In this document: positions 1 to 64,000 of the stretch, piece after piece
Numbering within the stretch: position 1 is the first letter of the stretch
How the letters are laid out: every line of letters starts with the position of its first letter
NCBI RefSeq assembly: GCF_003148385.1
Contig: NZ_CP029463.1
Coordinates: 1,116,001-1,180,000, forward strand
Source of the DNA: Flavobacterium sediminis
Lineage (GTDB): Bacteria > Bacteroidota > Bacteroidia > Flavobacteriales > Flavobacteriaceae
DNA length: 64,000 bases
Direction of reading: 5' to 3'
Translations under genes and position numbers: made by a program
Notes under the pieces: generated by a model
The model's database searches: none
The model's input: only the letters and a program-made list of their open reading frames with translations
Told to the model about the DNA's origin: nothing

Positions 1-118
1 AGAGATAACCCACAAAAAAATACAGGGTATATTGTTGCTGTTTACGAACTGGCAATGCCTGCCAATGTTCGTCCAGCTTATCGAAATACCTATCCATATT
101 TGCTCTTAATTTTTTCAT
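1..118 (-). CDS. traL: TraL-like conjugation protein, N-terminal part (runs off window)
   Basis: The frame opens with ATG at 118 on the minus strand and continues past base 1, so only about 39 residues are visible. The start reads MKKLRANMDRYFDKLDEHW, a short charged N-terminus, then a hydrophobic stretch (YTLYFFVGYL) that should be a membrane segment. That architecture and its place downstream of traK fit TraL (DUF3989), a small inner-membrane protein of CTnDOT-type type IV secretion systems. The identification rests on architecture and gene order. It is separated from traK by a 142-residue gene, which is not the usual spacing. Confidence 0.6.
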   Translation of the reverse strand, partial: MKKLRANMDRYFDKLDEHWQALPVRKQQQYTLYFFVGYL

Positions 119-137
119 AGCCTTACTATTTCTGTTG

Positions 138-566
138 TTATAGCTTGAAACGCTTAGGACTTTTCCCTGCTTTTTGCTTCGGCTCATCGTTGACCAATGC
201 GACCGCTTCAACTGCTTTGGGTACGGATATTATAGACAGGTTTGTCAGCTCCGACTTTTTCAGCAGTTGCCCAAAAGCGTCCGTCTTTATTACGTCCATT
301 CTGTTAAGAGAGAATTTGCCGTTCAGGTATTTTACCCACATATTGCATTCTACACGAGGCTTATTTTCTCCCGACCATTGCAGGTAGCCAGTCAATAACA
401 AGTCCTGCTTAGGCAGGCTGTCTGCACCTTTTTGGCAGTTTTCAAGATATTCGCTGATGCTATCTTTTAGCTTTCCAGCATACGCACCCTGCGTATGGAA
501 ATAGCCGTTGTATCCTTTTTCAGTAAGGATTTTTGCGAATGTGTTTAAATCTGATAATGCTTCCAT
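138..566 (-). CDS. Conserved tra-operon protein of unknown function, 142 aa
   Basis: A soluble, basic protein with no signal peptide or membrane segment. It starts MEALSDLNTFAKIL and ends in a lysine-rich tail (KQKAGKSPKRFKL). It is packed between traK (11 bp downstream of its stop) and the next tra gene (about 20 bp), so it is part of the tra transcript. I do not recognise a domain. The aromatic and charged central part (QWSGENKPRVECNMWVKYL) looks like a small beta-rich domain, but that is only an impression. It could be an accessory factor of the transfer apparatus or a passenger gene. Confidence 0.6.
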   Translation of the reverse strand: MEALSDLNTFAKILTEKGYNGYFHTQGAYAGKLKDSISEYLENCQKGADSLPKQDLLLTGYLQWSGENKPRVECNMWVKYLNGKFSLNRMDVIKTDAFGQLLKKSELTNLSIISVPKAVEAVALVNDEPKQKAGKSPKRFKL

Positions 567-576
567 AAGATTTGTT

Positions 577-1200
577 TTAGCGTTCGATAACTTCGATATC
601 CCTGTTTTCTACGACTGCAAACTTTTCGATATTGAAACCCTGCGGGTTGTTGTCTGAGCGAACAGAGTTCACGAGATAGCAAGAGGTAATCAGATTACGC
701 TTGGTTACATTGCTCGAACGAATGATGAATTGTTTGGCATAGGTTCGCACCGCATACGGATAGTTATCGAAATTGCACACAACACTATCCACCTCTATGC
801 GTTGTTGTACGTTCCCCGAAATAATACGACTGTAGTAACCCTTTTCCGTTAAATCTTTGTAATAATCAAAAGCACTTTTGTCTGCAAGGTTAAAAGCCCT
901 GCTCATATTGCTTTCGATGGCGTTCTTATCGGGAGCGAGCGTAAAGAATAGTTCGTGAAAACGTCTGACGTGTTCCCTCGCCTCAACCGGGCGGTTGATG
1001 CTTGCATCCTGGGATAAAGCAAGCATTAAAGATTTACCGTTATCCAGTACATAAATTTTTTGGCGTTGTTCTTCTGCAAAGCGGTAGGACTGCCATACGG
1101 CATATCCTACCACGCCAATGCAGAGAACCGCAAACACAATGGCATACAAACGTATCTGCCTAAAGCTGTTTTCGATATTTCTTAGCGTTTTAAATTCCAT
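577..1200 (-). CDS. traK: Conjugative transposon protein TraK (VirB8-like)
   Basis: 207 residues. There is a short cytoplasmic N-terminus, one membrane anchor around residues 17-37 (LYAIVFAVLCIGVVGYAVW) and a periplasmic domain. This is the topology of VirB8-type assembly factors, and length and context match TraK of Bacteroidota conjugative transposons. The motif-like segment PVEAREHVRRFHELFF is typical of the family. It lies 19 bp downstream of traJ in the same operon. In the family it nucleates the inner-membrane complex of the type IV secretion channel. The frame is intact. Confidence 0.9.
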   Translation of the reverse strand: MEFKTLRNIENSFRQIRLYAIVFAVLCIGVVGYAVWQSYRFAEEQRQKIYVLDNGKSLMLALSQDASINRPVEAREHVRRFHELFFTLAPDKNAIESNMSRAFNLADKSAFDYYKDLTEKGYYSRIISGNVQQRIEVDSVVCNFDNYPYAVRTYAKQFIIRSSNVTKRNLITSCYLVNSVRSDNNPQGFNIEKFAVVENRDIEVIER

Positions 1201-1219
1201 TTTTTTAATGATTAATTGT

Positions 1220-2215
1220 TTATTTGTTCATTAGCTTTCCGCCAATATTTCCAACCGTAGAACCCGCACCAGCTCCGGCGATGTTTCCGGTTTTCATTGC
1301 AGCTTGATTTACATTTCGGGTAAAGTTTCCTGCGCCTCCGGCTTGGATTACCCAACCTGTTACGGTCGGTATCGTGAAGTACCCGATGATGCCTATAATC
1401 ATAAAAATGATGTACACCGTATTGCTGGTATCGGGAATGAAGGTGGGGTCAGCCAGCATTGCTATATCCCTTTCCAATATGAGAGATTGTATTCTTGCCA
1501 ACATCGAGCTGAACAAATCCGAAACGGGAAGCCACAGGTAAACACTAACATATCGGGTCAGCCATTGCGTGAGCGTGGACTGAAAACCATCCCATACGCT
1601 TATCGCAAAGGCTATCGGCCCGAGTATGGATAAGACTATGAGGAAAAATGTTCGTATGGTATCAATAACCAAAGCAGCCGCCTGAAAAAGTATTTCCAGC
1701 AAATTGCGGAACCAATCTTTTATGGCTTTTTCTATCTTGTAGGCTTGCCTGTCCATATACATTCCCGCCATTGTTCCAATGTCGGAGGGCGACCAGCCCA
1801 ATTCGTCCAGCTTTTTATCAAACTCTTCATCTGATACCATATAAGCGGTTTCGGGATTTCTGACCATTGCCTCGTATTCCAATTGGTCTTTCTGCTGTTG
1901 GAGCTTATTCAGGTCAAGCACCTGGTCTTCAAGTATGGCGTGTGTTCCTGTAACCACCGGACTTAATACCGCATTGATAGTTCCTAATACTATAGTTGGG
2001 AAAAACATAATGCAAAGCCCCAAAGCGAATGGACGTAACAGCGGGAACATATCAATAGGTTCGGCACGGCTTAACGCCTGCCAAACCTTTAATGCCACAT
2101 AGAACAACGCACCCAATCCCGCAAGACCTTTAGCCACTGCCGCCATATCTCCGGCAAGTGGCATCATATCATCATAGAGTGAACGTAAGAGTTCGTGAAG
2201 ATTATCCCATTCCAT
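1220..2215 (-). CDS. traJ: Conjugative transposon protein TraJ (VirB6/TrbL-like)
   Basis: 331 residues of polytopic inner-membrane protein. Hydrophobic segments are visible near residues 20-45, 60-90, 175-215 and 265-290, with a long loop between about 90 and 170. The C-terminus is Gly/Ala-rich (GNIAGAGAGSTVGNIGG), as in TrbL/VirB6-like channel proteins. It follows traI by 2 bp and precedes traK by 19 bp. In the family it forms part of the inner-membrane translocation channel. The frame is intact and the length is normal for TraJ. Confidence 0.9.
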   Translation of the reverse strand: MEWDNLHELLRSLYDDMMPLAGDMAAVAKGLAGLGALFYVALKVWQALSRAEPIDMFPLLRPFALGLCIMFFPTIVLGTINAVLSPVVTGTHAILEDQVLDLNKLQQQKDQLEYEAMVRNPETAYMVSDEEFDKKLDELGWSPSDIGTMAGMYMDRQAYKIEKAIKDWFRNLLEILFQAAALVIDTIRTFFLIVLSILGPIAFAISVWDGFQSTLTQWLTRYVSVYLWLPVSDLFSSMLARIQSLILERDIAMLADPTFIPDTSNTVYIIFMIIGIIGYFTIPTVTGWVIQAGGAGNFTRNVNQAAMKTGNIAGAGAGSTVGNIGGKLMNK

Positions 2216-2217
2216 TT

Positions 2218-2850
2218 TTACCAGTATTTTTGGTTAGCAGTTCCATAGAGTTCAAGCACTCTTTTGGCATCATTTTTCTTTTTCGCTCTCAGGTAGCTGA
2301 CAGAAATATTCTTATTGGTGTAATAGCGTACAAGGCTATGGTAGTCCTTTACTTCTTTGTACACACGGTCAATAATATCCATACGCTCCTTGTCGTTCAG
2401 AGAAAGGCTTGATGCTGTTACAATCTGTTTGAGTTCTTTCAGCAGTTCTGTACTTTCATTCAGCAACGCTGAATAACCGTTGCCGATAGCTACCAATTCC
2501 TGCGGCGAAAAATTGGGGTCGTTCATCATCTTGCCGAAATTTTGCACATACATTTCGGACACATCGCCTACCAGCAAAACCGTTTGCTGTACTTTGCGGG
2601 CATCTTTCACAAGGTTGTTGATGGCTTTAAGCTTGTCGTAGTATTCTTTACCTTGCTCATACACTTTCTTTACCTCGTTGAAGTTCTTAATCACATTACT
2701 CACGGTAGAGGAAGTCTGTACGATTTCGTTTGCACTATTGAGAATACCCGATGCCAGGTTTGTAGGGTCGGTTACTACCCATTGGGCTTTTGCTGACGGT
2801 GCTACGGCAAGCATTAGTGCCGTACACACCAGATACAATACTTTTTTCAT
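2218..2850 (-). CDS. traI: DUF4141 conjugation protein (TraI of CTnDOT type)
   Basis: 210 residues with a clear Sec signal peptide (MKKVLYLVCTALMLAVAPSAKAQ), then an alpha-helical periplasmic domain beginning WVVTDPTNLASGILNSANEI. The helical pattern with NEIVQTSSTVSNVIKNFNEVKKVYEQGKEYYDKL resembles VirB5-like proteins and is typical of DUF4141. It sits between traG and traJ in the standard order. The reading frame is intact, and the start is the only ATG before the signal peptide. Confidence 0.85.
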   Translation of the reverse strand: MKKVLYLVCTALMLAVAPSAKAQWVVTDPTNLASGILNSANEIVQTSSTVSNVIKNFNEVKKVYEQGKEYYDKLKAINNLVKDARKVQQTVLLVGDVSEMYVQNFGKMMNDPNFSPQELVAIGNGYSALLNESTELLKELKQIVTASSLSLNDKERMDIIDRVYKEVKDYHSLVRYYTNKNISVSYLRAKKKNDAKRVLELYGTANQKYW

Positions 2851-2877
2851 TGTTTCTGAATTTTAAATTGTTAATGA

Positions 2878-5382
2878 CTATTGATTTGCCTTGTCACGCC
2901 TTTGCATAGAGATATGCTTGATGGCGAGTTCGACGTTACCGTCCAGCTCTTGGGCGAGCTGCATCACTTCCATTTTTTCGGTTTCTTCAGTGGTGTAGGC
3001 TAAGTATTCTTCGAGACTTACTTCGGTGGCATAGACTGCCGAGTTCGTACCACCTAAACCTATCCACACTTCTTTGTAAAGCCGTGAAGCGTCGTTGTTC
3101 ATATTGATGGAAAGCACCTGACCTTTTTCTTTATCTGTAAGTCCCAACATTGCCTGTATATCATCAAACTTGTTCATATACTTGCGTTGGTCTAATAGGA
3201 TTTTACAGTCGGAATTATTGATGATACTTTCTTTGACAATGGGCGACTGGATGATGTCGTCAACCTCCTGCGTTACGATAATTGCTTCTCCAAAAAACTT
3301 CCTTACAGTTTTAAATAGGTACTTGATGTATTCAGCCATACCTTCTTTGGCAATCGCTTTCCACGCTTCTTCAATCAGAATGAGCTTTCGGATACCTTTA
3401 AGTCGCCTCATCTTGTTGATGAAGACTTCCATAATGATGATGGTAACTATAGGAAAGAGGATTTTGTGGTCTTTAATTGCATCAATTTCAAACACAATAA
3501 AGCGTTTGGAAAGCAGGTCTAACTGCTTATCGGAGTTCAACAGATAATCGTACTCGCCACCTTTGTAGTAGGGTTCGAGAACGTTTAAAAAATTGGCGAT
3601 GTCAAAGTCTTTTTCCCTTACCTGTTTTTCTTCGAGTACCTTACGGTAGTCGCCTTTTACATACTCATAGAAACCATTGAATGACGGATAAACATCGTCC
3701 TGTTTGATACGTTCGATGTAACCGCTTACAGCATTTGACAATGCTACTTCTTCCGAACGGGTTGGCGGTTCATCGTCACGCTTCCAAAGCGTAAGTATCA
3801 AGGTCTTGATACTTTCACGCTTTTCGATGTCGAAAACACCATCGTCCGTATAGAAAGGATTAAAGGCAATCGGGTTGTCTTCAGTATAAGTGAAGTAAAC
3901 GCCGTCTTCGCCTCTGGTCTTTCCTTTGATAAGTTCGCACAAACCCTGATAGGAATTACCTGTATCTACGAGCAGAACGTGAGCGCCCTGCTCGTAATAT
4001 TGTCTTACCATATGGTTTGTGAAGAACGATTTTCCCGAACCAGATGGCCCCAAAATAAATTTGTTGCGGTTCGTGATAATCCCACGTTTCATTGGCAAAT
4101 CCGATATATCCAAATGGATAGGCTTTCCGGTCAAGCGGTCAGCCATTTTAATGCCGAACGGAGAGGGCGAATTATGGTAGTTGGTTTCTTCCGTGAAGAA
4201 GCACAAAGCAGGTTCGATAAAAGTGTAAAAACTTTCCTCACTCGGAAAATCGCCAGCATTGCCCGGCATTCCTGCCCAATACAAAGTGGCTACGTCCGTA
4301 GTGTTGTGTCTGGGCTTACACTCCATTAGTGCCAACGCACTACCGCAATCGTTCTTCAACTGTTTCAATTCGGCAGGGTCTTCCGACCACGCCATAATGT
4401 TGAAGTGCGCCCTTATGGAAGACAGCCCGAAGCTGTGGGCTTCGTTCAGGTACTTTTCTATCCACTCTTTGTTGATTTGGTTAGCCCTGCTATACCTTGC
4501 CAGCGAGTGCATATTCCTTGCGGACTTTTCAAACTTTTGCAGGTTGTCTTCGCTGTTATCTAAAAACAAATATTGGTTGTAGATATGGTTACAGCTAAGG
4601 AGTAGTCCCACAGGAGCGGCGAACGATAAACGGCAATCGCTCCGGTCGGTAGATAGTTTTTCAAAACGGGTATCAGCCGATACCGTTCCAGGCAAATCGT
4701 CCGTATCGGACAAAGTGTGCAGGCTCAATCTTTTGTTCCCTATACGGACTTCTTCTGTTCCGAGTGCGATGTCCTGCATCGGTGTTCCGCTTTCCCTTGA
4801 CAGGGTTAGGTATTGTTCCAACAATCCCTGCTTTTCGTCTGTTCCGATAATGTCGTCTTCAGTAAGGCGTTGCAGGGTTATGAAACCACTATCGTTCACG
4901 ATACGCTCAAATTGAGCGACTGCCTCCATAAAACGGTGTATCGTTTCCTTGTTCCTGATTTCCTTTGGTATCAGCGTACCTTTGCAAAGCGAACTGAAGT
5001 TGCTTTGCATACGCATTCTTTCCTTTGTGGTCTTGGTAAGGAACAGGTAACAATAATGGTTAAGGAATGGTCGCTCATTAAAATGGCGTTGGTAGGATTT
5101 AGCCAAAAAACTTTGGTCTTCCTTTGCTAAATCGGGAGCGTAGCTTTCCTTGATGTACCAATCCTGTTTATGGATAACCGTAAAATCGGGCAAAGTTTTG
5201 ATAGCCTTGTGCCAGGCGGAATGAATGGCTTCATATTCCGCAGAAGCTACCGTAAACAGTTCCGGCAAACGCACTTCAAAGCAGGCAGTAATGTCTGCAT
5301 CTTTGGAAAGGATGCAGTTGTTTTCTACTGCCAACAAAGGAAATTTGTTTTCCAGCGTTGTTGTCTTTGAAACGTTTCTCAT
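2878..5382 (-). CDS. traG: TraG conjugative ATPase (VirB4 family)
   Basis: 834 residues, the energy-providing ATPase of the type IV secretion system. Walker A is LGPSGSGKSFF near residue 444, and Walker B is in KLILIEEAWKAIA near residue 668. The N-terminal half carries the VirB4 N-domain. The later RKFFGEAIIVTQEVDDIIQSP stretch is the usual C-terminal AAA core of this family. It overlaps the end of traF by 4 bp (stop/start overlap), indicating translational coupling. It is full length, with no disruption. Confidence 0.95.
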   Translation of the reverse strand: MRNVSKTTTLENKFPLLAVENNCILSKDADITACFEVRLPELFTVASAEYEAIHSAWHKAIKTLPDFTVIHKQDWYIKESYAPDLAKEDQSFLAKSYQRHFNERPFLNHYCYLFLTKTTKERMRMQSNFSSLCKGTLIPKEIRNKETIHRFMEAVAQFERIVNDSGFITLQRLTEDDIIGTDEKQGLLEQYLTLSRESGTPMQDIALGTEEVRIGNKRLSLHTLSDTDDLPGTVSADTRFEKLSTDRSDCRLSFAAPVGLLLSCNHIYNQYLFLDNSEDNLQKFEKSARNMHSLARYSRANQINKEWIEKYLNEAHSFGLSSIRAHFNIMAWSEDPAELKQLKNDCGSALALMECKPRHNTTDVATLYWAGMPGNAGDFPSEESFYTFIEPALCFFTEETNYHNSPSPFGIKMADRLTGKPIHLDISDLPMKRGIITNRNKFILGPSGSGKSFFTNHMVRQYYEQGAHVLLVDTGNSYQGLCELIKGKTRGEDGVYFTYTEDNPIAFNPFYTDDGVFDIEKRESIKTLILTLWKRDDEPPTRSEEVALSNAVSGYIERIKQDDVYPSFNGFYEYVKGDYRKVLEEKQVREKDFDIANFLNVLEPYYKGGEYDYLLNSDKQLDLLSKRFIVFEIDAIKDHKILFPIVTIIIMEVFINKMRRLKGIRKLILIEEAWKAIAKEGMAEYIKYLFKTVRKFFGEAIIVTQEVDDIIQSPIVKESIINNSDCKILLDQRKYMNKFDDIQAMLGLTDKEKGQVLSINMNNDASRLYKEVWIGLGGTNSAVYATEVSLEEYLAYTTEETEKMEVMQLAQELDGNVELAIKHISMQRRDKANQ

Positions 5383-5711
5383 AGGGCATTCGATTTAGGA
5401 GTGAATTTTAAATAGCGGTGTACAGGCTTGCGACAAATGATGTATCGGGGATGTCTTTTATTTGCCCCGATTTTCATTAGCCCGTGTTCACCATACTTCC
5501 TGTTGAGTGAAAAGGTCTGCCACACAATAAGCGAAGCACCGCCTGCTCCGAGGAACAGGCAGATGTAGGAGTTTACGCCTGCCATATACAGTATCATCAC
5601 AAGGATGAGCGTACCGAGCAGTCCGCCAGCGAAGATGAACAGGTATTGTGCCTTTAGCCCTTTAAATTCCACTGTTCTGCCAATGCCTTTGTTTATGTTG
5701 TAACTGTTCAT
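5379..5711 (-). CDS. traF: DUF4133 conjugation protein TraF (VirB3-like)
   Basis: I start this gene at the internal ATG (5711, MNSYNINKGIGRTVEFKG) because the upstream part of the open frame overlaps traE. It is 110 residues with two close membrane segments (YLFIFAGGLLGTLILVMILYMAG and SYICLFLGAGGASLIVW), followed by a basic tail. Size and topology match DUF4133/TraF, the VirB3-like partner of the VirB4 ATPase. The gene lies between traE and traG and overlaps traG by 4 bp. Confidence 0.88.
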   Translation of the reverse strand: MNSYNINKGIGRTVEFKGLKAQYLFIFAGGLLGTLILVMILYMAGVNSYICLFLGAGGASLIVWQTFSLNRKYGEHGLMKIGANKRHPRYIICRKPVHRYLKFTPKSNAL

Positions 5712-5722
5712 AAAGCAAAGGA

Positions 5723-6028
5723 TTAAAGGAAGAATGAACGCAGGATGGTAGCCGCTACGATTAAGAAGATACACGCACCGAACCAGCTTGCCGCAGTCTT
5801 CGATGTGTCAGGGTCGCCACTACTGAATTTGTTGTACACCTTAACACCTCCGATTAACCCCACGACCGCACCGATGGCGTAAATTAATTGGGTTGCGGGG
5901 TCGAAATAAGACGTTACCATTTGGGTAGCCTCGTTGATGCCTGCCGAGCCGTTTCCCTGTGCAAACACACCAATTGCTGACAGCATAGCCGCTGCCGTCA
6001 GCAAAACTTTTTTTCTTTGTTTTTCCAT
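5723..6028 (-). CDS. traE: DUF4134 conjugation protein TraE (pilin/VirB2-like)
   Basis: 101 residues. There is a signal peptide (MEKQRKKVLLTAAAMLSAIGVFAQG), then two hydrophobic segments (LIYAIGAVVGLIGGVKVY and FGACIFLIVAATILRSFFL). This is the prepilin-like architecture of DUF4134/TraE. It begins the part of the tra operon left of the defence island, so it cannot share an undivided transcript with traD without reading through the antisense island. A conserved element (core at 6131-6143) and a TTTG box (about 6087) lie upstream. Confidence 0.9.
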   Translation of the reverse strand: MEKQRKKVLLTAAAMLSAIGVFAQGNGSAGINEATQMVTSYFDPATQLIYAIGAVVGLIGGVKVYNKFSSGDPDTSKTAASWFGACIFLIVAATILRSFFL

Positions 6029-6119
6029 AATTGAAACACATTAATTTGTTACTGTTTATCCCGCACCTTGCGAGTTTTCGGGACAAATGTCTTATGGAAA
6101 AAGAGGTGTTATAAGAATG

Positions 6120-6145
6120 TGGCAGTCAAAGGAAGTGTTTGGCTG
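6120..6145 (-). promoter_or_regulatory. ICE-wide upstream element, copy ahead of traE
   Basis: Read toward traE, this contains the core GCCAAACACTTCC followed by TTTGACTGCCA. The same core G(C/A)CAAA(C/T)ACTGCC recurs upstream of the mob region, mobC, DUF1896, DUF3945 and the first excisionase-like gene. A TTTG box lies about 44 bp further downstream, near 6087. Probably an operator or activator site of the element's transfer genes (inference). Confidence 0.5.
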
Positions 6146-6217
6146 TGAGTGGCTTTTGGGGTGGAAATCTTTAGGGCAGAAGCACTAATAACCAGATGCT
6201 TTTTATGCAATTAACAG

Positions 6218-6248
6218 TTGGTTCAATGCAACTTTTAAATTACATTTG
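6218..6248 (+). promoter_or_regulatory. Promoter of the ABC-3C island
   Basis: A perfect Bacteroidota-type -7 box TACATTTG is at 6241-6248, with TTGG at 6218-6221 as the -33 element and a spacer of about 20 bp. The XRE gene ATG follows at 6286. TACATTTGTACA around the -7 box is nearly palindromic and could be the XRE operator. Confidence 0.6.
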
Positions 6249-6285
6249 TACATTCATAATAAAGTTAATTTTAATCATTTTTGAG

Positions 6286-6501
6286 ATGAAGATATCAGGC
6301 AGACATATTGGAGAAATGCTGAAGGAAGCCAGAGAACAAAGGCAATTAACTCAAGAACAATTAGCTCAAAAAGTAGGTAAGAAAAGGAGTTATATTTCTA
6401 AGGTCGAAACTGATTATGGAAATAATATCAAACTTCAAACCCTTAAAGAGATAGTAGAAAAAGGATTTGACGGTACGGTTAAAATTAATTTGGAACTCTG
6501 A
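6286..6501 (+). CDS. XRE-family HTH regulator of the defence island
   Basis: 71 residues from ATG 6286 (MKISGRHIGEMLKEAREQRQ). The residues upstream in the open frame are hydrophobic nonsense containing the promoter, so they were excluded. A Cro/CI-type helix-turn-helix is clear: LTQEQLAQKVGKKRSYISKVE. There is no toxin gene upstream, so it is unlikely to be a HigA antitoxin. It heads the plus-strand island and ends 7 bp before the next gene, so it probably represses or tunes this operon by binding near the promoter at 6218-6248. Confidence 0.85.
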   Translation: MKISGRHIGEMLKEAREQRQLTQEQLAQKVGKKRSYISKVETDYGNNIKLQTLKEIVEKGFDGTVKINLEL

Positions 6502-6508
6502 TTTGTAT

Positions 6509-7404
6509 ATGGATAAATTATTAAAGAATGCTTTTAAAATGCAAATTCAATCCAAAGAAGGATTTGAGTTCGAAGAATTTATTGATGAACTGTTTCTTTT
6601 GAAATATGGCGTCGATAACTATACGCCCATCAGAAGGAATAAGGATAAAGGCAATGACGGTACTATTTTACCCGAACAAAAAATATTGGCTTGTTACGCA
6701 CCAAGAAAATATAACAAAACTGATTTTGAAACGAAAGTTTTAGGGGCAACAAACAAAGAAGGAGATTTTGAAAAATATCAGAAAAACTGGAAAGACAAAT
6801 TTCCAAATTGGGAAATGTATGTAAATCACGAAGTATCGCCGGAGCAGTTTACGTTAATTCAGGATTTGGACGGTAATACTTCGATAAAGGGCATAGACCA
6901 AATCCTTTCAACTATTGATGAGCTTGTATCAAGTAAAAAGCGAAAACTTGCAGCCTATTTGGGTATTGAAAACTTCTTTATTCAGGACTATATTCAAGAC
7001 ATCATTAACGATTTGTTGAATGCTTCCAGTGAAGAAGATAAGGCTTTGCATTTTGACAGAAAATCATTAGTTCCCCTCAACAGAAAATTGAACTCAATTT
7101 TGCGCAGGAAGATTGGGACGGGATGAACTCGGAAATGGTATTGGTTATGGAGGAATTTAATACAATTACCAATATACTTTCGGGGTATAATGACGATGAA
7201 ATCAATACGCTGAAAAGAAGGATTATAAACGATTACAATAAACTTTCAGGAAGTTTTAAGGAGAGGTTATATAATCTGACTGACCAATATACAACGGCAT
7301 ATGGAAACATTAAAGACGATGAATATGTGAAATGCGTAAAATCTATTCTGCTGTATATGTTTGAACAGTGTTTAATAGGTAGAAAAACAGAAAATGAACT
7401 ATGA
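6509..7404 (+). CDS. ABC-3C effector/C-terminal-domain protein (frame broken near 7075)
   Basis: Two open frames (6509-7126 and 7123-7404) join into one gene of about 298 residues if one C is restored in the CCCC run around 7073-7077. The joined sequence then reads SLVPPQQKIELNFAQEDWD across the break, which is far more protein-like than the broken ends. N-terminal residues 10-65 resemble a restriction-endonuclease fold (FEEFIDELFLLKYG, then KGNDG near 46 and ACYAP near 61, with CYAP in the place of the usual QxK). The C-terminal half, with KIELNF and a helical YNDDEINTLKRRIINDY segment, looks like the conserved CTD of ABC-3C systems. Its stop overlaps the start of the next gene (ATGA). Assignment as ABC-3C comes from neighbours plus this pattern. 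Confidence 0.65.
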
Positions 7405-7690
7405 TATTACCACAGCCGGAAAGCAATCTTAAAACCAACCTTATGGTATTGGGGCGGATATTATAAGTATTATGGGCAATTCTCCATTTAAAAACAAATA
7501 TGCCATCGTTGATGATATAATGAATAAGTTTTTAAACAGGGATAAAGATAGAACGCCCGACCTTTTTCTATATGCTTTGACATTTTTGCATACGATTGGT
7601 AGTATTGAGAAAAAAGGGTATAAAATCAAATTAGTGAAGAAGGAAATCCAAGAGGAAAATCAAACAAGTTTATTCGACAATGTTAATTAA
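7401..7690 (+). CDS. ABC-3C middle component, MC6-like (frame broken near 7452)
   Basis: The ATG at 7401 overlaps the previous stop. The frame reads MILPQPESNLKTNLMVLG and then breaks at TTGGGGCGG (about 7448-7455). Restoring one G gives LGADIISIMGNSPFKNKYA and continues to the stop at 7690, for 96 residues. The opening MILP..., a VLGADII segment, then a winged-helix-like LFLYALTFLHTIGSIEKKG fit the small MC6 middle component that links effector and ATPase in ABC-3C systems. It overlaps the DUF2326 ATPase gene by 11 bp. Confidence 0.65.
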
Positions 7691-9455
7691 AATATATTCA
7701 GAAACGAACCTTATAGATACTGTTCCATTTCACAATGGAATAAACATCATATTGGGTAAATACTCTGGGGATAAAGAAGCAAGAGGTATTAATGGTATTG
7801 GCAAGTCCACGTTGGTTAGGCTTGTTGATTTTACCTTATTAAGTGGTAAAGCAGAGAAAAGATTTGCTCAAAAAAAGTATGATTTTTTACGGGATGATGA
7901 CCACACCATTACTTTAGAATTTGACATACAGGGACAAAAGTATTTTATTAAGAGGGGTTTTTCCGATACAAAAAAAATCTTTTTTGGAAAACGACCAGAT
8001 GCTCTTGATGAATATGAAAAACCTGAAATGCCCAAAGTACTGGAAGGGATATTTTTCCCGACAGAGAACAACGAAGTGTTCTTTGAAGGAAAAAGGTATG
8101 GAACGTTAATGGAATTTTTTGTTAAGGATGATTTGCAAAACCAGCAAAGGGCTGACCCTTTAAATTTTGTTTCCTACAATGCCAATGCAAGAGAAAAGGC
8201 ATTATATAATTTTTATTTGCTTAACCTTCCAACTAAAACGCTTTTAAAATATAATGAGGTTTCTTCGGAATACGAAAGGTATAATAATACAGTAAAATCC
8301 CTTTCAGAAAAGGTCAAAGCAGATACAGGTAAAGATATTCAGGAGTTTAGAACCGAGCGTCTAAAAATTGAAAAAGATATTGCAGCACTCGAAAGCAGTC
8401 TGAAGGAGTATAATTTTCTTGCCAATCATAAAGAGATAGAGCAAAAATTAAATCAGGTCATTTCTGAAATTAATGAGCAATCTATCATATATCATAATAC
8501 AAATCGGAAATTAGATAAACTAAAATCCTCTTATAACGAGGTGTCATCTATTGACCTGGACAAAATTCGTAAACTCTACAATGAAACGGTAGCAACGTTT
8601 GGCAACTTTGTAAAAAGAAGTTTAGATGAAGTTATAGACTTTAAAAAGCAACTTTTGGCGAATAGGAATAAATATTTGTTAGAGGAAGAAAAGAAATTAC
8701 AATCCTCAATAGACCAAAGTTTAATACAACTTGAAAAATTAGAAAAAAATAGGAGCCAATTATTTTCATTGTTGAAAGAGAGAGGTGCGTTGGATAGGAT
8801 TGAGAGTACCTATGAAAGATTAGTGAATGAAAAAACGCTTTTAGAACGAAACACCTCTATTGTAAGAGAAATTGACGAAATCGAAGAAATATTAGGGAAC
8901 TCAAATATTGTAATAGCTGAATTAAAGAGGGATATTGTTAGCGAACTAAACAAGCAACAAACCTATCTTGATGAGTTGCGATTGTTATTTCAACAAATTC
9001 TTGAAAATGCTATCTATTTGGATGAAGAATTTGATAATTCTTATTTTAATATCACATTAAACTCTACTTCGCCAAGAAATCAATTGCCTTTTAAAATAAG
9101 TCTGGAAATTCCCAAAGCGGATGCTTTAGGACAAGAACGTTTAAAAATTGTAGCATATGATTTAATGGTATTCTTAAAAAGCAGGATTGACAAACGGAAC
9201 ATCCCGGATTTTCTTGTACACGATGGTGTATTTCACGCCATATCATACAGAACAATATCCAATGTCCTGAACTATATGTACCATAAATCAAATGAGCTAC
9301 ATAACTTTCAATATATCGTTACTTTCAATGAGGATGAAATTGATTTAAACGGGGACGAAAGTAAGTTCGGAAAGTTTGATTTTGATTGGTCTAAACAAGT
9401 AATTGCTGAATATTCAGATACAGAGCAGGAAACAATTTTTAAACGTTTTTTTTAA
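7680..9455 (+). CDS. DUF2326 SMC-like ATPase of an ABC-3C system
   Basis: 591 residues. Walker A is GINGIGKSTLV near residue 38. A long coiled coil runs from about 180 to 430 (KSLSEKVKADTGKDIQEF, LQSSIDQSLIQLEKLEKN and similar). A C-terminal ATPase lobe has the hydrophobic strand and acidic residue FLVHDGVF near residue 510. This is the DUF2326 branch of SMC/Rad50-type ABC proteins found in ABC-3C conflict systems, where the ATPase is thought to sense DNA or nucleoprotein intruders and license the effector. It overlaps the middle component and abuts the next gene with no gap (stop then ATG at 9456). The frame is intact. Confidence 0.85.
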   Translation: MLIKIYSETNLIDTVPFHNGINIILGKYSGDKEARGINGIGKSTLVRLVDFTLLSGKAEKRFAQKKYDFLRDDDHTITLEFDIQGQKYFIKRGFSDTKKIFFGKRPDALDEYEKPEMPKVLEGIFFPTENNEVFFEGKRYGTLMEFFVKDDLQNQQRADPLNFVSYNANAREKALYNFYLLNLPTKTLLKYNEVSSEYERYNNTVKSLSEKVKADTGKDIQEFRTERLKIEKDIAALESSLKEYNFLANHKEIEQKLNQVISEINEQSIIYHNTNRKLDKLKSSYNEVSSIDLDKIRKLYNETVATFGNFVKRSLDEVIDFKKQLLANRNKYLLEEEKKLQSSIDQSLIQLEKLEKNRSQLFSLLKERGALDRIESTYERLVNEKTLLERNTSIVREIDEIEEILGNSNIVIAELKRDIVSELNKQQTYLDELRLLFQQILENAIYLDEEFDNSYFNITLNSTSPRNQLPFKISLEIPKADALGQERLKIVAYDLMVFLKSRIDKRNIPDFLVHDGVFHAISYRTISNVLNYMYHKSNELHNFQYIVTFNEDEIDLNGDESKFGKFDFDWSKQVIAEYSDTEQETIFKRFF

Positions 9456-10268
9456 ATGGCGAAATATCAATTACCCCCTTTAAAAGATGAAAGGTTATTC
9501 GAGGAACTCACTTGTGATTTATTCAATTTTGTAGAGAATACTTCGTCATATGAAAATACAGACTTTCAGACATTTGGCGTGAAAGGGCAAAATCAGAAAG
9601 GTATTGATGTCTTTTCTACTAAAACCAAAACGGTAATACAATGCAAATTGAAAAGCATTGGAAGAAAAGACGAAACTATCAGGAAAAATCTAATTCAGGA
9701 TATAAATGCAGACTTAGAAAAAGCAAGGGATTTAGCAATTGATTTTGACAAATTTGTTTTTGCTTCTACATTTCGTGACGATGCTCAAATACAGGAATAC
9801 CTAAATCAAATTAAAAGAGAACAGGGACTACCATTTCATTTGTATTATTGGGGATGGGATACTATAACAAAACATATTGAGCAATCAGAGGCTTTATTAC
9901 ATAAATATTTTCCAAAATTTGTAAAAAAGTCTAAGCCTGTAAAGCCAAAAATTGAATTACCGGACGGAGCATTGGGAAAAGAGCTTTCTAAGAAGAACTA
10001 TATTGACTATTTAAAAAAACGGTATGGCGATTGGAAACAGATTGAATTAAACAAAAAAGGAGAAAAATTTAATTGGGCTGCTTTCACCATTTCATTATCC
10101 AAAAGATATAAAGCATCAGGAATGAATTATATTGATGTTCGACACTTTGATGATTTGGCATCATATCTAAAAAGCCGGATTGATGGTACAATAATGGGAA
10201 AAGTAAACAAGTCTAAAGGAATAAAAAACTATTCTGTGTTTGAAGAGTTCTCGGAAACTGAAATATAA
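9456..10268 (+). CDS. PD-(D/E)XK nuclease-like protein in the ABC-3C operon
   Basis: 270 residues. The N-terminal domain has a restriction-endonuclease-like core: an early acidic helix (LFEELTCDLFNF), then GIDVF near residue 48 and VIQCKLKS near 60, i.e. the D...QxK pattern of Mrr/REase folds with candidate catalytic Asp, Gln and Lys. The middle part (FVFASTFRDDAQIQEYL, YWGWDTITKHIE) is typical of REase-like proteins. The C-terminal 100 residues form a separate basic helical domain that I do not recognise. It starts directly at the ATPase stop, so it belongs to the same transcript. Likely a DNA-cleaving effector; specificity is unknown. Confidence 0.75.
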   Translation: MAKYQLPPLKDERLFEELTCDLFNFVENTSSYENTDFQTFGVKGQNQKGIDVFSTKTKTVIQCKLKSIGRKDETIRKNLIQDINADLEKARDLAIDFDKFVFASTFRDDAQIQEYLNQIKREQGLPFHLYYWGWDTITKHIEQSEALLHKYFPKFVKKSKPVKPKIELPDGALGKELSKKNYIDYLKKRYGDWKQIELNKKGEKFNWAAFTISLSKRYKASGMNYIDVRHFDDLASYLKSRIDGTIMGKVNKSKGIKNYSVFEEFSETEI

Positions 10269-10289
10269 AATATCTGAAGATTTAACACT

Positions 10290-10943
10290 ATGCCATTAAA
10301 AATAAATGTACCCTATAGCGATAAAGATGTTGCCAAATCAAAAGGCGCTTTTTGGGATGTGGAACAAAAAACTTGGTTTGTTCCTGACCATAAGGATATT
10401 AATGATTTCCAACAATGGATAGACAAATCAAAAGCATCGGTTATTATAAAATCGCCTGTATCAATTGCTTTAAATAGTAGTGATTGTTATAAATGTGCAA
10501 ACAAAACTGCTGTCATATCCTTAGCTTCAAATAATTTTTATTATTTGAGTACTGACGACAATGAGGATGAAAAATGGTTTCGAGCGGATGGGTTGTCTTT
10601 TTTTAGTATGCCGATATTTATCGAAAATGAACTTGCAGGCAAAATCAATAGATTATTTCCAAATTATAAAATTGCGTATTCTAAGACGGCGGAAAGTAGT
10701 TATTGGGCAAATCTTTGTGAGAATTGTGGAGCTTTGCAAGGCGACTTTTTTCTACATTCAGAACCTGGCGGTGCTTTCTTTCCTTTAGAAATAGAAGAAT
10801 ATGAACAATTAACTTTCATTACTGTTCCCTCCAAATTTGATGTAGAAATAGATGCTGATTATTCTTGGTTGAGCAATGCTGATGACATTCCTGACTATGC
10901 TAAATCAATAACCTACGAAGAATTTTTAGAACAGAAAAAATAA
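10290..10943 (+). CDS. DUF5710 protein with paired CxxC motifs
   Basis: 217 residues. The N-terminus (KINVPYSDKDVAKSKGAFW, DVEQKTWFVP) is a good match to the small DUF5710 module, which is common next to DNA-processing domains. It continues with CYKC near residue 66 and CENCG near 150, which together could form a zinc-binding site. No catalytic motif is seen. It lies 21 bp after the nuclease gene and closes the island. Function unknown; the context suggests a nucleic-acid-binding accessory to the ABC-3C system. Confidence 0.65.
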   Translation: MPLKINVPYSDKDVAKSKGAFWDVEQKTWFVPDHKDINDFQQWIDKSKASVIIKSPVSIALNSSDCYKCANKTAVISLASNNFYYLSTDDNEDEKWFRADGLSFFSMPIFIENELAGKINRLFPNYKIAYSKTAESSYWANLCENCGALQGDFFLHSEPGGAFFPLEIEEYEQLTFITVPSKFDVEIDADYSWLSNADDIPDYAKSITYEEFLEQKK

Positions 10944-10946
10944 AAA

Positions 10947-10972
10947 GGGGAATTTGCCTAAACAAACTCCCC
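10947..10972. terminator. Hairpin between the convergent island and traD ends
   Basis: Arms GGGGAATTTG and CAAACTCCCC (one mismatch) flank a 6-nt loop, right where the plus-strand island ends and the minus-strand traD stops. Probably terminates at least the plus-strand transcript. Confidence 0.45.
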
Positions 10973-11593
10973 AATGTCAAAATCACCCAAATCACTTTTC
11001 CGCAAGGTGGAAGAACTGGCTTCAGCTTCAGATGAGAGCGTACTATCCAAAAGCTCGGAAATTTTCCGGGATGCACCCTCAATGGAATTTTCCAGCAGGC
11101 TGAATAATTCAGTACCTTGTAATCTTTGAACTATCGCTACCGCTGTTTCTTTTTGGGATTGTTCCAAATTTTCCTTTTGGAGCAACGCCCCTATAGAGCT
11201 TAGTTCATCATAGGTAACCCCCTGGGCAAGACTGTTATCGCCACTGGATATTCCATACCTATTCCATTCTTCTTCCTCTTCCTCCCAATCAGGTATATTA
11301 CTGAAAACTTCGTCCAGCTCTTCCTGCGGAACCTGAATACCTACGTTTTCATTTTCGTCGTATTCTATGTCTAAATTATCGGGGTTTATCTCCTGTTCCA
11401 TTATTTGGCTTTCGTTGGCACTGTTTGGCACTGAAAGGCTTCTTACAGGCTTGGGCTGCCCCATAATATTCGGCAGGTTTGGGTTCACTTTTTCCTGCTT
11501 TTGCTTTTGTTCCGACCTTTTTTTAATGACAATCTTGTCCTGCAAAAGCAGAGCAATGACTATCAGCAAGCATATCACAATTACTGTTTCCAT
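10958..11593 (-). CDS. traD: Conjugal transfer protein TraD
   Basis: 211 residues. An N-terminal membrane segment (TVIVICLLIVIALLLQDKIVI) is followed by an acidic, low-complexity cytoplasmic part (DWEEEEEEWNRYG) and a serine-rich tail. This is the TraD type of Bacteroidota conjugative transposons, which has no enzymatic motif. It lies 4 bp downstream of the DUF3408 gene. In related elements traE would follow; here the plus-strand ABC-3C island intervenes. Confidence 0.75.
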   Translation of the reverse strand: METVIVICLLIVIALLLQDKIVIKKRSEQKQKQEKVNPNLPNIMGQPKPVRSLSVPNSANESQIMEQEINPDNLDIEYDENENVGIQVPQEELDEVFSNIPDWEEEEEEWNRYGISSGDNSLAQGVTYDELSSIGALLQKENLEQSQKETAVAIVQRLQGTELFSLLENSIEGASRKISELLDSTLSSEAEASSSTLRKSDLGDFDIGEFV

Positions 11594-11596
11594 AGC

Positions 11597-12034
11597 TTAT
11601 AAAATGGGTTTGTACTTATCATTAAAACTCTTGGTAATTTGCTCGCCAAATTCCTGAAAATGGTAATCAAGCAAATTGTCTAAGTAGGCGTAAATGGTTA
11701 TTTTATCTTCGCCTATTACCTGTACGATACGTGTTAGTTTTTCGTGAAAGTCTGGTCGGATATAAACCGTTTTTCCATCACGGGCATTGGTGTCCGGTCT
11801 TCTGAAAAAGATACTTTCATAATCGGTTTCGTTTGCCTTTTTAACCCTGCTTTTTTCTTTAACCACAGGTTTCTCCTTTGGCAATTCATCGGGCTTTATA
11901 TCTTGTTTCTCCGGTTTTTCCGCAGGTTCCGGAGGAAGCTGTAACCCGTCCTTTTTAATGCCGTCCACCATCAGGTTCATCATCAGTTCCTCGTTAATAT
12001 CCGGCGTGGCTTTTCTTTTATTATCTTTCTCCAT
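11597..12034 (-). CDS. DUF3408 conjugation protein
   Basis: 145 residues. The N-terminal half is disordered and rich in Pro, Lys and Glu (PPEPAEKPEKQDIKPDELPK). The compact C-terminal domain (TVYIRPDFHEKLTRIVQVIG, then TIYAYLDNLLDYHFQEF) is the ribbon-helix-helix-like DUF3408 fold found between the ParA-like gene and traD in these elements. Likely DNA-binding and regulatory, or a partner of the ParA ATPase. It is 4 bp from both neighbours, so it is operonic. Confidence 0.85.
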   Translation of the reverse strand: MEKDNKRKATPDINEELMMNLMVDGIKKDGLQLPPEPAEKPEKQDIKPDELPKEKPVVKEKSRVKKANETDYESIFFRRPDTNARDGKTVYIRPDFHEKLTRIVQVIGEDKITIYAYLDNLLDYHFQEFGEQITKSFNDKYKPIL

Positions 12035-12038
12035 AAGG

Positions 12039-12806
12039 CTACAATTGAATGATTTTTAAAAACTCGTCTATGAACAGGTCTAACTGACAGGCTTTCATCA
12101 AACGTTCATCGGGAGGCATCACGGTAGAGCGGAAAACGGTTTTGCTATCTGCTTCACTTTCTTTACGAAAACGGGTGCTGTTCTTGATTTGGCTTTGCAT
12201 CAGGCTTAACCCCAATTGTTCGATAAGTTGGTTATACACATCATATAAGGGTGTGCTTTCCCTGCCGTCCACCTGGTTCCAAAACAGGTTAATGGTTTCT
12301 ATGGAAGTTTCCCCTTTTTTCATAATCACATCCTGTAAAAGCTGTGTGAAAATGAGCGTACTTTCCATTACCACACGGTCTGCGGTAATGGGCGTGAAAA
12401 TGTGGTGCATCCCTGCCAGTGCTTTCAGGATGCCTGGTGTGTTCACAGTTCCGGGCAGGTCAAAGAATATCACATCAACCGGAACCGAAGAAGTGTTTAC
12501 AAATTCGTGAGCCGCATCCAATACACTATCCGCTTTATGCTGCATAATCGGGTAGGCTTTTTTGTTGATGGTGGTAAATTGCTTATACGCCAGCTTTTTC
12601 AAAGCCTCATTTTCCATTACCATTGCCAAATCCCTCGTCTTCATTTTCATCAGGCTGTGCTGCGGAAAATCCGCATCAAATACGGCTACATTGTAGCCTA
12701 ACCGATAGTGCATAGTACTCGCAACAAGCGTTGTAAATGTGCTTTTGCCTACACCGCCTTTTTGAGAAGAAAAGGCGATAAATGTTGTTTTGTGTTTTGC
12801 GTTCAT
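12039..12806 (-). CDS. traA: ParA/MinD-type ATPase (TraA)
   Basis: 255 residues with a deviant Walker A (SSQKGGVGKSTFTTL, residues 13-27) and a Walker B region (VDVIFFDLPGTVNT). This identifies a ParA/Soj ATPase. It is the first gene of the tra operon in Bacteroidota elements. Possible roles are partitioning of the circular intermediate or positioning the transfer apparatus. The 720-bp non-coding region upstream is shared with the plus-strand mob genes. Confidence 0.9.
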   Translation of the reverse strand: MNAKHKTTFIAFSSQKGGVGKSTFTTLVASTMHYRLGYNVAVFDADFPQHSLMKMKTRDLAMVMENEALKKLAYKQFTTINKKAYPIMQHKADSVLDAAHEFVNTSSVPVDVIFFDLPGTVNTPGILKALAGMHHIFTPITADRVVMESTLIFTQLLQDVIMKKGETSIETINLFWNQVDGRESTPLYDVYNQLIEQLGLSLMQSQIKNSTRFRKESEADSKTVFRSTVMPPDERLMKACQLDLFIDEFLKIIQL

Positions 12807-13198
12807 ATTTCTACTTATTTAATTATTTATATATCCAAATACCTATGTCCGTTTATCCGCAGTTGGTTATGCACCATTGTATATAGGTTCATAGTCGTGT
12901 ACAGCAATAGTCAGGTAAGCGAGTATGCGGCGAGTTATCTATATACCCCAATACGCATTTATGTCCGTAGGCAGGTACGCAGGTTCTTACCAATATACCT
13001 GCTTGCTTAGGTGCTTAAAACTCTATGTACCTAACCCCATAAACAGGTGCTTCCGTCTGTACTTTTTCACATCTGCACAACTGCACTTTTTTATATCGGT
13101 ACTTGCGTAGTTACGCTGTTACCTGCATAGCTATCTATGCCCTTATATCTGTTGATAGGCACAAAGAAATGCAGATATATAGGTGCTTTCATTAACGT

Positions 13199-13233
13199 GG
13201 CACTGTTTGGCGTTCAAAGGCAGTGTTTGGCAC
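13199..13233 (-). promoter_or_regulatory. ICE-wide upstream element, double copy
   Basis: Read on the minus strand there are two cores, GCCAAACACTGCC (13219-13231) and GCCAAACAGTGCC (13199-13211), in tandem 20 bp apart. The first is followed by TTTGAACGCCA, as in the traE and DUF3945 copies. This is the only tandem copy. Confidence 0.5.
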
Positions 13234-13369
13234 TGCCATACATTACAATCCTTTCGTAAAGAGGGGGTTACTTTGTAAAATGATTTTTATTAACGGATTT
13301 ATGCAAAAGTCTTTTCACAAATCGGAGGGTAACGGGAACGGCATCGAGCCGTTTTTCCCTGCTACTTTT

Positions 13370-13480
13370 AATCCGTCCCGCAGGGCGGATTATTGTGTTC
13401 ATCAGAACACGGCAAGTTGTGTTTTGAGCATCTCGGAATGATTTCCGATGCTCAAAACAACTTGCCCTTTGCAGGGGCAG
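13370..13480. other. Stacked inverted repeats upstream of mobA, candidate oriT
   Basis: Four consecutive dyads are visible. AATCCGTCCC/GGGCGGATT is at 13370-13392. GTGTTC/GAACAC is at 13395-13410. A long imperfect one, GGCAAGTTGTGTTTTGAGCA to TGCTCAAAACAACTTGCC, is at 13411-13466. TGCCC/GGGGCA follows at about 13462-13480. Relaxase nick regions in this class of element lie upstream of mobA and carry such hairpins. No nick site can be named from sequence alone. Confidence 0.45.
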
Positions 13481-13530
13481 AAAACACCTTCCGAAGTCAG
13501 GGTTTTGTATGGATTTAAAATGGATTAGTG

Positions 13531-13962
13531 ATGAATGATAATAACAATAAGCAACAGAAGAAGACCGGACGCCGCCCGAAAAAAGACCCGGCGAACATCC
13601 GATACACGATTTCCTTTAACGAGCAGGAACACGCCCGTTTTCTTGCTCTTTTTGACAAATCAGGTATGCAGGTAAAGGCGCATTTTATTACGTCCTGCAT
13701 CTTTGACAAGACCATAAAGACCATTCAGATTGACAAAGGAACAGTTGATTTTTATATGCGGCTGACCTCTTTTCACAGCCAGTTCCGTTCCATAGGCGTG
13801 AACTACAACCAAATTGTAAAGCTGTTGTACAAGAATTTTTCGGAGAAAAAAGCCGCAGCATTCCTGTACAAACTGGAAAAACAAACGGCTGAAATGGCGA
13901 TGCTCTGTCAAAAAATCATTCAGATGAGCGAGGAATTTGATGCAAAATACCTCAAAAAATAG
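13531..13962 (+). CDS. mobA: MobA-like relaxosome accessory protein (ribbon-helix-helix)
   Basis: 143 residues from ATG 13531 (a GTG lies one codon earlier). The N-terminus is basic (KKTGRRPKKDPANIRYTISF), and an RHH-type DNA-binding segment is followed by a helical domain with the typical MobC-family pattern VNYNQIVKLLYKNF. In the family it binds oriT and recruits the relaxase. It ends 8 bp before the relaxase gene, and the stacked hairpins lie directly upstream. Confidence 0.85.
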   Translation: MNDNNNKQQKKTGRRPKKDPANIRYTISFNEQEHARFLALFDKSGMQVKAHFITSCIFDKTIKTIQIDKGTVDFYMRLTSFHSQFRSIGVNYNQIVKLLYKNFSEKKAAAFLYKLEKQTAEMAMLCQKIIQMSEEFDAKYLKK

Positions 13963-13970
13963 CGGTAGAA

Positions 13971-15257
13971 ATGATAGCAAAGATTGGCAGAAGCGGGAAT
14001 TTATACGGAGCATTGGCGTACAATCAGCTCAAAGTAGAAAATGAAAACGGACAAATTTTGTTCGCCAATAAGATAATTGAAACCGCTAACGGGCATTATT
14101 CCGTTGCACAATTAGCCCAATCTTTTGCGCCCTATCTGATTGCCAACCGAAATACCGAGAAACATACTTTGCATATTTCGCTCAACCCCGACCCGAATGA
14201 CAAGGTAAGCGATGATAAATTTCGGGAAATAGCAGAGGAATATATGCGTGAAATGGGTTACGGCGAACAGCCTTTTGTAGTATTCAAACACACCGATATT
14301 GACCGCAGCCACATCCATATTGTATCGGTTTGTGTTGATGAGCAGGGCAAAAAAATTTCGGATAAGTTCGAGAAAATGCGGTCTATGAACCTGTGCCGGG
14401 AGTTGGAAAAAAAACACGGGTTGATACCCGCAACAGATAAAGAGCGCAATCAGAATGATAAGGTTTTCCGTCCGGTAGATTATAGGGCAGGCGATGTAAA
14501 AAGCCAAATCGCTTCGGTAGTCCGACACCTGCCGAACTATTACCAGTACCAAAGTTTGGGCGAATACAATGCCTTGCTATCTCTTTTCAATATTACCGCC
14601 GAGAAAATCGAAGGAGAATTGCAGGGAAAAATGCAGCAGGGTTTATTGTACATTCCATTAAATGAAAAAGGCGAAAGAGCCGGGCATCCGTTTAAGGCTT
14701 CCCTCTTCGGCAAGGGCGCAGGGCTACCTGCTTTGGAATTGCATTTTGCGAAATGCAAAACAGCTTTAAAAGACCACCCAAGCAAGCAAACCCTAAAAGC
14801 TGCCGCTACCATTGCCCTGAAAACAACGAGCGATGAGCAGGCTTTCAAAAAGCAATTGGCTGAACAGGGCATTAACGTAGTGGTACGCCGGAATGATACA
14901 GGTCGCATTTACGGAATGACTTTTATAGACCATAATTCTAAAACGGTTTGGAACGGTTCACGCTTAGCAAAGGAACTTTCTGCCAATGTCTTTAATGATT
15001 ATTGGAACAATAACATCAAACCGGAGATAAAAGAACCTGCTTTACAGCAACCCAAAATATCCACATCAAATGATGCGGATCTTCCTGCGGAAGAAGCACA
15101 CCATTTGTTCGATTTCTTAACTACGGAAAAACACGAAGACGGTTTGATTGAAGCATTGGGCGGTTTGCTACCCGAAGCCCAGGGCGAGGATTATGAAGAA
15201 TTGGATTTTGCTAACAAGATGAAGAAGAAACGCAAACGCCAAAGAGGTCAGAAATAG
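13971..15257 (+). CDS. mobB: MobB relaxase
   Basis: 428 residues. The metal-binding relaxase motif III is plain: HTDIDRSHIHIVSV (about residues 103-116, HxDxxxxHxH). The N-terminus has a Tyr-rich segment (GNLYGALAYNQLKVENENG), where the catalytic tyrosine is expected. The C-terminal third is charged and disordered, ending in KKKRKRQRGQK. In the family this MOB-type relaxase nicks oriT and is transferred covalently bound to the DNA. It is cotranscribed with mobA. Confidence 0.9.
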   Translation: MIAKIGRSGNLYGALAYNQLKVENENGQILFANKIIETANGHYSVAQLAQSFAPYLIANRNTEKHTLHISLNPDPNDKVSDDKFREIAEEYMREMGYGEQPFVVFKHTDIDRSHIHIVSVCVDEQGKKISDKFEKMRSMNLCRELEKKHGLIPATDKERNQNDKVFRPVDYRAGDVKSQIASVVRHLPNYYQYQSLGEYNALLSLFNITAEKIEGELQGKMQQGLLYIPLNEKGERAGHPFKASLFGKGAGLPALELHFAKCKTALKDHPSKQTLKAAATIALKTTSDEQAFKKQLAEQGINVVVRRNDTGRIYGMTFIDHNSKTVWNGSRLAKELSANVFNDYWNNNIKPEIKEPALQQPKISTSNDADLPAEEAHHLFDFLTTEKHEDGLIEALGGLLPEAQGEDYEELDFANKMKKKRKRQRGQK

Positions 15258-15263
15258 TAATCA

Positions 15264-15297
15264 GCCAAATACTGCCACACAACGCCACTGGCTGCCA
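15264..15297 (+). promoter_or_regulatory. ICE-wide upstream element, copy ahead of mobC
   Basis: GCCAAATACTGCC (15264-15276), then after an 11-bp insertion CTGGCTGCCACTTTCTTATA. The flanks match the traE copy (CTGCCACATTCTTATA), with the insertion equal to about one helical turn. It lies 83 bp upstream of mobC. Confidence 0.4.
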
Positions 15298-15358
15298 CTT
15301 TCTTATAGCCACTCCATAGAGCCTTTAAATTCACGCCCGAACATTAAAACTTAAAATA

Positions 15359-17356
15359 ATGCAGGGAGAAGACGATTTAAGAGGGCTTGCCAAGATAATG
15401 GCTTTTATGCGGGCAGTCAGTATTCTTTTGGTACTGATGCACCTTTATTGGTTCTGCTACGGTTTCTTTTTAGAACGTGGGTGGACGTTGGAAGTAATCA
15501 ACAAAATACTGGGCAATTTCGACAGAACGGCAGGTTTGTTCTCACATACCTTATACACCAAAGCATTTGCTTTGGTTTTGTTGGCTTTGAGTTGCTTAGG
15601 AACGAAAGGCGTAAAAAATGAGAAGATAACCTGGTCTAAAATTTATGTGGCTTTGGGGGTAGGCTTTGTGCTGTTTTTTCTTAATACCTCATTATTAAAG
15701 CTATCTCCGGCAACAGGCACATTTCTGTATATCCTTACCATCTCTTTAGGTTATATCTCCTTATTGATGGCAGGTGTATGGATGAGCCGTTTGCTCCGTA
15801 CTAACCTTATGGACGACGTTTTCAATAATGAAAACGAGAGCTTCCAACAGGAAACCAAGCTGATGGAAAATGAATACTCCGTCAACTTGCCCACCAAATT
15901 TTACTACAAGGGCAAATGGAACAACGGTTGGATAAACATCGTAAATCCTTTCAGGGCATCTATCGTGTTGGGTACTCCGGGTTCAGGAAAATCCTATGCT
16001 ATCGTAAATAACTACATCAAGCAGCAGATTGAGAAAGGCTTTAGTATGTATATCTACGATTTCAAATTCGACGACCTTTCTACCATTGCCTACAATCACT
16101 TACTGAAGCATCGCGACAAGTATAAAATTCAGCCGAAATTCTATGTGATAAATTTTGACGACCCACGCAAGAGCCATCGTTGCAATCCACTCAATCCCGA
16201 CTTTATGACGGATATTTCCGATGCTTACGAAGCAGCTTATACCATAATGCTGAACCTCAACAGGTCGTGGATACAGAAGCAAGGGGATTTTTTCGTGGAA
16301 AGCCCAATTATCTTGCTTGCAGCTATTATTTGGTATCTGAAAATCTATGAAAACGGCAAGTATTGCACATTCCCGCACGCCATTGAATTACTGAATAAAA
16401 AGTATTCGGACGTATTCACAATTCTTACCTCATACCCTGATTTAGAGAATTATTTATCGCCCTTTATGGATGCTTGGCAAGGCGGCGCACAAGACCAGTT
16501 ACAGGGGCAAATTGCTTCTGCAAAAATTCCTTTATCAAGAATGATAAGCCCGCAGCTTTATTGGGTAATGACTGGCGACGACTTCACGCTCGACATCAAC
16601 AACCCGAACGAGCCGAAGATTTTATGCGTTGGTAACAATCCTGACCGTCAAAATATTTACTCCGCAGCTTTGGGTTTGTACAATTCAAGGATTGTAAAAC
16701 TCATCAATAAAAAAGGGCAGTTAAAGAGTTCGGTTATCATAGATGAGTTGCCCACAATTTATTTTAGGGGACTGGATAACCTTATCGCAACGGCGAGAAG
16801 TAATAAGGTAGCCGTTTGCCTGGGCTTTCAGGACTTTTCGCAATTAACGAGGGATTACGGCGACAAAGAGAGCAAGGTAATACAGAACACGGTTGGTAAT
16901 ATATTCAGTGGTCAGGTGGTTGGAGAAACGGCAAAAAGTTTATCTGAACGCTTCGGCAAGGTGTTGCAGAAACGCCAAAGTATGACCATTAACAGAAATG
17001 ATAAATCTACTTCGATATCCACACAGTTAGACAGCCTCATACCTGCATCAAAAATCTCAACTTTGACACAAGGTATGTTTGTAGGTTCTGTATCGGATAA
17101 CTTTGATGAACGTATCGAGCAAAAAATATTTCACGCCGAAATTGTGGTAGATAATGAAACAGTTGCTGCCGAAACAAAAGCCTATCAGAAAATACCGGAA
17201 ATCCTGTCCTTTGTTGATAAGCAGGGTGAAGATAAAATGAAGCAGGAAATTGAAGCCAATTACAAACAGATAAAATCAGATATACTAAATATTGTTGTAA
17301 GTGAAATGGAACGCATCAAGAATGACCCCGATTTACAGCATTTGGTACAGGAGTGA
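15359..17356 (+). CDS. mobC: MobC type IV coupling protein (VirD4/TraD-like ATPase)
   Basis: 665 residues. There are N-terminal membrane segments (residues about 15-35, 60-80, 95-135), then a RecA-like ATPase with Walker A LGTPGSGKSYAIVN near residue 206 and Walker B SSVIIDELPTIYF near 461. KGFSMYIYDFKFDDLS is typical of the family. In such elements it docks the relaxosome to the TraG-powered secretion channel. It lies 100 bp downstream of mobB and ends at a strong bidirectional terminator. Confidence 0.9.
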   Translation: MQGEDDLRGLAKIMAFMRAVSILLVLMHLYWFCYGFFLERGWTLEVINKILGNFDRTAGLFSHTLYTKAFALVLLALSCLGTKGVKNEKITWSKIYVALGVGFVLFFLNTSLLKLSPATGTFLYILTISLGYISLLMAGVWMSRLLRTNLMDDVFNNENESFQQETKLMENEYSVNLPTKFYYKGKWNNGWINIVNPFRASIVLGTPGSGKSYAIVNNYIKQQIEKGFSMYIYDFKFDDLSTIAYNHLLKHRDKYKIQPKFYVINFDDPRKSHRCNPLNPDFMTDISDAYEAAYTIMLNLNRSWIQKQGDFFVESPIILLAAIIWYLKIYENGKYCTFPHAIELLNKKYSDVFTILTSYPDLENYLSPFMDAWQGGAQDQLQGQIASAKIPLSRMISPQLYWVMTGDDFTLDINNPNEPKILCVGNNPDRQNIYSAALGLYNSRIVKLINKKGQLKSSVIIDELPTIYFRGLDNLIATARSNKVAVCLGFQDFSQLTRDYGDKESKVIQNTVGNIFSGQVVGETAKSLSERFGKVLQKRQSMTINRNDKSTSISTQLDSLIPASKISTLTQGMFVGSVSDNFDERIEQKIFHAEIVVDNETVAAETKAYQKIPEILSFVDKQGEDKMKQEIEANYKQIKSDILNIVVSEMERIKNDPDLQHLVQE

Positions 17357-17357
17357 T

Positions 17358-17404
17358 AAAATAAAAGGGAAGTCTAACACCGTCTAACACCTCCCTTTTA
17401 TTTT
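17358..17404. terminator. Bidirectional terminator between mobC and the methylase-helicase
   Basis: Perfect 13-bp inverted repeat AAAATAAAAGGGA ... TCCCTTTTATTTT around a 21-nt loop that contains the direct repeat GTCTAACACC. The T tract on either strand allows termination from both sides, fitting the convergent genes. Confidence 0.8.
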
Positions 17405-17421
17405 GCCCGTATGCTATATTA

Positions 17422-20400
17422 CTACAATATACCACGAGGTATATGAATACCTTTTGCCCGTACAATGCTTTCCTGAACCATTGGGGTTTCTTTCTGCTTT
17501 TCCACTTGTTCCGGAGTATCTGCTTTTGTTTCCGGTGTAATGGATAGCTGTATTTTCCTCTCAACAGCAGCCAGTTCCGTTTTAAGTTCGCTCAATCGGC
17601 TTTCCTTAGCCCACGTACCGTTAACCACTTCCTGAAGTATGGGCAGGTCTTTTTGTATTTCAGAAATTTTCTCCTGCTCCTGCTTAATAAAGCCCGGCAG
17701 CTTTTCTAAAGCCCTCAAAAAATTCATTGCTGCGGTTTCAGGGTCTTTCGCCATTATGCCGTTGTTGTAGGTGTATTTGATGTTGCCCTCGCCCTGAACC
17801 AAAAAACGGTTTACCCTAATATCTGCTCCCTCTTTTTCAGAGATTTCAGTTTTAACCAACAGCGTAAAACCATACAAGCTGCCGATTTCTTCATATCGCC
17901 CTGCGGTACGAGCTTTATCCGCAATCTGGTTGAGTTTCGTACCGATTTGTTTCGGGTTTGCATTCGGCGGTAAGCCATCCAACAGCACCGGATTTGCGAT
18001 TGTTCCGTCTGAATGCTTTTGTAGGCGTTGCTGCAAGTTTTCCCAGTCTGTACTCATCCGGTTCAAACGGGATTGGGTACTTTGCAACATTTCCGTATAA
18101 TCCTGCACCTTAAATTTGGCACTGGATTTAGAACGGTTAAACGCCTGCTTTTCGCTTTCCAATCCGGCAATCTGCTTTTCAAGTTTGGCTTTATCCAACA
18201 GGTCTGTATTTCCTGATAGGATTGCCACATATTCCGAAAAGTTCATTCCCGATTTTTCGTCCATACTTCCCTCATCAATCGTTCTTTTGCTTAGGTTATT
18301 AGTCTTTAACTGGTCGATAAAAAGTTGCTTGTTATACAGCAGGTTGAACTTATAACTATCCAAAGATTTTTCAACGGCATAGATAATCACAGCAACTTTA
18401 TTATCAGCGAAGAATTTGGCTATCTCGTTGCCTTTTCGGATAGCCCGCCCGTCCCTTTGTGCAAGGTCGCTCGGTCGCCACGGCGTATCTAAATGATGAA
18501 CGGCAACGGCTCTTTTCTGTGCATTAACACCCGTTCCCAACATACTGGTAGAGCCGAACAGCACACGGATTTTACCCTCGTTCATTCCGTTGATGAGGTC
18601 TTTACGCTGCTTATCATTTTTGGCTTCCTGAATAAACCTTACTTCGTTTGTAGGTATGCCGTGGTCTTCCACGAGCTTGCGTTTTATTTCGGAGTACACA
18701 TTCCATTCGCCTGGCTTGTAGGTTCCCAAATCAGAGAAAACGAACTGTGTTCCTTTTTGTGCATTAAACTGGTTGTAATACTTGGCAATATTTGCCGCAC
18801 AATGCGAAGCCTTGTTGTCGGGATGGTCGTCATACATTCCGCTTACCATTCGCATATCAAGGGACATCTTACGGGCGTAGTCCGTAGCAATGAGCATCTT
18901 TGCTTTTTCTTCCCTTTGCGATAACGGTAATCTTCCGAGCAAAGTAGCATCGCCCGTTTTAGCAAACTGCATCAGGCTTTGGATAAAATCTTCTTGGTCG
19001 GGCGTTGGCGGTATATTGTACAATACCTCATTCTTTTCGGGGCGGTCAATACCAATATCCTTTGCCGTCCTGTAATCTGTGATTTCAGAATAGAACTGTG
19101 CCAGTTCCGGCACTTTGATGAAGTAGCGGAAACGCTCTTTAGCGACTATATTATTGGCTACCGAAAATTCATAATCGGTCGTTTTCCTTGCATAGATAGC
19201 TGCCCACGCATCAAAAGAATGAATGCCCTGTTTTTCCAATGCACGAGGGCGCAGGTATTTGAACAGCAGGTACAGTTCTGTTAAGGAATTGCTGATGGTT
19301 GTACCTGAAAGAAAGGTTGCACCCATATCCGCATTGGTTCGCTCCTGAATGGTGCGGATAGCAAAGAGCAGGTTAAGTGCCTTTTGGCTCCCGTCCACAT
19401 TACCCAGTCCGGCTACCCTTGTATGACGGGTGTTGAACATCAGGTTTTTGAACTGGTGGCTTTCGTCCACAAACAAATGGTCTATACCCATCATTTTGAA
19501 GTCCACAATATCATCCTTGCGGTTTTCAATATCGTGTTGGAGTGTTTTCAGTTTTACTTCAAGATTTTCTTTCCTTTTGATTACACCCGCAAGCATCCCT
19601 CTTGTTACTTCCTTACCTTGCGATTGCAGGGCATCGAGGTTGCGCTCTACGCTGTCTAATTCTATTTCGAGGATTTCCTTTTGTATTTCGGGCGATTGCG
19701 GTATCATTCCGAACTGGTCGTGCGTGAGTATCACACAATCCCAATCGTTGTTTTTAATATCCCCGAAAATCCGGAGGCGTTTTTGAGGTGTAAAATCATC
19801 AATACCTGGATAAAGGATTTTAGCGTGTGGATAGGCTTTGCGGTAGTCTTCAGCAATGGCAGGTATATTCGCTTTCAGCCCAATTATCATTGGTTTATGG
19901 GCTAAGCCCAACCGCTTCATTTCCTGTGCTGCTGTACACATTATCAGCGTTTTTCCTGCACCTACTTCGTGGTCGCAGATAGCGCCGTTGTTCAGTTTTA
20001 TCATCCAAACGGTGTCCTTTTGGCTTGAATACAGGTCTTCAATACCTGCTGCCTTTCGGTCTAATCCCGGAAAGTCCTGATGGCTGCCGTCATAGTTCGG
20101 GCGAACAAAACAGTTAAAGGTATCGTTGTATTGGTCGGTCAGCCTGTTTTTAAACTCATCGTTCTGTGCGTGTAGCCAGTCGGTAAAGGCGGTACGGATT
20201 TCATCAATCTTGGTGTTCGCCATTTGTATGGCTTCCATATCCCGTACCTTGACCTCTTGGTCGCCAACCATTACTTTTTTGGTAATATCCGGCGTGGTAT
20301 TGACAAGGGCGTGTTTGAGCAGCGCAATACCATCAAATGTTCGGCTTTCTGCCTTGACTGCATATTTTTCCCAAATGTGCATATTGCCCTGATGACACTT

Positions 20401-22874
20401 TACGGAAAAGTCGTCGGAGCTTTCCGAATAATGAACCAGTACATCGGCATCAAACAAATGCGAAGCAAACCGGGCATAAATTCCCGTGGGTATCCACCGT
20501 TCACCGAGGTTAAAATCAAGTTCCTCAAATTCAATCCGTCTTGGTCGGGCTTCTTCTAAAGCGGTAAGGCTTTCTTTGGCTTCCTTATCATCAGGATTGT
20601 TTTCGAGATATGCTCGTACATCATTTGCTTTCTCAACAACATTGCCCGCTATCCACCGTTCAGCAATTTCATATTCCTGTTGTAGCGGATTGTAGAACAA
20701 CCGCCCGTGCAAGGCTTCTTTCAGCGTATAGGCAGGCAGGCTGCTGATTTCGGACATAAAATCCAAATCCACGCTTCCGTATTTGTTCAGCGATGACGCT
20801 AAAGCCTCTTCGGGATTGTCGGTTGCTAATGTGGTAGTAGAAAAACTAACGGGGCGGCTGAATATATCTGCTTTGTGAATTACGCCCCGATAATACGCTC
20901 CAGATACGGTATTTCCTTACCTGCGCTGTCTGTCTTTATGAGCTTGGCATTGTCGGCAGCATTCAGATTGCCGTATTTTTTAGTAAAGGCATCATAAAGG
21001 AGGTTCAGCGTTTCCCGTTCTTCCTTGTGTTCGGTTTGCCTTTCAGCTTCTTTTTGATAGAGGTTAATATAACTGTCCCTTACGGCAATATAGGCTTCGG
21101 CTCTTGCTTTTTGTAAAGTCGGTAATTGCAATGTATGAAAGGTTGCTGATGATTTTTCTTCGTTTCTTTCGACATCTTGCAGATAACCAACCCAACCATT
21201 ATCCGCAACAAGGCAATCATTACGGTGGAATGATTGCAGTTCGCCACTATACGGGGTAGGTTCGGGAATGGCGTTATTAATGGCATTGGGAACGGCTGAC
21301 TTATCAGTCTGGCCATTCCCGTTTATTTGTGAAAACAGGTCGCCAATTGCTTCCTGATTTTTGCTGTTTATCTTTGGAGTACCGTTAGCAGTACCGTTGG
21401 TTTTTGGCGGTATATAGGTTTGCTGCAATGCACCACTGAACAGATCGGTTTGGCGACCTATTGTATCTCTGCTTTTTCGGGTGCTTTGCTTTTTGCTTCG
21501 GGTAGTTCTTTTGGGTAACGCAATTACGGCAACAGGTTCGCCCGCACTTTCAAACAGGTCGAAAATGCTTAGTTGTTTCAATTCCTGCGGGCTTTCCTGA
21601 CGGACTACCGGAGTTGGTTCGGGTTGTAGTTTTTGCCGAATGGTTACAGGCTCTATTACCGGAGGTATAACCTTTGGCTCAATCGGAATTTGTATAATAG
21701 GCTCATCGTTCCGTTTGCCTTTGTATAAACCCAAATTCAGATGCTTACCGAAATCTTCGGAAAGCATTTGTTTCAAATCTTTGGCAATCCCATCAACACC
21801 ATTTTTATGCGTATAGATTAAGGCAGGCTGTCCGTATGGGTCAGTATCTAATTTGTAGTCTGTATGCACAATCCTTGCACTGTTTTGAAACAAGGCATTG
21901 CCTGGTGTATTGTATTCGGTTGGATTGCTTCGGCAAAACAGATCTTCCCTGTCGGTCAGATTTTCTTTTGCCGTATTTTTTTGCAGGATAATCAGGTCGC
22001 TTCCCACTTCCGTACCTGCATATTCTGTAAACAGGTTGTTAGGTAATCTTACAACCGATACCAAATTATTATCCTGCATTAACGCCCTGCGTATGGGTTC
22101 GTTTTTAGGGCTGTTCAATATGCCTTGTGAAGTGATATAAACTAACAAACCACCCTCACGGAGCATATCAGCACCTTTCAGAAAGAAGTAATTGTGTATG
22201 CTTCGGGCAGCCTGTATTTTTGCATTGTCCTTGCTTCGGGAATAAGAAAGGTCGAATACGGAAGTATCGCCAAAAGGAATGTTACTGGCTACTACATCAT
22301 AGCTGTTTTGTTCCCTTTCGGGAATTTCCTCAAAACCGCTTACACGTACATTGCTTTCGGGATAGAGCTGCTTTAAAATCTTGCCTGTCAGCAAGTCCTT
22401 TTCATAGGCAGTAACATTGGCTTTTTGACTTTCCGAAAAGGATTGTATGAATGAGCCGATACCTGCGGAGGGTTCGAGGAATTTATCAATATGCAGACCG
22501 CTATCCCGCAAGGCTGATGAAATGGCATCTATGACCTCTGGCGGGGTATAAAAAGCCGTTAAAACAGAACTTTTCATACTATCCACATACCTGCGGTATT
22601 GCTTATCGTCTTCGGAATTTTCTTTGAGTAGTTGGTGGAGTTCCTGCGTAATCGGAAAGAGGTCGTGTTCCGTTTTTCTCCAATTATTGATGTCTATTTC
22701 ATTTTCAAAGGGGTTCAGAACGAATTTAAGACCGCCAAATCCGCTGTATTGCATCATTAGCAGTCTTTCGCCTACGGTGGCTTGCCGTTTCTCCTTTTCC
22801 AGTTTAAAAACAATTCGCAGGGCATCAATATTCTGTTGGAGATGGAACCGCTTACTGAAGCCCATTTTCCTCAA
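17422..22874 (-). CDS. Giant N6-methylase/SNF2-like helicase fusion (frame broken at ~20883)
   Basis: Two frames (20880-22874 and 17422-20772 plus its upstream extension) form one gene of about 1,817 residues if one G is restored in the run at 20883-20886. The sequence then reads [20 protein letters not shown] through the break. The N-terminal part is a DNA-methyltransferase fold with SAM motif EPSAGIGSF, but a degenerate catalytic motif SNIPF in place of NPP(Y/F). The C-terminal part is a superfamily-2 helicase: Walker A EVGAGKTL, Walker B VDESHQF, and motif [17 protein letters not shown] coiled coil follows. Such fusions accompany Bacteroidota ICEs and resemble phage P1 DarB in layout. A role in protecting or processing transferred DNA is inference. 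It overlaps DUF1896 by 23 bp. Confidence 0.75.
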
Positions 22875-23288
22875 TCCATATTGCGATGGTTCCGGTCAGT
22901 TCGGTATAGAGTAAATCGAACTCAAACCCGTGGATGAAATCATCGGTTAATTCATATCCTGCAAATACAGGTTCGCAAACAGGAAACATTTTCAGGGCGA
23001 ACGGTCGCAGTTCCTCATCTGCCATTATGGTATCAAACTCATTGCATACCACTTTAAAAACCGTGTCGAACTTGGAGAAGTGTAAGCCCTCAAACAATAT
23101 GTAATTAGCTATTTCATTGCATTGCTCTAAGGCGTTTCCCGACCGGAACGCCCCTCATAAGCGTTGGCAGCCCACGAAGACCGTTGGTCTATAAATTTTT
23201 GGTCGTGTACCTTTTCGGGGAAGCTGCTGTTTAATAATTCTTGCAGTCGTAATCTGAAATACGATAGGTCTTTTTGCTGTACGTCCAT
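22852..23288 (-). CDS. DUF1896 family protein (frame broken at 23151-23154)
   Basis: The ATG at 23288 opens MDVQQKDLSYFRLRLQELL and runs to AYEG, where one G is missing from a run. Restoring it gives AYEGAFRSGNALEQCNEIAN and continues without a stop to 22852, giving 145 residues, the usual DUF1896 length. The rest (FEGLHFSKFDTVFKVV, then a DFIHGFEFDLLYTEL segment) is characteristic of this small Bacteroidota ICE family of unknown function. It overlaps the start of the methylase-helicase. Confidence 0.75.
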
Positions 23289-23366
23289 ACTATATTTTGT
23301 TTAGAATTTTACTTAAATCCTAAAATTATAAGCGAAAGCAAATGCCTTTGTGAATGTTGCAGGGTT

Positions 23367-23392
23367 TGGCTTTGAGAGGCGGTATTTGGCGT
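23367..23392 (-). promoter_or_regulatory. ICE-wide upstream element, copy ahead of DUF1896
   Basis: Reading toward the gene: GCCAAATACCGCC (23378-23390), then TCTCAAAGCCA. It lies 90 bp upstream of the DUF1896 start and is the most diverged copy. Confidence 0.4.
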
Positions 23393-23406
23393 AATGGACA
23401 ATAAAA

Positions 23407-23429
23407 AACCTCTGAAAAATTCAGAGGTT
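23407..23429 (-). terminator. Rho-independent terminator of the ORF6N gene
   Basis: AACCTCTGAA/TTCAGAGGTT perfect 10-bp stem with a 3-nt loop, followed on the minus strand by TTTTTTATTG. It lies 6 bp after the ORF6N stop. Confidence 0.85.
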
Positions 23430-23434
23430 CATTT

Positions 23435-24316
23435 TTATGGCTTGTTAAGGATTTGGAGCATCCTGCCGACTTCAATATCCATTCGAGAAAAGGCAAACCA
23501 TTTTTTGCCCAGGTCTTTGAGCGATGCCCCTATATGGTAAAGCTCTGTATTGTCAATAATTAAAAAACGGTCGTGGGCATCGGAGAAAATCTCAATATCT
23601 ATTACAGTATATTGGCTGTTGTAGCGTTGTAAATCCAACCGTAACTGGTGACTGATACTTTTGGTAAGGATAGTGGCAGTTACATTATCATTGCGCTTAC
23701 CCAATAAAGTAAGCACCGTATCATCCACATAATTATCAAGCAGGATAATGGAACTTCCGGCACTACGGATAATATCAGAAACAAAAGCATAGGCATCAAA
23801 AACCTGTCCGTTGTAAAAGATACCTTTTTCGCTGTGCAGCTTGTCGCTTTCCAAAGCCTTAAAAATCTCTTCAAATTTTTGGTCGGCTTCCAGTTGTTTC
23901 AATTCAATATTATCTAGCCGATGAAACAAAGAAGCATTGCTAATGAGCATACGCCGCATTTCTACAAAGGCTTCCATTATTTGAACACTCATTCTTACCG
24001 CTATGTCCGAACGGAGTATGGCAGATGCCATTGCAACCCCCTGTTCGGTAAAAGCATAGGGTAAATAACGTCTGCCACCGTAATTTAAACTTGAGGTTCC
24101 AAATTGGAACCTCAAGTTTTCAACTTCCTTTTCAGTCAGTTGAAAGCAGAACGAAGCAGGAAAACGCTCGATATTCCGTTTTACGGCTTTGTTGAGGTTC
24201 TTTGTTTCCACCTGATACAAGGCAGCAAGGTCACTATCCAACATTACTTGTTTGCCCCGAATAGTATAAATCAGGTTCCTTATTTCTTTGGGTATAATAG
24301 ACGATTTATTTTCCAT
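23435..24316 (-). CDS. ORF6N (KilA-N-like) DNA-binding protein
   Basis: 293 residues from ATG 24316 (MENKSSIIPKEIRNLIY). The ORF6N domain spans about residues 10-100 (YTIRGKQVMLDSDLAALYQV, LPYAFTEQGVAMASAIL). The C-terminal half contains HDRFLIIDNTELYHIGAS, a pattern common to the associated PLD-like tail of these proteins. In phages and mobile elements ORF6N proteins bind DNA and often act as antirepressors. The start lies inside the 3' end of the corrected topB frame (11-bp overlap), so the two genes are probably translationally coupled. Confidence 0.85.
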   Translation of the reverse strand: MENKSSIIPKEIRNLIYTIRGKQVMLDSDLAALYQVETKNLNKAVKRNIERFPASFCFQLTEKEVENLRFQFGTSSLNYGGRRYLPYAFTEQGVAMASAILRSDIAVRMSVQIMEAFVEMRRMLISNASLFHRLDNIELKQLEADQKFEEIFKALESDKLHSEKGIFYNGQVFDAYAFVSDIIRSAGSSIILLDNYVDDTVLTLLGKRNDNVTATILTKSISHQLRLDLQRYNSQYTVIDIEIFSDAHDRFLIIDNTELYHIGASLKDLGKKWFAFSRMDIEVGRMLQILNKP

Positions 24317-26398
24317 TACGCTTATTGCTTTTGTTTTTTTCAAACTCAAAGGAGGTTTCTGCATTTTCTTTCAGCACGATATAAGCATCGAATTTCTTTC
24401 CGGCTTTGCTCGTCATTCCTTTGATTAAAGCCGTTTTACCCTTATTGATAAGGCTTACAATATTTTCGATACTGATTTGTACCCGCAGACGGTACGGAAC
24501 TGCACCCAATTACAAGCCTCATCAGAACATTTCACAATCTTGTCACGAATGATGAGTTGCTGACTTTTGCATTTCGGACAGGTCAATTTTGGCTGATTAG
24601 TATTTGCAATAGAAGTTTGCAGCAGTTCATCGGTAATAGATTTCGCATAGGTTTCCATTTCCTTTTGAAATGCTCCGGCATCCGCTTCGTTGTTTTCAAT
24701 TTTCTGCAATGCCAGTTCCCATTCTGCGGTCATAGCTACATCTGCAATCTTGCGTTCTTTAACAAGCCCGTACACCTGCAATCCTTTTTCTGTAGGTATT
24801 AAAGAACGCTTATCCCTTTGGATATAATTACGGGTAAACAAGGTTTCGATAATGGCGGCTCTTGTAGCCGGAGTACCAATACCAATATTTTTCAGGGCTT
24901 TCCGTTCTTCCTCGTTTTCAATTTCTTTTCCGGCGGTTTCCATAGCCGATAGAAGCCCGGCTTCGGTATAAAGGACTGGTGGTTTGGTCTGCTTTTCCAA
25001 AACGGCAGCTTCTTTTATTTTGAGTTCATCGCCTTTAGTCAGTTCGGGTAGTTCCTGCACTGGCTCTTCGCCATCATCGGTAAAACTTCCTTTGATGGAA
25101 CGCCAACCTGCTTCCTGAATTTTACAACCTTTTGCCGTAAAATCGTAGTGCAACACCTGCAATGATACATCGGTTATCTCTTTGACACAGGCTTGTGATA
25201 TGGCTTCGAGCAGGCGAAGTGCAATCATATTGTAAATCTTATCTTCATCTGCATTCAGTACAGACGGCACTTTGTCGGTAATCAATAAACCGTGATGGTC
25301 CGTTACACGGAGGTCATTCACGATACGTTTATTGAACCGTCCCCATTTGATTTTGGTAAGGGCTTGTTTGCAATCTTCACGGTTCTGCAATGCCCGCACA
25401 AGGTTGGGAATTTCTGCCCACATATCTTCGGGTATGTATTTGCTTCCGGTACGGGGATAAGTAATAAACTTCTTTTCGTACAGGCTTTGCGCAATATTGA
25501 GCGTTGCTTCAGCAGATAATTTCAGCCTTTTGTTGGCTTCTTTTTGCAAGCCCGTCAAATCAAAAAGCAAGGGCGGTTGTTCTGTAACGCTTTTGGTTTC
25601 TACCGATGTAACGGTTGCAATTTCATTGCGCTGAATGGCTTTCAGCGTATCATCAGCAAGATGCTTTTCATCCCACTTGGTAACGGAAATACTTTTGAAA
25701 TCAACCTGTGCTTTGTGATGTAGCAATTGTATCTGCCAATATTTCTTTACAGAGAAATTTTTGTTTTCGAGATAGCGTTTGCATATCAAAGCCAACGTCG
25801 GAGTTTGCACTCTTCCGAGCGAGTAAATACCATTGCCTGCGGCAATGCTCAACGCCTGTGTAGCGTTGATGCCTACAAGCCAATCGGCACGGCTTCTGCC
25901 TTGTGCAGCCTGATATAACCCGTCAAATTCTTTTCCGTTTTTAAGGTTGTCAAAGCCCTGCCTAATTGCCTTTTCTGTAAGCGAACTAATCCAAAGGCGT
26001 TCAAACGGCTTGTTGCATTTCAGGTATTCATAAATGTACCTAAAAATGAGTTCGCCCTCACGACCTGCATCTGTCGCCACGATAATGCTATCGCTTTTAT
26101 TGAACAATTCTTTGATTACTTTCAGTTGCTTTAATGCGCCAGCATCGGCAGTATAGCCTTTATCTTTTTTGACTTTGCGAACGGTCAATAAAAACGGGTT
26201 AGGCAATATAGGCAAAGCGGCTTTGTCAAATCCCGTAATCCCATAATCTTCGGGCATTCCCAGTCCTATTAAATGACCGAATGCCCACGTAACAAAATAG
26301 CCGTTACCTGTCAGGTAGCCGTCCTTTTTTTCAGATGCTCCCAACAAGCCGGCTATCTCCCTTGCTACGCTTGGTTTTTCTGCTATAATTGTTTTCAT
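24306..26398 (-). CDS. topB: DNA topoisomerase III, TopB (frame broken near 24490)
   Basis: About 697 residues when two frames are joined by restoring one G at the TGCGGGTAC site near 24490; the sequence then reads FRTVCGVQISIENIVSL. The N-terminus MKTIIAEKPSVAREIAGLLG is the Toprim start. ATDAGREGELIFRYIY is the DxD-type Toprim metal site, and FITYPRTGSKYIPEDM contains the catalytic tyrosine. A zinc ribbon follows (TCPKCKSQQL ... KCSDEACNW). Type IA topoisomerases of this kind are standard in Bacteroidota ICEs. The corrected end overlaps the ORF6N start, which supports the frame correction. Confidence 0.85.
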
Positions 26399-26404
26399 AC
26401 TGTA

Positions 26405-27882
26405 TTACATTTTTCTGCCTTTGGATTTTGCAGGAGTTTCGGGTTTTTCTTGTTGTTCCTGCTGCTTTTCATTTTTCGGTCTTTGTTGCCCGGACTTCAA
26501 AGGCTCTTTGATGTTCTTGGTTGCTTCATTGGTCTTACCCTCTGAATTAACGGCAGTCTGTGTTTTATGGGTTTCGGCAGTTTCTACCCGTGCTTTATAC
26601 TGACCGGGAAATTCAAAGTTGGTCTTTCCGGTATCTTTGTCGAAAGTGATATAACCCTTGTAGGGTTGGTCTTTTTTATCTTTCAATTCCACATATATGG
26701 TTTGCCCGGCTTTGAATTTGTTGTACTGCTCATCGTCCAGTTCTTTGCCCTGAAAGTTTTCGGAGCTTCCTGCGGTTGGCTTTGCTGATTATTCTGCTGA
26801 TTGCCCTGTTGATTGGTTTGTTGGTTGGTTTGCGCCTGCTGATGGTTATTGCTTCTGTCAAACAGGAACTCTACATATCGTTTGTCCGCATTAAACTGTA
26901 CCATTGCAGAAAACTCTGTTCCTTTGGTAGAAATCATACCTTGCAGATAAAGCGGTTTGCCTTCCATTAAGGTTTGCTTTTGCTCGTCATTCAGTTTCAC
27001 ACCTTTTAACTCATCAGGTATTTTTATGAAATCAGTTCGCAATGCCACTACATCATTGGTAAGCCTGTCAATGCTGATAATAGACGGCATCAGTTCGCCC
27101 GTTTTAGAATTTACCAAATTGACTACACGCCCCATATTGCCCGTTTCAAGCAGGTTTTTCTTGTCTTCGTCCGTAAACTTGTGACCGAAAAACTCAAAAT
27201 GGAGGTTAGGCTCTTTTTTGATACCGTGTATTGCCACGATAACATTACCGTCTTCCGCTTGCTGTAAAGACAAGCGGGCATCCGTGCGCAGAATAGAACC
27301 GCCGAGGTTAATGCCTATCGGTAAGAGTTCATTGGTTTTGTAACCTCTTAATAGAGGGTCAAGCAGGTTTCTTTTTTCAAGATACTCTTTGCTTAATCCG
27401 AGGTTTTTCATTGTGTCCCAATCAATCTGCTCCGGCTTGTAGCGATATTCACTCGTTTCCGTTGTTGTTTGTGCTGTTGCCATATTATTTTGATTTTCTT
27501 GTTTTTTGTCCTGTTGCGGTTCTGCCTTTACTTCGAGTTCTTTCAGCACTTTCTCGCCATCGGGAGTGGGCTTATCTACGTGCTTTTGTAATTCCTGTGC
27601 TTTTTCAGCAGCAATAGGGGCGGGTACTTTGAAGAAAGTAAAGTTTGTAGGGTTCTTTAACTGGCTGAAAAAATTGGAAAAGAAGTTGGAAAAGAAATCG
27701 CCGCTTTTGTCCACACGCATAAACTGGTTTTGGTTTTTCTTCGTGGGTTCGACGGTTTCCATTTTCCCGTTTTCGTCGATACTCTTCACTGCCTGGATTT
27801 TCATTTTTTCTTTATCCAGTACGAGTAATATGTCCGAAAGCTGTTCGGGCATTTCCTGTTTATTAGTTGTTTCTTCACTCAT
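26405..27882 (-). CDS. DUF3945 protein (frame broken near 26750)
   Basis: Two frames (26683-27882 and 26405-26692) merge into about 492 residues if one G is restored in TTCAGGGCAAAG near 26750. The corrected junction reads TFRGKELDDEQYNKFKAGQT and continues in the downstream frame. The protein begins MSEETTNKQEMPEQLSDILL and has repeated DUF3945-type beta modules (YLQGMISTKGTEFSAMVQF, YKGYITFDKDTGKTNFEF). A Gln/Asn-rich linker (TNQQTNQQGNQQNNQQ) precedes a basic tail. Function unknown. The gene lies directly upstream of topB (6 bp), so the two are cotranscribed. Confidence 0.75.
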
Positions 27883-27945
27883 ATTCTGAAAATTTTAAAA
27901 GTTCGCTGTCGAATGTAAAGGAAGCCTGCACCGTATTGCACTATG

Positions 27946-27971
27946 TGGCACTCAAAGGCAGTGTTTGTCAC
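27946..27971 (-). promoter_or_regulatory. ICE-wide upstream element, copy ahead of DUF3945
   Basis: Reading toward the gene: GACAAACACTGCCTTTGAG then TGCCA. The core is 27957-27969 and overlaps the stop codon of the HTH gene upstream. It lies 75 bp from the DUF3945 start. Confidence 0.5.
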
Positions 27972-28282
27972 TTATTGGCATCCAGTTTGGGCAAAGGCGG
28001 GTTAAAACTTTCCCTGATGAACTGATGCACATCGGATAGTTTGTAATACAATTTTCCGCTGATGGTATAGTAAGGCAGCTTACCGATGGAGCGATACCGT
28101 TGCAGGGAACGGTTGCTGATTTTCAGCATTTGTAATAAATCCTGATTATCCAGTAATTCTTCTCCGTCTATGCTATTGCGCTTCTTTTGTAAATCGTCTA
28201 TGTGGTTGCCGAGAATGTCAAGCCTATCCATTATGCGTTCCATCCACGCCACAAATTCCATTTTGTCGATATTCATACCCAA
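27968..28282 (-). CDS. Excisionase-like HTH protein (HTH_17), second of pair
   Basis: 104 residues. A helical N-terminus (MERIMDRLDILGNHIDDLQ) is followed by a MerR-like winged helix-turn-helix (LLDNQDLLQMLKISNRSLQR, then YRSIGKLPYYTISGKLYYK). This is the HTH_17/Xis-type fold of small Bacteroidota ICE regulators that act in excision and transfer-gene control. It follows a paralogous gene by 5 bp. Its stop codon is part of the conserved element ahead of DUF3945. Confidence 0.8.
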   Translation of the reverse strand: MGMNIDKMEFVAWMERIMDRLDILGNHIDDLQKKRNSIDGEELLDNQDLLQMLKISNRSLQRYRSIGKLPYYTISGKLYYKLSDVHQFIRESFNPPLPKLDANK

Positions 28283-28287
28283 AACTT

Positions 28288-28641
28288 TTACTTATTACCT
28301 GATTTTAGCTTTCTGCCTTGTTTAATGTAGCTTTTGCCTTTCGCCATAAGCTGCTCCACATACTCATCGGTAGTTTGTACGGCATTGGCGTTAAGCATTT
28401 CCTTGATAGCACCAATCGTATAGTAATACTGCCCGTACATTTTTGAAAAGGCTATCTGCCCGTTGGTGCGCATACGCCACAATGTTTTTTCGCTGATGTG
28501 GAGGTACTGGCAGACTTCGTGATTGTTGAGCCACAAACTATCATAGCTTGTATCTTCCAGTTTCAGGATATATTCGCTAATGGCTTTCAACCGTTCGTTA
28601 AGGTGCTGCCACACTTCTTCGTCAACTGTTATTATATTCAT
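28288..28641 (-). CDS. Excisionase-like HTH protein (HTH_17), first of pair
   Basis: 117 residues. The same fold as the next gene: LWLNNHEVCQYLHISEKTLW, then RMRTNGQIAFSKMYGQYYY, the winged HTH with a C-terminal beta wing. By analogy with the Xis2c/Xis2d pair of CTnDOT it may be a directionality factor, but no integrase is in view. Its upstream region carries the conserved core GACAAACACTGCC (28684-28696) and a long inverted repeat. Confidence 0.8.
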   Translation of the reverse strand: MNIITVDEEVWQHLNERLKAISEYILKLEDTSYDSLWLNNHEVCQYLHISEKTLWRMRTNGQIAFSKMYGQYYYTIGAIKEMLNANAVQTTDEYVEQLMAKGKSYIKQGRKLKSGNK

Positions 28642-28683
28642 TGCGCTGTCGTTTAATGTTCACAGGGCAAAATTCAGAATTGT

Positions 28684-28696
28684 GGCAGTGTTTGTC
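28684..28696 (-). promoter_or_regulatory. ICE-wide upstream element core ahead of excisionase-like pair
   Basis: GACAAACACTGCC reading toward the gene, identical to the DUF3945 copy, 43 bp from the start codon. Confidence 0.45.
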
Positions 28697-28811
28697 CGCC
28701 AATGCTTGCCAATTGAAAAAGCGGTTTTTTGAAAATTTTACAATTTGCCGGAAAGCCTTATTAAATAAGCGTTTCGGCAGATTTTCCGATTTTGGGATAA
28801 GGAAATATGCC

Positions 28812-28841
28812 CGTTCGCCAATTGCCATATATTGGCGAACG
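28812..28841. repeat. Perfect inverted repeat upstream of excisionase-like pair
   Basis: Arms CGTTCGCCAAT and ATTGGCGAACG (11 bp each) are separated by 8 nt. It lies between rteC and the HTH pair. Candidate operator, for example for RteC, which in CTnDOT acts on the excision operon promoter (family knowledge; the site itself is inference). Confidence 0.45.
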
Positions 28842-28853
28842 CAGGCACAAAAA

Positions 28854-28880
28854 AAAGCAATACGGAATGCGTATTGCTTT
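28854..28880 (-). terminator. Rho-independent terminator of rteC
   Basis: AAAGCAATAC/GTATTGCTTT 10-bp stem, with a TTTTTTTT tract on the minus strand immediately after. It lies 23 bp downstream of the rteC stop. Confidence 0.85.
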
Positions 28881-28903
28881 CAAAGCCTTTATTGATGGAG
28901 TGT

Positions 28904-29748
28904 TTATAAGTCTTTATCCATATATTCTTCCAGTGCTTGTTTCAACTGGTCTAAAAACAAGGTGCGAGAGCCTGCACGGGTTTTCATACGGTGGAATGCG
29001 TGATGCACATCGGTCAGTGGTATTCGGAACAACACTTGTGAAATAGCAGTGAGCTTCCGGATGCCTAACTTACCTCCTGAAATAGCACCTGATGCGTAGA
29101 GGGCATACGTTAGCTCAATCAGAGCATTCTTGCTGTCCGTCCAGGATAGCTCTTTAATTTCGCTGGCGCTACTGAAAAATGTATCGGAATTTTCTTCGGG
29201 GCTGATTTTGGTTAAGAGGTAGGCGTATAAGAGGTCGTTGGCGAGGATGCGGGCTACTTTGTAATCGTAATAGGTAGAGAATTGCGGGTCGATTTCAAAT
29301 ACGTAACTATTAAGCCCATCGAGGTAGTTTATCTGCCCACGCTTAAAATATTCGTGGTCTTTATCCACCCTGCCCGAACGGTAGTAGCGATAAAAATGGG
29401 AGTTGCAGATGTGTTCCCTAAACTCAATCTTTAGCTCCGTTAAATGGTTCGAGAAATAGTTATGATATATTTTCCCGTTATTGACCGGGCACGAGGTTTC
29501 TATCCGGTAGAGCTTGTTATAATAGATGAGTTTGCCCAGGATTTGGGGCTTAATCATTTTAAAGAACTCAATCTCTTTTGCATCGTTCTCAAATTCCGAA
29601 CTTAGCACACATTCTTTTGCCGAAACCAATAGCTCCTGAAGAAAGACCGTCATTTGAAAAGCCTCTTCAATTAGCCCGAGCACGTAATTGACAGTTTCCG
29701 TTCCTGCTCCTGAATTTCGGTAACAATAGTTCCTAATAACTTTCTCAT
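28904..29748 (-). CDS. rteC: RteC transfer regulator (N-terminus broken near 29685)
   Basis: The conserved body (28904-29683) is 259 residues, with the RteC-type segment YYNKLYRIETSCPVNNGKIY and a C-terminal HTH-like part (FRIPLTDVHHAFHRMKTRAG). An upstream ATG at 29748 gives MRKLLGTIVTEIQEQERKLS in a frame shifted by one. Restoring a single base near 29685 reads KLSINVLGLIEEAFQM, joining the two into about 281 residues, a normal length. In CTnDOT RteC activates excision genes. It sits at the boundary between ICE core and metal cargo, with its own terminator. Confidence 0.8.
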
Positions 29749-29820
29749 AGTAGGGAGGATTACGTTATCAATATCAGAGTACCTTAGCAAATGTTATTAA
29801 TAAACAGCACTTTAACCGCC

Positions 29821-29846
29821 AATATTCCCCTACAATGGGGAATATT
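29821..29846. repeat. Perfect palindrome upstream of the first HMA-AraC gene
   Basis: AATATTCCCC/GGGGAATATT, 10-bp arms with loop TACAAT. A related half-site (TTTTCCCCTATG) follows about 30 bp downstream. It lies 73 bp upstream of rteC's start and about 130 bp before the divergent HMA-AraC gene, so it could control either. Confidence 0.5.
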
Positions 29847-29924
29847 TTAGCTATTTTCCCCTATGAAAACCGTCGTTTGCATCACTTAGTCACTCATAAT
29901 CAATAAATACTTAATTTTTAATCT

Positions 29925-29932
29925 TAAATTTG
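29925..29932 (+). promoter_or_regulatory. -7 promoter box of the first HMA-AraC gene
   Basis: TAAATTTG fits the Bacteroidota TAnnTTTG -7 element, 46 bp before the ATG. Unlike the metal genes, the 27-bp position upstream of this TTTG does not hold the AraC-type half-site, so this regulator is apparently not part of the motif-1 regulon. Confidence 0.5.
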
Positions 29933-29977
29933 TGGTTGCGTATTGATGCAACAAAATGAATTGTGATTTAGCGAAAT

Positions 29978-30541
29978 ATGAGTACATTATTTATCAAAAA
30001 TATGGTCTGCAACCGTTGTATTCTCGTAGTTCAGAACGAACTCGACAAACTCGGCATAGAGGCTACCAATATAAAACTGGGCGAAATAATCCTTAAAAAA
30101 GATTTAACCACAGCAGAGCGTGAGGCATTGGAAAACGTTTTAGACCCTTTGGGTTTTCAGGTCATCGACGACAAGAAGAGCCGGATGATTGAGAAAATAA
30201 AGAACGTTATCATTGACCTGGTGCACCATCAGGACAACGATGCGAAAACCAATCTTTCGGATGTGTTGAGCGATGCGCTGCACCACGATTACAACTACCT
30301 TAGCAACCTGTTTTCCGATATTGAGGGTACGACCATTGAGAAGTACTTTATCGCACAGAAAGTAGAAAAGATAAAAGAACTGTTGGTGTACGATGAGCTG
30401 TCGTTAAGCGAGATTGCCGACCGTATGAATTATTCGAGCGTGGCATATTTGAGCAACCAGTTCAAGAAAGTAACAGGGCTTACACCGAGCCATTTCAAGC
30501 AGATAAGGGAAGACAAGCGCAAGCCACTGGATAAGGTTTAA
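29978..30541 (+). CDS. HMA-AraC fusion regulator, first copy
   Basis: 187 residues. The N-terminal 65 residues are a ferredoxin-like HMA module with an intact metal-binding loop (FIKNMVCNRCILVVQNEL, MxCxxC). The C-terminal 100 residues are an AraC-type double HTH (LVYDELSLSEIADRMNYSSV, then AYLSNQFKKVTGLTPSHFKQ). There is no cupin or other sensory domain, so the HMA is the obvious metal sensor (inference: Cu(I) or a similar soft metal). It lies directly upstream of the Cu-ATPase gene, whose promoter carries the motif-1 operator. A paralogue lies at 39546. Confidence 0.9.
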   Translation: MSTLFIKNMVCNRCILVVQNELDKLGIEATNIKLGEIILKKDLTTAEREALENVLDPLGFQVIDDKKSRMIEKIKNVIIDLVHHQDNDAKTNLSDVLSDALHHDYNYLSNLFSDIEGTTIEKYFIAQKVEKIKELLVYDELSLSEIADRMNYSSVAYLSNQFKKVTGLTPSHFKQIREDKRKPLDKV

Positions 30542-30605
30542 GTAAATCTTACAAATCAAACCCAGAATTTCACAATAGAACTCCTCTTTATTGTTGCCAC
30601 CTTTG
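30541..30605 (+). promoter_or_regulatory. Motif-1 operator and promoter of the Cu-ATPase gene
   Basis: AGTAAA, first half-site TCTTACAA, TCAAAC, then second half-site TTTCACAA (30568-30575) followed by TAG. The -7 box TTTG is at 30602-30605, 27 bp after the second half-site. Confidence 0.8.
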
Positions 30606-30631
30606 CATTATGAAAATAAAGCAATCGAGAT

Positions 30632-33043
30632 ATGGCAACCAATAAAGAAACAATTTACATTCCTTTAGAGGATGTAGAAAGCGAGCACTGTGCATTAATC
30701 GTCGAAAAAGGACTGGCACAGGTAAAAGGCGTAGAAACCCACAAAGTAGAGCTAAATAACCGCAGGGCGGCTATTACCGTTAATGATAACGAGGTAGTAG
30801 GCGAAGCTGTAAAAGCAATTAAAGATTTAGGCTACGGCGTTCCCACTGTTAAAAAGACTTATCCCGTTTTAGGTATGACCTGTGCATCTTGTGCAGGCAG
30901 TGCCGAGAGTATGGCAAAATATACGCCGGGCGTAGTAAGTGCCGAAGTGAATTACGGTACGGGAAACCTCAACGTTGAATTCCTGCCGAATATAACCAAT
31001 TCCGAGCAAATCAGGAAAGCGGTACAGGACGGCGGTTATGACCTATTGCTCGAAGACGAGAGCAAGCAACAGGAAACTTTAGAAGCTATCCACGCCGAAA
31101 AATTCAGAAAACTTAAAAACAAAACCATTTGGGCAGTAATCCTATCGCTACCGGTGGTCATTATCGGTATGTTCTTTATGGATATGCCTTACGGTAATGA
31201 AATAATGTGGGCATTCGCCACTCCGGTAGTTTTATGGTTAGGTAAAGACTTCTTTATCAATGCGTGGAAGCAGGCGAAACACCGTTCTGCCAATATGGAC
31301 ACACTTGTCGCATTGAGTACAGGTATCGCCTATATATTCAGCGTATTCAATATGCTGTTTATGGACTTTTGGCATCAAAGAGGTTTACACGCACACGTGT
31401 ACTTTGAAGCCGCAGCCGTAATCGTTGCCTTTATTTTATTGGGCAAGCTATTGGAAGAAAAAGCCAAAGGCAATACCTCATCAGCCATTAAAAAGCTGAT
31501 GGGCTTGCAACCGAAAACGGTTATCGTAATAGAAGCAGACGGCACGGAAAGACAAAAAGCCATCGAAGATGTAAACGCAGGCGATATTATTTTGGTTAAG
31601 CCGGGCGAAAAAATTGCGGTGGATGGTACAGTTGTATCGGGCAATTCGTATGTAGATGAAAGTATGCTAAGCGGCGAACCTGTTCCGGTACTGAAAAAGG
31701 AAAACGAAAAGGTATTTGCCGGAACCATCAACCAAAAAGGTAGCTTCCAGTTCAAGGCGGTAAAAGTGGGTAAAGAAACAATGCTTGCCCAAATCATCAA
31801 AATGGTGCAGGATGCACAGGGAAGTAAAGCACCCGTACAAAAACTGGTGGATAAAATCGCAGGTATTTTCGTTCCGGTAGTAATCGGTATTGCTATCCTG
31901 ACATTTATTCTTTGGTTCTTCTTAGGAGGCGAGAATGGTGTTGTACAAGGTCTTTTAGCAGCCGTTACTGTATTGGTTATTGCTTGTCCTTGTGCTTTAG
32001 GCTTGGCTACTCCTACCGCTATTATGGTGGGCGTTGGTAAGGGTGCAGAAAACGGCATCCTGATTAAAGATGCGGAAAGTTTGGAATTAGCGAAGAAAGT
32101 AAACGCTATCGTGCTGGATAAAACAGGTACGATTACCGAGGGAAGACCACAGGTTACAGGCATCCAATGGCTGAACAATGACGATGCGACGAAAGATGTT
32201 TTATTGAGCATTGAAAAGCAATCGGAGCACCCATTAGCGGAAGCCGTTGTGAAAAATTTGGAGGGCGTTTCTACAACTTTATTATCAAACTTCGACAGTA
32301 TAACAGGTAAAGGCGCAAAAGCCGATTACAACAGCGACACTTACTATGTAGGTAATAAAAAACTGTTAGCCGAAAACAACATTACCATTGCCGACCAACT
32401 GCAAAAGCAGGCGGACGAATGGGGCACACAGTCTAAAACCGTTATATGGTTTGCAAACAGTAAACAAGCTCTTTCTGTAATCGCTATTTCCGACAAAATT
32501 AAAGAGACATCGGTACAGGCTATCAAAGAAATGCAGGATGCGGATATCGAACTGTATATGTTGACGGGAGATAATGAGGCTACCGCCAAAGCTATCGCCG
32601 AGCAAACTGGTATCAAGCATTACAAAGCCGAAGTTTTGCCACAGCACAAAGCTGATTTTGTGAAAGAACTGCAACAGCAAGGCAAAGTAGTAGCAATGGT
32701 TGGCGACGGTATCAATGACAGTACAGCACTGGCAACTGCCGATGTAAGTATCGCAATGGGTAAAGGTTCGGATATCGCAATGGACGTGGCGAAGATGACC
32801 ATTATTTCATCAGACCTTACCAAAATACCTCAAGCCATAAGACTATCAAAACAAACCGTATCAACCATTAAGCAGAACCTGTTTTGGGCATTTATCTATA
32901 ACCTTATAGGTATTCCGATTGCAGCAGGTATTCTTTACCCAATCAATGGTTTCTTACTAAACCCAATGATTGCCGGAGCCGCAATGGCGTTGAGTAGTGT
33001 AAGTGTGGTAAGTAACAGTTTACGTTTGAAATGGAAGAAGTAA
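30632..33043 (+). CDS. copA: Copper-translocating P1B-type ATPase
   Basis: 803 residues. Two N-terminal HMA modules are present. The first is atypical (VESEHCALIVEKG, with S-E-H-C in place of CxxC); the second has the canonical GMTCASC near residue 85. The transmembrane metal site is CPCALGLATPT near 452, the phosphorylation motif is DKTGTITEG near 495, the ATP-binding HP motif is in KQSEHPLAEAV, and the hinge is GDGINDSTALATAD. CPC with the later YN and MxxSS-type motifs marks the Cu(I) exporter class. It is full length, and its stop codon overlaps the next motif-1 operator. Confidence 0.95.
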   Translation: MATNKETIYIPLEDVESEHCALIVEKGLAQVKGVETHKVELNNRRAAITVNDNEVVGEAVKAIKDLGYGVPTVKKTYPVLGMTCASCAGSAESMAKYTPGVVSAEVNYGTGNLNVEFLPNITNSEQIRKAVQDGGYDLLLEDESKQQETLEAIHAEKFRKLKNKTIWAVILSLPVVIIGMFFMDMPYGNEIMWAFATPVVLWLGKDFFINAWKQAKHRSANMDTLVALSTGIAYIFSVFNMLFMDFWHQRGLHAHVYFEAAAVIVAFILLGKLLEEKAKGNTSSAIKKLMGLQPKTVIVIEADGTERQKAIEDVNAGDIILVKPGEKIAVDGTVVSGNSYVDESMLSGEPVPVLKKENEKVFAGTINQKGSFQFKAVKVGKETMLAQIIKMVQDAQGSKAPVQKLVDKIAGIFVPVVIGIAILTFILWFFLGGENGVVQGLLAAVTVLVIACPCALGLATPTAIMVGVGKGAENGILIKDAESLELAKKVNAIVLDKTGTITEGRPQVTGIQWLNNDDATKDVLLSIEKQSEHPLAEAVVKNLEGVSTTLLSNFDSITGKGAKADYNSDTYYVGNKKLLAENNITIADQLQKQADEWGTQSKTVIWFANSKQALSVIAISDKIKETSVQAIKEMQDADIELYMLTGDNEATAKAIAEQTGIKHYKAEVLPQHKADFVKELQQQGKVVAMVGDGINDSTALATADVSIAMGKGSDIAMDVAKMTIISSDLTKIPQAIRLSKQTVSTIKQNLFWAFIYNLIGIPIAAGILYPINGFLLNPMIAGAAMALSSVSVVSNSLRLKWKK

Positions 33044-33101
33044 ACCGATAAATCACACAAAGAATATTAAAATAGATAGAAACGTTTTGCTGCTGATATT
33101 T
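33038..33101 (+). promoter_or_regulatory. Motif-1 operator and promoter of the CDF gene
   Basis: A diverged copy, one base shorter: AGTAAA ... ATCACACAAAG, then second half-site TATTAAAA (33064-33071) and TAG. TTTG of GATATTTG is at 33098-33101, again 27 bp after the half-site. The first bases overlap the copA stop. Confidence 0.65.
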
Positions 33102-33131
33102 GCAGCAGTGAAACAATAATCACAAGTAAAT

Positions 33132-34082
33132 ATGGGACAAGACCACGGACACAGCCACTCGCATACTGCGAATAAAAAGACCCTGACCATTAGCTTGGTA
33201 ATCATCACTACATATATGGTAGTGGAGGTAGTGGGAGGTTTTCTGACAAACAGCCTTGCCTTATTAGCCGATGCCGGACATATGTTGAGTGATGCAATAT
33301 CGCTTTTCATTGCGCTGATGGCCTTTAAGTTCAGCAGTAAAATAGCCGATTACAGTAAGACCTACGGCTATAAGCGCTTTGAAATACTTGCAGCAGTTAT
33401 CAACGGTGCAACACTTATCCTGATTTCAGTTTATATCATTTACGAGGCGATAGAACGCTTTCAGAGCCCACCGGAAATTCAATCAGGAGGTATGCTCATT
33501 GTAGCAATTGTAGGCTTATTGGTTAATGTGCTTGTAGCCTGGATAATGATGCGTGGTGCTGACGTAAAGGAAAACCTCAATATGCGTGGAGCCTACCTGC
33601 ACGTCATCAGTGATATGCTCGGTTCGGTTGGTGCAATTATCGCAGCGTTGCTCATTATGTTTTTCGGTTGGGGGTGGGCAGACCCGTTGGCAAGCGTTAT
33701 TGTTTCGATACTGGTATTGAGAAGTGGGTATTTAGTTACTAAATCATCGGTACACGTATTGATGGAAGGCACACCCGAAAATGTTGAAGTGGATAAGGTC
33801 AATGAAAAAATCCTTAAAACCGATGGTATTAAAAGTATTCACGACCTGCATATTTGGACAATTACAAGTGGATTGAATGCACTTACGTGCCACGCCGTTG
33901 TAAATGAAAAAATGACTATCGAAGAAAGTGAAATATTACTTCGTAAAGTAGAACACGAATTAGAGCATATGAATATCCATCACGTTACCATCCAGTTGGA
34001 AACACCAGCACATCTACACGATAATTCGGTGCTATGTATTGTAAAGGCTGAACCGTCAGCACACGACCATCATAATCATTAA
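33132..34082 (+). CDS. czcD: Cation diffusion facilitator (CzcD-like)
   Basis: 316 residues, a six-helix CDF exporter. Metal-site helices are LALLADAGHMLSDAISLF and HVISDMLGSVGAIIAALL. The N- and C-termini are histidine-rich (GQDHGHSHSHTANK and SAHDHHNH), and there is a cytoplasmic C-terminal domain (HDLHIWTITSGLNALTCHAV). It exports Zn or similar divalent ions from the cytoplasm by proton antiport in the family. It is under a motif-1 promoter with the copper genes, and a lipoprotein gene follows 48 bp later. Confidence 0.92.
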   Translation: MGQDHGHSHSHTANKKTLTISLVIITTYMVVEVVGGFLTNSLALLADAGHMLSDAISLFIALMAFKFSSKIADYSKTYGYKRFEILAAVINGATLILISVYIIYEAIERFQSPPEIQSGGMLIVAIVGLLVNVLVAWIMMRGADVKENLNMRGAYLHVISDMLGSVGAIIAALLIMFFGWGWADPLASVIVSILVLRSGYLVTKSSVHVLMEGTPENVEVDKVNEKILKTDGIKSIHDLHIWTITSGLNALTCHAVVNEKMTIEESEILLRKVEHELEHMNIHHVTIQLETPAHLHDNSVLCIVKAEPSAHDHHNH

Positions 34083-34130
34083 TCTTACTGGAATAAAATC
34101 AAGTTTTTAATCTCTAAAAAATAAATAGAA

Positions 34131-34520
34131 ATGAAAGTGAACAAATTATTGATAGGCGTATTTGCCTCCTTAGCGATTTTCTTAGCATCTTGCGGGGGCG
34201 ATACCAAAACAGCAAAAGACGGACACGCACACACCGAGGGCGACGGGCACGACCACGCTACGGAACAGGTGGTTGAAAAACCCGCCGAAAAAATTACAGC
34301 AAAAGACAGGAACGAAAAAGGCGAGCTGATTGATGCCCACGGACATTTGATTACAGGCTGTCCCGGTCATAAAGAAATGATAGGTTCAGAGGGTGATATG
34401 TGTCCGAAATGTGAGTATATGACTATGATACCTATCACTTGGGATATTACCGGGGTTGATACCGTAAGGGTAACAACATTGTCTGATTACAATCCTCCTG
34501 CCGACAAACTGAAAAAATAA
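34131..34520 (+). CDS. Metal-binding lipoprotein (heavy-metal-binding domain)
   Basis: 129 residues. A lipoprotein signal ends in FLASC near residue 21. A His-rich linker (DGHAHTEGDGHDHATEQ) precedes a C-terminal heavy-metal-binding domain with TGCPGHKEMIGSEGDMCPKC, i.e. CxxH and CPxC pairs. It is probably a periplasmic or outer-membrane-anchored metal buffer. It lies 48 bp after the CDF gene and before a terminator, so it is likely cotranscribed with it. Confidence 0.8.
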   Translation: MKVNKLLIGVFASLAIFLASCGGDTKTAKDGHAHTEGDGHDHATEQVVEKPAEKITAKDRNEKGELIDAHGHLITGCPGHKEMIGSEGDMCPKCEYMTMIPITWDITGVDTVRVTTLSDYNPPADKLKK

Positions 34521-34550
34521 TGTAGAACTTAGCTTTATTGCGTTTGCTAA

Positions 34551-34588
34551 AACGGCGGTTCCTTAATTGGGACTGTCGTTTTTTTTAT
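34551..34588 (+). terminator. Terminator after the metal-binding lipoprotein
   Basis: AACGGCGGTTCC/GGGACTGTCGTT stem with G-U pairs, then TTTTTTTT. Confidence 0.7.
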
Positions 34589-34658
34589 TCTAATTCTTTA
34601 CAGAAATAATATTAGGTAGGTTTTATTTATATAGCCTTATATTACGAAATATCAAATC

Positions 34659-34723
34659 AGTAAATCTTACAATTCAAACAAGGAATTTTACAAAGCATTT
34701 CTTTTGCAAGGGACTGATATTTG
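34659..34723 (+). promoter_or_regulatory. Motif-1 operator and promoter of the Csp-like gene
   Basis: AGTAAA, half-site TCTTACAA, TCAAACAAGGAA, half-site TTTTACAA (34686-34693), and TTTG of ATATTTG at 34720-34723, 27 bp after. Confidence 0.8.
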
Positions 34724-34770
34724 TTAGAAACAGTATAAAATCTATTTCTTAATTTTTTAAATTTTATATT

Positions 34771-35109
34771 ATGATACAAACAAAATTTCAATCGTGTATC
34801 GAGGCTTGCCTGAAGTGCGTAGCTATCTGTAACCAATGTGCCATTGCTTGTTTAAATGAAGATGATGTTGCACACGTAAAGAAATGTATCCAGTTAGACC
34901 TGGAATGTGCAGCTATTTGCCAAGCGGCAGCAAACGTATTAAGTCTTGATGGTAAATTTAGCAAAGAGATTTGCAAACTATGTGCTGACATTTGCAACGC
35001 TTGTGCTGAAGAGTGTGAGAAACACGCTGCAATGGGTATGGAGCATTGTAAAGAATGTGCAGAAGCGTGCAGAGCTTGTGCAAAGGCTTGTGAGGAAATG
35101 GCAGCGTAA
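34771..35109 (+). CDS. Four-helix cysteine-rich copper storage protein (DUF326/Csp-like)
   Basis: 112 residues with 19 cysteines in CxxxC/CxxC spacing along helices (for example CIEACLKCVAICNQCAIAC and CKECAEACRACAKAC). This is the pattern of DUF326 four-helix bundles, related to copper storage proteins that hold many Cu(I) ions in a thiol-lined core. There is no signal peptide, so it is a cytosolic sink. It is monocistronic: its own motif-1 promoter upstream and a terminator directly downstream. Confidence 0.9.
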   Translation: MIQTKFQSCIEACLKCVAICNQCAIACLNEDDVAHVKKCIQLDLECAAICQAAANVLSLDGKFSKEICKLCADICNACAEECEKHAAMGMEHCKECAEACRACAKACEEMAA

Positions 35110-35137
35110 TACTGGCATTTTTTTTTGTTTAAAATTT

Positions 35138-35163
35138 AGAGGGTTATTGCAGCCCTCTTTTTT
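35138..35163 (+). terminator. Terminator of the Csp-like gene
   Basis: AGAGGG/CCCTCT stem, 9-nt loop, T tract. Confidence 0.75.
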
Positions 35164-35178
35164 GTGCCCTGTCCAATC

Positions 35179-35243
35179 AGTAAATATCACAAATCAAACA
35201 GGGAAAAGCGTAATGAGGAAGTGACCTTATGTACTGAAATTTG
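35179..35243 (+). promoter_or_regulatory. Motif-1 operator and promoter of azurin
   Basis: First half is canonical (AGTAAATATCACAAATCAAAC). The second half is diverged (AAGCGTAA, 35206-35213). The -7 TTTG is at 35240-35243, still exactly 27 bp after. Confidence 0.7.
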
Positions 35244-35278
35244 CACTATCAGATAACAAAATAAAATCTCAAATAGAA

Positions 35279-35788
35279 ATGAAAAAGTTAGTGTTAGCAT
35301 TGTCGGTAATCGCATTTACTGCCTGTAACAACAATCAGCAAAAAGACAAGACCACACAGGAGAGCAATCAGCCTGTAATAGAAGAAACAGTTGCCCCCGC
35401 AGAAACAGGGAACGAAAATGTAATTACCATTAGCGGCGGCGATGATATGAAATTCGACAAAACCGAACTGAAAGCCAAAGCAGGCGAAACCGTAAAGCTC
35501 ATTTTAAAGCACATCGGAAAAGCACCGATTGAGGCAATGGGGCACAATGTTGTTATACTTGCCCAGGGCACAGACTTCAACACTTTTGCCAATGCTGCGA
35601 TAGATGCTAAGGACAACGGCTACATACCTAAAGGAATGGAAAACGCCGTAATCGCAAAAACGGATATGATTGGCGGTGGGCAAACCACAGAAATTACCTT
35701 TACGGCTCCGGCAAAAGGCTCGTATGATTTCCTGTGCTCGTTTCCCGGTCATTACATCTATATGAAAGGTAAATTAATCGTGGAATAA
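35279..35788 (+). CDS. Azurin-type blue copper lipoprotein
   Basis: 169 residues. The lipoprotein signal ends FTAC near residue 16, followed by an acidic linker and a cupredoxin domain. The type-1 copper ligands are visible: His in AMGHNVVILAQ, then Cys, His and Met in FLCSFPGHYIYMKGKL. Azurins shuttle electrons or buffer copper in the periplasm. It has its own motif-1 promoter, placing it firmly in the copper regulon. Confidence 0.92.
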   Translation: MKKLVLALSVIAFTACNNNQQKDKTTQESNQPVIEETVAPAETGNENVITISGGDDMKFDKTELKAKAGETVKLILKHIGKAPIEAMGHNVVILAQGTDFNTFANAAIDAKDNGYIPKGMENAVIAKTDMIGGGQTTEITFTAPAKGSYDFLCSFPGHYIYMKGKLIVE

Positions 35789-35806
35789 CACGGCGATTTC
35801 AAAATC

Positions 35807-35871
35807 AGTAAAAATCACAAATCTTACAGGGAATACCATAATAGTAACACCTCGTTTAATACGGAAATTTG
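35807..35871 (+). promoter_or_regulatory. Motif-1 operator and promoter of the SxHC HMA gene
   Basis: AGTAAAAATCACAAATC, then TTACAGGGAA and half-site TACCATAA (35834-35841). TTTG is at 35868-35871, 27 bp after. Confidence 0.75.
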
Positions 35872-35895
35872 TATCACAATAAAAAATAAGTTCAA

Positions 35896-36141
35896 ATGAA
35901 AAATGTAGAATTAAGCATACCAGATATGCAAAGTGCACACTGCCAGTCGAGAGTAAACGGAGCAATCAAAGACATTGACGGCATTAAAGTAGAAAAACTG
36001 GAAGCAGGAAAATTATCTGTTTCAGTTGAAAACGACGAAGTGAAAGAAGAGTTGGTTGAGGCGATTGAAAAAGCAGGCTACAAAGTTGGCGGCGACGACA
36101 GCGGAAAGGCTTCAAGTTGTTCAACAGGATGCTGCGGATAA
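35896..36141 (+). CDS. Small HMA-fold protein with S-x-H-C loop and Cys tail
   Basis: 81 residues. The HMA fold is recognisable (KNVELSIPDMQSAHCQSRV), but the metal loop has S-A-H-C where CxxC is normal. A second potential site is the C-terminal SSCSTGCCG. The same S-x-H-C variant occurs in the first HMA of the Cu-ATPase in this window, suggesting a dedicated donor/acceptor pair. Likely a cytosolic copper chaperone. It is under a motif-1 promoter and followed by an AraC-type gene. Confidence 0.8.
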   Translation: MKNVELSIPDMQSAHCQSRVNGAIKDIDGIKVEKLEAGKLSVSVENDEVKEELVEAIEKAGYKVGGDDSGKASSCSTGCCG

Positions 36142-36246
36142 GTTTTGGACAGTCCCGGAGCAAGCACACCAGTACTTCTCCGGTATTTTTTACCAAAGCT
36201 ACCCAGCGTATGAAACAGTTAAATCTCGTTCCATAAATAAAAAGCA

Positions 36247-36663
36247 ATGTTACAGAAACAAAATTCAGGCGACTGTTCGGAGATAATGACGAAAGTTTGC
36301 AATGTAGCAGACCGGATTATACAGAACAGGTTGGACACAGGTAAATCTGCACCGTTTGCCGTACAGCTTACAAACGAATTGAAAGCAGATTATCACCAGT
36401 TGAACAATCTGTTCCTTGTTAAATATGATATGAGCCTTGAAATTATCTATATCAGGCGCATTATCGAAAAGGTAAAAGAGTTACTGGTGTACACCGAGCA
36501 ATCGCTGTCACAAATCGCAAAGGCGTTAGGCTATCAAAAGCCGACGGAACTGTCCGAGCAATTAATGACCTATACGGGATTAACGTCTGCCCATTTTAAG
36601 CAGATACGAAAAAACAAGCTCGAAATCATCAGAAGACAACAGGAAAAGCAAAACGAACTATAA
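36247..36663 (+). CDS. AraC-type DNA-binding protein lacking the HMA module
   Basis: 138 residues. The C-terminal HTH region (LVYTEQSLSQIAKALGYQKP, TYTGLTSAHFKQIRKNK) is closely related to the two HMA-AraC proteins of this window, including the preceding YIRRIIEKVKEL helix. The N-terminus is a short unrelated segment (MLQKQNSGDCSEIMTKVCN) with no HMA fold. The gene directly upstream is a free HMA protein, so sensor and DNA-binding parts may work in trans here. GYQKP replaces the usual GYSS at the second recognition region. Confidence 0.8.
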   Translation: MLQKQNSGDCSEIMTKVCNVADRIIQNRLDTGKSAPFAVQLTNELKADYHQLNNLFLVKYDMSLEIIYIRRIIEKVKELLVYTEQSLSQIAKALGYQKPTELSEQLMTYTGLTSAHFKQIRKNKLEIIRRQQEKQNEL

Positions 36664-36747
36664 TTATCAGAACAGCAAACTTTTAAATAGAAGTCTTTAT
36701 GAAACCTCGCTTTGTGTACAGGAGCAGAGGTTTTCTTTTTATCAGCA

Positions 36748-37842
36748 ATGCAAGACATTAAAAACCGAGGGATGAAGAAATACACGTGGCGAACACATAA
36801 AATTATAAAGGAAACCGAAGATACCATTACCCTATACTTTGACACGGAGCAGCAGGCGTTTACCTACCTGCCCGGTCAGTACCTCAACATCAGGCTTACC
36901 GTAAACGGCGAACTGCTCATACGTTCGTATTCGTTCAGTTCTGTGCCGTCTGACGAATTTCCCGCCATTACTATTAAAAGGGTTACAGGTGGAAAGATGA
37001 GCAATTACATCTTAAATAATGCAGACAACATCGAAGCCTGGGAAATAGAAGCCCCATTTGGCAGCTTTGTTTTAGAAAAACCGATAGCCGAGCAATCCCA
37101 AATTGTTTTACTGGCAGGCGGTAGCGGTATTTCCCCGTTATACGCAATGCTGAAAAGCGTTGAAAACAGCAATCGGATACCCTTACTGGTGTACAGCAAT
37201 AAAACACCGGAAGAAACCATATTTTGGAATGAACTGGAAGCGATGCAGGCAGCGCAAGAATTGAATATTTGTTATTCCTTTACTGCACCTGATTTTATTT
37301 CCACCAAACTCAACCACGTTGCAGGCAGGTTCAATCTGCTTGTTTTACGTTCGGTCATTAAAAGACTGGTTGGCGATGTTGCTGCAGCCCATTATTACAT
37401 CTGCGGACCCAACGGGCTGATGGATTTGTACCAGGATGCCTTAACGGGCTTGTACATTCCCGAAGACCATATCCATTTGGAATACTTCGACCCGGTTCCG
37501 GGGAATGCGGGCGATTTGGAAACGGACGGTACTGTTAAAGATGTGATTGTAAACTATTACGAGGACTACTACGAGAACGAGGAAAAGCAAACGTATGAAT
37601 GCACATCGCTCATTGAGGTACAGCCGAAGCAGTCGCTTCTGGATGCGATGAAAGAGCACCATATCAAAGTGGCGAGTTCCTGTAAGAATGGAACCTGCGG
37701 GGCTTGTTGGGCAGTAAAAACCGATGGCGAAGTTCGGATGCTCCATAACGGGGCACTGACAGAACAGGATATCGCAGAGGGAATAATTTTGCTTTGCCAA
37801 AGCTACCCGATGAATGCCGATGTTTGTGTGACGGTGCAGTAA
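36748..37842 (+). CDS. FAD/NAD(P)H-dependent 2Fe-2S oxidoreductase
   Basis: About 364 residues from ATG 36748 (an alternative ATG lies at 36772). The FNR-type flavin domain has the RSYSFSS motif for FAD binding. The NAD domain contains LLAGGSGISPLYAM and YYICGPNGLMDL. The C-terminal plant-type ferredoxin has the cluster motif CKNGTCGACWAVK plus a later Cys (LLCQSYP). This layout is that of PaaE/HmpX-type reductases that feed electrons to an oxygenase or reduce metals. No partner oxygenase is adjacent. It is the only redox enzyme of this type inside the metal cargo. Confidence 0.85.
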   Translation: MQDIKNRGMKKYTWRTHKIIKETEDTITLYFDTEQQAFTYLPGQYLNIRLTVNGELLIRSYSFSSVPSDEFPAITIKRVTGGKMSNYILNNADNIEAWEIEAPFGSFVLEKPIAEQSQIVLLAGGSGISPLYAMLKSVENSNRIPLLVYSNKTPEETIFWNELEAMQAAQELNICYSFTAPDFISTKLNHVAGRFNLLVLRSVIKRLVGDVAAAHYYICGPNGLMDLYQDALTGLYIPEDHIHLEYFDPVPGNAGDLETDGTVKDVIVNYYEDYYENEEKQTYECTSLIEVQPKQSLLDAMKEHHIKVASSCKNGTCGACWAVKTDGEVRMLHNGALTEQDIAEGIILLCQSYPMNADVCVTVQ

Positions 37843-37903
37843 ATACCGGGTATAGAAAAAAGGCAAAATATCAGTTTCAGCTATTATTTTGCACTTTGTT
37901 TTT

Positions 37904-38704
37904 TTAGAAATCCATTACCGCATCAAGACCCCTTTTCAACCCTTTGAACGTGCTTACTTTTTCGATGGCAAGGATTGCGCCCTTTACATAAGGTTCGGCA
38001 CTGTTTCCCGCATCGTGCCTTAAAATCAGCTTTTCGTCCGGCATTCCAAAGATGGCTTCAATACCCAACACGTGACCCGGAAGCCTTACAGCGTGCACCT
38101 GTACGCCCTCAATATCTGCACCCCTTGTTTCTTTGCTGCCAATGGTGTCCTTAACGGGAACCGTAATATTCGATTGCTGTATGCCCGACAAACGATGCGC
38201 CAGTTCCGCTACCGAGCCGCTCGGCGCATCCACTTTGTTTTGGCTTGCGTAGTCTATGAGTTCATAATTGGGAATATACTGCGCAGCAATAGAAGCGAAC
38301 TTGAATAGCAGGACGGCTGTAATGGCAAAGTTGCCTGCGGCAAGTACTGAAGTGTTATTATCGTTGGCTGCCTTTTCTATTTCGGTATAATCTTCATTAG
38401 TAAGTCCCGAAGTACCCACCACAACTTTTTTTCCTTTATTTAAGGCTGACAGGATATTCTTTTTGGCAATATCTGGTTTGGTAAATTCGACAAGTACATC
38501 AAAATCCACTTGCTCCAGTGCCTCTTCTATGGTTCCGAACAATGGGATTTCATCATTTCCGAAATCCAGGATTTCGGCTAAATTCTCTTGTTTATTGAAG
38601 CGTGACAAGCCGCCTGCCAGTTGCATTCCTTTTTCGTTATAAACACCTTTTGCGATTGCCGAGCCTGCCCACCCGGTGGCTCCGGCTATAAACACTTTTA
38701 TCAT
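37904..38704 (-). CDS. dapB: 4-hydroxy-tetrahydrodipicolinate reductase
   Basis: 266 residues. The N-terminal Rossmann fold has KVFIAGATGWAGSAIAKG, the cofactor-binding GxxGxxG. The C-terminal substrate domain has NKVDAPSGSVAEL and the LRHDAGNSAEPYVKGA end typical of DapB. The enzyme reduces the dihydrodipicolinate intermediate in lysine and diaminopimelate synthesis. Its presence in a metal-resistance cargo is odd, and it may be a second copy beside a chromosomal gene. It follows a 103-residue gene by 11 bp in the same direction. Confidence 0.88.
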   Translation of the reverse strand: MIKVFIAGATGWAGSAIAKGVYNEKGMQLAGGLSRFNKQENLAEILDFGNDEIPLFGTIEEALEQVDFDVLVEFTKPDIAKKNILSALNKGKKVVVGTSGLTNEDYTEIEKAANDNNTSVLAAGNFAITAVLLFKFASIAAQYIPNYELIDYASQNKVDAPSGSVAELAHRLSGIQQSNITVPVKDTIGSKETRGADIEGVQVHAVRLPGHVLGIEAIFGMPDEKLILRHDAGNSAEPYVKGAILAIEKVSTFKGLKRGLDAVMDF

Positions 38705-38715
38705 ACTTTAAAATC

Positions 38716-39027
38716 TTAATCGTTTTTTAGTGCCAGTTTGCGGAGCATTGCCGTACTCATACTATCGGTATAAGCACCATAAGCCGTAACCAAAATTCCT
38801 TTTAAACCGTCTTTCGAGGCAATGCCATACACCGTAGCCTCATCGCTTGGGTTGCTTTCGCCCTCATAGCGATAGACCTGCTCAATCTCAAAATCATCAA
38901 TGGTATATTTGTTATCGCCGCAGATTAAACAGTTCTCTTCGAGATTGAAATCCACGTTATACCCCTCGTTGCGTAGGTTCTGTATTGCTACCAAAACCGT
39001 AGCGTATTTGTACGTTACATTTGTCAT
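38716..39027 (-). CDS. Small conserved protein of unknown function, 103 aa
   Basis: It starts MTNVTYKYATVLVAIQNLRN and contains CLICGDNKYTIDDFEIEQVY and RYEGESNPSDEATVYGIAS. I recognise this as a small Bacteroidota family that databases sometimes label phosphoribosylpyrophosphate synthetase. The protein is far too short for that enzyme and has no PRPP-binding loop, so I assign no function. It lies 11 bp ahead of dapB and is probably cotranscribed with it. Confidence 0.7.
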   Translation of the reverse strand: MTNVTYKYATVLVAIQNLRNEGYNVDFNLEENCLICGDNKYTIDDFEIEQVYRYEGESNPSDEATVYGIASKDGLKGILVTAYGAYTDSMSTAMLRKLALKND

Positions 39028-39072
39028 AGTAATAGTATTTTAAATTGCTGCTTACCGCTCCCGACTGTCCTG

Positions 39073-39339
39073 TCAGAAATCTTCTTTCAGCAGGTCTTTG
39101 AGCTTCCGGTGCTGTATGCACAGTTCGGCATACATTGTTTTCAGCCTGCTGTTTTCTTCGTTTAAATTTACCAATTCTACAAGAATATCCATCCCTAAAT
39201 CCTTGTATTTGTGTTTCAGTTCAAAAATGTTCGTGCCGTAAACGCCGTATTTCTCGAAAAGTTCCAGTCCGCTTTTACCTGCGTTGTAATCTTTCAGCAC
39301 CTTTAAAACCTGATGTTCGTTGCTCTTTTTGTTCTTCAT
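39073..39339 (-). CDS. IS3-type OrfA-like HTH protein (isolated)
   Basis: 88 residues. A helix-turn-helix of transposase type (VLKDYNAGKSGLELFEKYGV, then YGTNIFELKHKYKDLG) is followed by a leucine-zipper-like coil (LVELVNLNEENSRLKTMYAE). This resembles the OrfA half of IS3 transposases. No orfB or terminal inverted repeats are visible on either side, so it is a remnant or a domesticated DNA-binding protein. It lies divergent from the second HMA-AraC gene. Confidence 0.65.
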   Translation of the reverse strand: MKNKKSNEHQVLKVLKDYNAGKSGLELFEKYGVYGTNIFELKHKYKDLGMDILVELVNLNEENSRLKTMYAELCIQHRKLKDLLKEDF

Positions 39340-39445
39340 TTTTATACGGATGTTGTCTATTACAAAATTCCGTAAGATGGTCGGAAGTAGCTATGTACTT
39401 TTCCTTATTTAGTTTATGATATTTAATGTTACTGCACCGATTTTC

Positions 39446-39509
39446 ATAAAATTTCACAAAACAAAGCCGGAATATCATAATAGTTTGTCGGGGCAAATGC
39501 AGAATTTTG
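39446..39509 (+). promoter_or_regulatory. Motif-1 operator and promoter of the second HMA-AraC gene
   Basis: TAAAATTTCACAAAACAAAG, then GGAA and half-site TATCATAA (39473-39480). TTTG is at 39506-39509, 26 bp after. This predicts autoregulation of the regulator. Confidence 0.75.
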
Positions 39510-39545
39510 ACCATTGAATAAAGGAACTTATACATTTTAGAAGAT

Positions 39546-40136
39546 ATGACACTATTAATAAAAGGAATGGTGTGCAATAGATGTACCTATGTTCTTGAAC
39601 AGGAATTGACAGCTTTGGGTTTTGAGGTTTTGGATATAAAACTGGGGCAAGCCATCATAAAGGATACGACAGACTTTTCGCAGAAGTTGGGAGTAATCAA
39701 AACGATGCTGAAAGGCATCGGCTTGGAACTGATGTATGACAAAAACCAAAAGACAATAAACAGGATAAAAGAGTTGGTGGAGAAAGGTATCACGTTGCAA
39801 CTGCAAAGCGGCACACCTACCAAATTCACAACCTTAATCAGTGGCAAGCTGCACAAGAACTACGATACATTGAGTGCCTTATTCTCTTCAGTGGAGGGAA
39901 TTACACTCGAAAAGTACATCATTCGTCGGAAGATTGAAAAGGTAAAAGACCTTTTGGTACATACCGAAATGTCGCTGACCGAGATTGCCCACGTACTGGG
40001 GTACAGCAGTCAGGCATACCTTTCCAACCAGTTGAAAAAACACACGGGCTTTACATCAAGCTATTTCAAGCAGGTAAAGCAGGAACACGGGGAAGCCGTT
40101 ACTATGCAGATGGACGAAGCGCAACCCCCGCATTAA
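39546..40136 (+). CDS. HMA-AraC fusion regulator, second copy
   Basis: 196 residues. The N-terminal HMA has MTLLIKGMVCNRCTYVLEQE (MxCxxC intact). The C-terminal AraC HTH has LVHTEMSLTEIAHVLGYSSQ and AYLSNQLKKHTGFTSSYFKQ. It is homologous along its full length to the first copy at 29978. Its own promoter carries motif 1, so it is probably autoregulated. It precedes the RND efflux operon. A short C-terminal tail (GEAVTMQMDEAQPPH) is extra relative to the first copy. Confidence 0.9.
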   Translation: MTLLIKGMVCNRCTYVLEQELTALGFEVLDIKLGQAIIKDTTDFSQKLGVIKTMLKGIGLELMYDKNQKTINRIKELVEKGITLQLQSGTPTKFTTLISGKLHKNYDTLSALFSSVEGITLEKYIIRRKIEKVKDLLVHTEMSLTEIAHVLGYSSQAYLSNQLKKHTGFTSSYFKQVKQEHGEAVTMQMDEAQPPH

Positions 40137-40190
40137 GGGTTTTCCAATCCATCCCCCAAGCATTTTGCTATTTTTTTAATGCAGGCATCG

Positions 40191-40222
40191 GAGCTACTGA
40201 AACATCAGTAGCTCTGTTTGTT
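40191..40222 (+). terminator. Terminator of the second HMA-AraC gene
   Basis: GAGCTACTGA/TCAGTAGCTC perfect 10-bp stem, 4-nt loop, followed by TGTTTGTTTC. Confidence 0.75.
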
Positions 40223-40248
40223 TCAGGCAGATACCACCAAATCAAAAA

Positions 40249-40313
40249 AGTAAATTTCACAACTTTTACCCGTCATTTCGTATAGCTGCACCTTAGCTGT
40301 AACCCGACCTTTG
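40249..40313 (+). promoter_or_regulatory. Motif-1 operator and promoter of the RND efflux operon
   Basis: AGTAAATTTCACAA, diverged centre, half-site TTTCGTAT (40276-40283) and TAG. TTTG is at 40310-40313, 27 bp after. Confidence 0.7.
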
Positions 40314-40375
40314 CCCCTGTATTTAAAATTTTCAAAGTTTAACTAAACAAAGAAGCGTAACAAAATAAATGTAAG

Positions 40376-41446
40376 ATGAGAACAAGTAAAATTGGTTTGT
40401 TATCCCTCTTCCTTATCGGAGCCGGATTGATACAGAGTTGCAAACAAAAAGAAGAAAAACAGTTAAAAGATGAGCCTCCGGTAGTAACCGTAGCCACTAT
40501 CAACAGTTCGGAAACCGAGCAATCCGTTTCCTATTCGGGTTCCATTGTTCCCGACAATATGACTACCATAAGTTTTGCCGTTCCCGGCACGATTAACAGT
40601 GTGGGTGTAAATGAGGGGCAGCGAGTGAGCAAAGGACAGTTTCTTGCAAGCATTGATGCCACCGAGTACGAAGCGGCATTGCAGATTGCCAATGCCAGTT
40701 TAGAGCAGAGCCAGGATGCGTTCAGAAGATTTGATGAACTGTACAAAAAAGGAAGTTTCCCTGAAAAGGATTACATCGACATCAAGACCAAAGTAGCGCA
40801 GGCAGAAGCCAACAAAAAAATCAACCGCAAGCGCATTGCCGACAGCCGTTTGCATTCGCCTACCAATGGTATAATTACCGTGAAAACTGCCGAGGTTGGC
40901 GGTATGGCAGCACCGGGCGTTCCTGCCTTTACCATTGTAAAAACAGATATGGTATATGCGCAGTTTGCCGTACCCGAAAGCGAAATCGGCAGCTTTAAAC
41001 AAGGGATGCAGGTAGATGTGAATATTCCTACATTGCAACGCAATTTCACGGGTAAAATCACCATCATTAATCCCGTAGCCGATGAAATTTCAAAAGCATT
41101 TACCCTTAAAGTACGCTTGGACAATCCGGGCGGCGTGCTGATGCCGGGAATGATTACCGAAGTGCTTGCAGGCGTCCCGGTAAAGGTTAAGCAGGTACGT
41201 GTACCACTTACCGCCATCATCAACAATGTAGATAAAATCCCGCACGTGTACGTGGTAGATAAGAACAACACCGCTAAGCTGACGAGGGTTACAGTGGGCA
41301 AAATCGTAGGCGATGCGGTTATTATAACCGATGGTCTTAACGAAAGCCAGACCATTATCCTTGCCGGGCAAAATAACGTGAAAGACGGGCAGAAAGTAAA
41401 AGCGCAAACTACATCGGTAACAGCATCAGCCCCAAAATCTGAATAA
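40376..41446 (+). CDS. RND efflux periplasmic adaptor (MFP)
   Basis: 356 residues. The lipoprotein signal ends LIQSC near residue 22. The hairpin and lipoyl parts have GTINSVGVNEGQRVSKGQFL and RIADSRLHSPTNGIITVKTA, typical of AcrA-like adaptors. It links the inner-membrane pump to the outer-membrane channel. First gene of a tripartite operon with a HAE1-type pump and a TolC protein, and under a motif-1 promoter. Confidence 0.9.
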   Translation: MRTSKIGLLSLFLIGAGLIQSCKQKEEKQLKDEPPVVTVATINSSETEQSVSYSGSIVPDNMTTISFAVPGTINSVGVNEGQRVSKGQFLASIDATEYEAALQIANASLEQSQDAFRRFDELYKKGSFPEKDYIDIKTKVAQAEANKKINRKRIADSRLHSPTNGIITVKTAEVGGMAAPGVPAFTIVKTDMVYAQFAVPESEIGSFKQGMQVDVNIPTLQRNFTGKITIINPVADEISKAFTLKVRLDNPGGVLMPGMITEVLAGVPVKVKQVRVPLTAIINNVDKIPHVYVVDKNNTAKLTRVTVGKIVGDAVIITDGLNESQTIILAGQNNVKDGQKVKAQTTSVTASAPKSE

Positions 41447-41449
41447 TTT

Positions 41450-44400
41450 ATGAAAAGAAAGATAAACCTCATTGAAGCGGCAATGAAATTTCCGCAAGTA
41501 CCGATAGCGATTACCGTTATTATGGTGTTTGCCGGGTTAATTTCATTAATGACGATGCCGAGAAGTGAAGACCCCGTGTAACAGTTAGACAGGGGCTTGT
41601 TGTGGCTTTCTACCCCGGAGCCGACGAAGAGCAGATAGAGAAAGAAGTAACCGACAAGCTGGAACAATACCTGTTCGGTTTCGAGGAAATCAAAAAAGAA
41701 AAAACCCATTCGGAAAGTAAGCCCGGACAGGTGGTTGTAACGGTAGAATTGCAGGACTATGTAAAGGACACCAAAAAATTCTGGAATACTTTACAGCACG
41801 GTTTGGATGCCAATATGCCTTTAGCATTGCCACGGGGCGTACAGGGACCGTATGTGAACAGCGATTTCGGCGATGTGGTTGTTCAGATGATTGCCGTATC
41901 AGCCCCGGTCGTTCTTACGCCCAGTTGGAAAACTATTTGGATGAACTGGAAGACGGCATTAAGACGATACCGTCCGTTTCCAAAATCAAGCGTTACGGCG
42001 GACAGAAGCAGCAGGTATTTATTACCCTGCGAGAAGATGTATTGAAGCAATACGGTTTCGGTATCAACGAAATCACAAACACATTAAGCCAACAGAATGT
42101 AACTATTCCGAGTGGCGATATTGAAATTGACAAAAACCGTTTCCTTATTTTCACGGATGCGCAGTATCAGAATGAAAATGAAATCGGGAACCTGATTGTA
42201 TATAGTTCCCCGCAGGGCGGCAATATCCGTTTGCGGGATATAGCCAACATCGAGAGAAGATATGAAGACCTGAAAAGCAAAATTACCGTTTCAGGAAACG
42301 ATGTAATGATGCTGACCGTAGAAATGCAGCCCGGACAGAACATTGTCGATTTGGGTAATGCGCTGACACAGAAAGTTGCTGAAGTAAAAGAAATCCTGCC
42401 ATCAGATGTGCAGGTCAGCACCATTGTTGACCAACCCGAAGTGGTTGATATGAATTTGGGGCATTTCTTTATCGAGTTCGGTATCGCCATTGCAGCCGTT
42501 ATCTTGGTCGTAATGCTCCTGCTGCCGTTCAGGGTTGCCACCATTTCAGCCATTGCAGCACCCGTTACCATTGCCGTAACATTTGCTATCCTCAATTTGT
42601 TGGGTATCGAAATGCACCAGGTTAGTTTGGCGGCAATGATTATCGTACTGGGGATGGTGGTCGATGATGCCATTATCGTAGTGGATAATTACATCGAGAA
42701 AGTGGACGAAAAAATACCGTCGTGGACTGCCGCCTGGCAGAGTGCCACGCAGTTGATGGTTCCCATTTTCACGGCTACGCTTACCATTGTCCTATCGTTT
42801 CTGCCGTTGGCATTTACGCTTACCGGGCTTACGAGAGAGTTTGTGCAATGGATACCGATTACCGTAAGCATAGCTTTGGCGGTTTCGTTCCTTGTAGCCT
42901 TGTTCCTTACGCCGTATATGTGTTACCACTTCCTGAAAAAAGGATTGAAAAAGCACGATGATAAACCCAAAAAACGCAATTTCTTAGACCGGATGCAGGA
43001 CGGTTTCGACCGGGCAATCGAGTTCTGTATGAAATGGCAGAAAACTACGTTGGTAGCAGGTTTGGTTATCTTCTTACTGTCTTTCGTGGTAGGTAGTCAG
43101 GTTAAAACCGAATTTTTCCCTATCGTGGAAAGAAACCAGTTCAACCTTGAATTGTGGATGGATAACGGTACGAATATCCACGAAACCGAAGCAGCCGTTA
43201 AGAAGATAGAAAAGGAAATTGCAGGCGATAAGCGCATTGTAAACACAGCAAGTTTTATCGGTACAAGCTCGCCACGTTTCTACTCTACCTATGCACCGGA
43301 GCACCCACGGGAAAACTTTGCGCAGGTATTCATCAATACCACAAGCAAAGATGCAACGGCAGAAATGATAGACGAGTATGTACAGAAATTCAACAACTAC
43401 CTGCCGAACGGTTATGTGCGGGTTAGGCAGCTAAGCAAGAAGCAGCAGCACGCACCGATTGAAATCCGTGTGATTGGCAAGGATATGACCGAGCAGAAAA
43501 AAGTAGCCAAGCAGGTTGCAGCATTACTGGAAAACACTAAAGGTTCTAACTGGGTGCGCACCGATTATCAGAATGATTATGTAGGGCTGAAAGCCGTGGT
43601 TAAAGAAGATGTAGCCTTGCGTTTGGGCGTTACCAAAGCGCAGATAGCACAGGCATTGGGTGCAAAGATAAAAGGATACCCGGTATCGCAGATGTGGGAG
43701 GGCAATAAAGCCATCGACATTGTATTGCGTACAGACGAAAGCGACAGGGAAAATCTGGATGCTTTGGGCAATATGTACATCAATTCAACATTCGGTGCTA
43801 AGGTTCCTCTAAAGCAGGTGGTAGATTTACAACCGTCGTGGCATACTGGGGCTATTGTACACCGTAACGGGTTAAGAACCTTAACCGTTTCTTCCGAAGC
43901 GCAGTTGGGCAGAAAACCCGCAGAAGTATTTGCAGAAGTACAGCCTAAAATTGACAGCCTGAAACTGCCTAAAGGCATTAAGATTGCCTACGGCGGCGAG
44001 TATGAGGATGGACTGGAAAGCGGTCCCAAAATGGGAAAGGCTTTTATGATAAGTTTCGTTCTCATCTTCCTTGTGCTGTTATTCCAGTTCAAGCGTGTGG
44101 GTAAAGTATTCATTGTACTGGCTTCGTTCCCGTTGAGTTTACTGGGCGCAATGTTGGGCTTGTTCCTTACAGGGTACGAGTTCGGGTTTATGGCAATCAT
44201 CGGTATTACCGCCTTACTGGGTATCGTAGTCCGTAACGGGATTATCCTCGTGGACTATGCAGATGAACTGGTAAGGGAGCACGGTCATACGATTAGAGAA
44301 GCAGCCCTGTTTGCAGCTAAACGAAGAATGCGACCAATCTTCCTTACCTCAATGGCGGCAGCAATCGGTTTGATACCGTTAATGGCGAGTGGCTCGCCGG

Positions 44401-44579
44401 AATGGGGACCGATTTCAAGTACCATTTCAATCGGTATTCTGGTATCAATGATTACCACATTATTTATCGTTCCGGTACTGTATTACAGGTTCGTAAAACC
44501 ACCTAAAAACAAACAATCGGATGAACAGCACGAGCGCAATACCGATACCGATGTTCACCACCAAAAATATTTATCATAA
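41450..44579 (+). CDS. HAE1-type RND pump, AcrB family (two frame breaks)
   Basis: Three frames join into about 1,044 residues. The start at 41450 (MKRKINLIEAAMKFPQVPIA) breaks at GACCCCGTGTAA (about 41572-41579). Restoring one C reads SEDPRVTVRQGLVVAFYPGA. The second break is at GCCCCGGTCG near 41910; restoring one C reads VSAPGRSYAQLENYLDELED. From 41925 the frame is intact to 44579, with the twelve-helix pump core, GMVVDDAIIVVDNYIEKVD in helix 4 and GIVVRNGIILVDYADELV in helix 10. Membership of HAE1 rather than CzcA rests on the sequence pattern and is moderately certain. Whether it is functional depends on whether the breaks are real. Confidence 0.8.
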
Positions 44580-44588
44580 AAAGGGATT

Positions 44589-45884
44589 ATGTTACAGAAA
44601 AGATATAAAACAGTCATAAAGGTTTTTATATGCGGTTTCGTTCTTTTGCAGGGAACAAACAACCTCTTTGCACAACAGCAGCTAACCCTTGCGGAAAGCA
44701 AAGAACTGGCATTAAAAAACAATAACAGAATAGGCAAAGCTAAAGAAGACGTAATTGCCACCCAATCCGACAAGCTGATTGCGGATGTGGCAGGCAGACC
44801 AAAACTGGATGCTTCGGCAACCGCCTTTTACTTTGGCGAGCCATTGAACACAATGCTGCCCGAATACGGGTTTGCACCGATGGTCAGCGTTACACAGCCG
44901 ATTTACACAGGCGGTAAGATTAAGTACGGCAAGCAGATGGCAGAAACCAATATACAGATGAGCAATGCGCAACAACGATTGGTGGAAGACGAAGTATTAC
45001 TGGCTACCGAAACCGCTTACTGGCTTTTAGTGCAGGCTAAGGAAGAAATCAAACTGGAACAGCAGGTTAAAAAGCAACTGGCTTCGCATTATACATTCCT
45101 GAACAACCAGTTTGGGGCAGGATTGATTTACAAAAACGATGTATTGCGGGCAAAGGTGCTCCAGAATGAAAACGAAGCCCGTTTGCAGGCTGCGGAGAAT
45201 AAGCTCATCCTGGCAAAAAGAAGATTGAGCCAGTTAATCGGGATGGAAGCCCCAACAGGTATAGACGTAGCCGATACATTGAGTACGGGCGACTTTTCTA
45301 AGCAGGGTGTTTTGGATGCTGTCGATGCGAACCGACCGGAAATTGAGTTGGCAACCAATGGCATTAAAATGAGCCAGCTTACCAAAAGTATGCTCAAAGC
45401 CGACCTGAAACCATCGGTAGGCTTATCGCTCAATGGAATGGCTGCCTTTGGAAAAGAGGGTATTAACTTTGGCGACCCGACCAAAAACCATATGCTAACC
45501 TACTTTGGTATGCTAAGCGTGAAAATCCCGGTTTTTGACTGGGGTAGCAGAAAAGAAAAAGTAAAACAGCAGGAAGCTAATATACGTTCGGCTGAATACG
45601 GTTTGAAAGAACTGAAAAGCCAAATCACGGTGGAGATTGAGCACGCAATGCTTAATCTGCAATTGCAGGCGAATAACATTGATTTGATGCAGGCGTCATT
45701 AATTGAAGCCGACGAAAATTTGAAGTTGAGCAATGACCGCTTTAAAGCCGGAACCATTACCGGAGAAGATGTGCTGATAGCTGAAACGCTTTGGCAAAGA
45801 GCATACAGCAATATGTTGGATGCAAAAATACGGTACAAAATAGCCGAAGCTGTGTACCACAAAGCTACTGGGCAGATAAAATAG
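44589..45884 (+). CDS. TolC-family outer-membrane channel
   Basis: 431 residues. A signal peptide (VFICGFVLLQGTNNLFAQQQ) is followed by two OEP repeats of helices (LTLAESKELALKNNNRIGKA, then KIPVFDWGSRKEKVKQQEAN). It is the outer-membrane partner of the pump 9 bp upstream. A stem-loop follows the stop, closing the operon. The frame is intact. Confidence 0.9.
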   Translation: MLQKRYKTVIKVFICGFVLLQGTNNLFAQQQLTLAESKELALKNNNRIGKAKEDVIATQSDKLIADVAGRPKLDASATAFYFGEPLNTMLPEYGFAPMVSVTQPIYTGGKIKYGKQMAETNIQMSNAQQRLVEDEVLLATETAYWLLVQAKEEIKLEQQVKKQLASHYTFLNNQFGAGLIYKNDVLRAKVLQNENEARLQAAENKLILAKRRLSQLIGMEAPTGIDVADTLSTGDFSKQGVLDAVDANRPEIELATNGIKMSQLTKSMLKADLKPSVGLSLNGMAAFGKEGINFGDPTKNHMLTYFGMLSVKIPVFDWGSRKEKVKQQEANIRSAEYGLKELKSQITVEIEHAMLNLQLQANNIDLMQASLIEADENLKLSNDRFKAGTITGEDVLIAETLWQRAYSNMLDAKIRYKIAEAVYHKATGQIK

Positions 45885-45912
45885 TTTTTGTTGGAGTGAG
45901 ATACACTCAATT

Positions 45913-45945
45913 TGCGGGGGACGGTAACAAGCCCCTGCATTTTTA
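45913..45945 (+). terminator. Terminator of the RND operon
   Basis: TGCGGGG/CCCCTGCA stem (one mismatch), then ATTTTTAA. Confidence 0.6.
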
Positions 45946-45966
45946 ATGGTTAATACGATGATATAA

Positions 45967-46530
45967 ATGCAACACGATACTGCCAATAAAAACGGTATGA
46001 TAATGATACCCGACATTTCAGGCTTTACGGATTTCGTTATCAAATCAAATATGTTTGTTGGAAAATACATAACAGAAAGCCTGCTCAAATCAGTAATGGA
46101 TAGCAATATCCTTTGCCTTGAAATTTCCGAGGTTGAGGGCGATGCGATACTTTTTTACAAGTACCACAACCTGCCCACCTTTGAAGAAACATTGATGCAG
46201 ATAGAACAGATGTACAACGATTTTCAAAAGGAATGCAAACGCCTCGCATTACAACTGGCAATAGAAATTCCTTTATCATTAAAGATAATTGTACACTACG
46301 GGGAATTTACCAAATACAAAATCGGGAAATTCGAGAAGCTCTACGGAGCACCAGTGGTAGAAGCCCACAAGATGCTGAAAAATCACATTGCGGAATACCC
46401 GCCATATGCGTTATTTTCTAATGCGTTTTTGGAAATCAATTTTGACCAACCCGAAAAAGCAACCGTTGCGTATGACAACTGCGAAGACTGTAAATACCTG
46501 CCCGAAATAGGTTATATCCATTACCTATAA
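45967..46530 (+). CDS. DUF2652 protein
   Basis: 187 residues. GMIMIPDISGFTDFVIKSN and LEISEVEGDAILFYKYHNLP match the DUF2652 pattern, which is related in layout to class III nucleotide cyclase domains: an Asp-Ile-Ser-Gly-Phe-Thr start and a conserved GDAI turn. Whether it has any cyclase activity is not known; the second metal Asp position of true cyclases is occupied by Glu/Gly here. It also contains CEDCKYLPEIGY near the C-terminus, a possible metal site. It lies between the RND operon and the Fur gene. Confidence 0.75.
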   Translation: MQHDTANKNGMIMIPDISGFTDFVIKSNMFVGKYITESLLKSVMDSNILCLEISEVEGDAILFYKYHNLPTFEETLMQIEQMYNDFQKECKRLALQLAIEIPLSLKIIVHYGEFTKYKIGKFEKLYGAPVVEAHKMLKNHIAEYPPYALFSNAFLEINFDQPEKATVAYDNCEDCKYLPEIGYIHYL

Positions 46531-46538
46531 AACCTAAC

Positions 46539-46603
46539 AGTAAAAATCACAAATTTATCAAAGGAAATTATAATACTTGTGCATAGCAGCTTCTATAATT
46601 TTA
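46539..46603 (+). promoter_or_regulatory. Motif-1 operator ahead of the Fur-family gene
   Basis: AGTAAAAATCACAAATT, then half-site AATTATAA (46566-46573). The expected position 27 bp later holds TTTT in TATAATTTTA rather than TTTG. The ATG is at 46645. This is the weakest -7 box of the set. Confidence 0.6.
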
Positions 46604-46644
46604 CATTAGATTTTAAATACGGTTCTAAAACCGACAATGACAAA

Positions 46645-47070
46645 ATGAAAGATTTAGAAGAAAAACTATTGCGCAGGAACATAAAACCAACTTCGGTTAG
46701 GCTGTTAATCTTTAGAAGAATGTCTGACTTTAAAAAGGCTTTCAGCCTGACTGATTTGGAAACCGAACTGGAAACGGTCAATAAATCGACCATATTCAGG
46801 ACGTTGACCCTCTTTCACGATAACCTACTCATTCATACTATTGATGATGGCTCCGGCGCAATGAAGTATTCTATTTGCAGCGATAACTGTATGTGCACCG
46901 TTGGCGACTTGCACGTGCACTTTAACTGTAACCGATGCAAGAATACCTTCTGCCTCGAAAGTATTGCCATTCCGCCTATCCAGTTGCCCGACAAATTTTT
47001 GTTGGAGAGTATCAATTTTGTAATGAAAGGAATGTGCAACGAATGTTCGAGGTTCGTTAAAACAAAATAA
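46645..47070 (+). CDS. Fur-family metalloregulator
   Basis: 141 residues from ATG 46645. The winged HTH is RNIKPTSVRLLIFRRMSDF and DLETELETVNKSTIFRTLTL, with the conserved R(T/L)L end. The metal domain has LHVHFNCNRCKNTFCLE and MCNECSRFV, i.e. two CxxC pairs for structural zinc plus the His pair. It could be Zur- or Fur-like. Position beside two zinc efflux operons, and the shared palindrome in front of both, suggest a zinc sensor (inference). Its own promoter carries the copper-regulon motif. Confidence 0.85.
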   Translation: MKDLEEKLLRRNIKPTSVRLLIFRRMSDFKKAFSLTDLETELETVNKSTIFRTLTLFHDNLLIHTIDDGSGAMKYSICSDNCMCTVGDLHVHFNCNRCKNTFCLESIAIPPIQLPDKFLLESINFVMKGMCNECSRFVKTK

Positions 47071-47098
47071 TATTTTATGATACTCATCTTTAAATTTA

Positions 47099-47130
47099 CA
47101 AACAGCCATATTTCCCGATATGGCTGTTTG
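47099..47130 (+). terminator. Terminator of the Fur-family gene
   Basis: CAAACAGCCATA/TATGGCTGTTTG, a perfect 12-bp stem with an 8-nt loop. Confidence 0.8.
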
Positions 47131-47132
47131 TA

Positions 47133-47169
47133 TTTGCAACCAGGTTCCCAAAACCGACTGATAATTTTG
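47133..47169 (+). promoter_or_regulatory. Motif-2 palindromic operator and promoter of the Zn efflux operon
   Basis: TTTGCAACCAGGTTCCCAA (47133-47151), near-palindromic around AACC-A-GGTT. The -7 box TAATTTTG is at 47162-47169, 29 bp from the motif start. An identical arrangement occurs at 53357. Confidence 0.8.
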
Positions 47170-47188
47170 CCTTGTAAATTAAAATAAT

Positions 47189-47602
47189 ATGACAATGGCA
47201 ATAAAAAATCATTATTCAGCAGATATAGATACAGCCTACAAAAGCAACCGCCTGTTTGATGTAATTTCCTTTGAATGTGCAGTACCCGAAAAAGAAATCG
47301 TGATTGCTTATACGGCAGCAATGCAATCCCATTCCACGCACCGTATAGCAAGCAGTTTGCTCAAATTTCTTCCGGGTATCACGCTATCCGATTACAAGGT
47401 CGAAAAATTTGAAGAGATACCTGGTTATGGTATCAAAGGATTTGTAAACGGGCACGAAGTCATCATTGGCAATTTAGCCCTGATGAAATCTTATGACTTC
47501 TTCTACGATGAAAGCCTCGACGAACTGCGGGAGCCTGTAATTCTCATTATGATTGACGACCGATATTCCGGCTGCTTTTTAATGATGGAATATCCGCAGT
47601 AG
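47189..47602 (+). CDS. Stand-alone P-type ATPase nucleotide-binding (N) domain
   Basis: 137 residues. The pattern QSHSTHRIASSLLKF, then EEIPGYGIKGFVNGHEVIIG and NLALM aligns with the N-domain of P1B ATPases. Compare SQSTHPVATAIHNY and GHGLKATVNGKELLVG in the Zn/Cd ATPase at 53426. The GxG nucleotide-binding loop is present, but the family's HP dipeptide is HR. There are no transmembrane helices, no DKTGT and no actuator domain. It lies 40 bp before the CusA-TolC gene under the motif-2 promoter. It could be a regulator or decoy of the ATPase, or a free ATP-binding sensor. Confidence 0.75.
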   Translation: MTMAIKNHYSADIDTAYKSNRLFDVISFECAVPEKEIVIAYTAAMQSHSTHRIASSLLKFLPGITLSDYKVEKFEEIPGYGIKGFVNGHEVIIGNLALMKSYDFFYDESLDELREPVILIMIDDRYSGCFLMMEYPQ

Positions 47603-47642
47603 ACACCAAATACAAAACATTTCAGGCTTAATACAAATTCAA

Positions 47643-50600
47643 ATGTTAGATAGTATAATTAAATTCAGCATCAAGAACAAAATCGTCATTGCTATAATGA
47701 CATTGGTTCTTATCATTTGGGGCGTATGGAGTGCAACCAAATTGTCAATAGATGCCGTACCGGATATTACCAATAATCAGGTACAGATTATTACTGCCTG
47801 TCCTACACTGGCGGGGCAGGAAGTGGAACAGTTGGTTACGTTCCCCATTGAGCAGAGCATCGCCAACATTCCCGATTTAGTAGAAACAAGAAGTATATCC
47901 CGGTTCGGGCTTTCCGTCGTTACGGTAGTGTTCAAAGAAAATGTAGACATCTACTTTGCAAGGCAGTTGGTCAATGAAAAACTGAAAGAAGCCGAAGAAA
48001 AAATTCCGAAAGGTATCGGCACGCCTGAACTGGCTCCGGTAAGTACAGGGCTTGGAGAAGTCTATCAATACATCATCCACCCCAAAAAAGGCAGCGAGCA
48101 TAAGTACAACGCCAAAGACCTGCGTACAATGCAAGATTGGATTGTTGCCCGCCAGTTGTACGGCACGCCAGGCATTGCCGAAGTAAACAGCTTTGGCGGA
48201 GAATTGAAACAATACGAGGTTGCGGTAAACCCCGACCGATTGAGAGCGATGACCGTAAGTATTCCCGACATATTCAACGCACTGGAACAAAACAATCAGA
48301 ATACGGGCGGTGCATATATCGACAAGAAGCCTAACGCTTATTTTATCCGTGGTGTGGGCTTGGCTACTTCGTTGGAAGATATTAGAAATATACCCGTAAA
48401 AATCACGGGGCATACACCCATTTTTATTAAAGACGTAGCCGATGTGCGTTACGGTAGTGCCGTGCGTTACGGCGCACTAACCTATAACGGAGAAGTAGAT
48501 GCCGTGGGCGGTGTGGTAATGATGCTCAAAGGCGAGAACAGTAACGAGGTGGTAAAACGGATAAAAGAGAAATTACCCACCATTCAGAAATCATTACCGG
48601 AAGATGTAACCATCGAGCCGTATTTAGACCGTACCGAATTAGTAGGCAGGGCAATGGACACAGTGGAAAAGAACTTGATTGAGGGAGCTTTGATTGTGAT
48701 TTTTGTGCTTGTGCTGTTTCTGGGCAACCTAAGAGCCGGGCTAATCGTAGCATCAGCCATTCCGTTAGCGATGCTGTTTGCATTGGGGATGATGAACGTG
48801 TTTGGCGTTAGTGCCAACCTTATGAGCCTGGGAGCGATTGACTTCGGTTTGATTGTGGACGGTGCCGTTATTGTCGTGGAAGCAACCCTACACCATTTGG
48901 GCTTGCGGAAATCCACCAATAAACTGACCCAAAGCGAAATGGACGAGGAAGTATTTTTGTCCGCTTCCAAAATCAGGACAAGTGCCGCATTTGGCGAAAT
49001 CATTATCCTTATCGTATATATCCCAATCCTGACGTTGGTAGGCGTTGAGGGTAAAATGTTCACACCGATGGCGCAAACCGTAGGCTTTGCCATTTTCGGC
49101 GCATTGATATTGTCCTTGACCTATATCCCAATGATGTGTGCGTTGTTCCTGCCGAAAAAAGGGCACGACAAGCCGAATTTCAGCGACAAGTTTATGGATA
49201 AGCTGCAAGGCTTCTACCAACCTTTGTTGCAGAAAGCTATCAGGGTTAAATATTGGTTAGTGGGCGTTACCACTGCGGTATTTGTAGTTGCCGTTATTCT
49301 GTTCAGCAGAATGGGCGGCGAGTTCATCCCGCAGTTGCAGGAGGGAGATTTTGCCTTTCACTGTATTTTACCTCAGGGAAGTTCGCTCAATCAGAGTATA
49401 GAAACGTCGATGCAGGCATCCCGCATTCTTAAAGAATTTGACGAGGTTAAAATGGTAGTCGGCAAGACCGGAGCTGCCGAAGTGCCTACCGACCCGATGC
49501 CGCCTGAAGCTACGGATATGATGATTATCCTCAAACCGCAGGACGAATGGAAAAGCAAGAAAAGCTACAACGAGTTAGGGGATGAAATGATGGAAAGGCT
49601 GTCCGTTATTCCGGGCGTTTTCTTTGAGAAGAACCAACCGATACAGATGCGTTTCAACGAATTGATGACAGGTATTCGTCAGGACGTTGCCGTTAAGATA
49701 TTCGGGGAGAATATGGACACGTTAAGCGTGTATGCCAATAAGGTTAGCGAAGTAGTACAGCAGGTAAAAGGAGCCACACCGCCACAGGTGGAAAAGGTAA
49801 ACGGCTTGCCGCAGATTAACATCGACTACGACCGTACCCGGATGGCAAATTACGGGCTGACGATACAACAGGTAAACGATATTGTGAGTACCGCATTTGC
49901 AGGTAAAGCAGCCGGGGTTATTTATGAGAACGAAAGGCAGTTTGAGCTTGTGGTAAGGTTGGATAGCGTACACCGCAGCAGCATCGAAGATGTAAGGAAC
50001 CTGATGATACCAACTAATACAGGCTTTCAGATACCCATATCGCAGGTTGCTGATGTCAATTACAAATTGGATGCCGCACAAATCAGCCGTGAAGCGGGAA
50101 AACGCCGCATTGTGATTGGCTTTAACGTAGCCGGACGTGATGTGCAAAGCGTTGTTACCGATATTCAGCAGCAGCTTTCCGAAAAAGTAAAATTGCCCAC
50201 AGGGTATTACTTTACTTACGGCGGTCAGTTTGAGAACCTGAAAGAAGCCAGTAACCGCCTGATGATTGCCGTACCAGTATCGCTGTTATTGATATTCGCA
50301 TTGCTTTATTTCACATTCCGTTCATTCAAGCAGGCAGGTTTGATATTTACTGCCATCCCGATGAGTGCCATCGGCGGTGTGTTTGCTTTGATGCTGCGGG
50401 GAATGCCTTTCAGTATTAGCGCAGGTATCGGCTTTATTGCCCTGTTCGGTGTTGCCGTATTGAACGGTATTGTATTGATAGGCACATTCAACCAACTGAA
50501 AAAAGACGGTTTGGATGATGTGATAAAACGGACAATCGAGGGAACAAAAATCCGGTTACGTCCGGTATTGATGACGGCAACGGTAGCATCACTGGGCTTC

Positions 50601-51959
50601 CTGCCGATGGCAATCAGCACCAGTGCCGGGGCAGAAGTACAAAAGCCATTGGCTACAGTAGTGATTGGCGGATTAATAACGGCTACATTTCTTACCCTGT
50701 TTGTATTGCCATTGCTCTACATCATATTCAATTCAAAATTTAATTTCAAAAACAGTAAAGGTGTGAAAACAACCGTAATCGCTCTTTTACTGGGTATCGG
50801 AGGTATGACCACTGCCAATGCCCAGGAAAGGGTAAGCATAGATACTGCTATTAATACCGCATTGCAAAGCAATGGGCAGGTCAACGTCAATAAGTCGGAG
50901 ATTGATGCGGCTAAATACAATGTAAAGACCGCTAACGATATACCAATGACACAGGTATTTGTAGAAAATGAAGATTTAAGACCATCGGACAAAACGGGTA
51001 TATGGAAAATCGGGCTTACGCAAAGTATTGCGTGGCCCGGCTTATATGCTGCCCGCAAGGACTATTTAAAAGCACAGCTAAAATATTCCGAATTGAATAC
51101 AGAGGTTATGAATGCCAATATCCGAAAAGACGTTAGAACCGCTTATTACCAGTTGTGGTTTTTGCAGGATAAAAATCTGTTACTGAAAAGCCTTGACAGC
51201 ATTTACACCAACCTCTTCAATACAACACAGGTTCGGGTTAGAACGGGCGACGTCGCAAAGCTCGACCAGATTGCGGCAGATGCCCAACTCAAACAGTTAA
51301 AAGCCTACGTGGAGCAGAACAATAAGGAAATTGTAATACAGCAACAGCAATTAATGGTATTGCTCAATCGTAACGAATGGATACTCCCAATAGATGAGCC
51401 GTTACAGAAATTGGAAACGAACTTGTATGATGAAAACAATGTACACCCGGTATTGCAGTTGCAGCAGCAAAATGTAAGCGTTGCGGCGGCAAATATCAAG
51501 ATACAAAAGAAAAGCAATTTGCCCGAATTTTCAGCAAGGGTATTCAGCCAGAGATTGTACGGCGTTTCAGACCCGTTTACGGGCTTTTCGGTTTCGGTAG
51601 GCTTCCCGTTGTTTGGTGCAGGTGCGTATAAAAACAAAGTGAATGTAGCCAACAAGGAAAAGGAAGTACAGGAAAACCTATTGTCTTACCAAACGCAGGT
51701 AATGGCAACGGACAAGAAATCTGCCATCGCAGAAATGGAAAAGAATATGGCTTTGTTGAGCTTCTTTGAAACATCGGGACTGCAACAGGCAAAGGATATT
51801 ACCGAAGCGGCGTCACAAAGCTACCGCTCGGGAGATATCAGCTTTGCAGAACTAAGCCAGTTCTTAACGCAGGCAATCAATATCCGCCAAAATTATCTGG
51901 ACGTTCTGAACAGTTACAATCACTCAGCAATTCAATACAATTACCTTAATAACAAATAA
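47643..51959 (+). CDS. CusA/CzcA heavy-metal RND pump fused to a TolC-like channel
   Basis: 1,438 residues. Residues 1 to about 1,040 are a HME-type RND pump: IKNKIVIAIMTLVLIIWGVW at the start, GAIDFGLIVDGAVIVVEATL in helix 4, and FNVAGRDVQSVVTDIQ in the later periplasmic part. From about residue 1,050 an outer-membrane efflux domain follows (DTAINTALQSNGQVNVNKSE and paired long helices to the end). Such fusions are known in Bacteroidota. The two parts would have to span different membranes, so the linker or processing is of interest. The adaptor gene follows 1 bp later. The frame is intact. Confidence 0.9.
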   Translation: MLDSIIKFSIKNKIVIAIMTLVLIIWGVWSATKLSIDAVPDITNNQVQIITACPTLAGQEVEQLVTFPIEQSIANIPDLVETRSISRFGLSVVTVVFKENVDIYFARQLVNEKLKEAEEKIPKGIGTPELAPVSTGLGEVYQYIIHPKKGSEHKYNAKDLRTMQDWIVARQLYGTPGIAEVNSFGGELKQYEVAVNPDRLRAMTVSIPDIFNALEQNNQNTGGAYIDKKPNAYFIRGVGLATSLEDIRNIPVKITGHTPIFIKDVADVRYGSAVRYGALTYNGEVDAVGGVVMMLKGENSNEVVKRIKEKLPTIQKSLPEDVTIEPYLDRTELVGRAMDTVEKNLIEGALIVIFVLVLFLGNLRAGLIVASAIPLAMLFALGMMNVFGVSANLMSLGAIDFGLIVDGAVIVVEATLHHLGLRKSTNKLTQSEMDEEVFLSASKIRTSAAFGEIIILIVYIPILTLVGVEGKMFTPMAQTVGFAIFGALILSLTYIPMMCALFLPKKGHDKPNFSDKFMDKLQGFYQPLLQKAIRVKYWLVGVTTAVFVVAVILFSRMGGEFIPQLQEGDFAFHCILPQGSSLNQSIETSMQASRILKEFDEVKMVVGKTGAAEVPTDPMPPEATDMMIILKPQDEWKSKKSYNELGDEMMERLSVIPGVFFEKNQPIQMRFNELMTGIRQDVAVKIFGENMDTLSVYANKVSEVVQQVKGATPPQVEKVNGLPQINIDYDRTRMANYGLTIQQVNDIVSTAFAGKAAGVIYENERQFELVVRLDSVHRSSIEDVRNLMIPTNTGFQIPISQVADVNYKLDAAQISREAGKRRIVIGFNVAGRDVQSVVTDIQQQLSEKVKLPTGYYFTYGGQFENLKEASNRLMIAVPVSLLLIFALLYFTFRSFKQAGLIFTAIPMSAIGGVFALMLRGMPFSISAGIGFIALFGVAVLNGIVLIGTFNQLKKDGLDDVIKRTIEGTKIRLRPVLMTATVASLGFLPMAISTSAGAEVQKPLATVVIGGLITATFLTLFVLPLLYIIFNSKFNFKNSKGVKTTVIALLLGIGGMTTANAQERVSIDTAINTALQSNGQVNVNKSEIDAAKYNVKTANDIPMTQVFVENEDLRPSDKTGIWKIGLTQSIAWPGLYAARKDYLKAQLKYSELNTEVMNANIRKDVRTAYYQLWFLQDKNLLLKSLDSIYTNLFNTTQVRVRTGDVAKLDQIAADAQLKQLKAYVEQNNKEIVIQQQQLMVLLNRNEWILPIDEPLQKLETNLYDENNVHPVLQLQQQNVSVAAANIKIQKKSNLPEFSARVFSQRLYGVSDPFTGFSVSVGFPLFGAGAYKNKVNVANKEKEVQENLLSYQTQVMATDKKSAIAEMEKNMALLSFFETSGLQQAKDITEAASQSYRSGDISFAELSQFLTQAINIRQNYLDVLNSYNHSAIQYNYLNNK

Positions 51960-51960
51960 G

Positions 51961-53268
51961 ATGAACAATATATCGAAAATGTTTTTAGCAGCACTCTTTA
52001 CAGTTTCCCTGACCGCCTGTGGAGATAGTCAAAAAAAGGAAAGCGAAGACGGTCATAACCACGAGCACAAAACGGAAGCAAAAGCCGATACAGGGCACGG
52101 ACACGAGCACGGAGCCGAAGAGGGCGCTGCCACCGTTGCGGCACTTACGCCCCAACAGATTGAAGCTGTAGGTATCAAATACGGTGTGGTGGAAATGAAA
52201 GAACTAACCGCCACTATTAAAGCGAACGGTATTTTGAGTTTGCCCAACAGTAGCAAGGCAAATGCTACCTCTTTATACGGTGGCGTGATAAAATCTATTA
52301 ATGTACAGATTGGCGACTATGTACGCAAAGGACAGGTTATTGCCACCATTGCCAACCCGCAGTTTATCCAGTTGCAGGAAGAATACCTGACCATCAACAG
52401 TAAAATAACTTTTGCCGAACAGGAAATGCAAAGACAAAAAGAACTGAACACCGGCAATGCCGGGGCATTGAAAAACCTGCAAAATGCCACCGCCGAACTC
52501 AATGCGTTAAGAACCCGCAAAGCCTCTTTGCATCAACAAATACAGCTAATGGGCATCAATCCAAATTCAGTCAGCAACAGTTCACTTAAATCCTCACTGA
52601 TAGTTACAAGCCCCATTAGCGGAGCCATTAGCAATGTGTACGGCAAAATCGGCAGCTATGTAGATGTTTCTTCGCCTGTGGCTGAAATTGTAGATAACAG
52701 TTCCCTGCATTTGCATTTGAATGTATTTGAAAAAGATTTGCCCTTGCTGAAAACCGGGCAGACCATACATTTTACCCTGACCAATAATCCGGTAAACGAG
52801 CACGATGCCGTGATATACGGTATTGGTTCGGCGTTTGAAAACGACAGCAAAACCATTCCCATACACGCCCGTGTAAAAGGCAATGTAAAGGGACTGATTG
52901 ACGGGATGAACATTACGGCGATTGTGAGCCTCAACAATGTGCTTTCCCCGTCAGTTCCAAATGATGCGGTGGTAGATGCGGACGGTAAGAAATACATCTT
53001 TGTCATTACCAACAAAAAGCCGCAGGCAGCCGGAGAAGAAGACGGACACGGGCACGACCACGGCGATGAAAAGACAGCGCATAAAGAGGAAGCGGCAGGC
53101 ACGGTAAATTTTGAAAAAATTGAAGTGGTTACAGGTGTTACAGAAATGGGTTATACGAGCATTACTCCAGTAACGGAAATTCCCAAAGATGCAAGGATAG
53201 TTACCAAAGGTGCGTTTTTCATCAATGCGAAATTATCAGGTGGTGGCGGTCACGCTCACGCACACTAA
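51961..53268 (+). CDS. CzcB-like RND adaptor with histidine-rich segments
   Basis: 435 residues. The lipoprotein signal ends SLTACGD near residue 20. A His-rich region (DGHNHEHKTEAKADTGHGHE) precedes the adaptor core (KSINVQIGDYVRKGQVIATI, SLIVTSPISGAISNVYGKIG). Further His clusters are DGHGHDHGDEKTAH and the C-terminal GGGGHAHAH. The His clusters probably capture Zn2+ or similar ions in the periplasm and hand them to the CusA pump. It is directly downstream of that pump. Confidence 0.9.
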   Translation: MNNISKMFLAALFTVSLTACGDSQKKESEDGHNHEHKTEAKADTGHGHEHGAEEGAATVAALTPQQIEAVGIKYGVVEMKELTATIKANGILSLPNSSKANATSLYGGVIKSINVQIGDYVRKGQVIATIANPQFIQLQEEYLTINSKITFAEQEMQRQKELNTGNAGALKNLQNATAELNALRTRKASLHQQIQLMGINPNSVSNSSLKSSLIVTSPISGAISNVYGKIGSYVDVSSPVAEIVDNSSLHLHLNVFEKDLPLLKTGQTIHFTLTNNPVNEHDAVIYGIGSAFENDSKTIPIHARVKGNVKGLIDGMNITAIVSLNNVLSPSVPNDAVVDADGKKYIFVITNKKPQAAGEEDGHGHDHGDEKTAHKEEAAGTVNFEKIEVVTGVTEMGYTSITPVTEIPKDARIVTKGAFFINAKLSGGGGHAHAH

Positions 53269-53283
53269 AATAACAAATACCCT

Positions 53284-53308
53284 CTGATTGTTCCTAATAA
53301 GCAATCAG
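53284..53308 (+). terminator. Weak hairpin after the CzcB gene
   Basis: CTGATTG/CAATCAG, 7-bp stem with an 11-nt loop, no T tract. Possible terminator. Confidence 0.35.
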
Positions 53309-53356
53309 CCAGTAAATCAAATATAAGGGTTTTGCTAAAATGGTAGCTGTTTCGCT

Positions 53357-53393
53357 TTTGCAACCAGGTTCCCAAAATGGCAGAGTAATTTTG
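53357..53393 (+). promoter_or_regulatory. Motif-2 palindromic operator and promoter of the Zn/Cd ATPase
   Basis: TTTGCAACCAGGTTCCCAA (53357-53375), identical to the copy at 47133. TAATTTTG is at 53386-53393, again 29 bp from the motif start. The ATG follows at 53426. Confidence 0.8.
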
Positions 53394-53425
53394 TTTTACA
53401 AATAGAAATAAAAAAAATTTTAGAT

Positions 53426-55633
53426 ATGTCAAAAATATGTTGTAGTACAGACGATAGTCTGAACCTGGTAAATAAAAAAGAGCATAAACATAAATATGAT
53501 ACACAGGGAAATCAACTATGCTGTTTGAAAACAGAAAAGATTTATAAAAATGCAGGTGCATCAGATTTGCTGAAAGATGCTAATCATTCCGATGACGGAC
53601 ACGGACACACTGGCGGCAAAAGTTGCAGTAAAGCCGATACTAAACATTGTGATGATGACCACAACCATATAGAAAAAAGCGGACGCAATCACGACCACCA
53701 CGGACACAATCACGATCACCACGGGCACAGCCACGGTGATGACCACGACCACAGTCACGACATAGAGGGCAAAACGCCATTTCAGTTATTTATGCCTGCG
53801 GGTATATCTTTAGCTTTATTACTTGTTGCTATCGGTTTTGATAATTACTTTACTCAAAACTGGTTCACTGGTTGGGTTAGAATTGCCTGGTACGTTATCG
53901 CTTATTTACCTGTCGGATTGCCAGTAATCAAAGAAGCTATTGAAAGTATCCGATACAAAGACTTTTTTTCAGAATTTTTCTTGATGGCGATTGCGACAAT
54001 CGGTGCATTTGCACTTGGCGAATATCCTGAAGCAGTAGCTGTAATGCTGTTCTACTCCGTAGGTGAAGTATTTCAGACTATTGCGGTATCAAGAGCAAAA
54101 GGTAATATTAAAGCCCTATTAGACCAACGCCCTGATGAGGTAACGGTTATCAGAGCAGGTAAGCCTATTGTTGTAAAAGCTGAAGATGCTTACATAGGCG
54201 ATGTTATTCAGTTAAAGCCGGGCGAAAAATTGGGATTGGACGGCGAGTTGATTTCAGAAACCGCCTCTTTCAATACAGCAGCCCTTACAGGAGAAAGCAA
54301 ACCTGATACAAAAAGTAAAGGCGAAGCTGTATTGGCAGGTATGATTAACCTCAACACTGTAAGCCAAATAAAGGTAACAACCGATTATTCGGATAGTAAG
54401 TTAAGCAGAATTTTGGAACTGGTTCAGGATGCCACATCGCAAAAAGCACCAACCGAGTTGTTTATCCGTAAATTTTCCAAAATTTATACGCCGATAGTCG
54501 TATATCTGTCTATTGCTATTACCTTACTTCCCGCACTTTTCGTAGATAATTATGTATTCAGTGAATGGTTGTATAGAGCATTGGTATTCCTGGTTATCTC
54601 TTGTCCTTGCGCTTTGGTAATCTCCATCCCTCTGGGTTATTTTGGTGGTATTGGGGCAGCAAGTCGAAACGGTATCCTGCTTAAAGGGTCTAATTTCCTT
54701 GATATTCTTGCCAAAGTAGAAAATGTAGTGATGGATAAAACGGGAACCCTCACCGAAGGTGTTTTCAAAGTCCAGGAAGTCTTTATCAAACCAGAATTCA
54801 ATAAAGACGAAATACTCAACCTCGTCAACGTATTGGAAAGTCAAAGTACACACCCTGTTGCAACCGCAATCCACAATTATTGGGGAGAGGTAGATGCCGA
54901 CGTAAATTTAGCAAATGTTGAAGAAATAGCAGGACACGGATTAAAAGCCACCGTTAACGGTAAAGAGCTTTTAGTAGGTAATTTCAAATTGCTCGATAAA
55001 TTTAACATCAGCCACGATGCAGATACCGCAAACATAGTTTACACAGTAATAGCGATTGCTTATGATAGAAAGTTCGTAGGATATTTAACCATTTCGGACA
55101 GCATTAAAGTAGATGCAAAAGCAGCAATTGAAAATCTGCGTAAAATGGGTGTAAAAACCACAATGTTGAGTGGTGATAAAAATACCGTTGTTCAGTTTGT
55201 TTCGGGACAGTTGGGCATTGACAGTGCGTATGGGGATTTATTACCTGAAGACAAAGTAAATAAAGTAAAGGAAATCAAATCCCGTAATGGCAGCGTGGCG
55301 TTTGTAGGTGATGGTGTAAATGATGCTCCAGTAATTGCGTTGAGTGATGCAGGTATCGCAATGGGCGGTTTAGGAAGTGATGCTGCTATTGAAACAGCCG
55401 ATGTTGTGATACAGGACGATATGCCATCCAAAATACCAATGGCTATTAATATCGGAAAACAGACTAAAAAAATCGTCTTTCAAAATATAGCATTGGCATT
55501 CGGAGTAAAAGCAATCGTGCTTATACTTGGTGCAGGAGGATTAGCAACAATGTGGGAAGCTGTATTTGCCGATGTAGGTGTAGCCTTATTAGCAATTCTT
55601 AATGCGGTGCGGATACAAAGAATGAAGTTTTAA
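53426..55633 (+). CDS. Zn/Cd/Pb-type P1B ATPase with His-rich N-terminus
   Basis: 735 residues. The N-terminal 110 residues have Cys pairs (KICC, LCCLKTEK) and a long His/Asp stretch (NHDHHGHNHDHHGHSHGDDH) instead of an HMA domain. The membrane metal site is SCPCALVISIP near 393, phosphorylation DKTGTLTEG near 436, ATP binding SQSTHPVATAI, and hinge GDGVNDAPVIALSD. CPC with the late transmembrane Asp pattern (FADVGVALLAILNAV) marks the ZntA/CadA class. It has its own motif-2 promoter and terminator. Likely the main cytoplasmic zinc/cadmium exporter of the element. Confidence 0.93.
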   Translation: MSKICCSTDDSLNLVNKKEHKHKYDTQGNQLCCLKTEKIYKNAGASDLLKDANHSDDGHGHTGGKSCSKADTKHCDDDHNHIEKSGRNHDHHGHNHDHHGHSHGDDHDHSHDIEGKTPFQLFMPAGISLALLLVAIGFDNYFTQNWFTGWVRIAWYVIAYLPVGLPVIKEAIESIRYKDFFSEFFLMAIATIGAFALGEYPEAVAVMLFYSVGEVFQTIAVSRAKGNIKALLDQRPDEVTVIRAGKPIVVKAEDAYIGDVIQLKPGEKLGLDGELISETASFNTAALTGESKPDTKSKGEAVLAGMINLNTVSQIKVTTDYSDSKLSRILELVQDATSQKAPTELFIRKFSKIYTPIVVYLSIAITLLPALFVDNYVFSEWLYRALVFLVISCPCALVISIPLGYFGGIGAASRNGILLKGSNFLDILAKVENVVMDKTGTLTEGVFKVQEVFIKPEFNKDEILNLVNVLESQSTHPVATAIHNYWGEVDADVNLANVEEIAGHGLKATVNGKELLVGNFKLLDKFNISHDADTANIVYTVIAIAYDRKFVGYLTISDSIKVDAKAAIENLRKMGVKTTMLSGDKNTVVQFVSGQLGIDSAYGDLLPEDKVNKVKEIKSRNGSVAFVGDGVNDAPVIALSDAGIAMGGLGSDAAIETADVVIQDDMPSKIPMAINIGKQTKKIVFQNIALAFGVKAIVLILGAGGLATMWEAVFADVGVALLAILNAVRIQRMKF

Positions 55634-55645
55634 TTGTTAAGTTGG

Positions 55646-55680
55646 ACTGCCGCAAGATTATTTTTGCGGCAGTTTTTTTA
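55646..55680 (+). terminator. Terminator of the Zn/Cd ATPase
   Basis: ACTGCCGCAA/TTGCGGCAGT strong stem, then TTTTTTTA. Confidence 0.9.
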
Positions 55681-55698
55681 TCGTAAGCAATTTTGGAA

Positions 55699-57603
55699 AT
55701 GGGTAAACAACAATCACAGGCTTCACTAAGCGAAATACATAATTCAGTCGATACGACCACTCCTGGTAAATCCCGTTGGCGGAGAGTACTGGCTTTTTTC
55801 GGGCCAGCTTATCTTGTCAGTGTTGGGTATATGGACCCAGGCAACTGGGCAACTGGTTTGGCGGGTGGCAGCCAGTTCTGATATTCATTACTTTGGGTTT
55901 TGTTGATGAGTAGCATTATGGGTTTATTGCTCCAGAGCTTGTCAGCAAGGTTGGGCATCGTTCGTAATAGGGATTTGGCACAGGCAAACCGGGAAACATA
56001 CCCGAAGAAAATAAACTTTATACTGTATCTACTTGCAGAAATAGCTATTGTGGCCACAGACCTTGCTGAAATATTGGGTATGGCGATAGGCTTGCAATTA
56101 CTTACAGGAATGCCCTTGATTTGGGGTGTTGCAATTACTGCGTTAGATACATTCTTGTTGATGACCCTACAAAAATGGGGAATGAGAAAACTAGAAGCCT
56201 TTATTATTGGATTGATATTCGTTATCGGAATGTCATTCCTTGTGCAAATATGGGTAGCTAATCCCAATGTAGGAGAAATAGCGACAGGACTGATACCACA
56301 CATTCAGAACGATACAGCATTGTATATCGCCATCGGCATTATCGGTGCGACGGTAATGCCACATAATCTATACCTCCATTCTGCATTGGTACAGACAAGA
56401 AAGTTTAACCGTGATGACGCCAGCATCAAAAAAGCAATCAAGCTAAATTTTTGGGACAGTGCTATTGCATTAAATATGGCATTGTTTGTAAATGCTGCTA
56501 TATTAATTCTTGCCGCTACGGTTTTTTACAAAACCGGGCGTTCTGATGTGGCGGAGCTAAAGCAGGCTTACGAGCTATTACCTCAACATTTCGGAAGTAA
56601 TTTTACAGCCAAACTCTTTGCCGTAGCATTGATAGCTGCCGGGCAAAGCAGTACCATTACAGGTACGCTTGCCGGCCAAATCGTAATGGAGGGTTATCTG
56701 CGGTTTAGAATAAACCCTTTATTAAGAAGGCTTATCACGAGGTTACTCGCCATAGTTCCGGCAGCTTTGGTAATCCTAATCAATGGCGAGGACAATGTAG
56801 ATAGCCTGCTTATCTTCAGCCAGGTGGTATTGAGTATGCAACTGGGTTTTGCAGTTATTCCACTTATACATTTTGTAAGTGATAAAAGGACAATGGGCAA
56901 ATTTGCCATCAAGCCCTTGATAAAAATAACGGCTTGGGTTATAACAATCCTACTGGTGTATCTAAATTCCAAACTATTAGCAGAGGAAGCATTTAGTTTT
57001 TTTGCTACTTCAGGTAACATAGCTTGTAAAAGTTTAATCATTTTGGGTGGGATAGGTTTTATCATTTTGATGGCATATACTACGTTGTACCCATTATTCA
57101 GTAGAAAAGCCTTTTGTGAAATAACACCGCACGACAAGCCGGAGCCTTTGCAGCTACAACCATTCGTGCCATACCGGAATATTGCGCTTACTGTGGATTT
57201 TAAGACCCTTGACCACAAGGTTATCAACCACGCCATTACGCAGGGCGGTAAAGACAGCAGGTACACGCTCATTCATATCGTGGAGAGTGTGGCATCCGCA
57301 TCGCACTTTCACGACAGTACCGACGAGGAAACTGTAAAAGACAGGGAGTTTTTGGAGGAATACGCAAAGCAGTTACAGGACAACGGATATTTTGCTGATG
57401 CAAAACTAGGCTTTGGAAGGACTGCCAATGCCATTGCCGAAATCGTCAATCAGTCCGGTGCTGAACTGGTGGTAATGGGTGCACACGGGCATAAGGGATT
57501 GAAAGATTTGTTGTACGGCGCAACCATAAATCAGGTAAGGCATTTGGTAAATGTACCTGTGCTGGTTATCCCTAAAGAAAACACTGAAATAGTAAAAATT
57601 TAA
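55699..57603 (+). pseudogene. mntH: Nramp transporter fused to UspA domain, internal stop
   Basis: A single frame of about 635 codons interrupted by TGA at 55879-55881. The flanking protein reads LAGGSQF, stop, YSLLWVLL, where a Gly codon (GGA) is expected, so a G-to-T change created the stop. Two codon groups earlier the helix-1 sequence is DPGNWATG, where Asp is usual in the last position. The rest is an intact Nramp fold (NaturalResistance family) with MPHNLYLHSAL in helix 6, and a C-terminal UspA domain (GGKDSRYTLIHIVESVASAS, VVMGAHGHKGLKDLLYGAT). Mn2+/Fe2+ uptake is the family role. As written the transporter is not made; re-initiation downstream would omit helix 1. Confidence 0.8.
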
Positions 57604-57621
57604 CCTTTAAAAATTGATAAT

Positions 57622-57696
57622 ATGAATAAACTGAATTGTTGGAAGTGCGTACTGCTATTGTCGTCGCTTCTTGGGTTGTTAATCCAAAGTTCTTAA
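57622..57696 (+). CDS. Possible 24-residue hydrophobic peptide
   Basis: ATG at 57622, reading MNKLNCWKCVLLLSSLLGLL then IQSS and a stop. It lies 19 bp after the Nramp gene and before its terminator. The hydrophobic stretch could be a small membrane peptide, but coding evidence is thin. Confidence 0.2.
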   Translation: MNKLNCWKCVLLLSSLLGLLIQSS

Positions 57697-57724
57697 AGTA
57701 CTTTATGTAAATATTGCAAACTAA

Positions 57725-57750
57725 AAAGTCACGGGATATACCGTGACTTT
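57725..57750 (+). terminator. Terminator of the Nramp gene
   Basis: AAAGTCACGG/CCGTGACTTT perfect 10-bp stem, 6-nt loop, then TAATTTG. Confidence 0.8.
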
Positions 57751-57796
57751 AATTTGATTAAACTAATGAACTCAATCCCCCAAAATTGACCTGATT

Positions 57797-58207
57797 TTAA
57801 TTTAAGGTGGCAGTTAATGAAATTTCTAAATTATATGCTTTTCCTACAGGACACATTGCTTTTGACTGTTCAGCGTATTTTAAAAAATCTTCATTGGTTA
57901 AACCAGGTATTTCTGCATCCAGTACCAAATCGGAATTAGTAATATCGAAGCTTGTTGCGGTTATAGTACAGGATGTTTCAATTTTCTCTGCCTCTATACC
58001 GTTGCTCGTGAGGATATAATTTAATGTCATTGTGTAACAAGCTGCGTGCGCTGCCGCCATTAATTCTTCCGGATTAGTAGCAGTAGTTTCTCCTTCTGCT
58101 TTATTGTGTTTAAAAACACTTCTACCAATAGTAGAATGCGATGCATCAAAATTTCCATTTCCGTTTTTAAAATTACCTTGCCATTTAGCTGTGATTTTTG
58201 CTTTCAT
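57797..58207 (-). CDS. OsmC/Ohr-family peroxidase
   Basis: 136 residues. The two conserved redox cysteines are in HAACYTMTLNY and KAMCPVGKAYN. The OsmC start KAKITAKWQGNFKNGNG is typical. It reduces organic hydroperoxides using thiols in the family. It lies 100 bp downstream of an AraC-type regulator on the same strand, which may control it. Confidence 0.88.
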   Translation of the reverse strand: MKAKITAKWQGNFKNGNGNFDASHSTIGRSVFKHNKAEGETTATNPEELMAAAHAACYTMTLNYILTSNGIEAEKIETSCTITATSFDITNSDLVLDAEIPGLTNEDFLKYAEQSKAMCPVGKAYNLEISLTATLN

Positions 58208-58307
58208 TGTACTCTATTTTTAATTACATAACAAAATTACTGCTTCAGAGAAAGGCTATCAATACACATACTTCACACTTAATAGGACATTTTACCCATA
58301 AGTAGGG

Positions 58308-59141
58308 TTACATTGAATTTCGGAATGTAAGAGGTGAAGAGCCCGTTTGTGATTTGAAAAAGCGAAGAAAATAAGAATAGTCTTCGTACCCGAGATAAAC
58401 AGCGATTTCTTTAATGCTTAACGTTGTATTGACAAGTAATCTTTTTGCCTGAAGGATAATTCGATTTTTGATAATTGTATTTGGAGCAATCTGTTTTTCT
58501 GTTACTATTTTTCGGTTGAGGTTTTTAGGTGTAAGATTGAGCATAGATGCATAATCTGCTACGGAGTGGATAGTTCGATAATTTTGCTCTACCAATTGGC
58601 TAAATTTTCTCGCCAGCTCTTTATCGAATGATACGGGGTGATAAATATCGTAGTCCTTTTTTGCAAGAGTTCGGGTAGCAAAAATAACAACCTGCTTGAT
58701 ATAGGTCTTAATCATTTCTTCCGCCCAAAAATCTTTTACCGCAATTTCCTCTTTAATAGAAATAAGTATTTTTTGAAAAATGTCTCTTTGATGTGCGGTG
58801 AGCGCTATAAAAGGAAGTTCAAAAACGTTGTCGAAAAGAAGTCCGTCACAAGCAAGCTCTTTATCGTGAAAAGCGATACAATAGAAATTCGGGTTAAAAT
58901 AAACAATGCTTCCTTCCGAATTTTTAGATATTTTGAATTGTTGCCCTATACTAAAGAAAAGCAATGTACTTTCTTCAAAATCATAGTCAACAAAATCAAC
59001 ATTAACACGTCCTTCTTTTAAGAAAACAATTTTATAATTCTCGTCAAACCAAACTGTGTTGCTTACAATCCCATCTGGCATTCCAAAAAAATCGAAATAA
59101 CCTATCATTTTATCCTGATTGTTCTCGGTCGCTATATCCAT
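58308..59141 (-). CDS. AraC-family regulator with cupin-like N-domain
   Basis: 277 residues. The N-terminal ligand-binding domain is of the usual 160-residue type (IVSNTVWFDENYKIVFLKEG), followed by the double HTH (SVADYASMLNLTPKNLNRKI and LSIKEIAVYLGYEDYSYFLR). It has no HMA module and is unrelated in layout to the three metal-associated AraC proteins. It sits between hppD and osmC on the same strand. A regulator of hydroperoxide or tyrosine metabolism is plausible, but not proven. Confidence 0.88.
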   Translation of the reverse strand: MDIATENNQDKMIGYFDFFGMPDGIVSNTVWFDENYKIVFLKEGRVNVDFVDYDFEESTLLFFSIGQQFKISKNSEGSIVYFNPNFYCIAFHDKELACDGLLFDNVFELPFIALTAHQRDIFQKILISIKEEIAVKDFWAEEMIKTYIKQVVIFATRTLAKKDYDIYHPVSFDKELARKFSQLVEQNYRTIHSVADYASMLNLTPKNLNRKIVTEKQIAPNTIIKNRIILQAKRLLVNTTLSIKEIAVYLGYEDYSYFLRFFKSQTGSSPLTFRNSM

Positions 59142-59161
59142 TCTCCTTTTTATATAAACAA

Positions 59162-59189
59162 CAAAGCCCTGAAATAAATCAGGACTTTG
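59162..59189 (-). terminator. Terminator of hppD
   Basis: CAAAGCCCTGA/TCAGGACTTTG 11-bp stem (one mismatch), 6-nt loop, T-rich on the minus strand after. It separates hppD from the AraC-type gene. Confidence 0.7.
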
Positions 59190-59204
59190 CTAAAGTTACA
59201 AAAA

Positions 59205-60365
59205 TTATAATGTTCCTCTGCGTTCTTGCTCTCTTTCGATAGATTGGAACAATGCCTTAAAGTTTCCTGCGCCGAAACCTCTTGCACCCATTCTTTGAAT
59301 AACCTCAAAGAAAAATGTAGGACGGTCTTCAACTGGTTTGGTAAAGATTTGTAACAAATAGCCCTCTTCGTCCGCATCAATCAGAATACCCAACTCCTGC
59401 AATTCCTTGATATCTTCTTTAAAGCGGTGCATATGCGCTTTTAAGCGTTCAGGAATGGCATCATAATACGCTTGTGGCGGTCTTGACAGAAATTCAACCC
59501 CTCTTGATTTCAGGTCGTTTACGGTCTTTACAATATCATCCGTAGTTACGGCAATATGCTGAACGCCCTCGCCCTCGTAAAATTCAAGGTACTCTTCAAT
59601 CTGTGATTTCTTTTTGCCCTCTGCGGGTTCGTTTATCGGGAATTTAATTCTGCCGTTACCGTTTGCCATTACTTTAGACATCAGGGCAGAATATTCGGTA
59701 GAAACCTGCTTATCATCGAATGACAGGAAGTTCTCAAATCCCATTACATCCTCAAACCATTTTACCCAGGTGTCCATTTGGTTCCAGTCCACATTGCCCA
59801 CCATATGGTCAATATATTTTAGTCCCGCAGGCGCAGGGTTATATTCGGTTTCCCATTGCTCATAGCCCGGCATAAATATACCGTTGTAGTTTTTGCGTTC
59901 GGTAAACATAAAAATCGTTTCGCCATACGCATAAATGCCCGATTGTACCACTTCGCCGTTTTCATCGGTAGTTACAGTTGGTTCCATATAGGCTTTAGCA
60001 CCTCTTTTCGTGGTTTCTTCAAAGGCTTTGCGGGCATCTTCTACCCAAAGACCCACTACTTTGATGCCGTCGCCGTGCTTCTTTACGTGTCCGTTAATTT
60101 CGGAATTAGAGCGCATCCCGGTCGTTAATACCAGTCTCACTTTGTCCTGCTTTACCACGTAAGAAGCCCTGTCCTGTAAGCCTGTTTCCAGTCCGGCATA
60201 CGCCAACGACTGAAACCCGAAAGCTGATTTGTAATAGTGAGCAGCCTGTTTCGCATTGCCTACATAAAATTCCACGTAGTCTGTTCCTAAAATCGGTAAA
60301 AAATCTTGTGCGCCCTCGAATATCTTATCCAAGCCATATTCGACGTTCTTTAAATCGTTTGTCAT
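59205..60365 (-). CDS. hppD: 4-hydroxyphenylpyruvate dioxygenase
   Basis: 386 residues of two VOC-type repeats. Iron ligands are visible: His in YIDHMVGNVDWNQMD, His in EGVQHIAVTTDDI and Glu in FFEVIQRMGARGFG. The C-terminal GFGAGNFKALFQSIEREQ is diagnostic of HPPD. It converts 4-hydroxyphenylpyruvate to homogentisate in tyrosine breakdown. No homogentisate dioxygenase is nearby, so it stands alone. The upstream palindrome TTGCACAAA/TTTGTGCAA is probably its operator. It is an unusual passenger in a metal-resistance region. Confidence 0.93.
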   Translation of the reverse strand: MTNDLKNVEYGLDKIFEGAQDFLPILGTDYVEFYVGNAKQAAHYYKSAFGFQSLAYAGLETGLQDRASYVVKQDKVRLVLTTGMRSNSEINGHVKKHGDGIKVVGLWVEDARKAFEETTKRGAKAYMEPTVTTDENGEVVQSGIYAYGETIFMFTERKNYNGIFMPGYEQWETEYNPAPAGLKYIDHMVGNVDWNQMDTWVKWFEDVMGFENFLSFDDKQVSTEYSALMSKVMANGNGRIKFPINEPAEGKKKSQIEEYLEFYEGEGVQHIAVTTDDIVKTVNDLKSRGVEFLSRPPQAYYDAIPERLKAHMHRFKEDIKELQELGILIDADEEGYLLQIFTKPVEDRPTFFFEVIQRMGARGFGAGNFKALFQSIEREQERRGTL

Positions 60366-60416
60366 TATATATGATTTTTAAAAATTATGTTATGTGTGAT
60401 TTTGCAATAAAGATTG

Positions 60417-60439
60417 TTGCACAAAGAAGATTTGTGCAA
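60417..60439 (-). promoter_or_regulatory. Palindrome upstream of hppD
   Basis: TTGCACAAA-GAAGA-TTTGTGCAA, perfect 9-bp arms, about 50 bp from the hppD start. Likely an operator for a dimeric repressor. Confidence 0.5.
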
Positions 60440-60579
60440 TCGTGTTGGGGTTGGGAACCCGAAGCTACAACATAGCCCGATGCAAAACGGAGAGAAAGGT
60501 TTTGATAGCCATTTTATAAAACAGTTAGCGTTATACTTCGATAAAAGTATTCCGCTTATTCTGAACGAGCACTATAATC

Positions 60580-60617
60580 AGTAAAAGTCATAAAACAAAG
60601 CCGGAATATTACAAGCG
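60580..60617 (+). promoter_or_regulatory. Motif-1 operator, upstream tandem copy
   Basis: AGTAAAAGTCATAAAACAAAG, GGAA, half-site TATTACAA (60607-60614). No TTTG stands 27 bp downstream; that position is inside the next motif copy, so this one is an accessory site. Confidence 0.65.
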
Positions 60618-60639
60618 GAACCGTTTTTGAAATGCAATC

Positions 60640-60704
60640 AGTAAATATCATAAATCAAACAAGGAATTTCACAAACAGCTTAGCGCATTATCTACCGATT
60701 TTTG
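60640..60704 (+). promoter_or_regulatory. Motif-1 operator and promoter of the HMA-DUF3347-MCO operon
   Basis: AGTAAATATCATAAATCAAAC, AAGGAA, half-site TTTCACAA (60667-60674). TTTG is at 60701-60704, 27 bp after. Confidence 0.8.
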
Positions 60705-60735
60705 TATCAGCAAAAACAAATAAAAGTTCAAGACA

Positions 60736-60957
60736 ATGGAAAGCAAAAATCTTCAATTCAAGACAAACCTTAATTGCAGCAACTGTGTATCAAAAGTGCA
60801 GGCAGATTTAGATAACGCAGGCGGTATCTGCGAATGGAACGTTGATACGACCAACGCCGATAAAATCCTGACTGTAAAAGCAGAGGGCATTACCGAAGAC
60901 GAGGTTGTCGCCATCATCAAGAAAAAAGGGTTTAAAGCTGAACCCATTTCAGAATAA
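60736..60957 (+). CDS. HMA-domain copper chaperone
   Basis: 73 residues, a single HMA fold with the metal loop LNCSNCVSKVQADL (CxxC) and the C-terminal VVAIIKKKGFKAEPIS typical of CopZ-like chaperones. No signal peptide. First gene of the motif-1 operon with DUF3347 and the multicopper oxidase. Confidence 0.88.
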   Translation: MESKNLQFKTNLNCSNCVSKVQADLDNAGGICEWNVDTTNADKILTVKAEGITEDEVVAIIKKKGFKAEPISE

Positions 60958-60992
60958 TCAGCCATTCACTCATTATTAAAAAGGATAAAAAA

Positions 60993-61436
60993 ATGAAAAA
61001 GTTAATAGTAGCAATGACCGTAATGTTGTTTGGATTTTCTGCCTTTGCGCAAAATACAGGCAACCTGCTGAACAACTACATCAGCGTAAAAAATGCTTTG
61101 GTAAGCAGCGATAGTAAAGCGGCAAGCACCGCCATTAGCGCACTGAACGAAGCCGTTAAGAGCGAGGGCGATTTTGCACAGAAAGCAGAATTGCAGAAAG
61201 CCACCGACAAATTAAGTAAGGCAGGTAACAACCTTGAAAAGCAAAGAGCCGCTTTCAACGAAGTATCAACCGTACTGTGGAAAGTGGTAAAATCATCAGA
61301 CAAAGTAAACCAACCCGTTTACTACCAATATTGCCCGATGAAAAAAGCATATTGGTTAAGCAAAGAAAAGGAGATTAAAAATCCTTACTACGGTTCTTCT
61401 ATGCTTACTTGTGGTAAAGTTACCGAAACTAAATAA
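60993..61436 (+). CDS. DUF3347 periplasmic protein
   Basis: 147 residues. A signal peptide (MKKLIVAMTVMLFGFSAFAQ) is followed by a helical domain and the DUF3347 C-terminal signature YYQYCPMKKAYWLSKEKEIK and NPYYGSSMLTCG. The Cys and Met residues in this signature may bind copper, and DUF3347 is found in copper-responsive lipoproteins and CusB-like proteins. It lies 35 bp after the HMA gene and 66 bp before the oxidase. Confidence 0.88.
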   Translation: MKKLIVAMTVMLFGFSAFAQNTGNLLNNYISVKNALVSSDSKAASTAISALNEAVKSEGDFAQKAELQKATDKLSKAGNNLEKQRAAFNEVSTVLWKVVKSSDKVNQPVYYQYCPMKKAYWLSKEKEIKNPYYGSSMLTCGKVTETK

Positions 61437-61445
61437 TAACCCACA

Positions 61446-61472
61446 AAGGCATTGCTCAATGGGCAATGCCTT
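61446..61472 (+). terminator. Hairpin between DUF3347 and the multicopper oxidase
   Basis: AAGGCATTGC/GCAATGCCTT perfect 10-bp stem, then TTAATCTTT. It may attenuate rather than end the transcript, since no promoter is evident before the oxidase. Confidence 0.65.
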
Positions 61473-61502
61473 TTAATCTTTATAACCAATGCGATTTTTA
61501 AA

Positions 61503-63803
61503 ATGGATAATCAAAAATTTCTTTACAAAAAGCTGTTGCCGCTAACCCTGTTGGCAATCTTTATATCACAAGTCAGCATTGCACAAAAGGTAGTTCATTA
61601 CGACCTGTATGTAAAAGATACGCTTGTAAATTATGCGGGCAAGGAAAAGAGGGCAATTGCTGTAAACGGGCAAATCCCGATGCCCACGCTTGAATTTACA
61701 GAGGGCGACACGGCAGAAATCGTAGTGCATAACCAGTTAAAAGAAAGTACATCCCTGCACTGGCACGGCTTGTTCCTGCCGAATAAGGAAGACGGCGTAC
61801 CTTTCTTAACGCAAATGCCGATTGAGCCGGGCGCAACTTATACTTACCGATTTCCGATTATTCAGAACGGAACGCATTGGTATCACTCACATTCGGGATT
61901 GCAGGAACAGATTGGAATGTACGGCAGCTTTATAATGCGCAAAAGGGCTGATGATAAAACATTTAGGAAAGGAATTGACGATTTACCGGAAATTCCCATA
62001 ATGCTAAGCGAATGGACGAACCTGAAGCCCGAAAATGTACACCGTATGCTGCACGCAGCAAGCGACTGGTTTGCGATAAGGAAAGGCGCAACACAAAGCT
62101 ACGCCGAAGCCATTAGAAGCGGAAAATTCAAAACCAAGCTGAACAACGAATGGAAGCGTATGTTGGCAATGGACGTGAGCGATGTGTATTACGACCGTGT
62201 AATGATGAACGGTAATCATCATACCGATTTAAAAAGCATTGACGGCAAGCCCTTAAAAGCAGGCGATAAAGTACGTTTACGCATTTCCAATGGGGGTGCA
62301 TCGTCTTACTTTTGGCTGCGCTATGCAGGCGGTAAAATTACCGTAGTGGCGAGTGATGGCAACGATGTGGAGCCTGTGGAAGTGGACAGGCTGATTATTG
62401 CTGTATCGGAAACTTACGATGTGGTTGTTACCATTCCCGAGGACGGCAAAGCCTTTGAATTTATGGCAACCACCGAAGACCGTACCCAATCCACAAGCTA
62501 TTTTATTGGCAACGGTACAAAACAATTGGTCGGGGAAATGCCACGCCTGAAATATTTTGAGGGTATGCAAATGATGAACGATATGATGAAGATGAACGGC
62601 GACCTGGAAGATATGGGAATGAATATGAGCCTGAACCAAATGGATATGAACGTAGTGATGTACCCGGAGATTACAGGCGAGGAAAAGAGCAAAAAAAACA
62701 AGGGTACAGCACCGTCTATGGAGCATCACGGCGACCATAAGATGAATAGCGACGAAGACCCCAACCGTTATAATGCTAATGCGTTGAGCGACATTAAAAC
62801 GCTCAATTACGCAATGTTGAAATCGCCGCATAATACCACGCTTCCGGCTGATGCCCCGGTTAAGGAACTGAAATTTACCTTAACGGGAAATATGAACCGT
62901 TACGTTTGGAGTATGGATAACAAGGTTTTGGCAGAAACAGATAAGATACCTGTTAAAAAAGGCGAAGTATTGAGGATTACGATTTATAATAACTCAATGA
63001 TGCGCCACCCGATACACCTGCACGGTTTTGATTTCAGGGTGCTGAATGAGCACGGCGAAAATGCACCGATGAAAAACATCATCGACATTATGCCGATGGA
63101 AACCGATACGATAGAGTTCCTTGCGAATACCGAGGGTGATTGGTTTTTCCATTGTCATATCCTGTATCATATGATGGCAGGTATGAATAGGGTTTTCGCT
63201 GTGGATGATTACAAAAATCCGTATTTACCCAATAAGGAAAAAGCATATAAAATGTTGCAGCGTGAAAGCAATATGCCACATTTGATGGCTCAAAGTGATT
63301 TTGCGACCAATGGTATTGACGGAGAAGCAATGTTGATGAACGCCCGTTACAGTTTGGGTACGGAATGGCGTTTAGGCTATAATGATATGCACGGCTATGA
63401 AGTGGAAACGCATTTGGGACGTTACATTGGTAAAATGCAATGGCTGATGCCTTTTGTCGGTTTCGATTGGCGATACCGCAGAATGGGAATGGACGAGCAC
63501 GAGAAAAACCTCTTCGGACAGGTTAATAAAAAAGACAACCGAGCTGCTGTGAGCTTAGGGGTAATGTACACCTTGCCGATGTTGGTCAACGTACAGGCAG
63601 AAGTTTACCACGACGGTATTTTCAGGGTATCATTGATGCGGGAGGATATACCTATCTCCAGACGGTTAAGAGCCGGGTTTATGGTCAATACCGATTTGGA
63701 ATATATGGCAGACCTGCGGTACATTTTGACGAGGCATATCGGTATCAGGGCGCACTATGATAGTGATATGGGCTTTGGTGCAGGACTTTCGCTCAATTAC
63801 TAA
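61503..63803 (+). CDS. Multicopper oxidase CopA fused to a CopB-like barrel domain
   Basis: 766 residues from ATG 61503 (MDNQKFLYKKLLPLTLLAIF, a signal peptide follows). The copper-binding blocks are HWHGLFLP near residue 86, HWYHSHSG near 127, HPIHLHGFDF near 501 and FHCHILYHMMAGM near 548. A methionine-rich insert (MQMMNDMMKMNGDLEDMGMN) precedes a His-rich linker. From about residue 612 the sequence turns into a beta-strand-rich outer-membrane domain (ETHLGRYIGKMQWLMPFVGF, then LRAGFMVNTDLEYMADLRYI), equivalent to the separate CopB of the pcoAB/copAB pair. It oxidises Cu(I) in the periplasm. Confidence 0.9.
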   Translation: MDNQKFLYKKLLPLTLLAIFISQVSIAQKVVHYDLYVKDTLVNYAGKEKRAIAVNGQIPMPTLEFTEGDTAEIVVHNQLKESTSLHWHGLFLPNKEDGVPFLTQMPIEPGATYTYRFPIIQNGTHWYHSHSGLQEQIGMYGSFIMRKRADDKTFRKGIDDLPEIPIMLSEWTNLKPENVHRMLHAASDWFAIRKGATQSYAEAIRSGKFKTKLNNEWKRMLAMDVSDVYYDRVMMNGNHHTDLKSIDGKPLKAGDKVRLRISNGGASSYFWLRYAGGKITVVASDGNDVEPVEVDRLIIAVSETYDVVVTIPEDGKAFEFMATTEDRTQSTSYFIGNGTKQLVGEMPRLKYFEGMQMMNDMMKMNGDLEDMGMNMSLNQMDMNVVMYPEITGEEKSKKNKGTAPSMEHHGDHKMNSDEDPNRYNANALSDIKTLNYAMLKSPHNTTLPADAPVKELKFTLTGNMNRYVWSMDNKVLAETDKIPVKKGEVLRITIYNNSMMRHPIHLHGFDFRVLNEHGENAPMKNIIDIMPMETDTIEFLANTEGDWFFHCHILYHMMAGMNRVFAVDDYKNPYLPNKEKAYKMLQRESNMPHLMAQSDFATNGIDGEAMLMNARYSLGTEWRLGYNDMHGYEVETHLGRYIGKMQWLMPFVGFDWRYRRMGMDEHEKNLFGQVNKKDNRAAVSLGVMYTLPMLVNVQAEVYHDGIFRVSLMREDIPISRRLRAGFMVNTDLEYMADLRYILTRHIGIRAHYDSDMGFGAGLSLNY

Positions 63804-63826
63804 AGGATTTCATTCATAAAATAGAC

Positions 63827-63858
63827 AAAGGTTGTAGCGGTTATGCTATAACCTTTTT
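63827..63858 (+). terminator. Terminator of the multicopper oxidase
   Basis: AAAGGTTGTAGC/GCTATAACCTTT stem (one mismatch), then TTGC. Confidence 0.7.
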
Positions 63859-63882
63859 GCATTTACAATACCAGACTAAATC

Positions 63883-63947
63883 AGTAAACCTCACAAATCA
63901 AACAAGAAATATCACAATAGGCAGCCCGAAACAAATTGCCAATTTTG
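63883..63947 (+). promoter_or_regulatory. Motif-1 operator and promoter of the next gene
   Basis: AGTAAACCTCACAAATCAAAC, AAGAAA, half-site TATCACAA (63910-63917). TTTG is at 63944-63947, 27 bp after. Confidence 0.8.
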
Positions 63948-63966
63948 CATCATAAATTTTAAGATT

Positions 63967-64000
63967 ATGACAGCAAAAATAAAATGGAACAACGTGTATC
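63967..64000 (+). CDS. Start of another metal-regulon gene (runs off window)
   Basis: The frame opens at ATG 63967 and reads MTAKIKWNNVY before the window ends. It is too short to identify. Its motif-1 promoter predicts a copper-responsive function. Confidence 0.5.
   Translation, partial: MTAKIKWNNVY

Follow-up and report, generated by a model that had tools for sequence, protein, structure and literature searches.

Direct-repeat operators of a putative HMA-AraC copper-responsive activator in Flavobacterium sediminis and other Bacteroidota

Genes and repeated elements of the island

The window analyzed here (the whole 64,000-nucleotide stretch of Flavobacterium sediminis DNA) contains an island in which short, similar elements lie upstream of a series of genes (Table 1). 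The HMA-AraC family, in which a metallochaperone-like domain with CxxC is joined to an AraC DNA-binding domain (DBD), has three proteins encoded in the same island. Each element consists of two 17-bp direct half-sites separated by a 4-bp spacer (period 21 bp, total length 38 bp), with the consensus AGTAAAtnTCACAAatc for the first half-site and ArGGAAtnTCACAAtag for the second. The second half-site is degenerate at 35179 (AAGCGTAA), 40249 (TTTCGTAT), and 46539 (AATTATAA).

Table 1. Predicted operators and HMA-AraC family genes in the window.
Feature	Coordinates	Strand	Details
HMA-AraC regulator, 187 aa	29978..30541	+	CxxC at residues 11-14; AraC DBD about 68-180
Operator 1	30541..30578	+	TTTG 30602-30605, offset 61; before CopA ATPase 30632-33043 (NCBIfam); 91 bp to ATG
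Operator 2, degenerate, 1-base register shift	33038..33075	+	TTTG 33099-33102; before CDF exporter 33132-34082 (Pfam)
Operator 3	34659..34696	+	TTTG 34720-34723; before Cys-rich DUF326 protein 34771-35109 (Pfam)
Operator 4	35179..35216	+	TTTG 35240-35243; before azurin-like cupredoxin 35279-35788 (Pfam Copper-bind)
Operator 5	35807..35844	+	TTTG 35868-35871; before HMA protein 35896-36141 (Pfam HMA) and HMA-less AraC protein 36247-36663
HMA-less AraC protein of HMA-AraC family, 138 aa	36247..36663	+	DBD only; divergent recognition helix; adjoins HMA protein 35896-36141
Twelfth operator	39390..39427	-	TTTG 39363-39366, offset 61; before minus-strand ORF 39073-39339; 88 bp to ATG
Operator 6	39446..39483	+	TTTG 39506-39509, 1 bp short; before HMA-AraC gene 39546-40136
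Second HMA-AraC regulator, 196 aa	39546..40136	+	42% identity to HMA-AraC 29978-30541
Operator 7	40249..40286	+	TTTG 40310-40313; before RND operon 40376-45884 (HlyD, OEP by Pfam)
Operator 8	46539..46576	+	TTTA at 46600-46603 as -7 box; before Fur-family gene (Pfam FUR), ORF 46579-47070
Operator 9, distal copy	60580..60617	+	Without own -7 box; operator 10 is 60 bp downstream
Operator 10	60640..60677	+	TTTG 60701-60704; before 60736-60957 (73-aa HMA-like protein), ORF 60993-61436, multicopper oxidase 61452-63803 (NCBIfam)
Operator 11	63883..63920	+	TTTG 63944-63947; before MFS transporter from 63967, continuing past window end (L028:1968-3164)

All eleven elements listed by the first-pass annotation were found at their positions, and its direct half-sites with a 21-bp period were borne out as a 17-4-17 repeat; a twelfth copy, on the minus strand, had been overlooked. 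This copy, which is divergent from operator 6, reaches 25.7 bits with the window model and 13.5 bits with the phylum model, for which the threshold applied to relatives was 20. The elements had been described as 37-38 bp long and all beginning with AGTAAA; the length is defined here as 38 bp, and site 39446 starts with ATAAAA. At 33038, the distance from AGTAAA to the first box is one base shorter than at the other sites, and a register common to all was ruled out for this site, which is off by one base. TTTG lies at the exact distance in eight of the eleven copies, not in nine as had been claimed, and the box of 46539 reads TTTA instead of TTTT. The copy noted as 1 bp short with an intact box is 39446, and 60580 does lack a box of its own, 60 bp upstream of the next copy. 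The sites before the CDF and Fur genes and the minus-strand site are weak.

Operator 1 begins on the final base of the stop codon of the first HMA-AraC gene. The Fur-family gene behind operator 8 probably starts at an ATG within the ORF listed, and the 73-aa HMA-like protein scores 22.0 bits for HMA, under the cut-off of 24.8. From the location of operator 6, autoregulation of the second HMA-AraC gene is expected. Two further sites were found just beyond the window, at L028:3160 and L028:4221, and the order HMA-AraC, site, CopA recurs elsewhere in the same genome (L029).

In leave-one-out scoring over both strands of the window, nine of ten sites (33038 not counted) beat every non-site position, the exception, 40249, being outscored once, by a minus-strand position. 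Site 33038 scores 29.7 bits in its correct register with a model set that includes it, and under 12 with the phylum model. A pattern allowing up to three mismatches, which misses four island sites (33038, 39390 on the minus strand, 39446, and 40249), matched 13 times over the complete 3.44-Mb genome; 10 of these matches fall in the island, and a backwards control gave three. The first-pass annotation had raised the prospect of a motif equally common elsewhere in the host chromosome; for the island form this is not so, the three matches outside the island equalling the backwards control. No site reached a score of 20 in 85,304 control bases. A looser pattern added four matches in the host genome, and single genomes of relatives had as many as 13.

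Recurrence beside HMA-AraC genes

The window-only model was too narrow for distant loci and was re-estimated on 62 loci of the family, then frozen and tested elsewhere; the window sites seeded this phylum model, so their scores under it are not independent. In the held-out loci, which remain homologous to the training loci, the frozen model located sites in 63 of 77 loci, 83 sites in all, and a single one in reversed sequence. Three of the 80 loci named for the hold-out (L093, L125, and L159) had been dropped for sharing more than 5% of their 60-mers with earlier sequence. TTTG, which is absent from the model, stands at offset 60 or 61 in 76/83 of these sites and in at most three at any other of 48 offsets. 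Fourteen of the 77 loci had no site at score 20, and eight had none at score 15.

The training loci yielded 76 sites, 41 with TTTG at 60/61 and at most three at other offsets; the seed itself accounts for part of their lag-21 peak. A first control on reversed training sequence was unfair, giving zero sites only because its threshold, set from the real sequences, had risen to 31. When the iteration was rerun with a Markov null, 79 real sites (43 with TTTG at 60/61) were obtained, along with 50 sites in 18 reversed loci and six in Markov sequence, none of which had TTTG at this distance (0/50 and 0/6). Since the iterated model drifts to this extent, the training counts alone prove little, and the frozen hold-out and the TTTG position carry the case. 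Training and held-out loci together contain 159 predicted sites in 139 loci. A strict pattern matched in 47 of 296 genomes, and 46 of these 47, compared by hand, carry the HMA-AraC family.

The genes behind the sites are mainly of copper type. For 120 sites at loci whose regulator has the CxxC motif, the best match of the next gene within 300 bp was CopA in 70 cases and another HMA-type protein in 27 (97/120 combined). Copper marker genes, from a list of our own choice, were present at 108 of 121 CxxC loci (13 lacked one) and at one of 12 other loci; the comparison excludes six loci whose regulators were mixed or uncalled. The sole no-CxxC locus with CopA, L062, was counted as such owing to a longer start, and MVCDRC is present in its protein.

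Regulator proteins and promoter geometry

The two-HTH DNA-binding domain of HMA-AraC passes the Pfam cut-off (HTH_18, HTH_AraC), which places the proteins in the AraC/XylS family. In an NCBIfam scan, the regulators matched no family above cut-off; the CopZ model matches 39546-40136 weakly, under its cut-off. The Pfam HMA model (PF00403) had no N-terminal match at E up to 10 in four full-length family proteins; the domain is therefore not filed as PF00403 and is claimed as HMA-like only. A 60-sequence profile matched solved HMA domains around positions 1-60 (7xuk, 9e-7; 1p6t, 1.6e-6; 2rml, 1e-5; 2ew9, 8e-5; 6ff2, 1.2e-3), with a single stretch passing alone only for 6ff2; the same profile also matches AraC proteins. 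C11 and C14 are invariant in the 60 sequences, an invariance that is partly selected, as 58 of the 60 came from a scan with CxxC in one of its two search patterns. In the AF2 model (pLDDT 87.7), the N-terminal fold is beta-alpha-beta-beta-alpha-beta with CxxC in the first loop, an arrangement fitted equally well by ACT-type domains. In the tree, the protein encoded at 39546-40136 falls on the copper side, on a long branch and in no starred subgroup.

With TAnnTTTG placed at -12 to -5, the half-sites occupy -69 to -53 and -48 to -32, which is the position of a class-II AraC activator. The -7 box had been given as TAnnTTTG; the TTTG stood and the first T did not, T at -12 being usually absent (27/83 site-linked boxes vs 186/319 other intergenic NAnnTTTG), and the box is better written BAnnTTTG. 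The A at -11 was present in 101/101 site-linked boxes, never having been a selection criterion.

Operators diverge in step with the regulator rather than with the neighbouring CopA. Over the 69 of 121 CxxC loci where TTTG confirms a site and a CopA-type match exceeds 500 aa, operator distance correlated with DBD distance when CopA was controlled (0.47, p 0.001), and its correlation with CopA distance when the DBD was controlled was -0.06 (p 0.86). A point against is that the N-terminal domain correlates with operator distance almost as closely as the DBD does (0.50 and 0.53), and still at 0.44 with CopA controlled; the DBD nevertheless retains 0.36 with the N-terminal domain controlled.

A predicted copper switch and its alternatives

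That these are operators through which an AraC-type activator controls a copper regulon is favoured by the recurrence of sites in most held-out loci, mostly before copper-type genes, and by the divergence that follows the regulator. Judged from sequence, the elements very probably serve as binding sites for a small activator protein that senses copper, with the HMA-AraC family (29978-30541 and 39546-40136) as the likely binder. We put the whole explanation, in which the elements would be operators of a copper-responsive one-component HMA-AraC activator and binding, activation, and copper sensing are all inferred, at a probability of about 0.8. The gene for this activator (29978-30541, and probably also 39546-40136) lies together with the operators on a CTnDOT-like conjugative element. 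Each AraC domain would read one 17-bp half-site, and Cu(I) on the CxxC of the HMA-like domain would activate the protein; it may do so by linking two of these domains, with the resulting dimer occupying both half-sites. The promoter-proximal half-site would then substitute for the -33 element. Once bound, the protein would touch sigma-A and rescue a -7 box without T at -12. As an outcome, copper would induce CopA, the cupredoxin, the Cys-rich protein, RND efflux, the oxidase, and the regulator itself.

Another AraC-type protein might bind the operators, the HMA-AraC genes being mere neighbours. The island does encode two further AraC-type DNA-binding domains, in the 277-aa regulator 58308-59141 and in the HMA-less 36247-36663, and the latter sits behind operator 5; its recognition helix is divergent, however, the held-out loci with sites had been chosen for HMA-AraC, and it is the HMA-AraC protein that the operators follow in their divergence, so that we find this improbable. 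That HMA-AraC binds the sites but responds to silver, gold, zinc, mercury, or thiol oxidation of its CxxC is unlikely, if somewhat easier to entertain: HMA domains bind several soft metals, CxxC is a possible redox switch, and sites precede the CDF exporter and the Fur-family gene, but at CxxC loci the genes that follow the sites are mainly those of HMA proteins and CopA-type ATPases, and none of the sites found precedes the CzcA- and ZntA-type genes at 47643-55633.

A repressor that blocks the promoter until released by copper is improbable as well. Some metal sensors do act by derepression, and the sites end near the promoter; they stop at -32, however, so the -7 box and the start site stay free, the weakness of the box at -12 suits dependence on an activator, and AraC proteins at the class-II position are typically activators. 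The clustering of the elements on a conjugative element would also be expected of a mobile, MITE-like repeat, the alternative being promoter sequence that is conserved but has no protein of its own. Either is most improbable, as no inverted repeat of at least 10 bp was found in six site regions (seven sites), and in other genera, where the upstream regions have diverged, the A at -11 and the constant spacing to the -7 box recur.

The predicted HMA-AraC activator resembles AraC at araI1-araI2 of E. coli araBAD, with which it shares an AraC-type DBD (HTH_18, HTH_AraC; 2k9s), 17-bp direct half-sites that lie 21 bp apart and abut the promoter, and class-II geometry. E. coli AraC differs in its arabinose-binding cupin effector domain, where HMA-AraC has a metallochaperone-like domain and a Bacteroidota -33/-7 promoter. 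The DBD fold is also that of the single-domain activators SoxS and MarA (7w5w, 1bl0), which activate in class-II fashion but bind one site as monomers without a sensor domain, whereas HMA-AraC has two half-sites and an HMA-like domain. With CopZ/Atx1 and the N-terminal HMA domains of Cu-ATPases it shares the fold, the first-loop CxxC, and profile matches (E 9e-7 to 1e-3); unlike them, its N-terminus is fused to a DNA-binding domain and is missed by Pfam HMA. CueR, CsoR, CopY, and CusRS exert copper-responsive control of CopA, cupredoxin, or RND genes and differ from HMA-AraC in DNA-binding fold and operator.

Narrow searches of the open-access literature returned neither a description of an HMA-AraC-type regulator nor an account of copper sensing in Bacteroidota in the text they covered. 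Copper ATPases and mobile metal-resistance islands do occur in this phylum. Our data support HMA-AraC as a new pairing of sensor and effector, with a predicted operator that extends over the phylum. Many relatives have this regulator, its site, and the spacing to the promoter next to genes for copper export, and the Bacteroidota would thereby possess a copper switch of their own. It offers a candidate sensor that can be named, a precisely defined operator, a rule for the promoter (BAnnTTTG plus a half-site replacing the -33 element), and possibly a copper-inducible promoter for Bacteroidota genetics. It also suggests a route by which a metallochaperone-like sensor joined the AraC scaffold, the sister clade being mostly without the cysteines.

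Copper specificity of the motif was rejected, the same architecture also being found before non-copper genes. These sites are probably tied to the sister clade of HMA-AraC, which, mostly lacking CxxC, seems to use the architecture before stress-type genes. More tentatively, and with rather less than even confidence, we consider a system of the phylum's own, HMA-AraC with a 17-4-17 class-II operator, in which one clade might sense Cu(I) by bridging two CxxC domains to fill the tandem half-sites, and the sister clade might run a general stress regulon (Dps- and CsbD-like genes) on the same architecture. In several genomes, the sister-clade genes adjoin a response regulator and a CHASE3-like kinase.

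Predicted operators of the copper island

All eleven similar elements described in the first-pass annotation were recovered. On realignment each is a 38-bp direct repeat, in which a 17-bp half-site (AGTAAAtnTCACAAatc) is followed after 4 bp by a second one (ArGGAAtnTCACAAtag). The TTTG of the -7 box (TAnnTTTG) lies at offset 61 from the first base of the site in 8/11 elements; a fixed distance was thus correctly noted, but the nine copies claimed for it were too many. Site 39446 has the shortened distance with an intact box that had been attributed to one copy (TTTG at 60), and 60580 indeed lacks a TTTG of its own. The box of 46539 is altered as proposed, although the bases at 61 read TTTA instead of TTTT. 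We also mapped an additional minus-strand site, with TTTG likewise at 61, and two sites just past the window in L028, the locus continuing beyond its end; the second precedes another 73-aa protein resembling that at 60736. Sites 39446 and 60580 have a common stretch (AAAACAAAGCCGGAATAT) differing from the other sites, perhaps marking them as a subclass that belongs to one HMA-AraC protein or the other.

Sites precede the genes for CopA, CDF, DUF326, azurin-like, HMA and HMA-AraC proteins, the RND operon, a Fur-family gene, the HMA/oxidase operon and an MFS gene that runs out of the window. No site was found upstream of the CzcA- and ZntA-type genes. Behind operator 5 (site 35807), a family member cut down to its DNA-binding domain adjoins a separate HMA protein; the pair could be a split version of the HMA-AraC fusion, or an antagonist. 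The genes of the minus-strand operator are unexpected cargo for a copper regulon. Because a CTnDOT-type TraJ, a TraG P-loop protein, a relaxase, a coupling protein and RteC are encoded in the left part of the window, the island is carried on a conjugative element.

Features mapped in the window, in L028 and elsewhere in the genome (G000)
Feature	Position	Strand
HMA-AraC protein	29978-30541	
HMA-AraC protein	39546-40136	
Separate HMA protein	35896-36141	
Member cut down to DNA-binding domain	36247-36663	
Additional site	39390-39427	minus
Cargo facing minus-strand operator: 88-aa ORF, weak transposase-type HTH match	37904-39339 region	minus
Cargo facing minus-strand operator: 103-aa ORF, no Pfam match	37904-39339 region	minus
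Cargo facing minus-strand operator: DapB-like gene	37904-39339 region	minus
CzcA- and ZntA-type genes	47643-55633	
Additional site	L028:3160	
Additional site	L028:4221	
Looser-pattern match	G000:C1:56656	
Looser-pattern match	G000:C1:3145966	

In leave-one-out scoring, 9/10 correctly anchored sites outscored every other window position. Allowing up to three mismatches, the pattern gave 13 matches in the whole genome, 10 of them in the island, against 3 for the backwards control. The island form (at most one mismatch) occurs in 4/61 genomes of the genus, the window's own included. Matches to a looser operator-promoter pattern in this genome outside the island include the two in the Table.

The operator in relatives

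Sixty regions round family genes in the Bacteroidota genomes that carry the family, chosen by hand among the matches listed so as to vary in relatedness, were joined by two from the window's genome. A 38-bp model, seeded with the window sites and then iterated, recovered 76 sites spread over 51 of these 62 loci; TTTG, which lay outside the model, occurred at 61 in 34 sites and at 60 in 7, and no other offset among 50 had it more than 3 times. A first reversed-sequence control was unfair, its threshold rising to 31, and was replaced by a Markov-null rerun. This gave 79 sites in real sequence (43 with TTTG at 60/61), 50 sites in 18 loci in reversed sequence and 6 in Markov sequence. Model iteration alone therefore drifts, but drift does not produce the promoter spacing, since no reversed or Markov site had TTTG at 60/61. 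The frozen model was then applied to 77 named loci of another collection (80 minus 3 overlapping), which have <5% of 60-mers in common with the earlier sequence, yet are homologous to the training loci. It found 83 sites in 63/77 loci and a single site in reversed sequence; TTTG stood at 60 or 61 in 76/83. An Ignavibacteria MAG (L141) is among the hold-out loci. Across 85,304 control bases there were no matches at the hold-out threshold and 2 at 15.

The downstream tally covered 139 loci, 121 of them with CxxC regulators and 120 sites. Downstream of these sites, within 300 bp, the first gene had its best match to CopA in 70 cases (at least three, in L082, L083 and L090, being 65-aa HMA proteins), to another HMA-type protein in 27, to HMA-AraC in 3 and to other copper-linked proteins in 2; 12 were unknown and 6 sites had none. 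The start codon follows the site start by a median of 90 bp (interquartile 85-98, n=133). Of the CxxC loci, 108/121 carry a copper marker gene, vs 1/12 others (Fisher 7e-9, overstated since the loci are related). The strict pattern including TTTG occurs in 47/296 genomes, with 2 matches in total for the backwards control. The family is carried by 46 of these 47 (tables compared by hand), that is 46/142 genomes with it vs 1/154 without, a contrast inflated by shared ancestry and with sister-clade sites counted in.

The candidate regulators

Both HMA-AraC proteins of the window join a CxxC-bearing N-terminal domain to an AraC-type DNA-binding domain. The N-terminus had no match to the Pfam HMA model; one end of a 60-sequence profile matched HMA domains of copper ATPases and CopZ, and the other AraC-type proteins. 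In an AlphaFold2 model (pLDDT 87.7, pTM 0.78), a helical linker connects a beta-alpha-beta-beta-alpha-beta domain to the DNA-binding domain, which is also helical. For this model Foldseek placed AraC-type domains at the top and metallochaperones weakly (E 0.05 or worse). In VIA-align the fit of ACT-type domains to the N-terminus equals that of HMA domains, so the putative HMA identity of the N-terminus is supported by sequence, not fold. In L063 and L070, regulator and site are followed by a 65-aa CopZ-like HMA protein. Within a small reference set this protein matched the regulator best, a hint that a CopZ-like chaperone may have given rise to the sensor domain.

The protein search returned at least 8000 candidates at E 0.001, many perhaps matching through the DNA-binding domain alone; among the 120 matches listed, those with a shown name are helix-turn-helix or AraC-family proteins. 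At E 1e-20 the family is present in 142/296 Bacteroidota genomes. Over 69 loci, operator distance correlates with regulator distance for the DNA-binding domain (0.53) and the N-terminal domain (0.50), and still does so given CopA (0.47 and 0.44, p 0.001). The DNA-binding domain retains 0.36 given the N-terminal domain, and CopA contributes nothing further once the DNA-binding domain is allowed for (-0.06, p 0.86). These values point to a pairing of the site with the regulator and not with its target gene, and give the DNA-binding domain a small lead.

Both AraC activators and HMA domains have been described before. A narrow search of the open-access literature found neither an HMA-AraC copper regulator nor an operator for one, and joining the two into a copper switch used across the phylum, with a defined operator, appears to be new.

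Promoter geometry and a branch mostly without CxxC

In F. psychrophilum, start-site mapping places TAnnTTTG at -12 to -5 (PMC9723704). Numbered accordingly, the distal half-site covers -69..-53 and the proximal one -48..-32, the latter overlying the position of the -33 element. Among 101 site-linked boxes A at -11 is invariant, never having been a selection criterion, and 31% have T at -12; after filtering, T at -12 is found in 27/83 site-linked vs 186/319 other intergenic boxes. A weak -7 box whose upstream element has given way to an operator is how an activator-dependent promoter should look. The half-site placement is probably close to that of araI1-araI2. Directly observed are the paired half-sites and the CxxC; dimerisation, copper binding and activation by HMA-AraC we infer. 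Most likely, each AraC domain would read one 17-bp half-site, Cu(I) on the CxxC domain would lead to a dimer filling both, and this dimer would contact sigma-A.

A tree of 73 members separates 53 CxxC proteins from 20 others (support 99/96), 17 of which are without CxxC. This smaller side includes proteins adjoining a response regulator and a kinase-like gene, as well as the L054 protein, which keeps CxxC and has Dps- and CsbD-like neighbours (named by eye). The Cys-less members of L199, L200, L202, L203 and L030 belong to this sister clade and are possibly a general stress regulator of Flavobacteriia. A sample of 20 looser-pattern chromosomal sites (L172-L191) was taken from two genomes of the same genus (12/13 of G206 and 8/11 of G170). 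An ORF starts 66-176 bp downstream in 19/20, several of these ORFs being small and stress-type by eye, and 13/20 sites reach a frozen-model score of 20. Our guess is that Cys-less proteins bind these sites. The operator architecture therefore seems to belong to the family rather than to copper alone. By eye, the Cys-less members of those five loci adjoin a single-domain response regulator and a CHASE3-like kinase gene, with a Dps-like gene nearby in L199 and L202.
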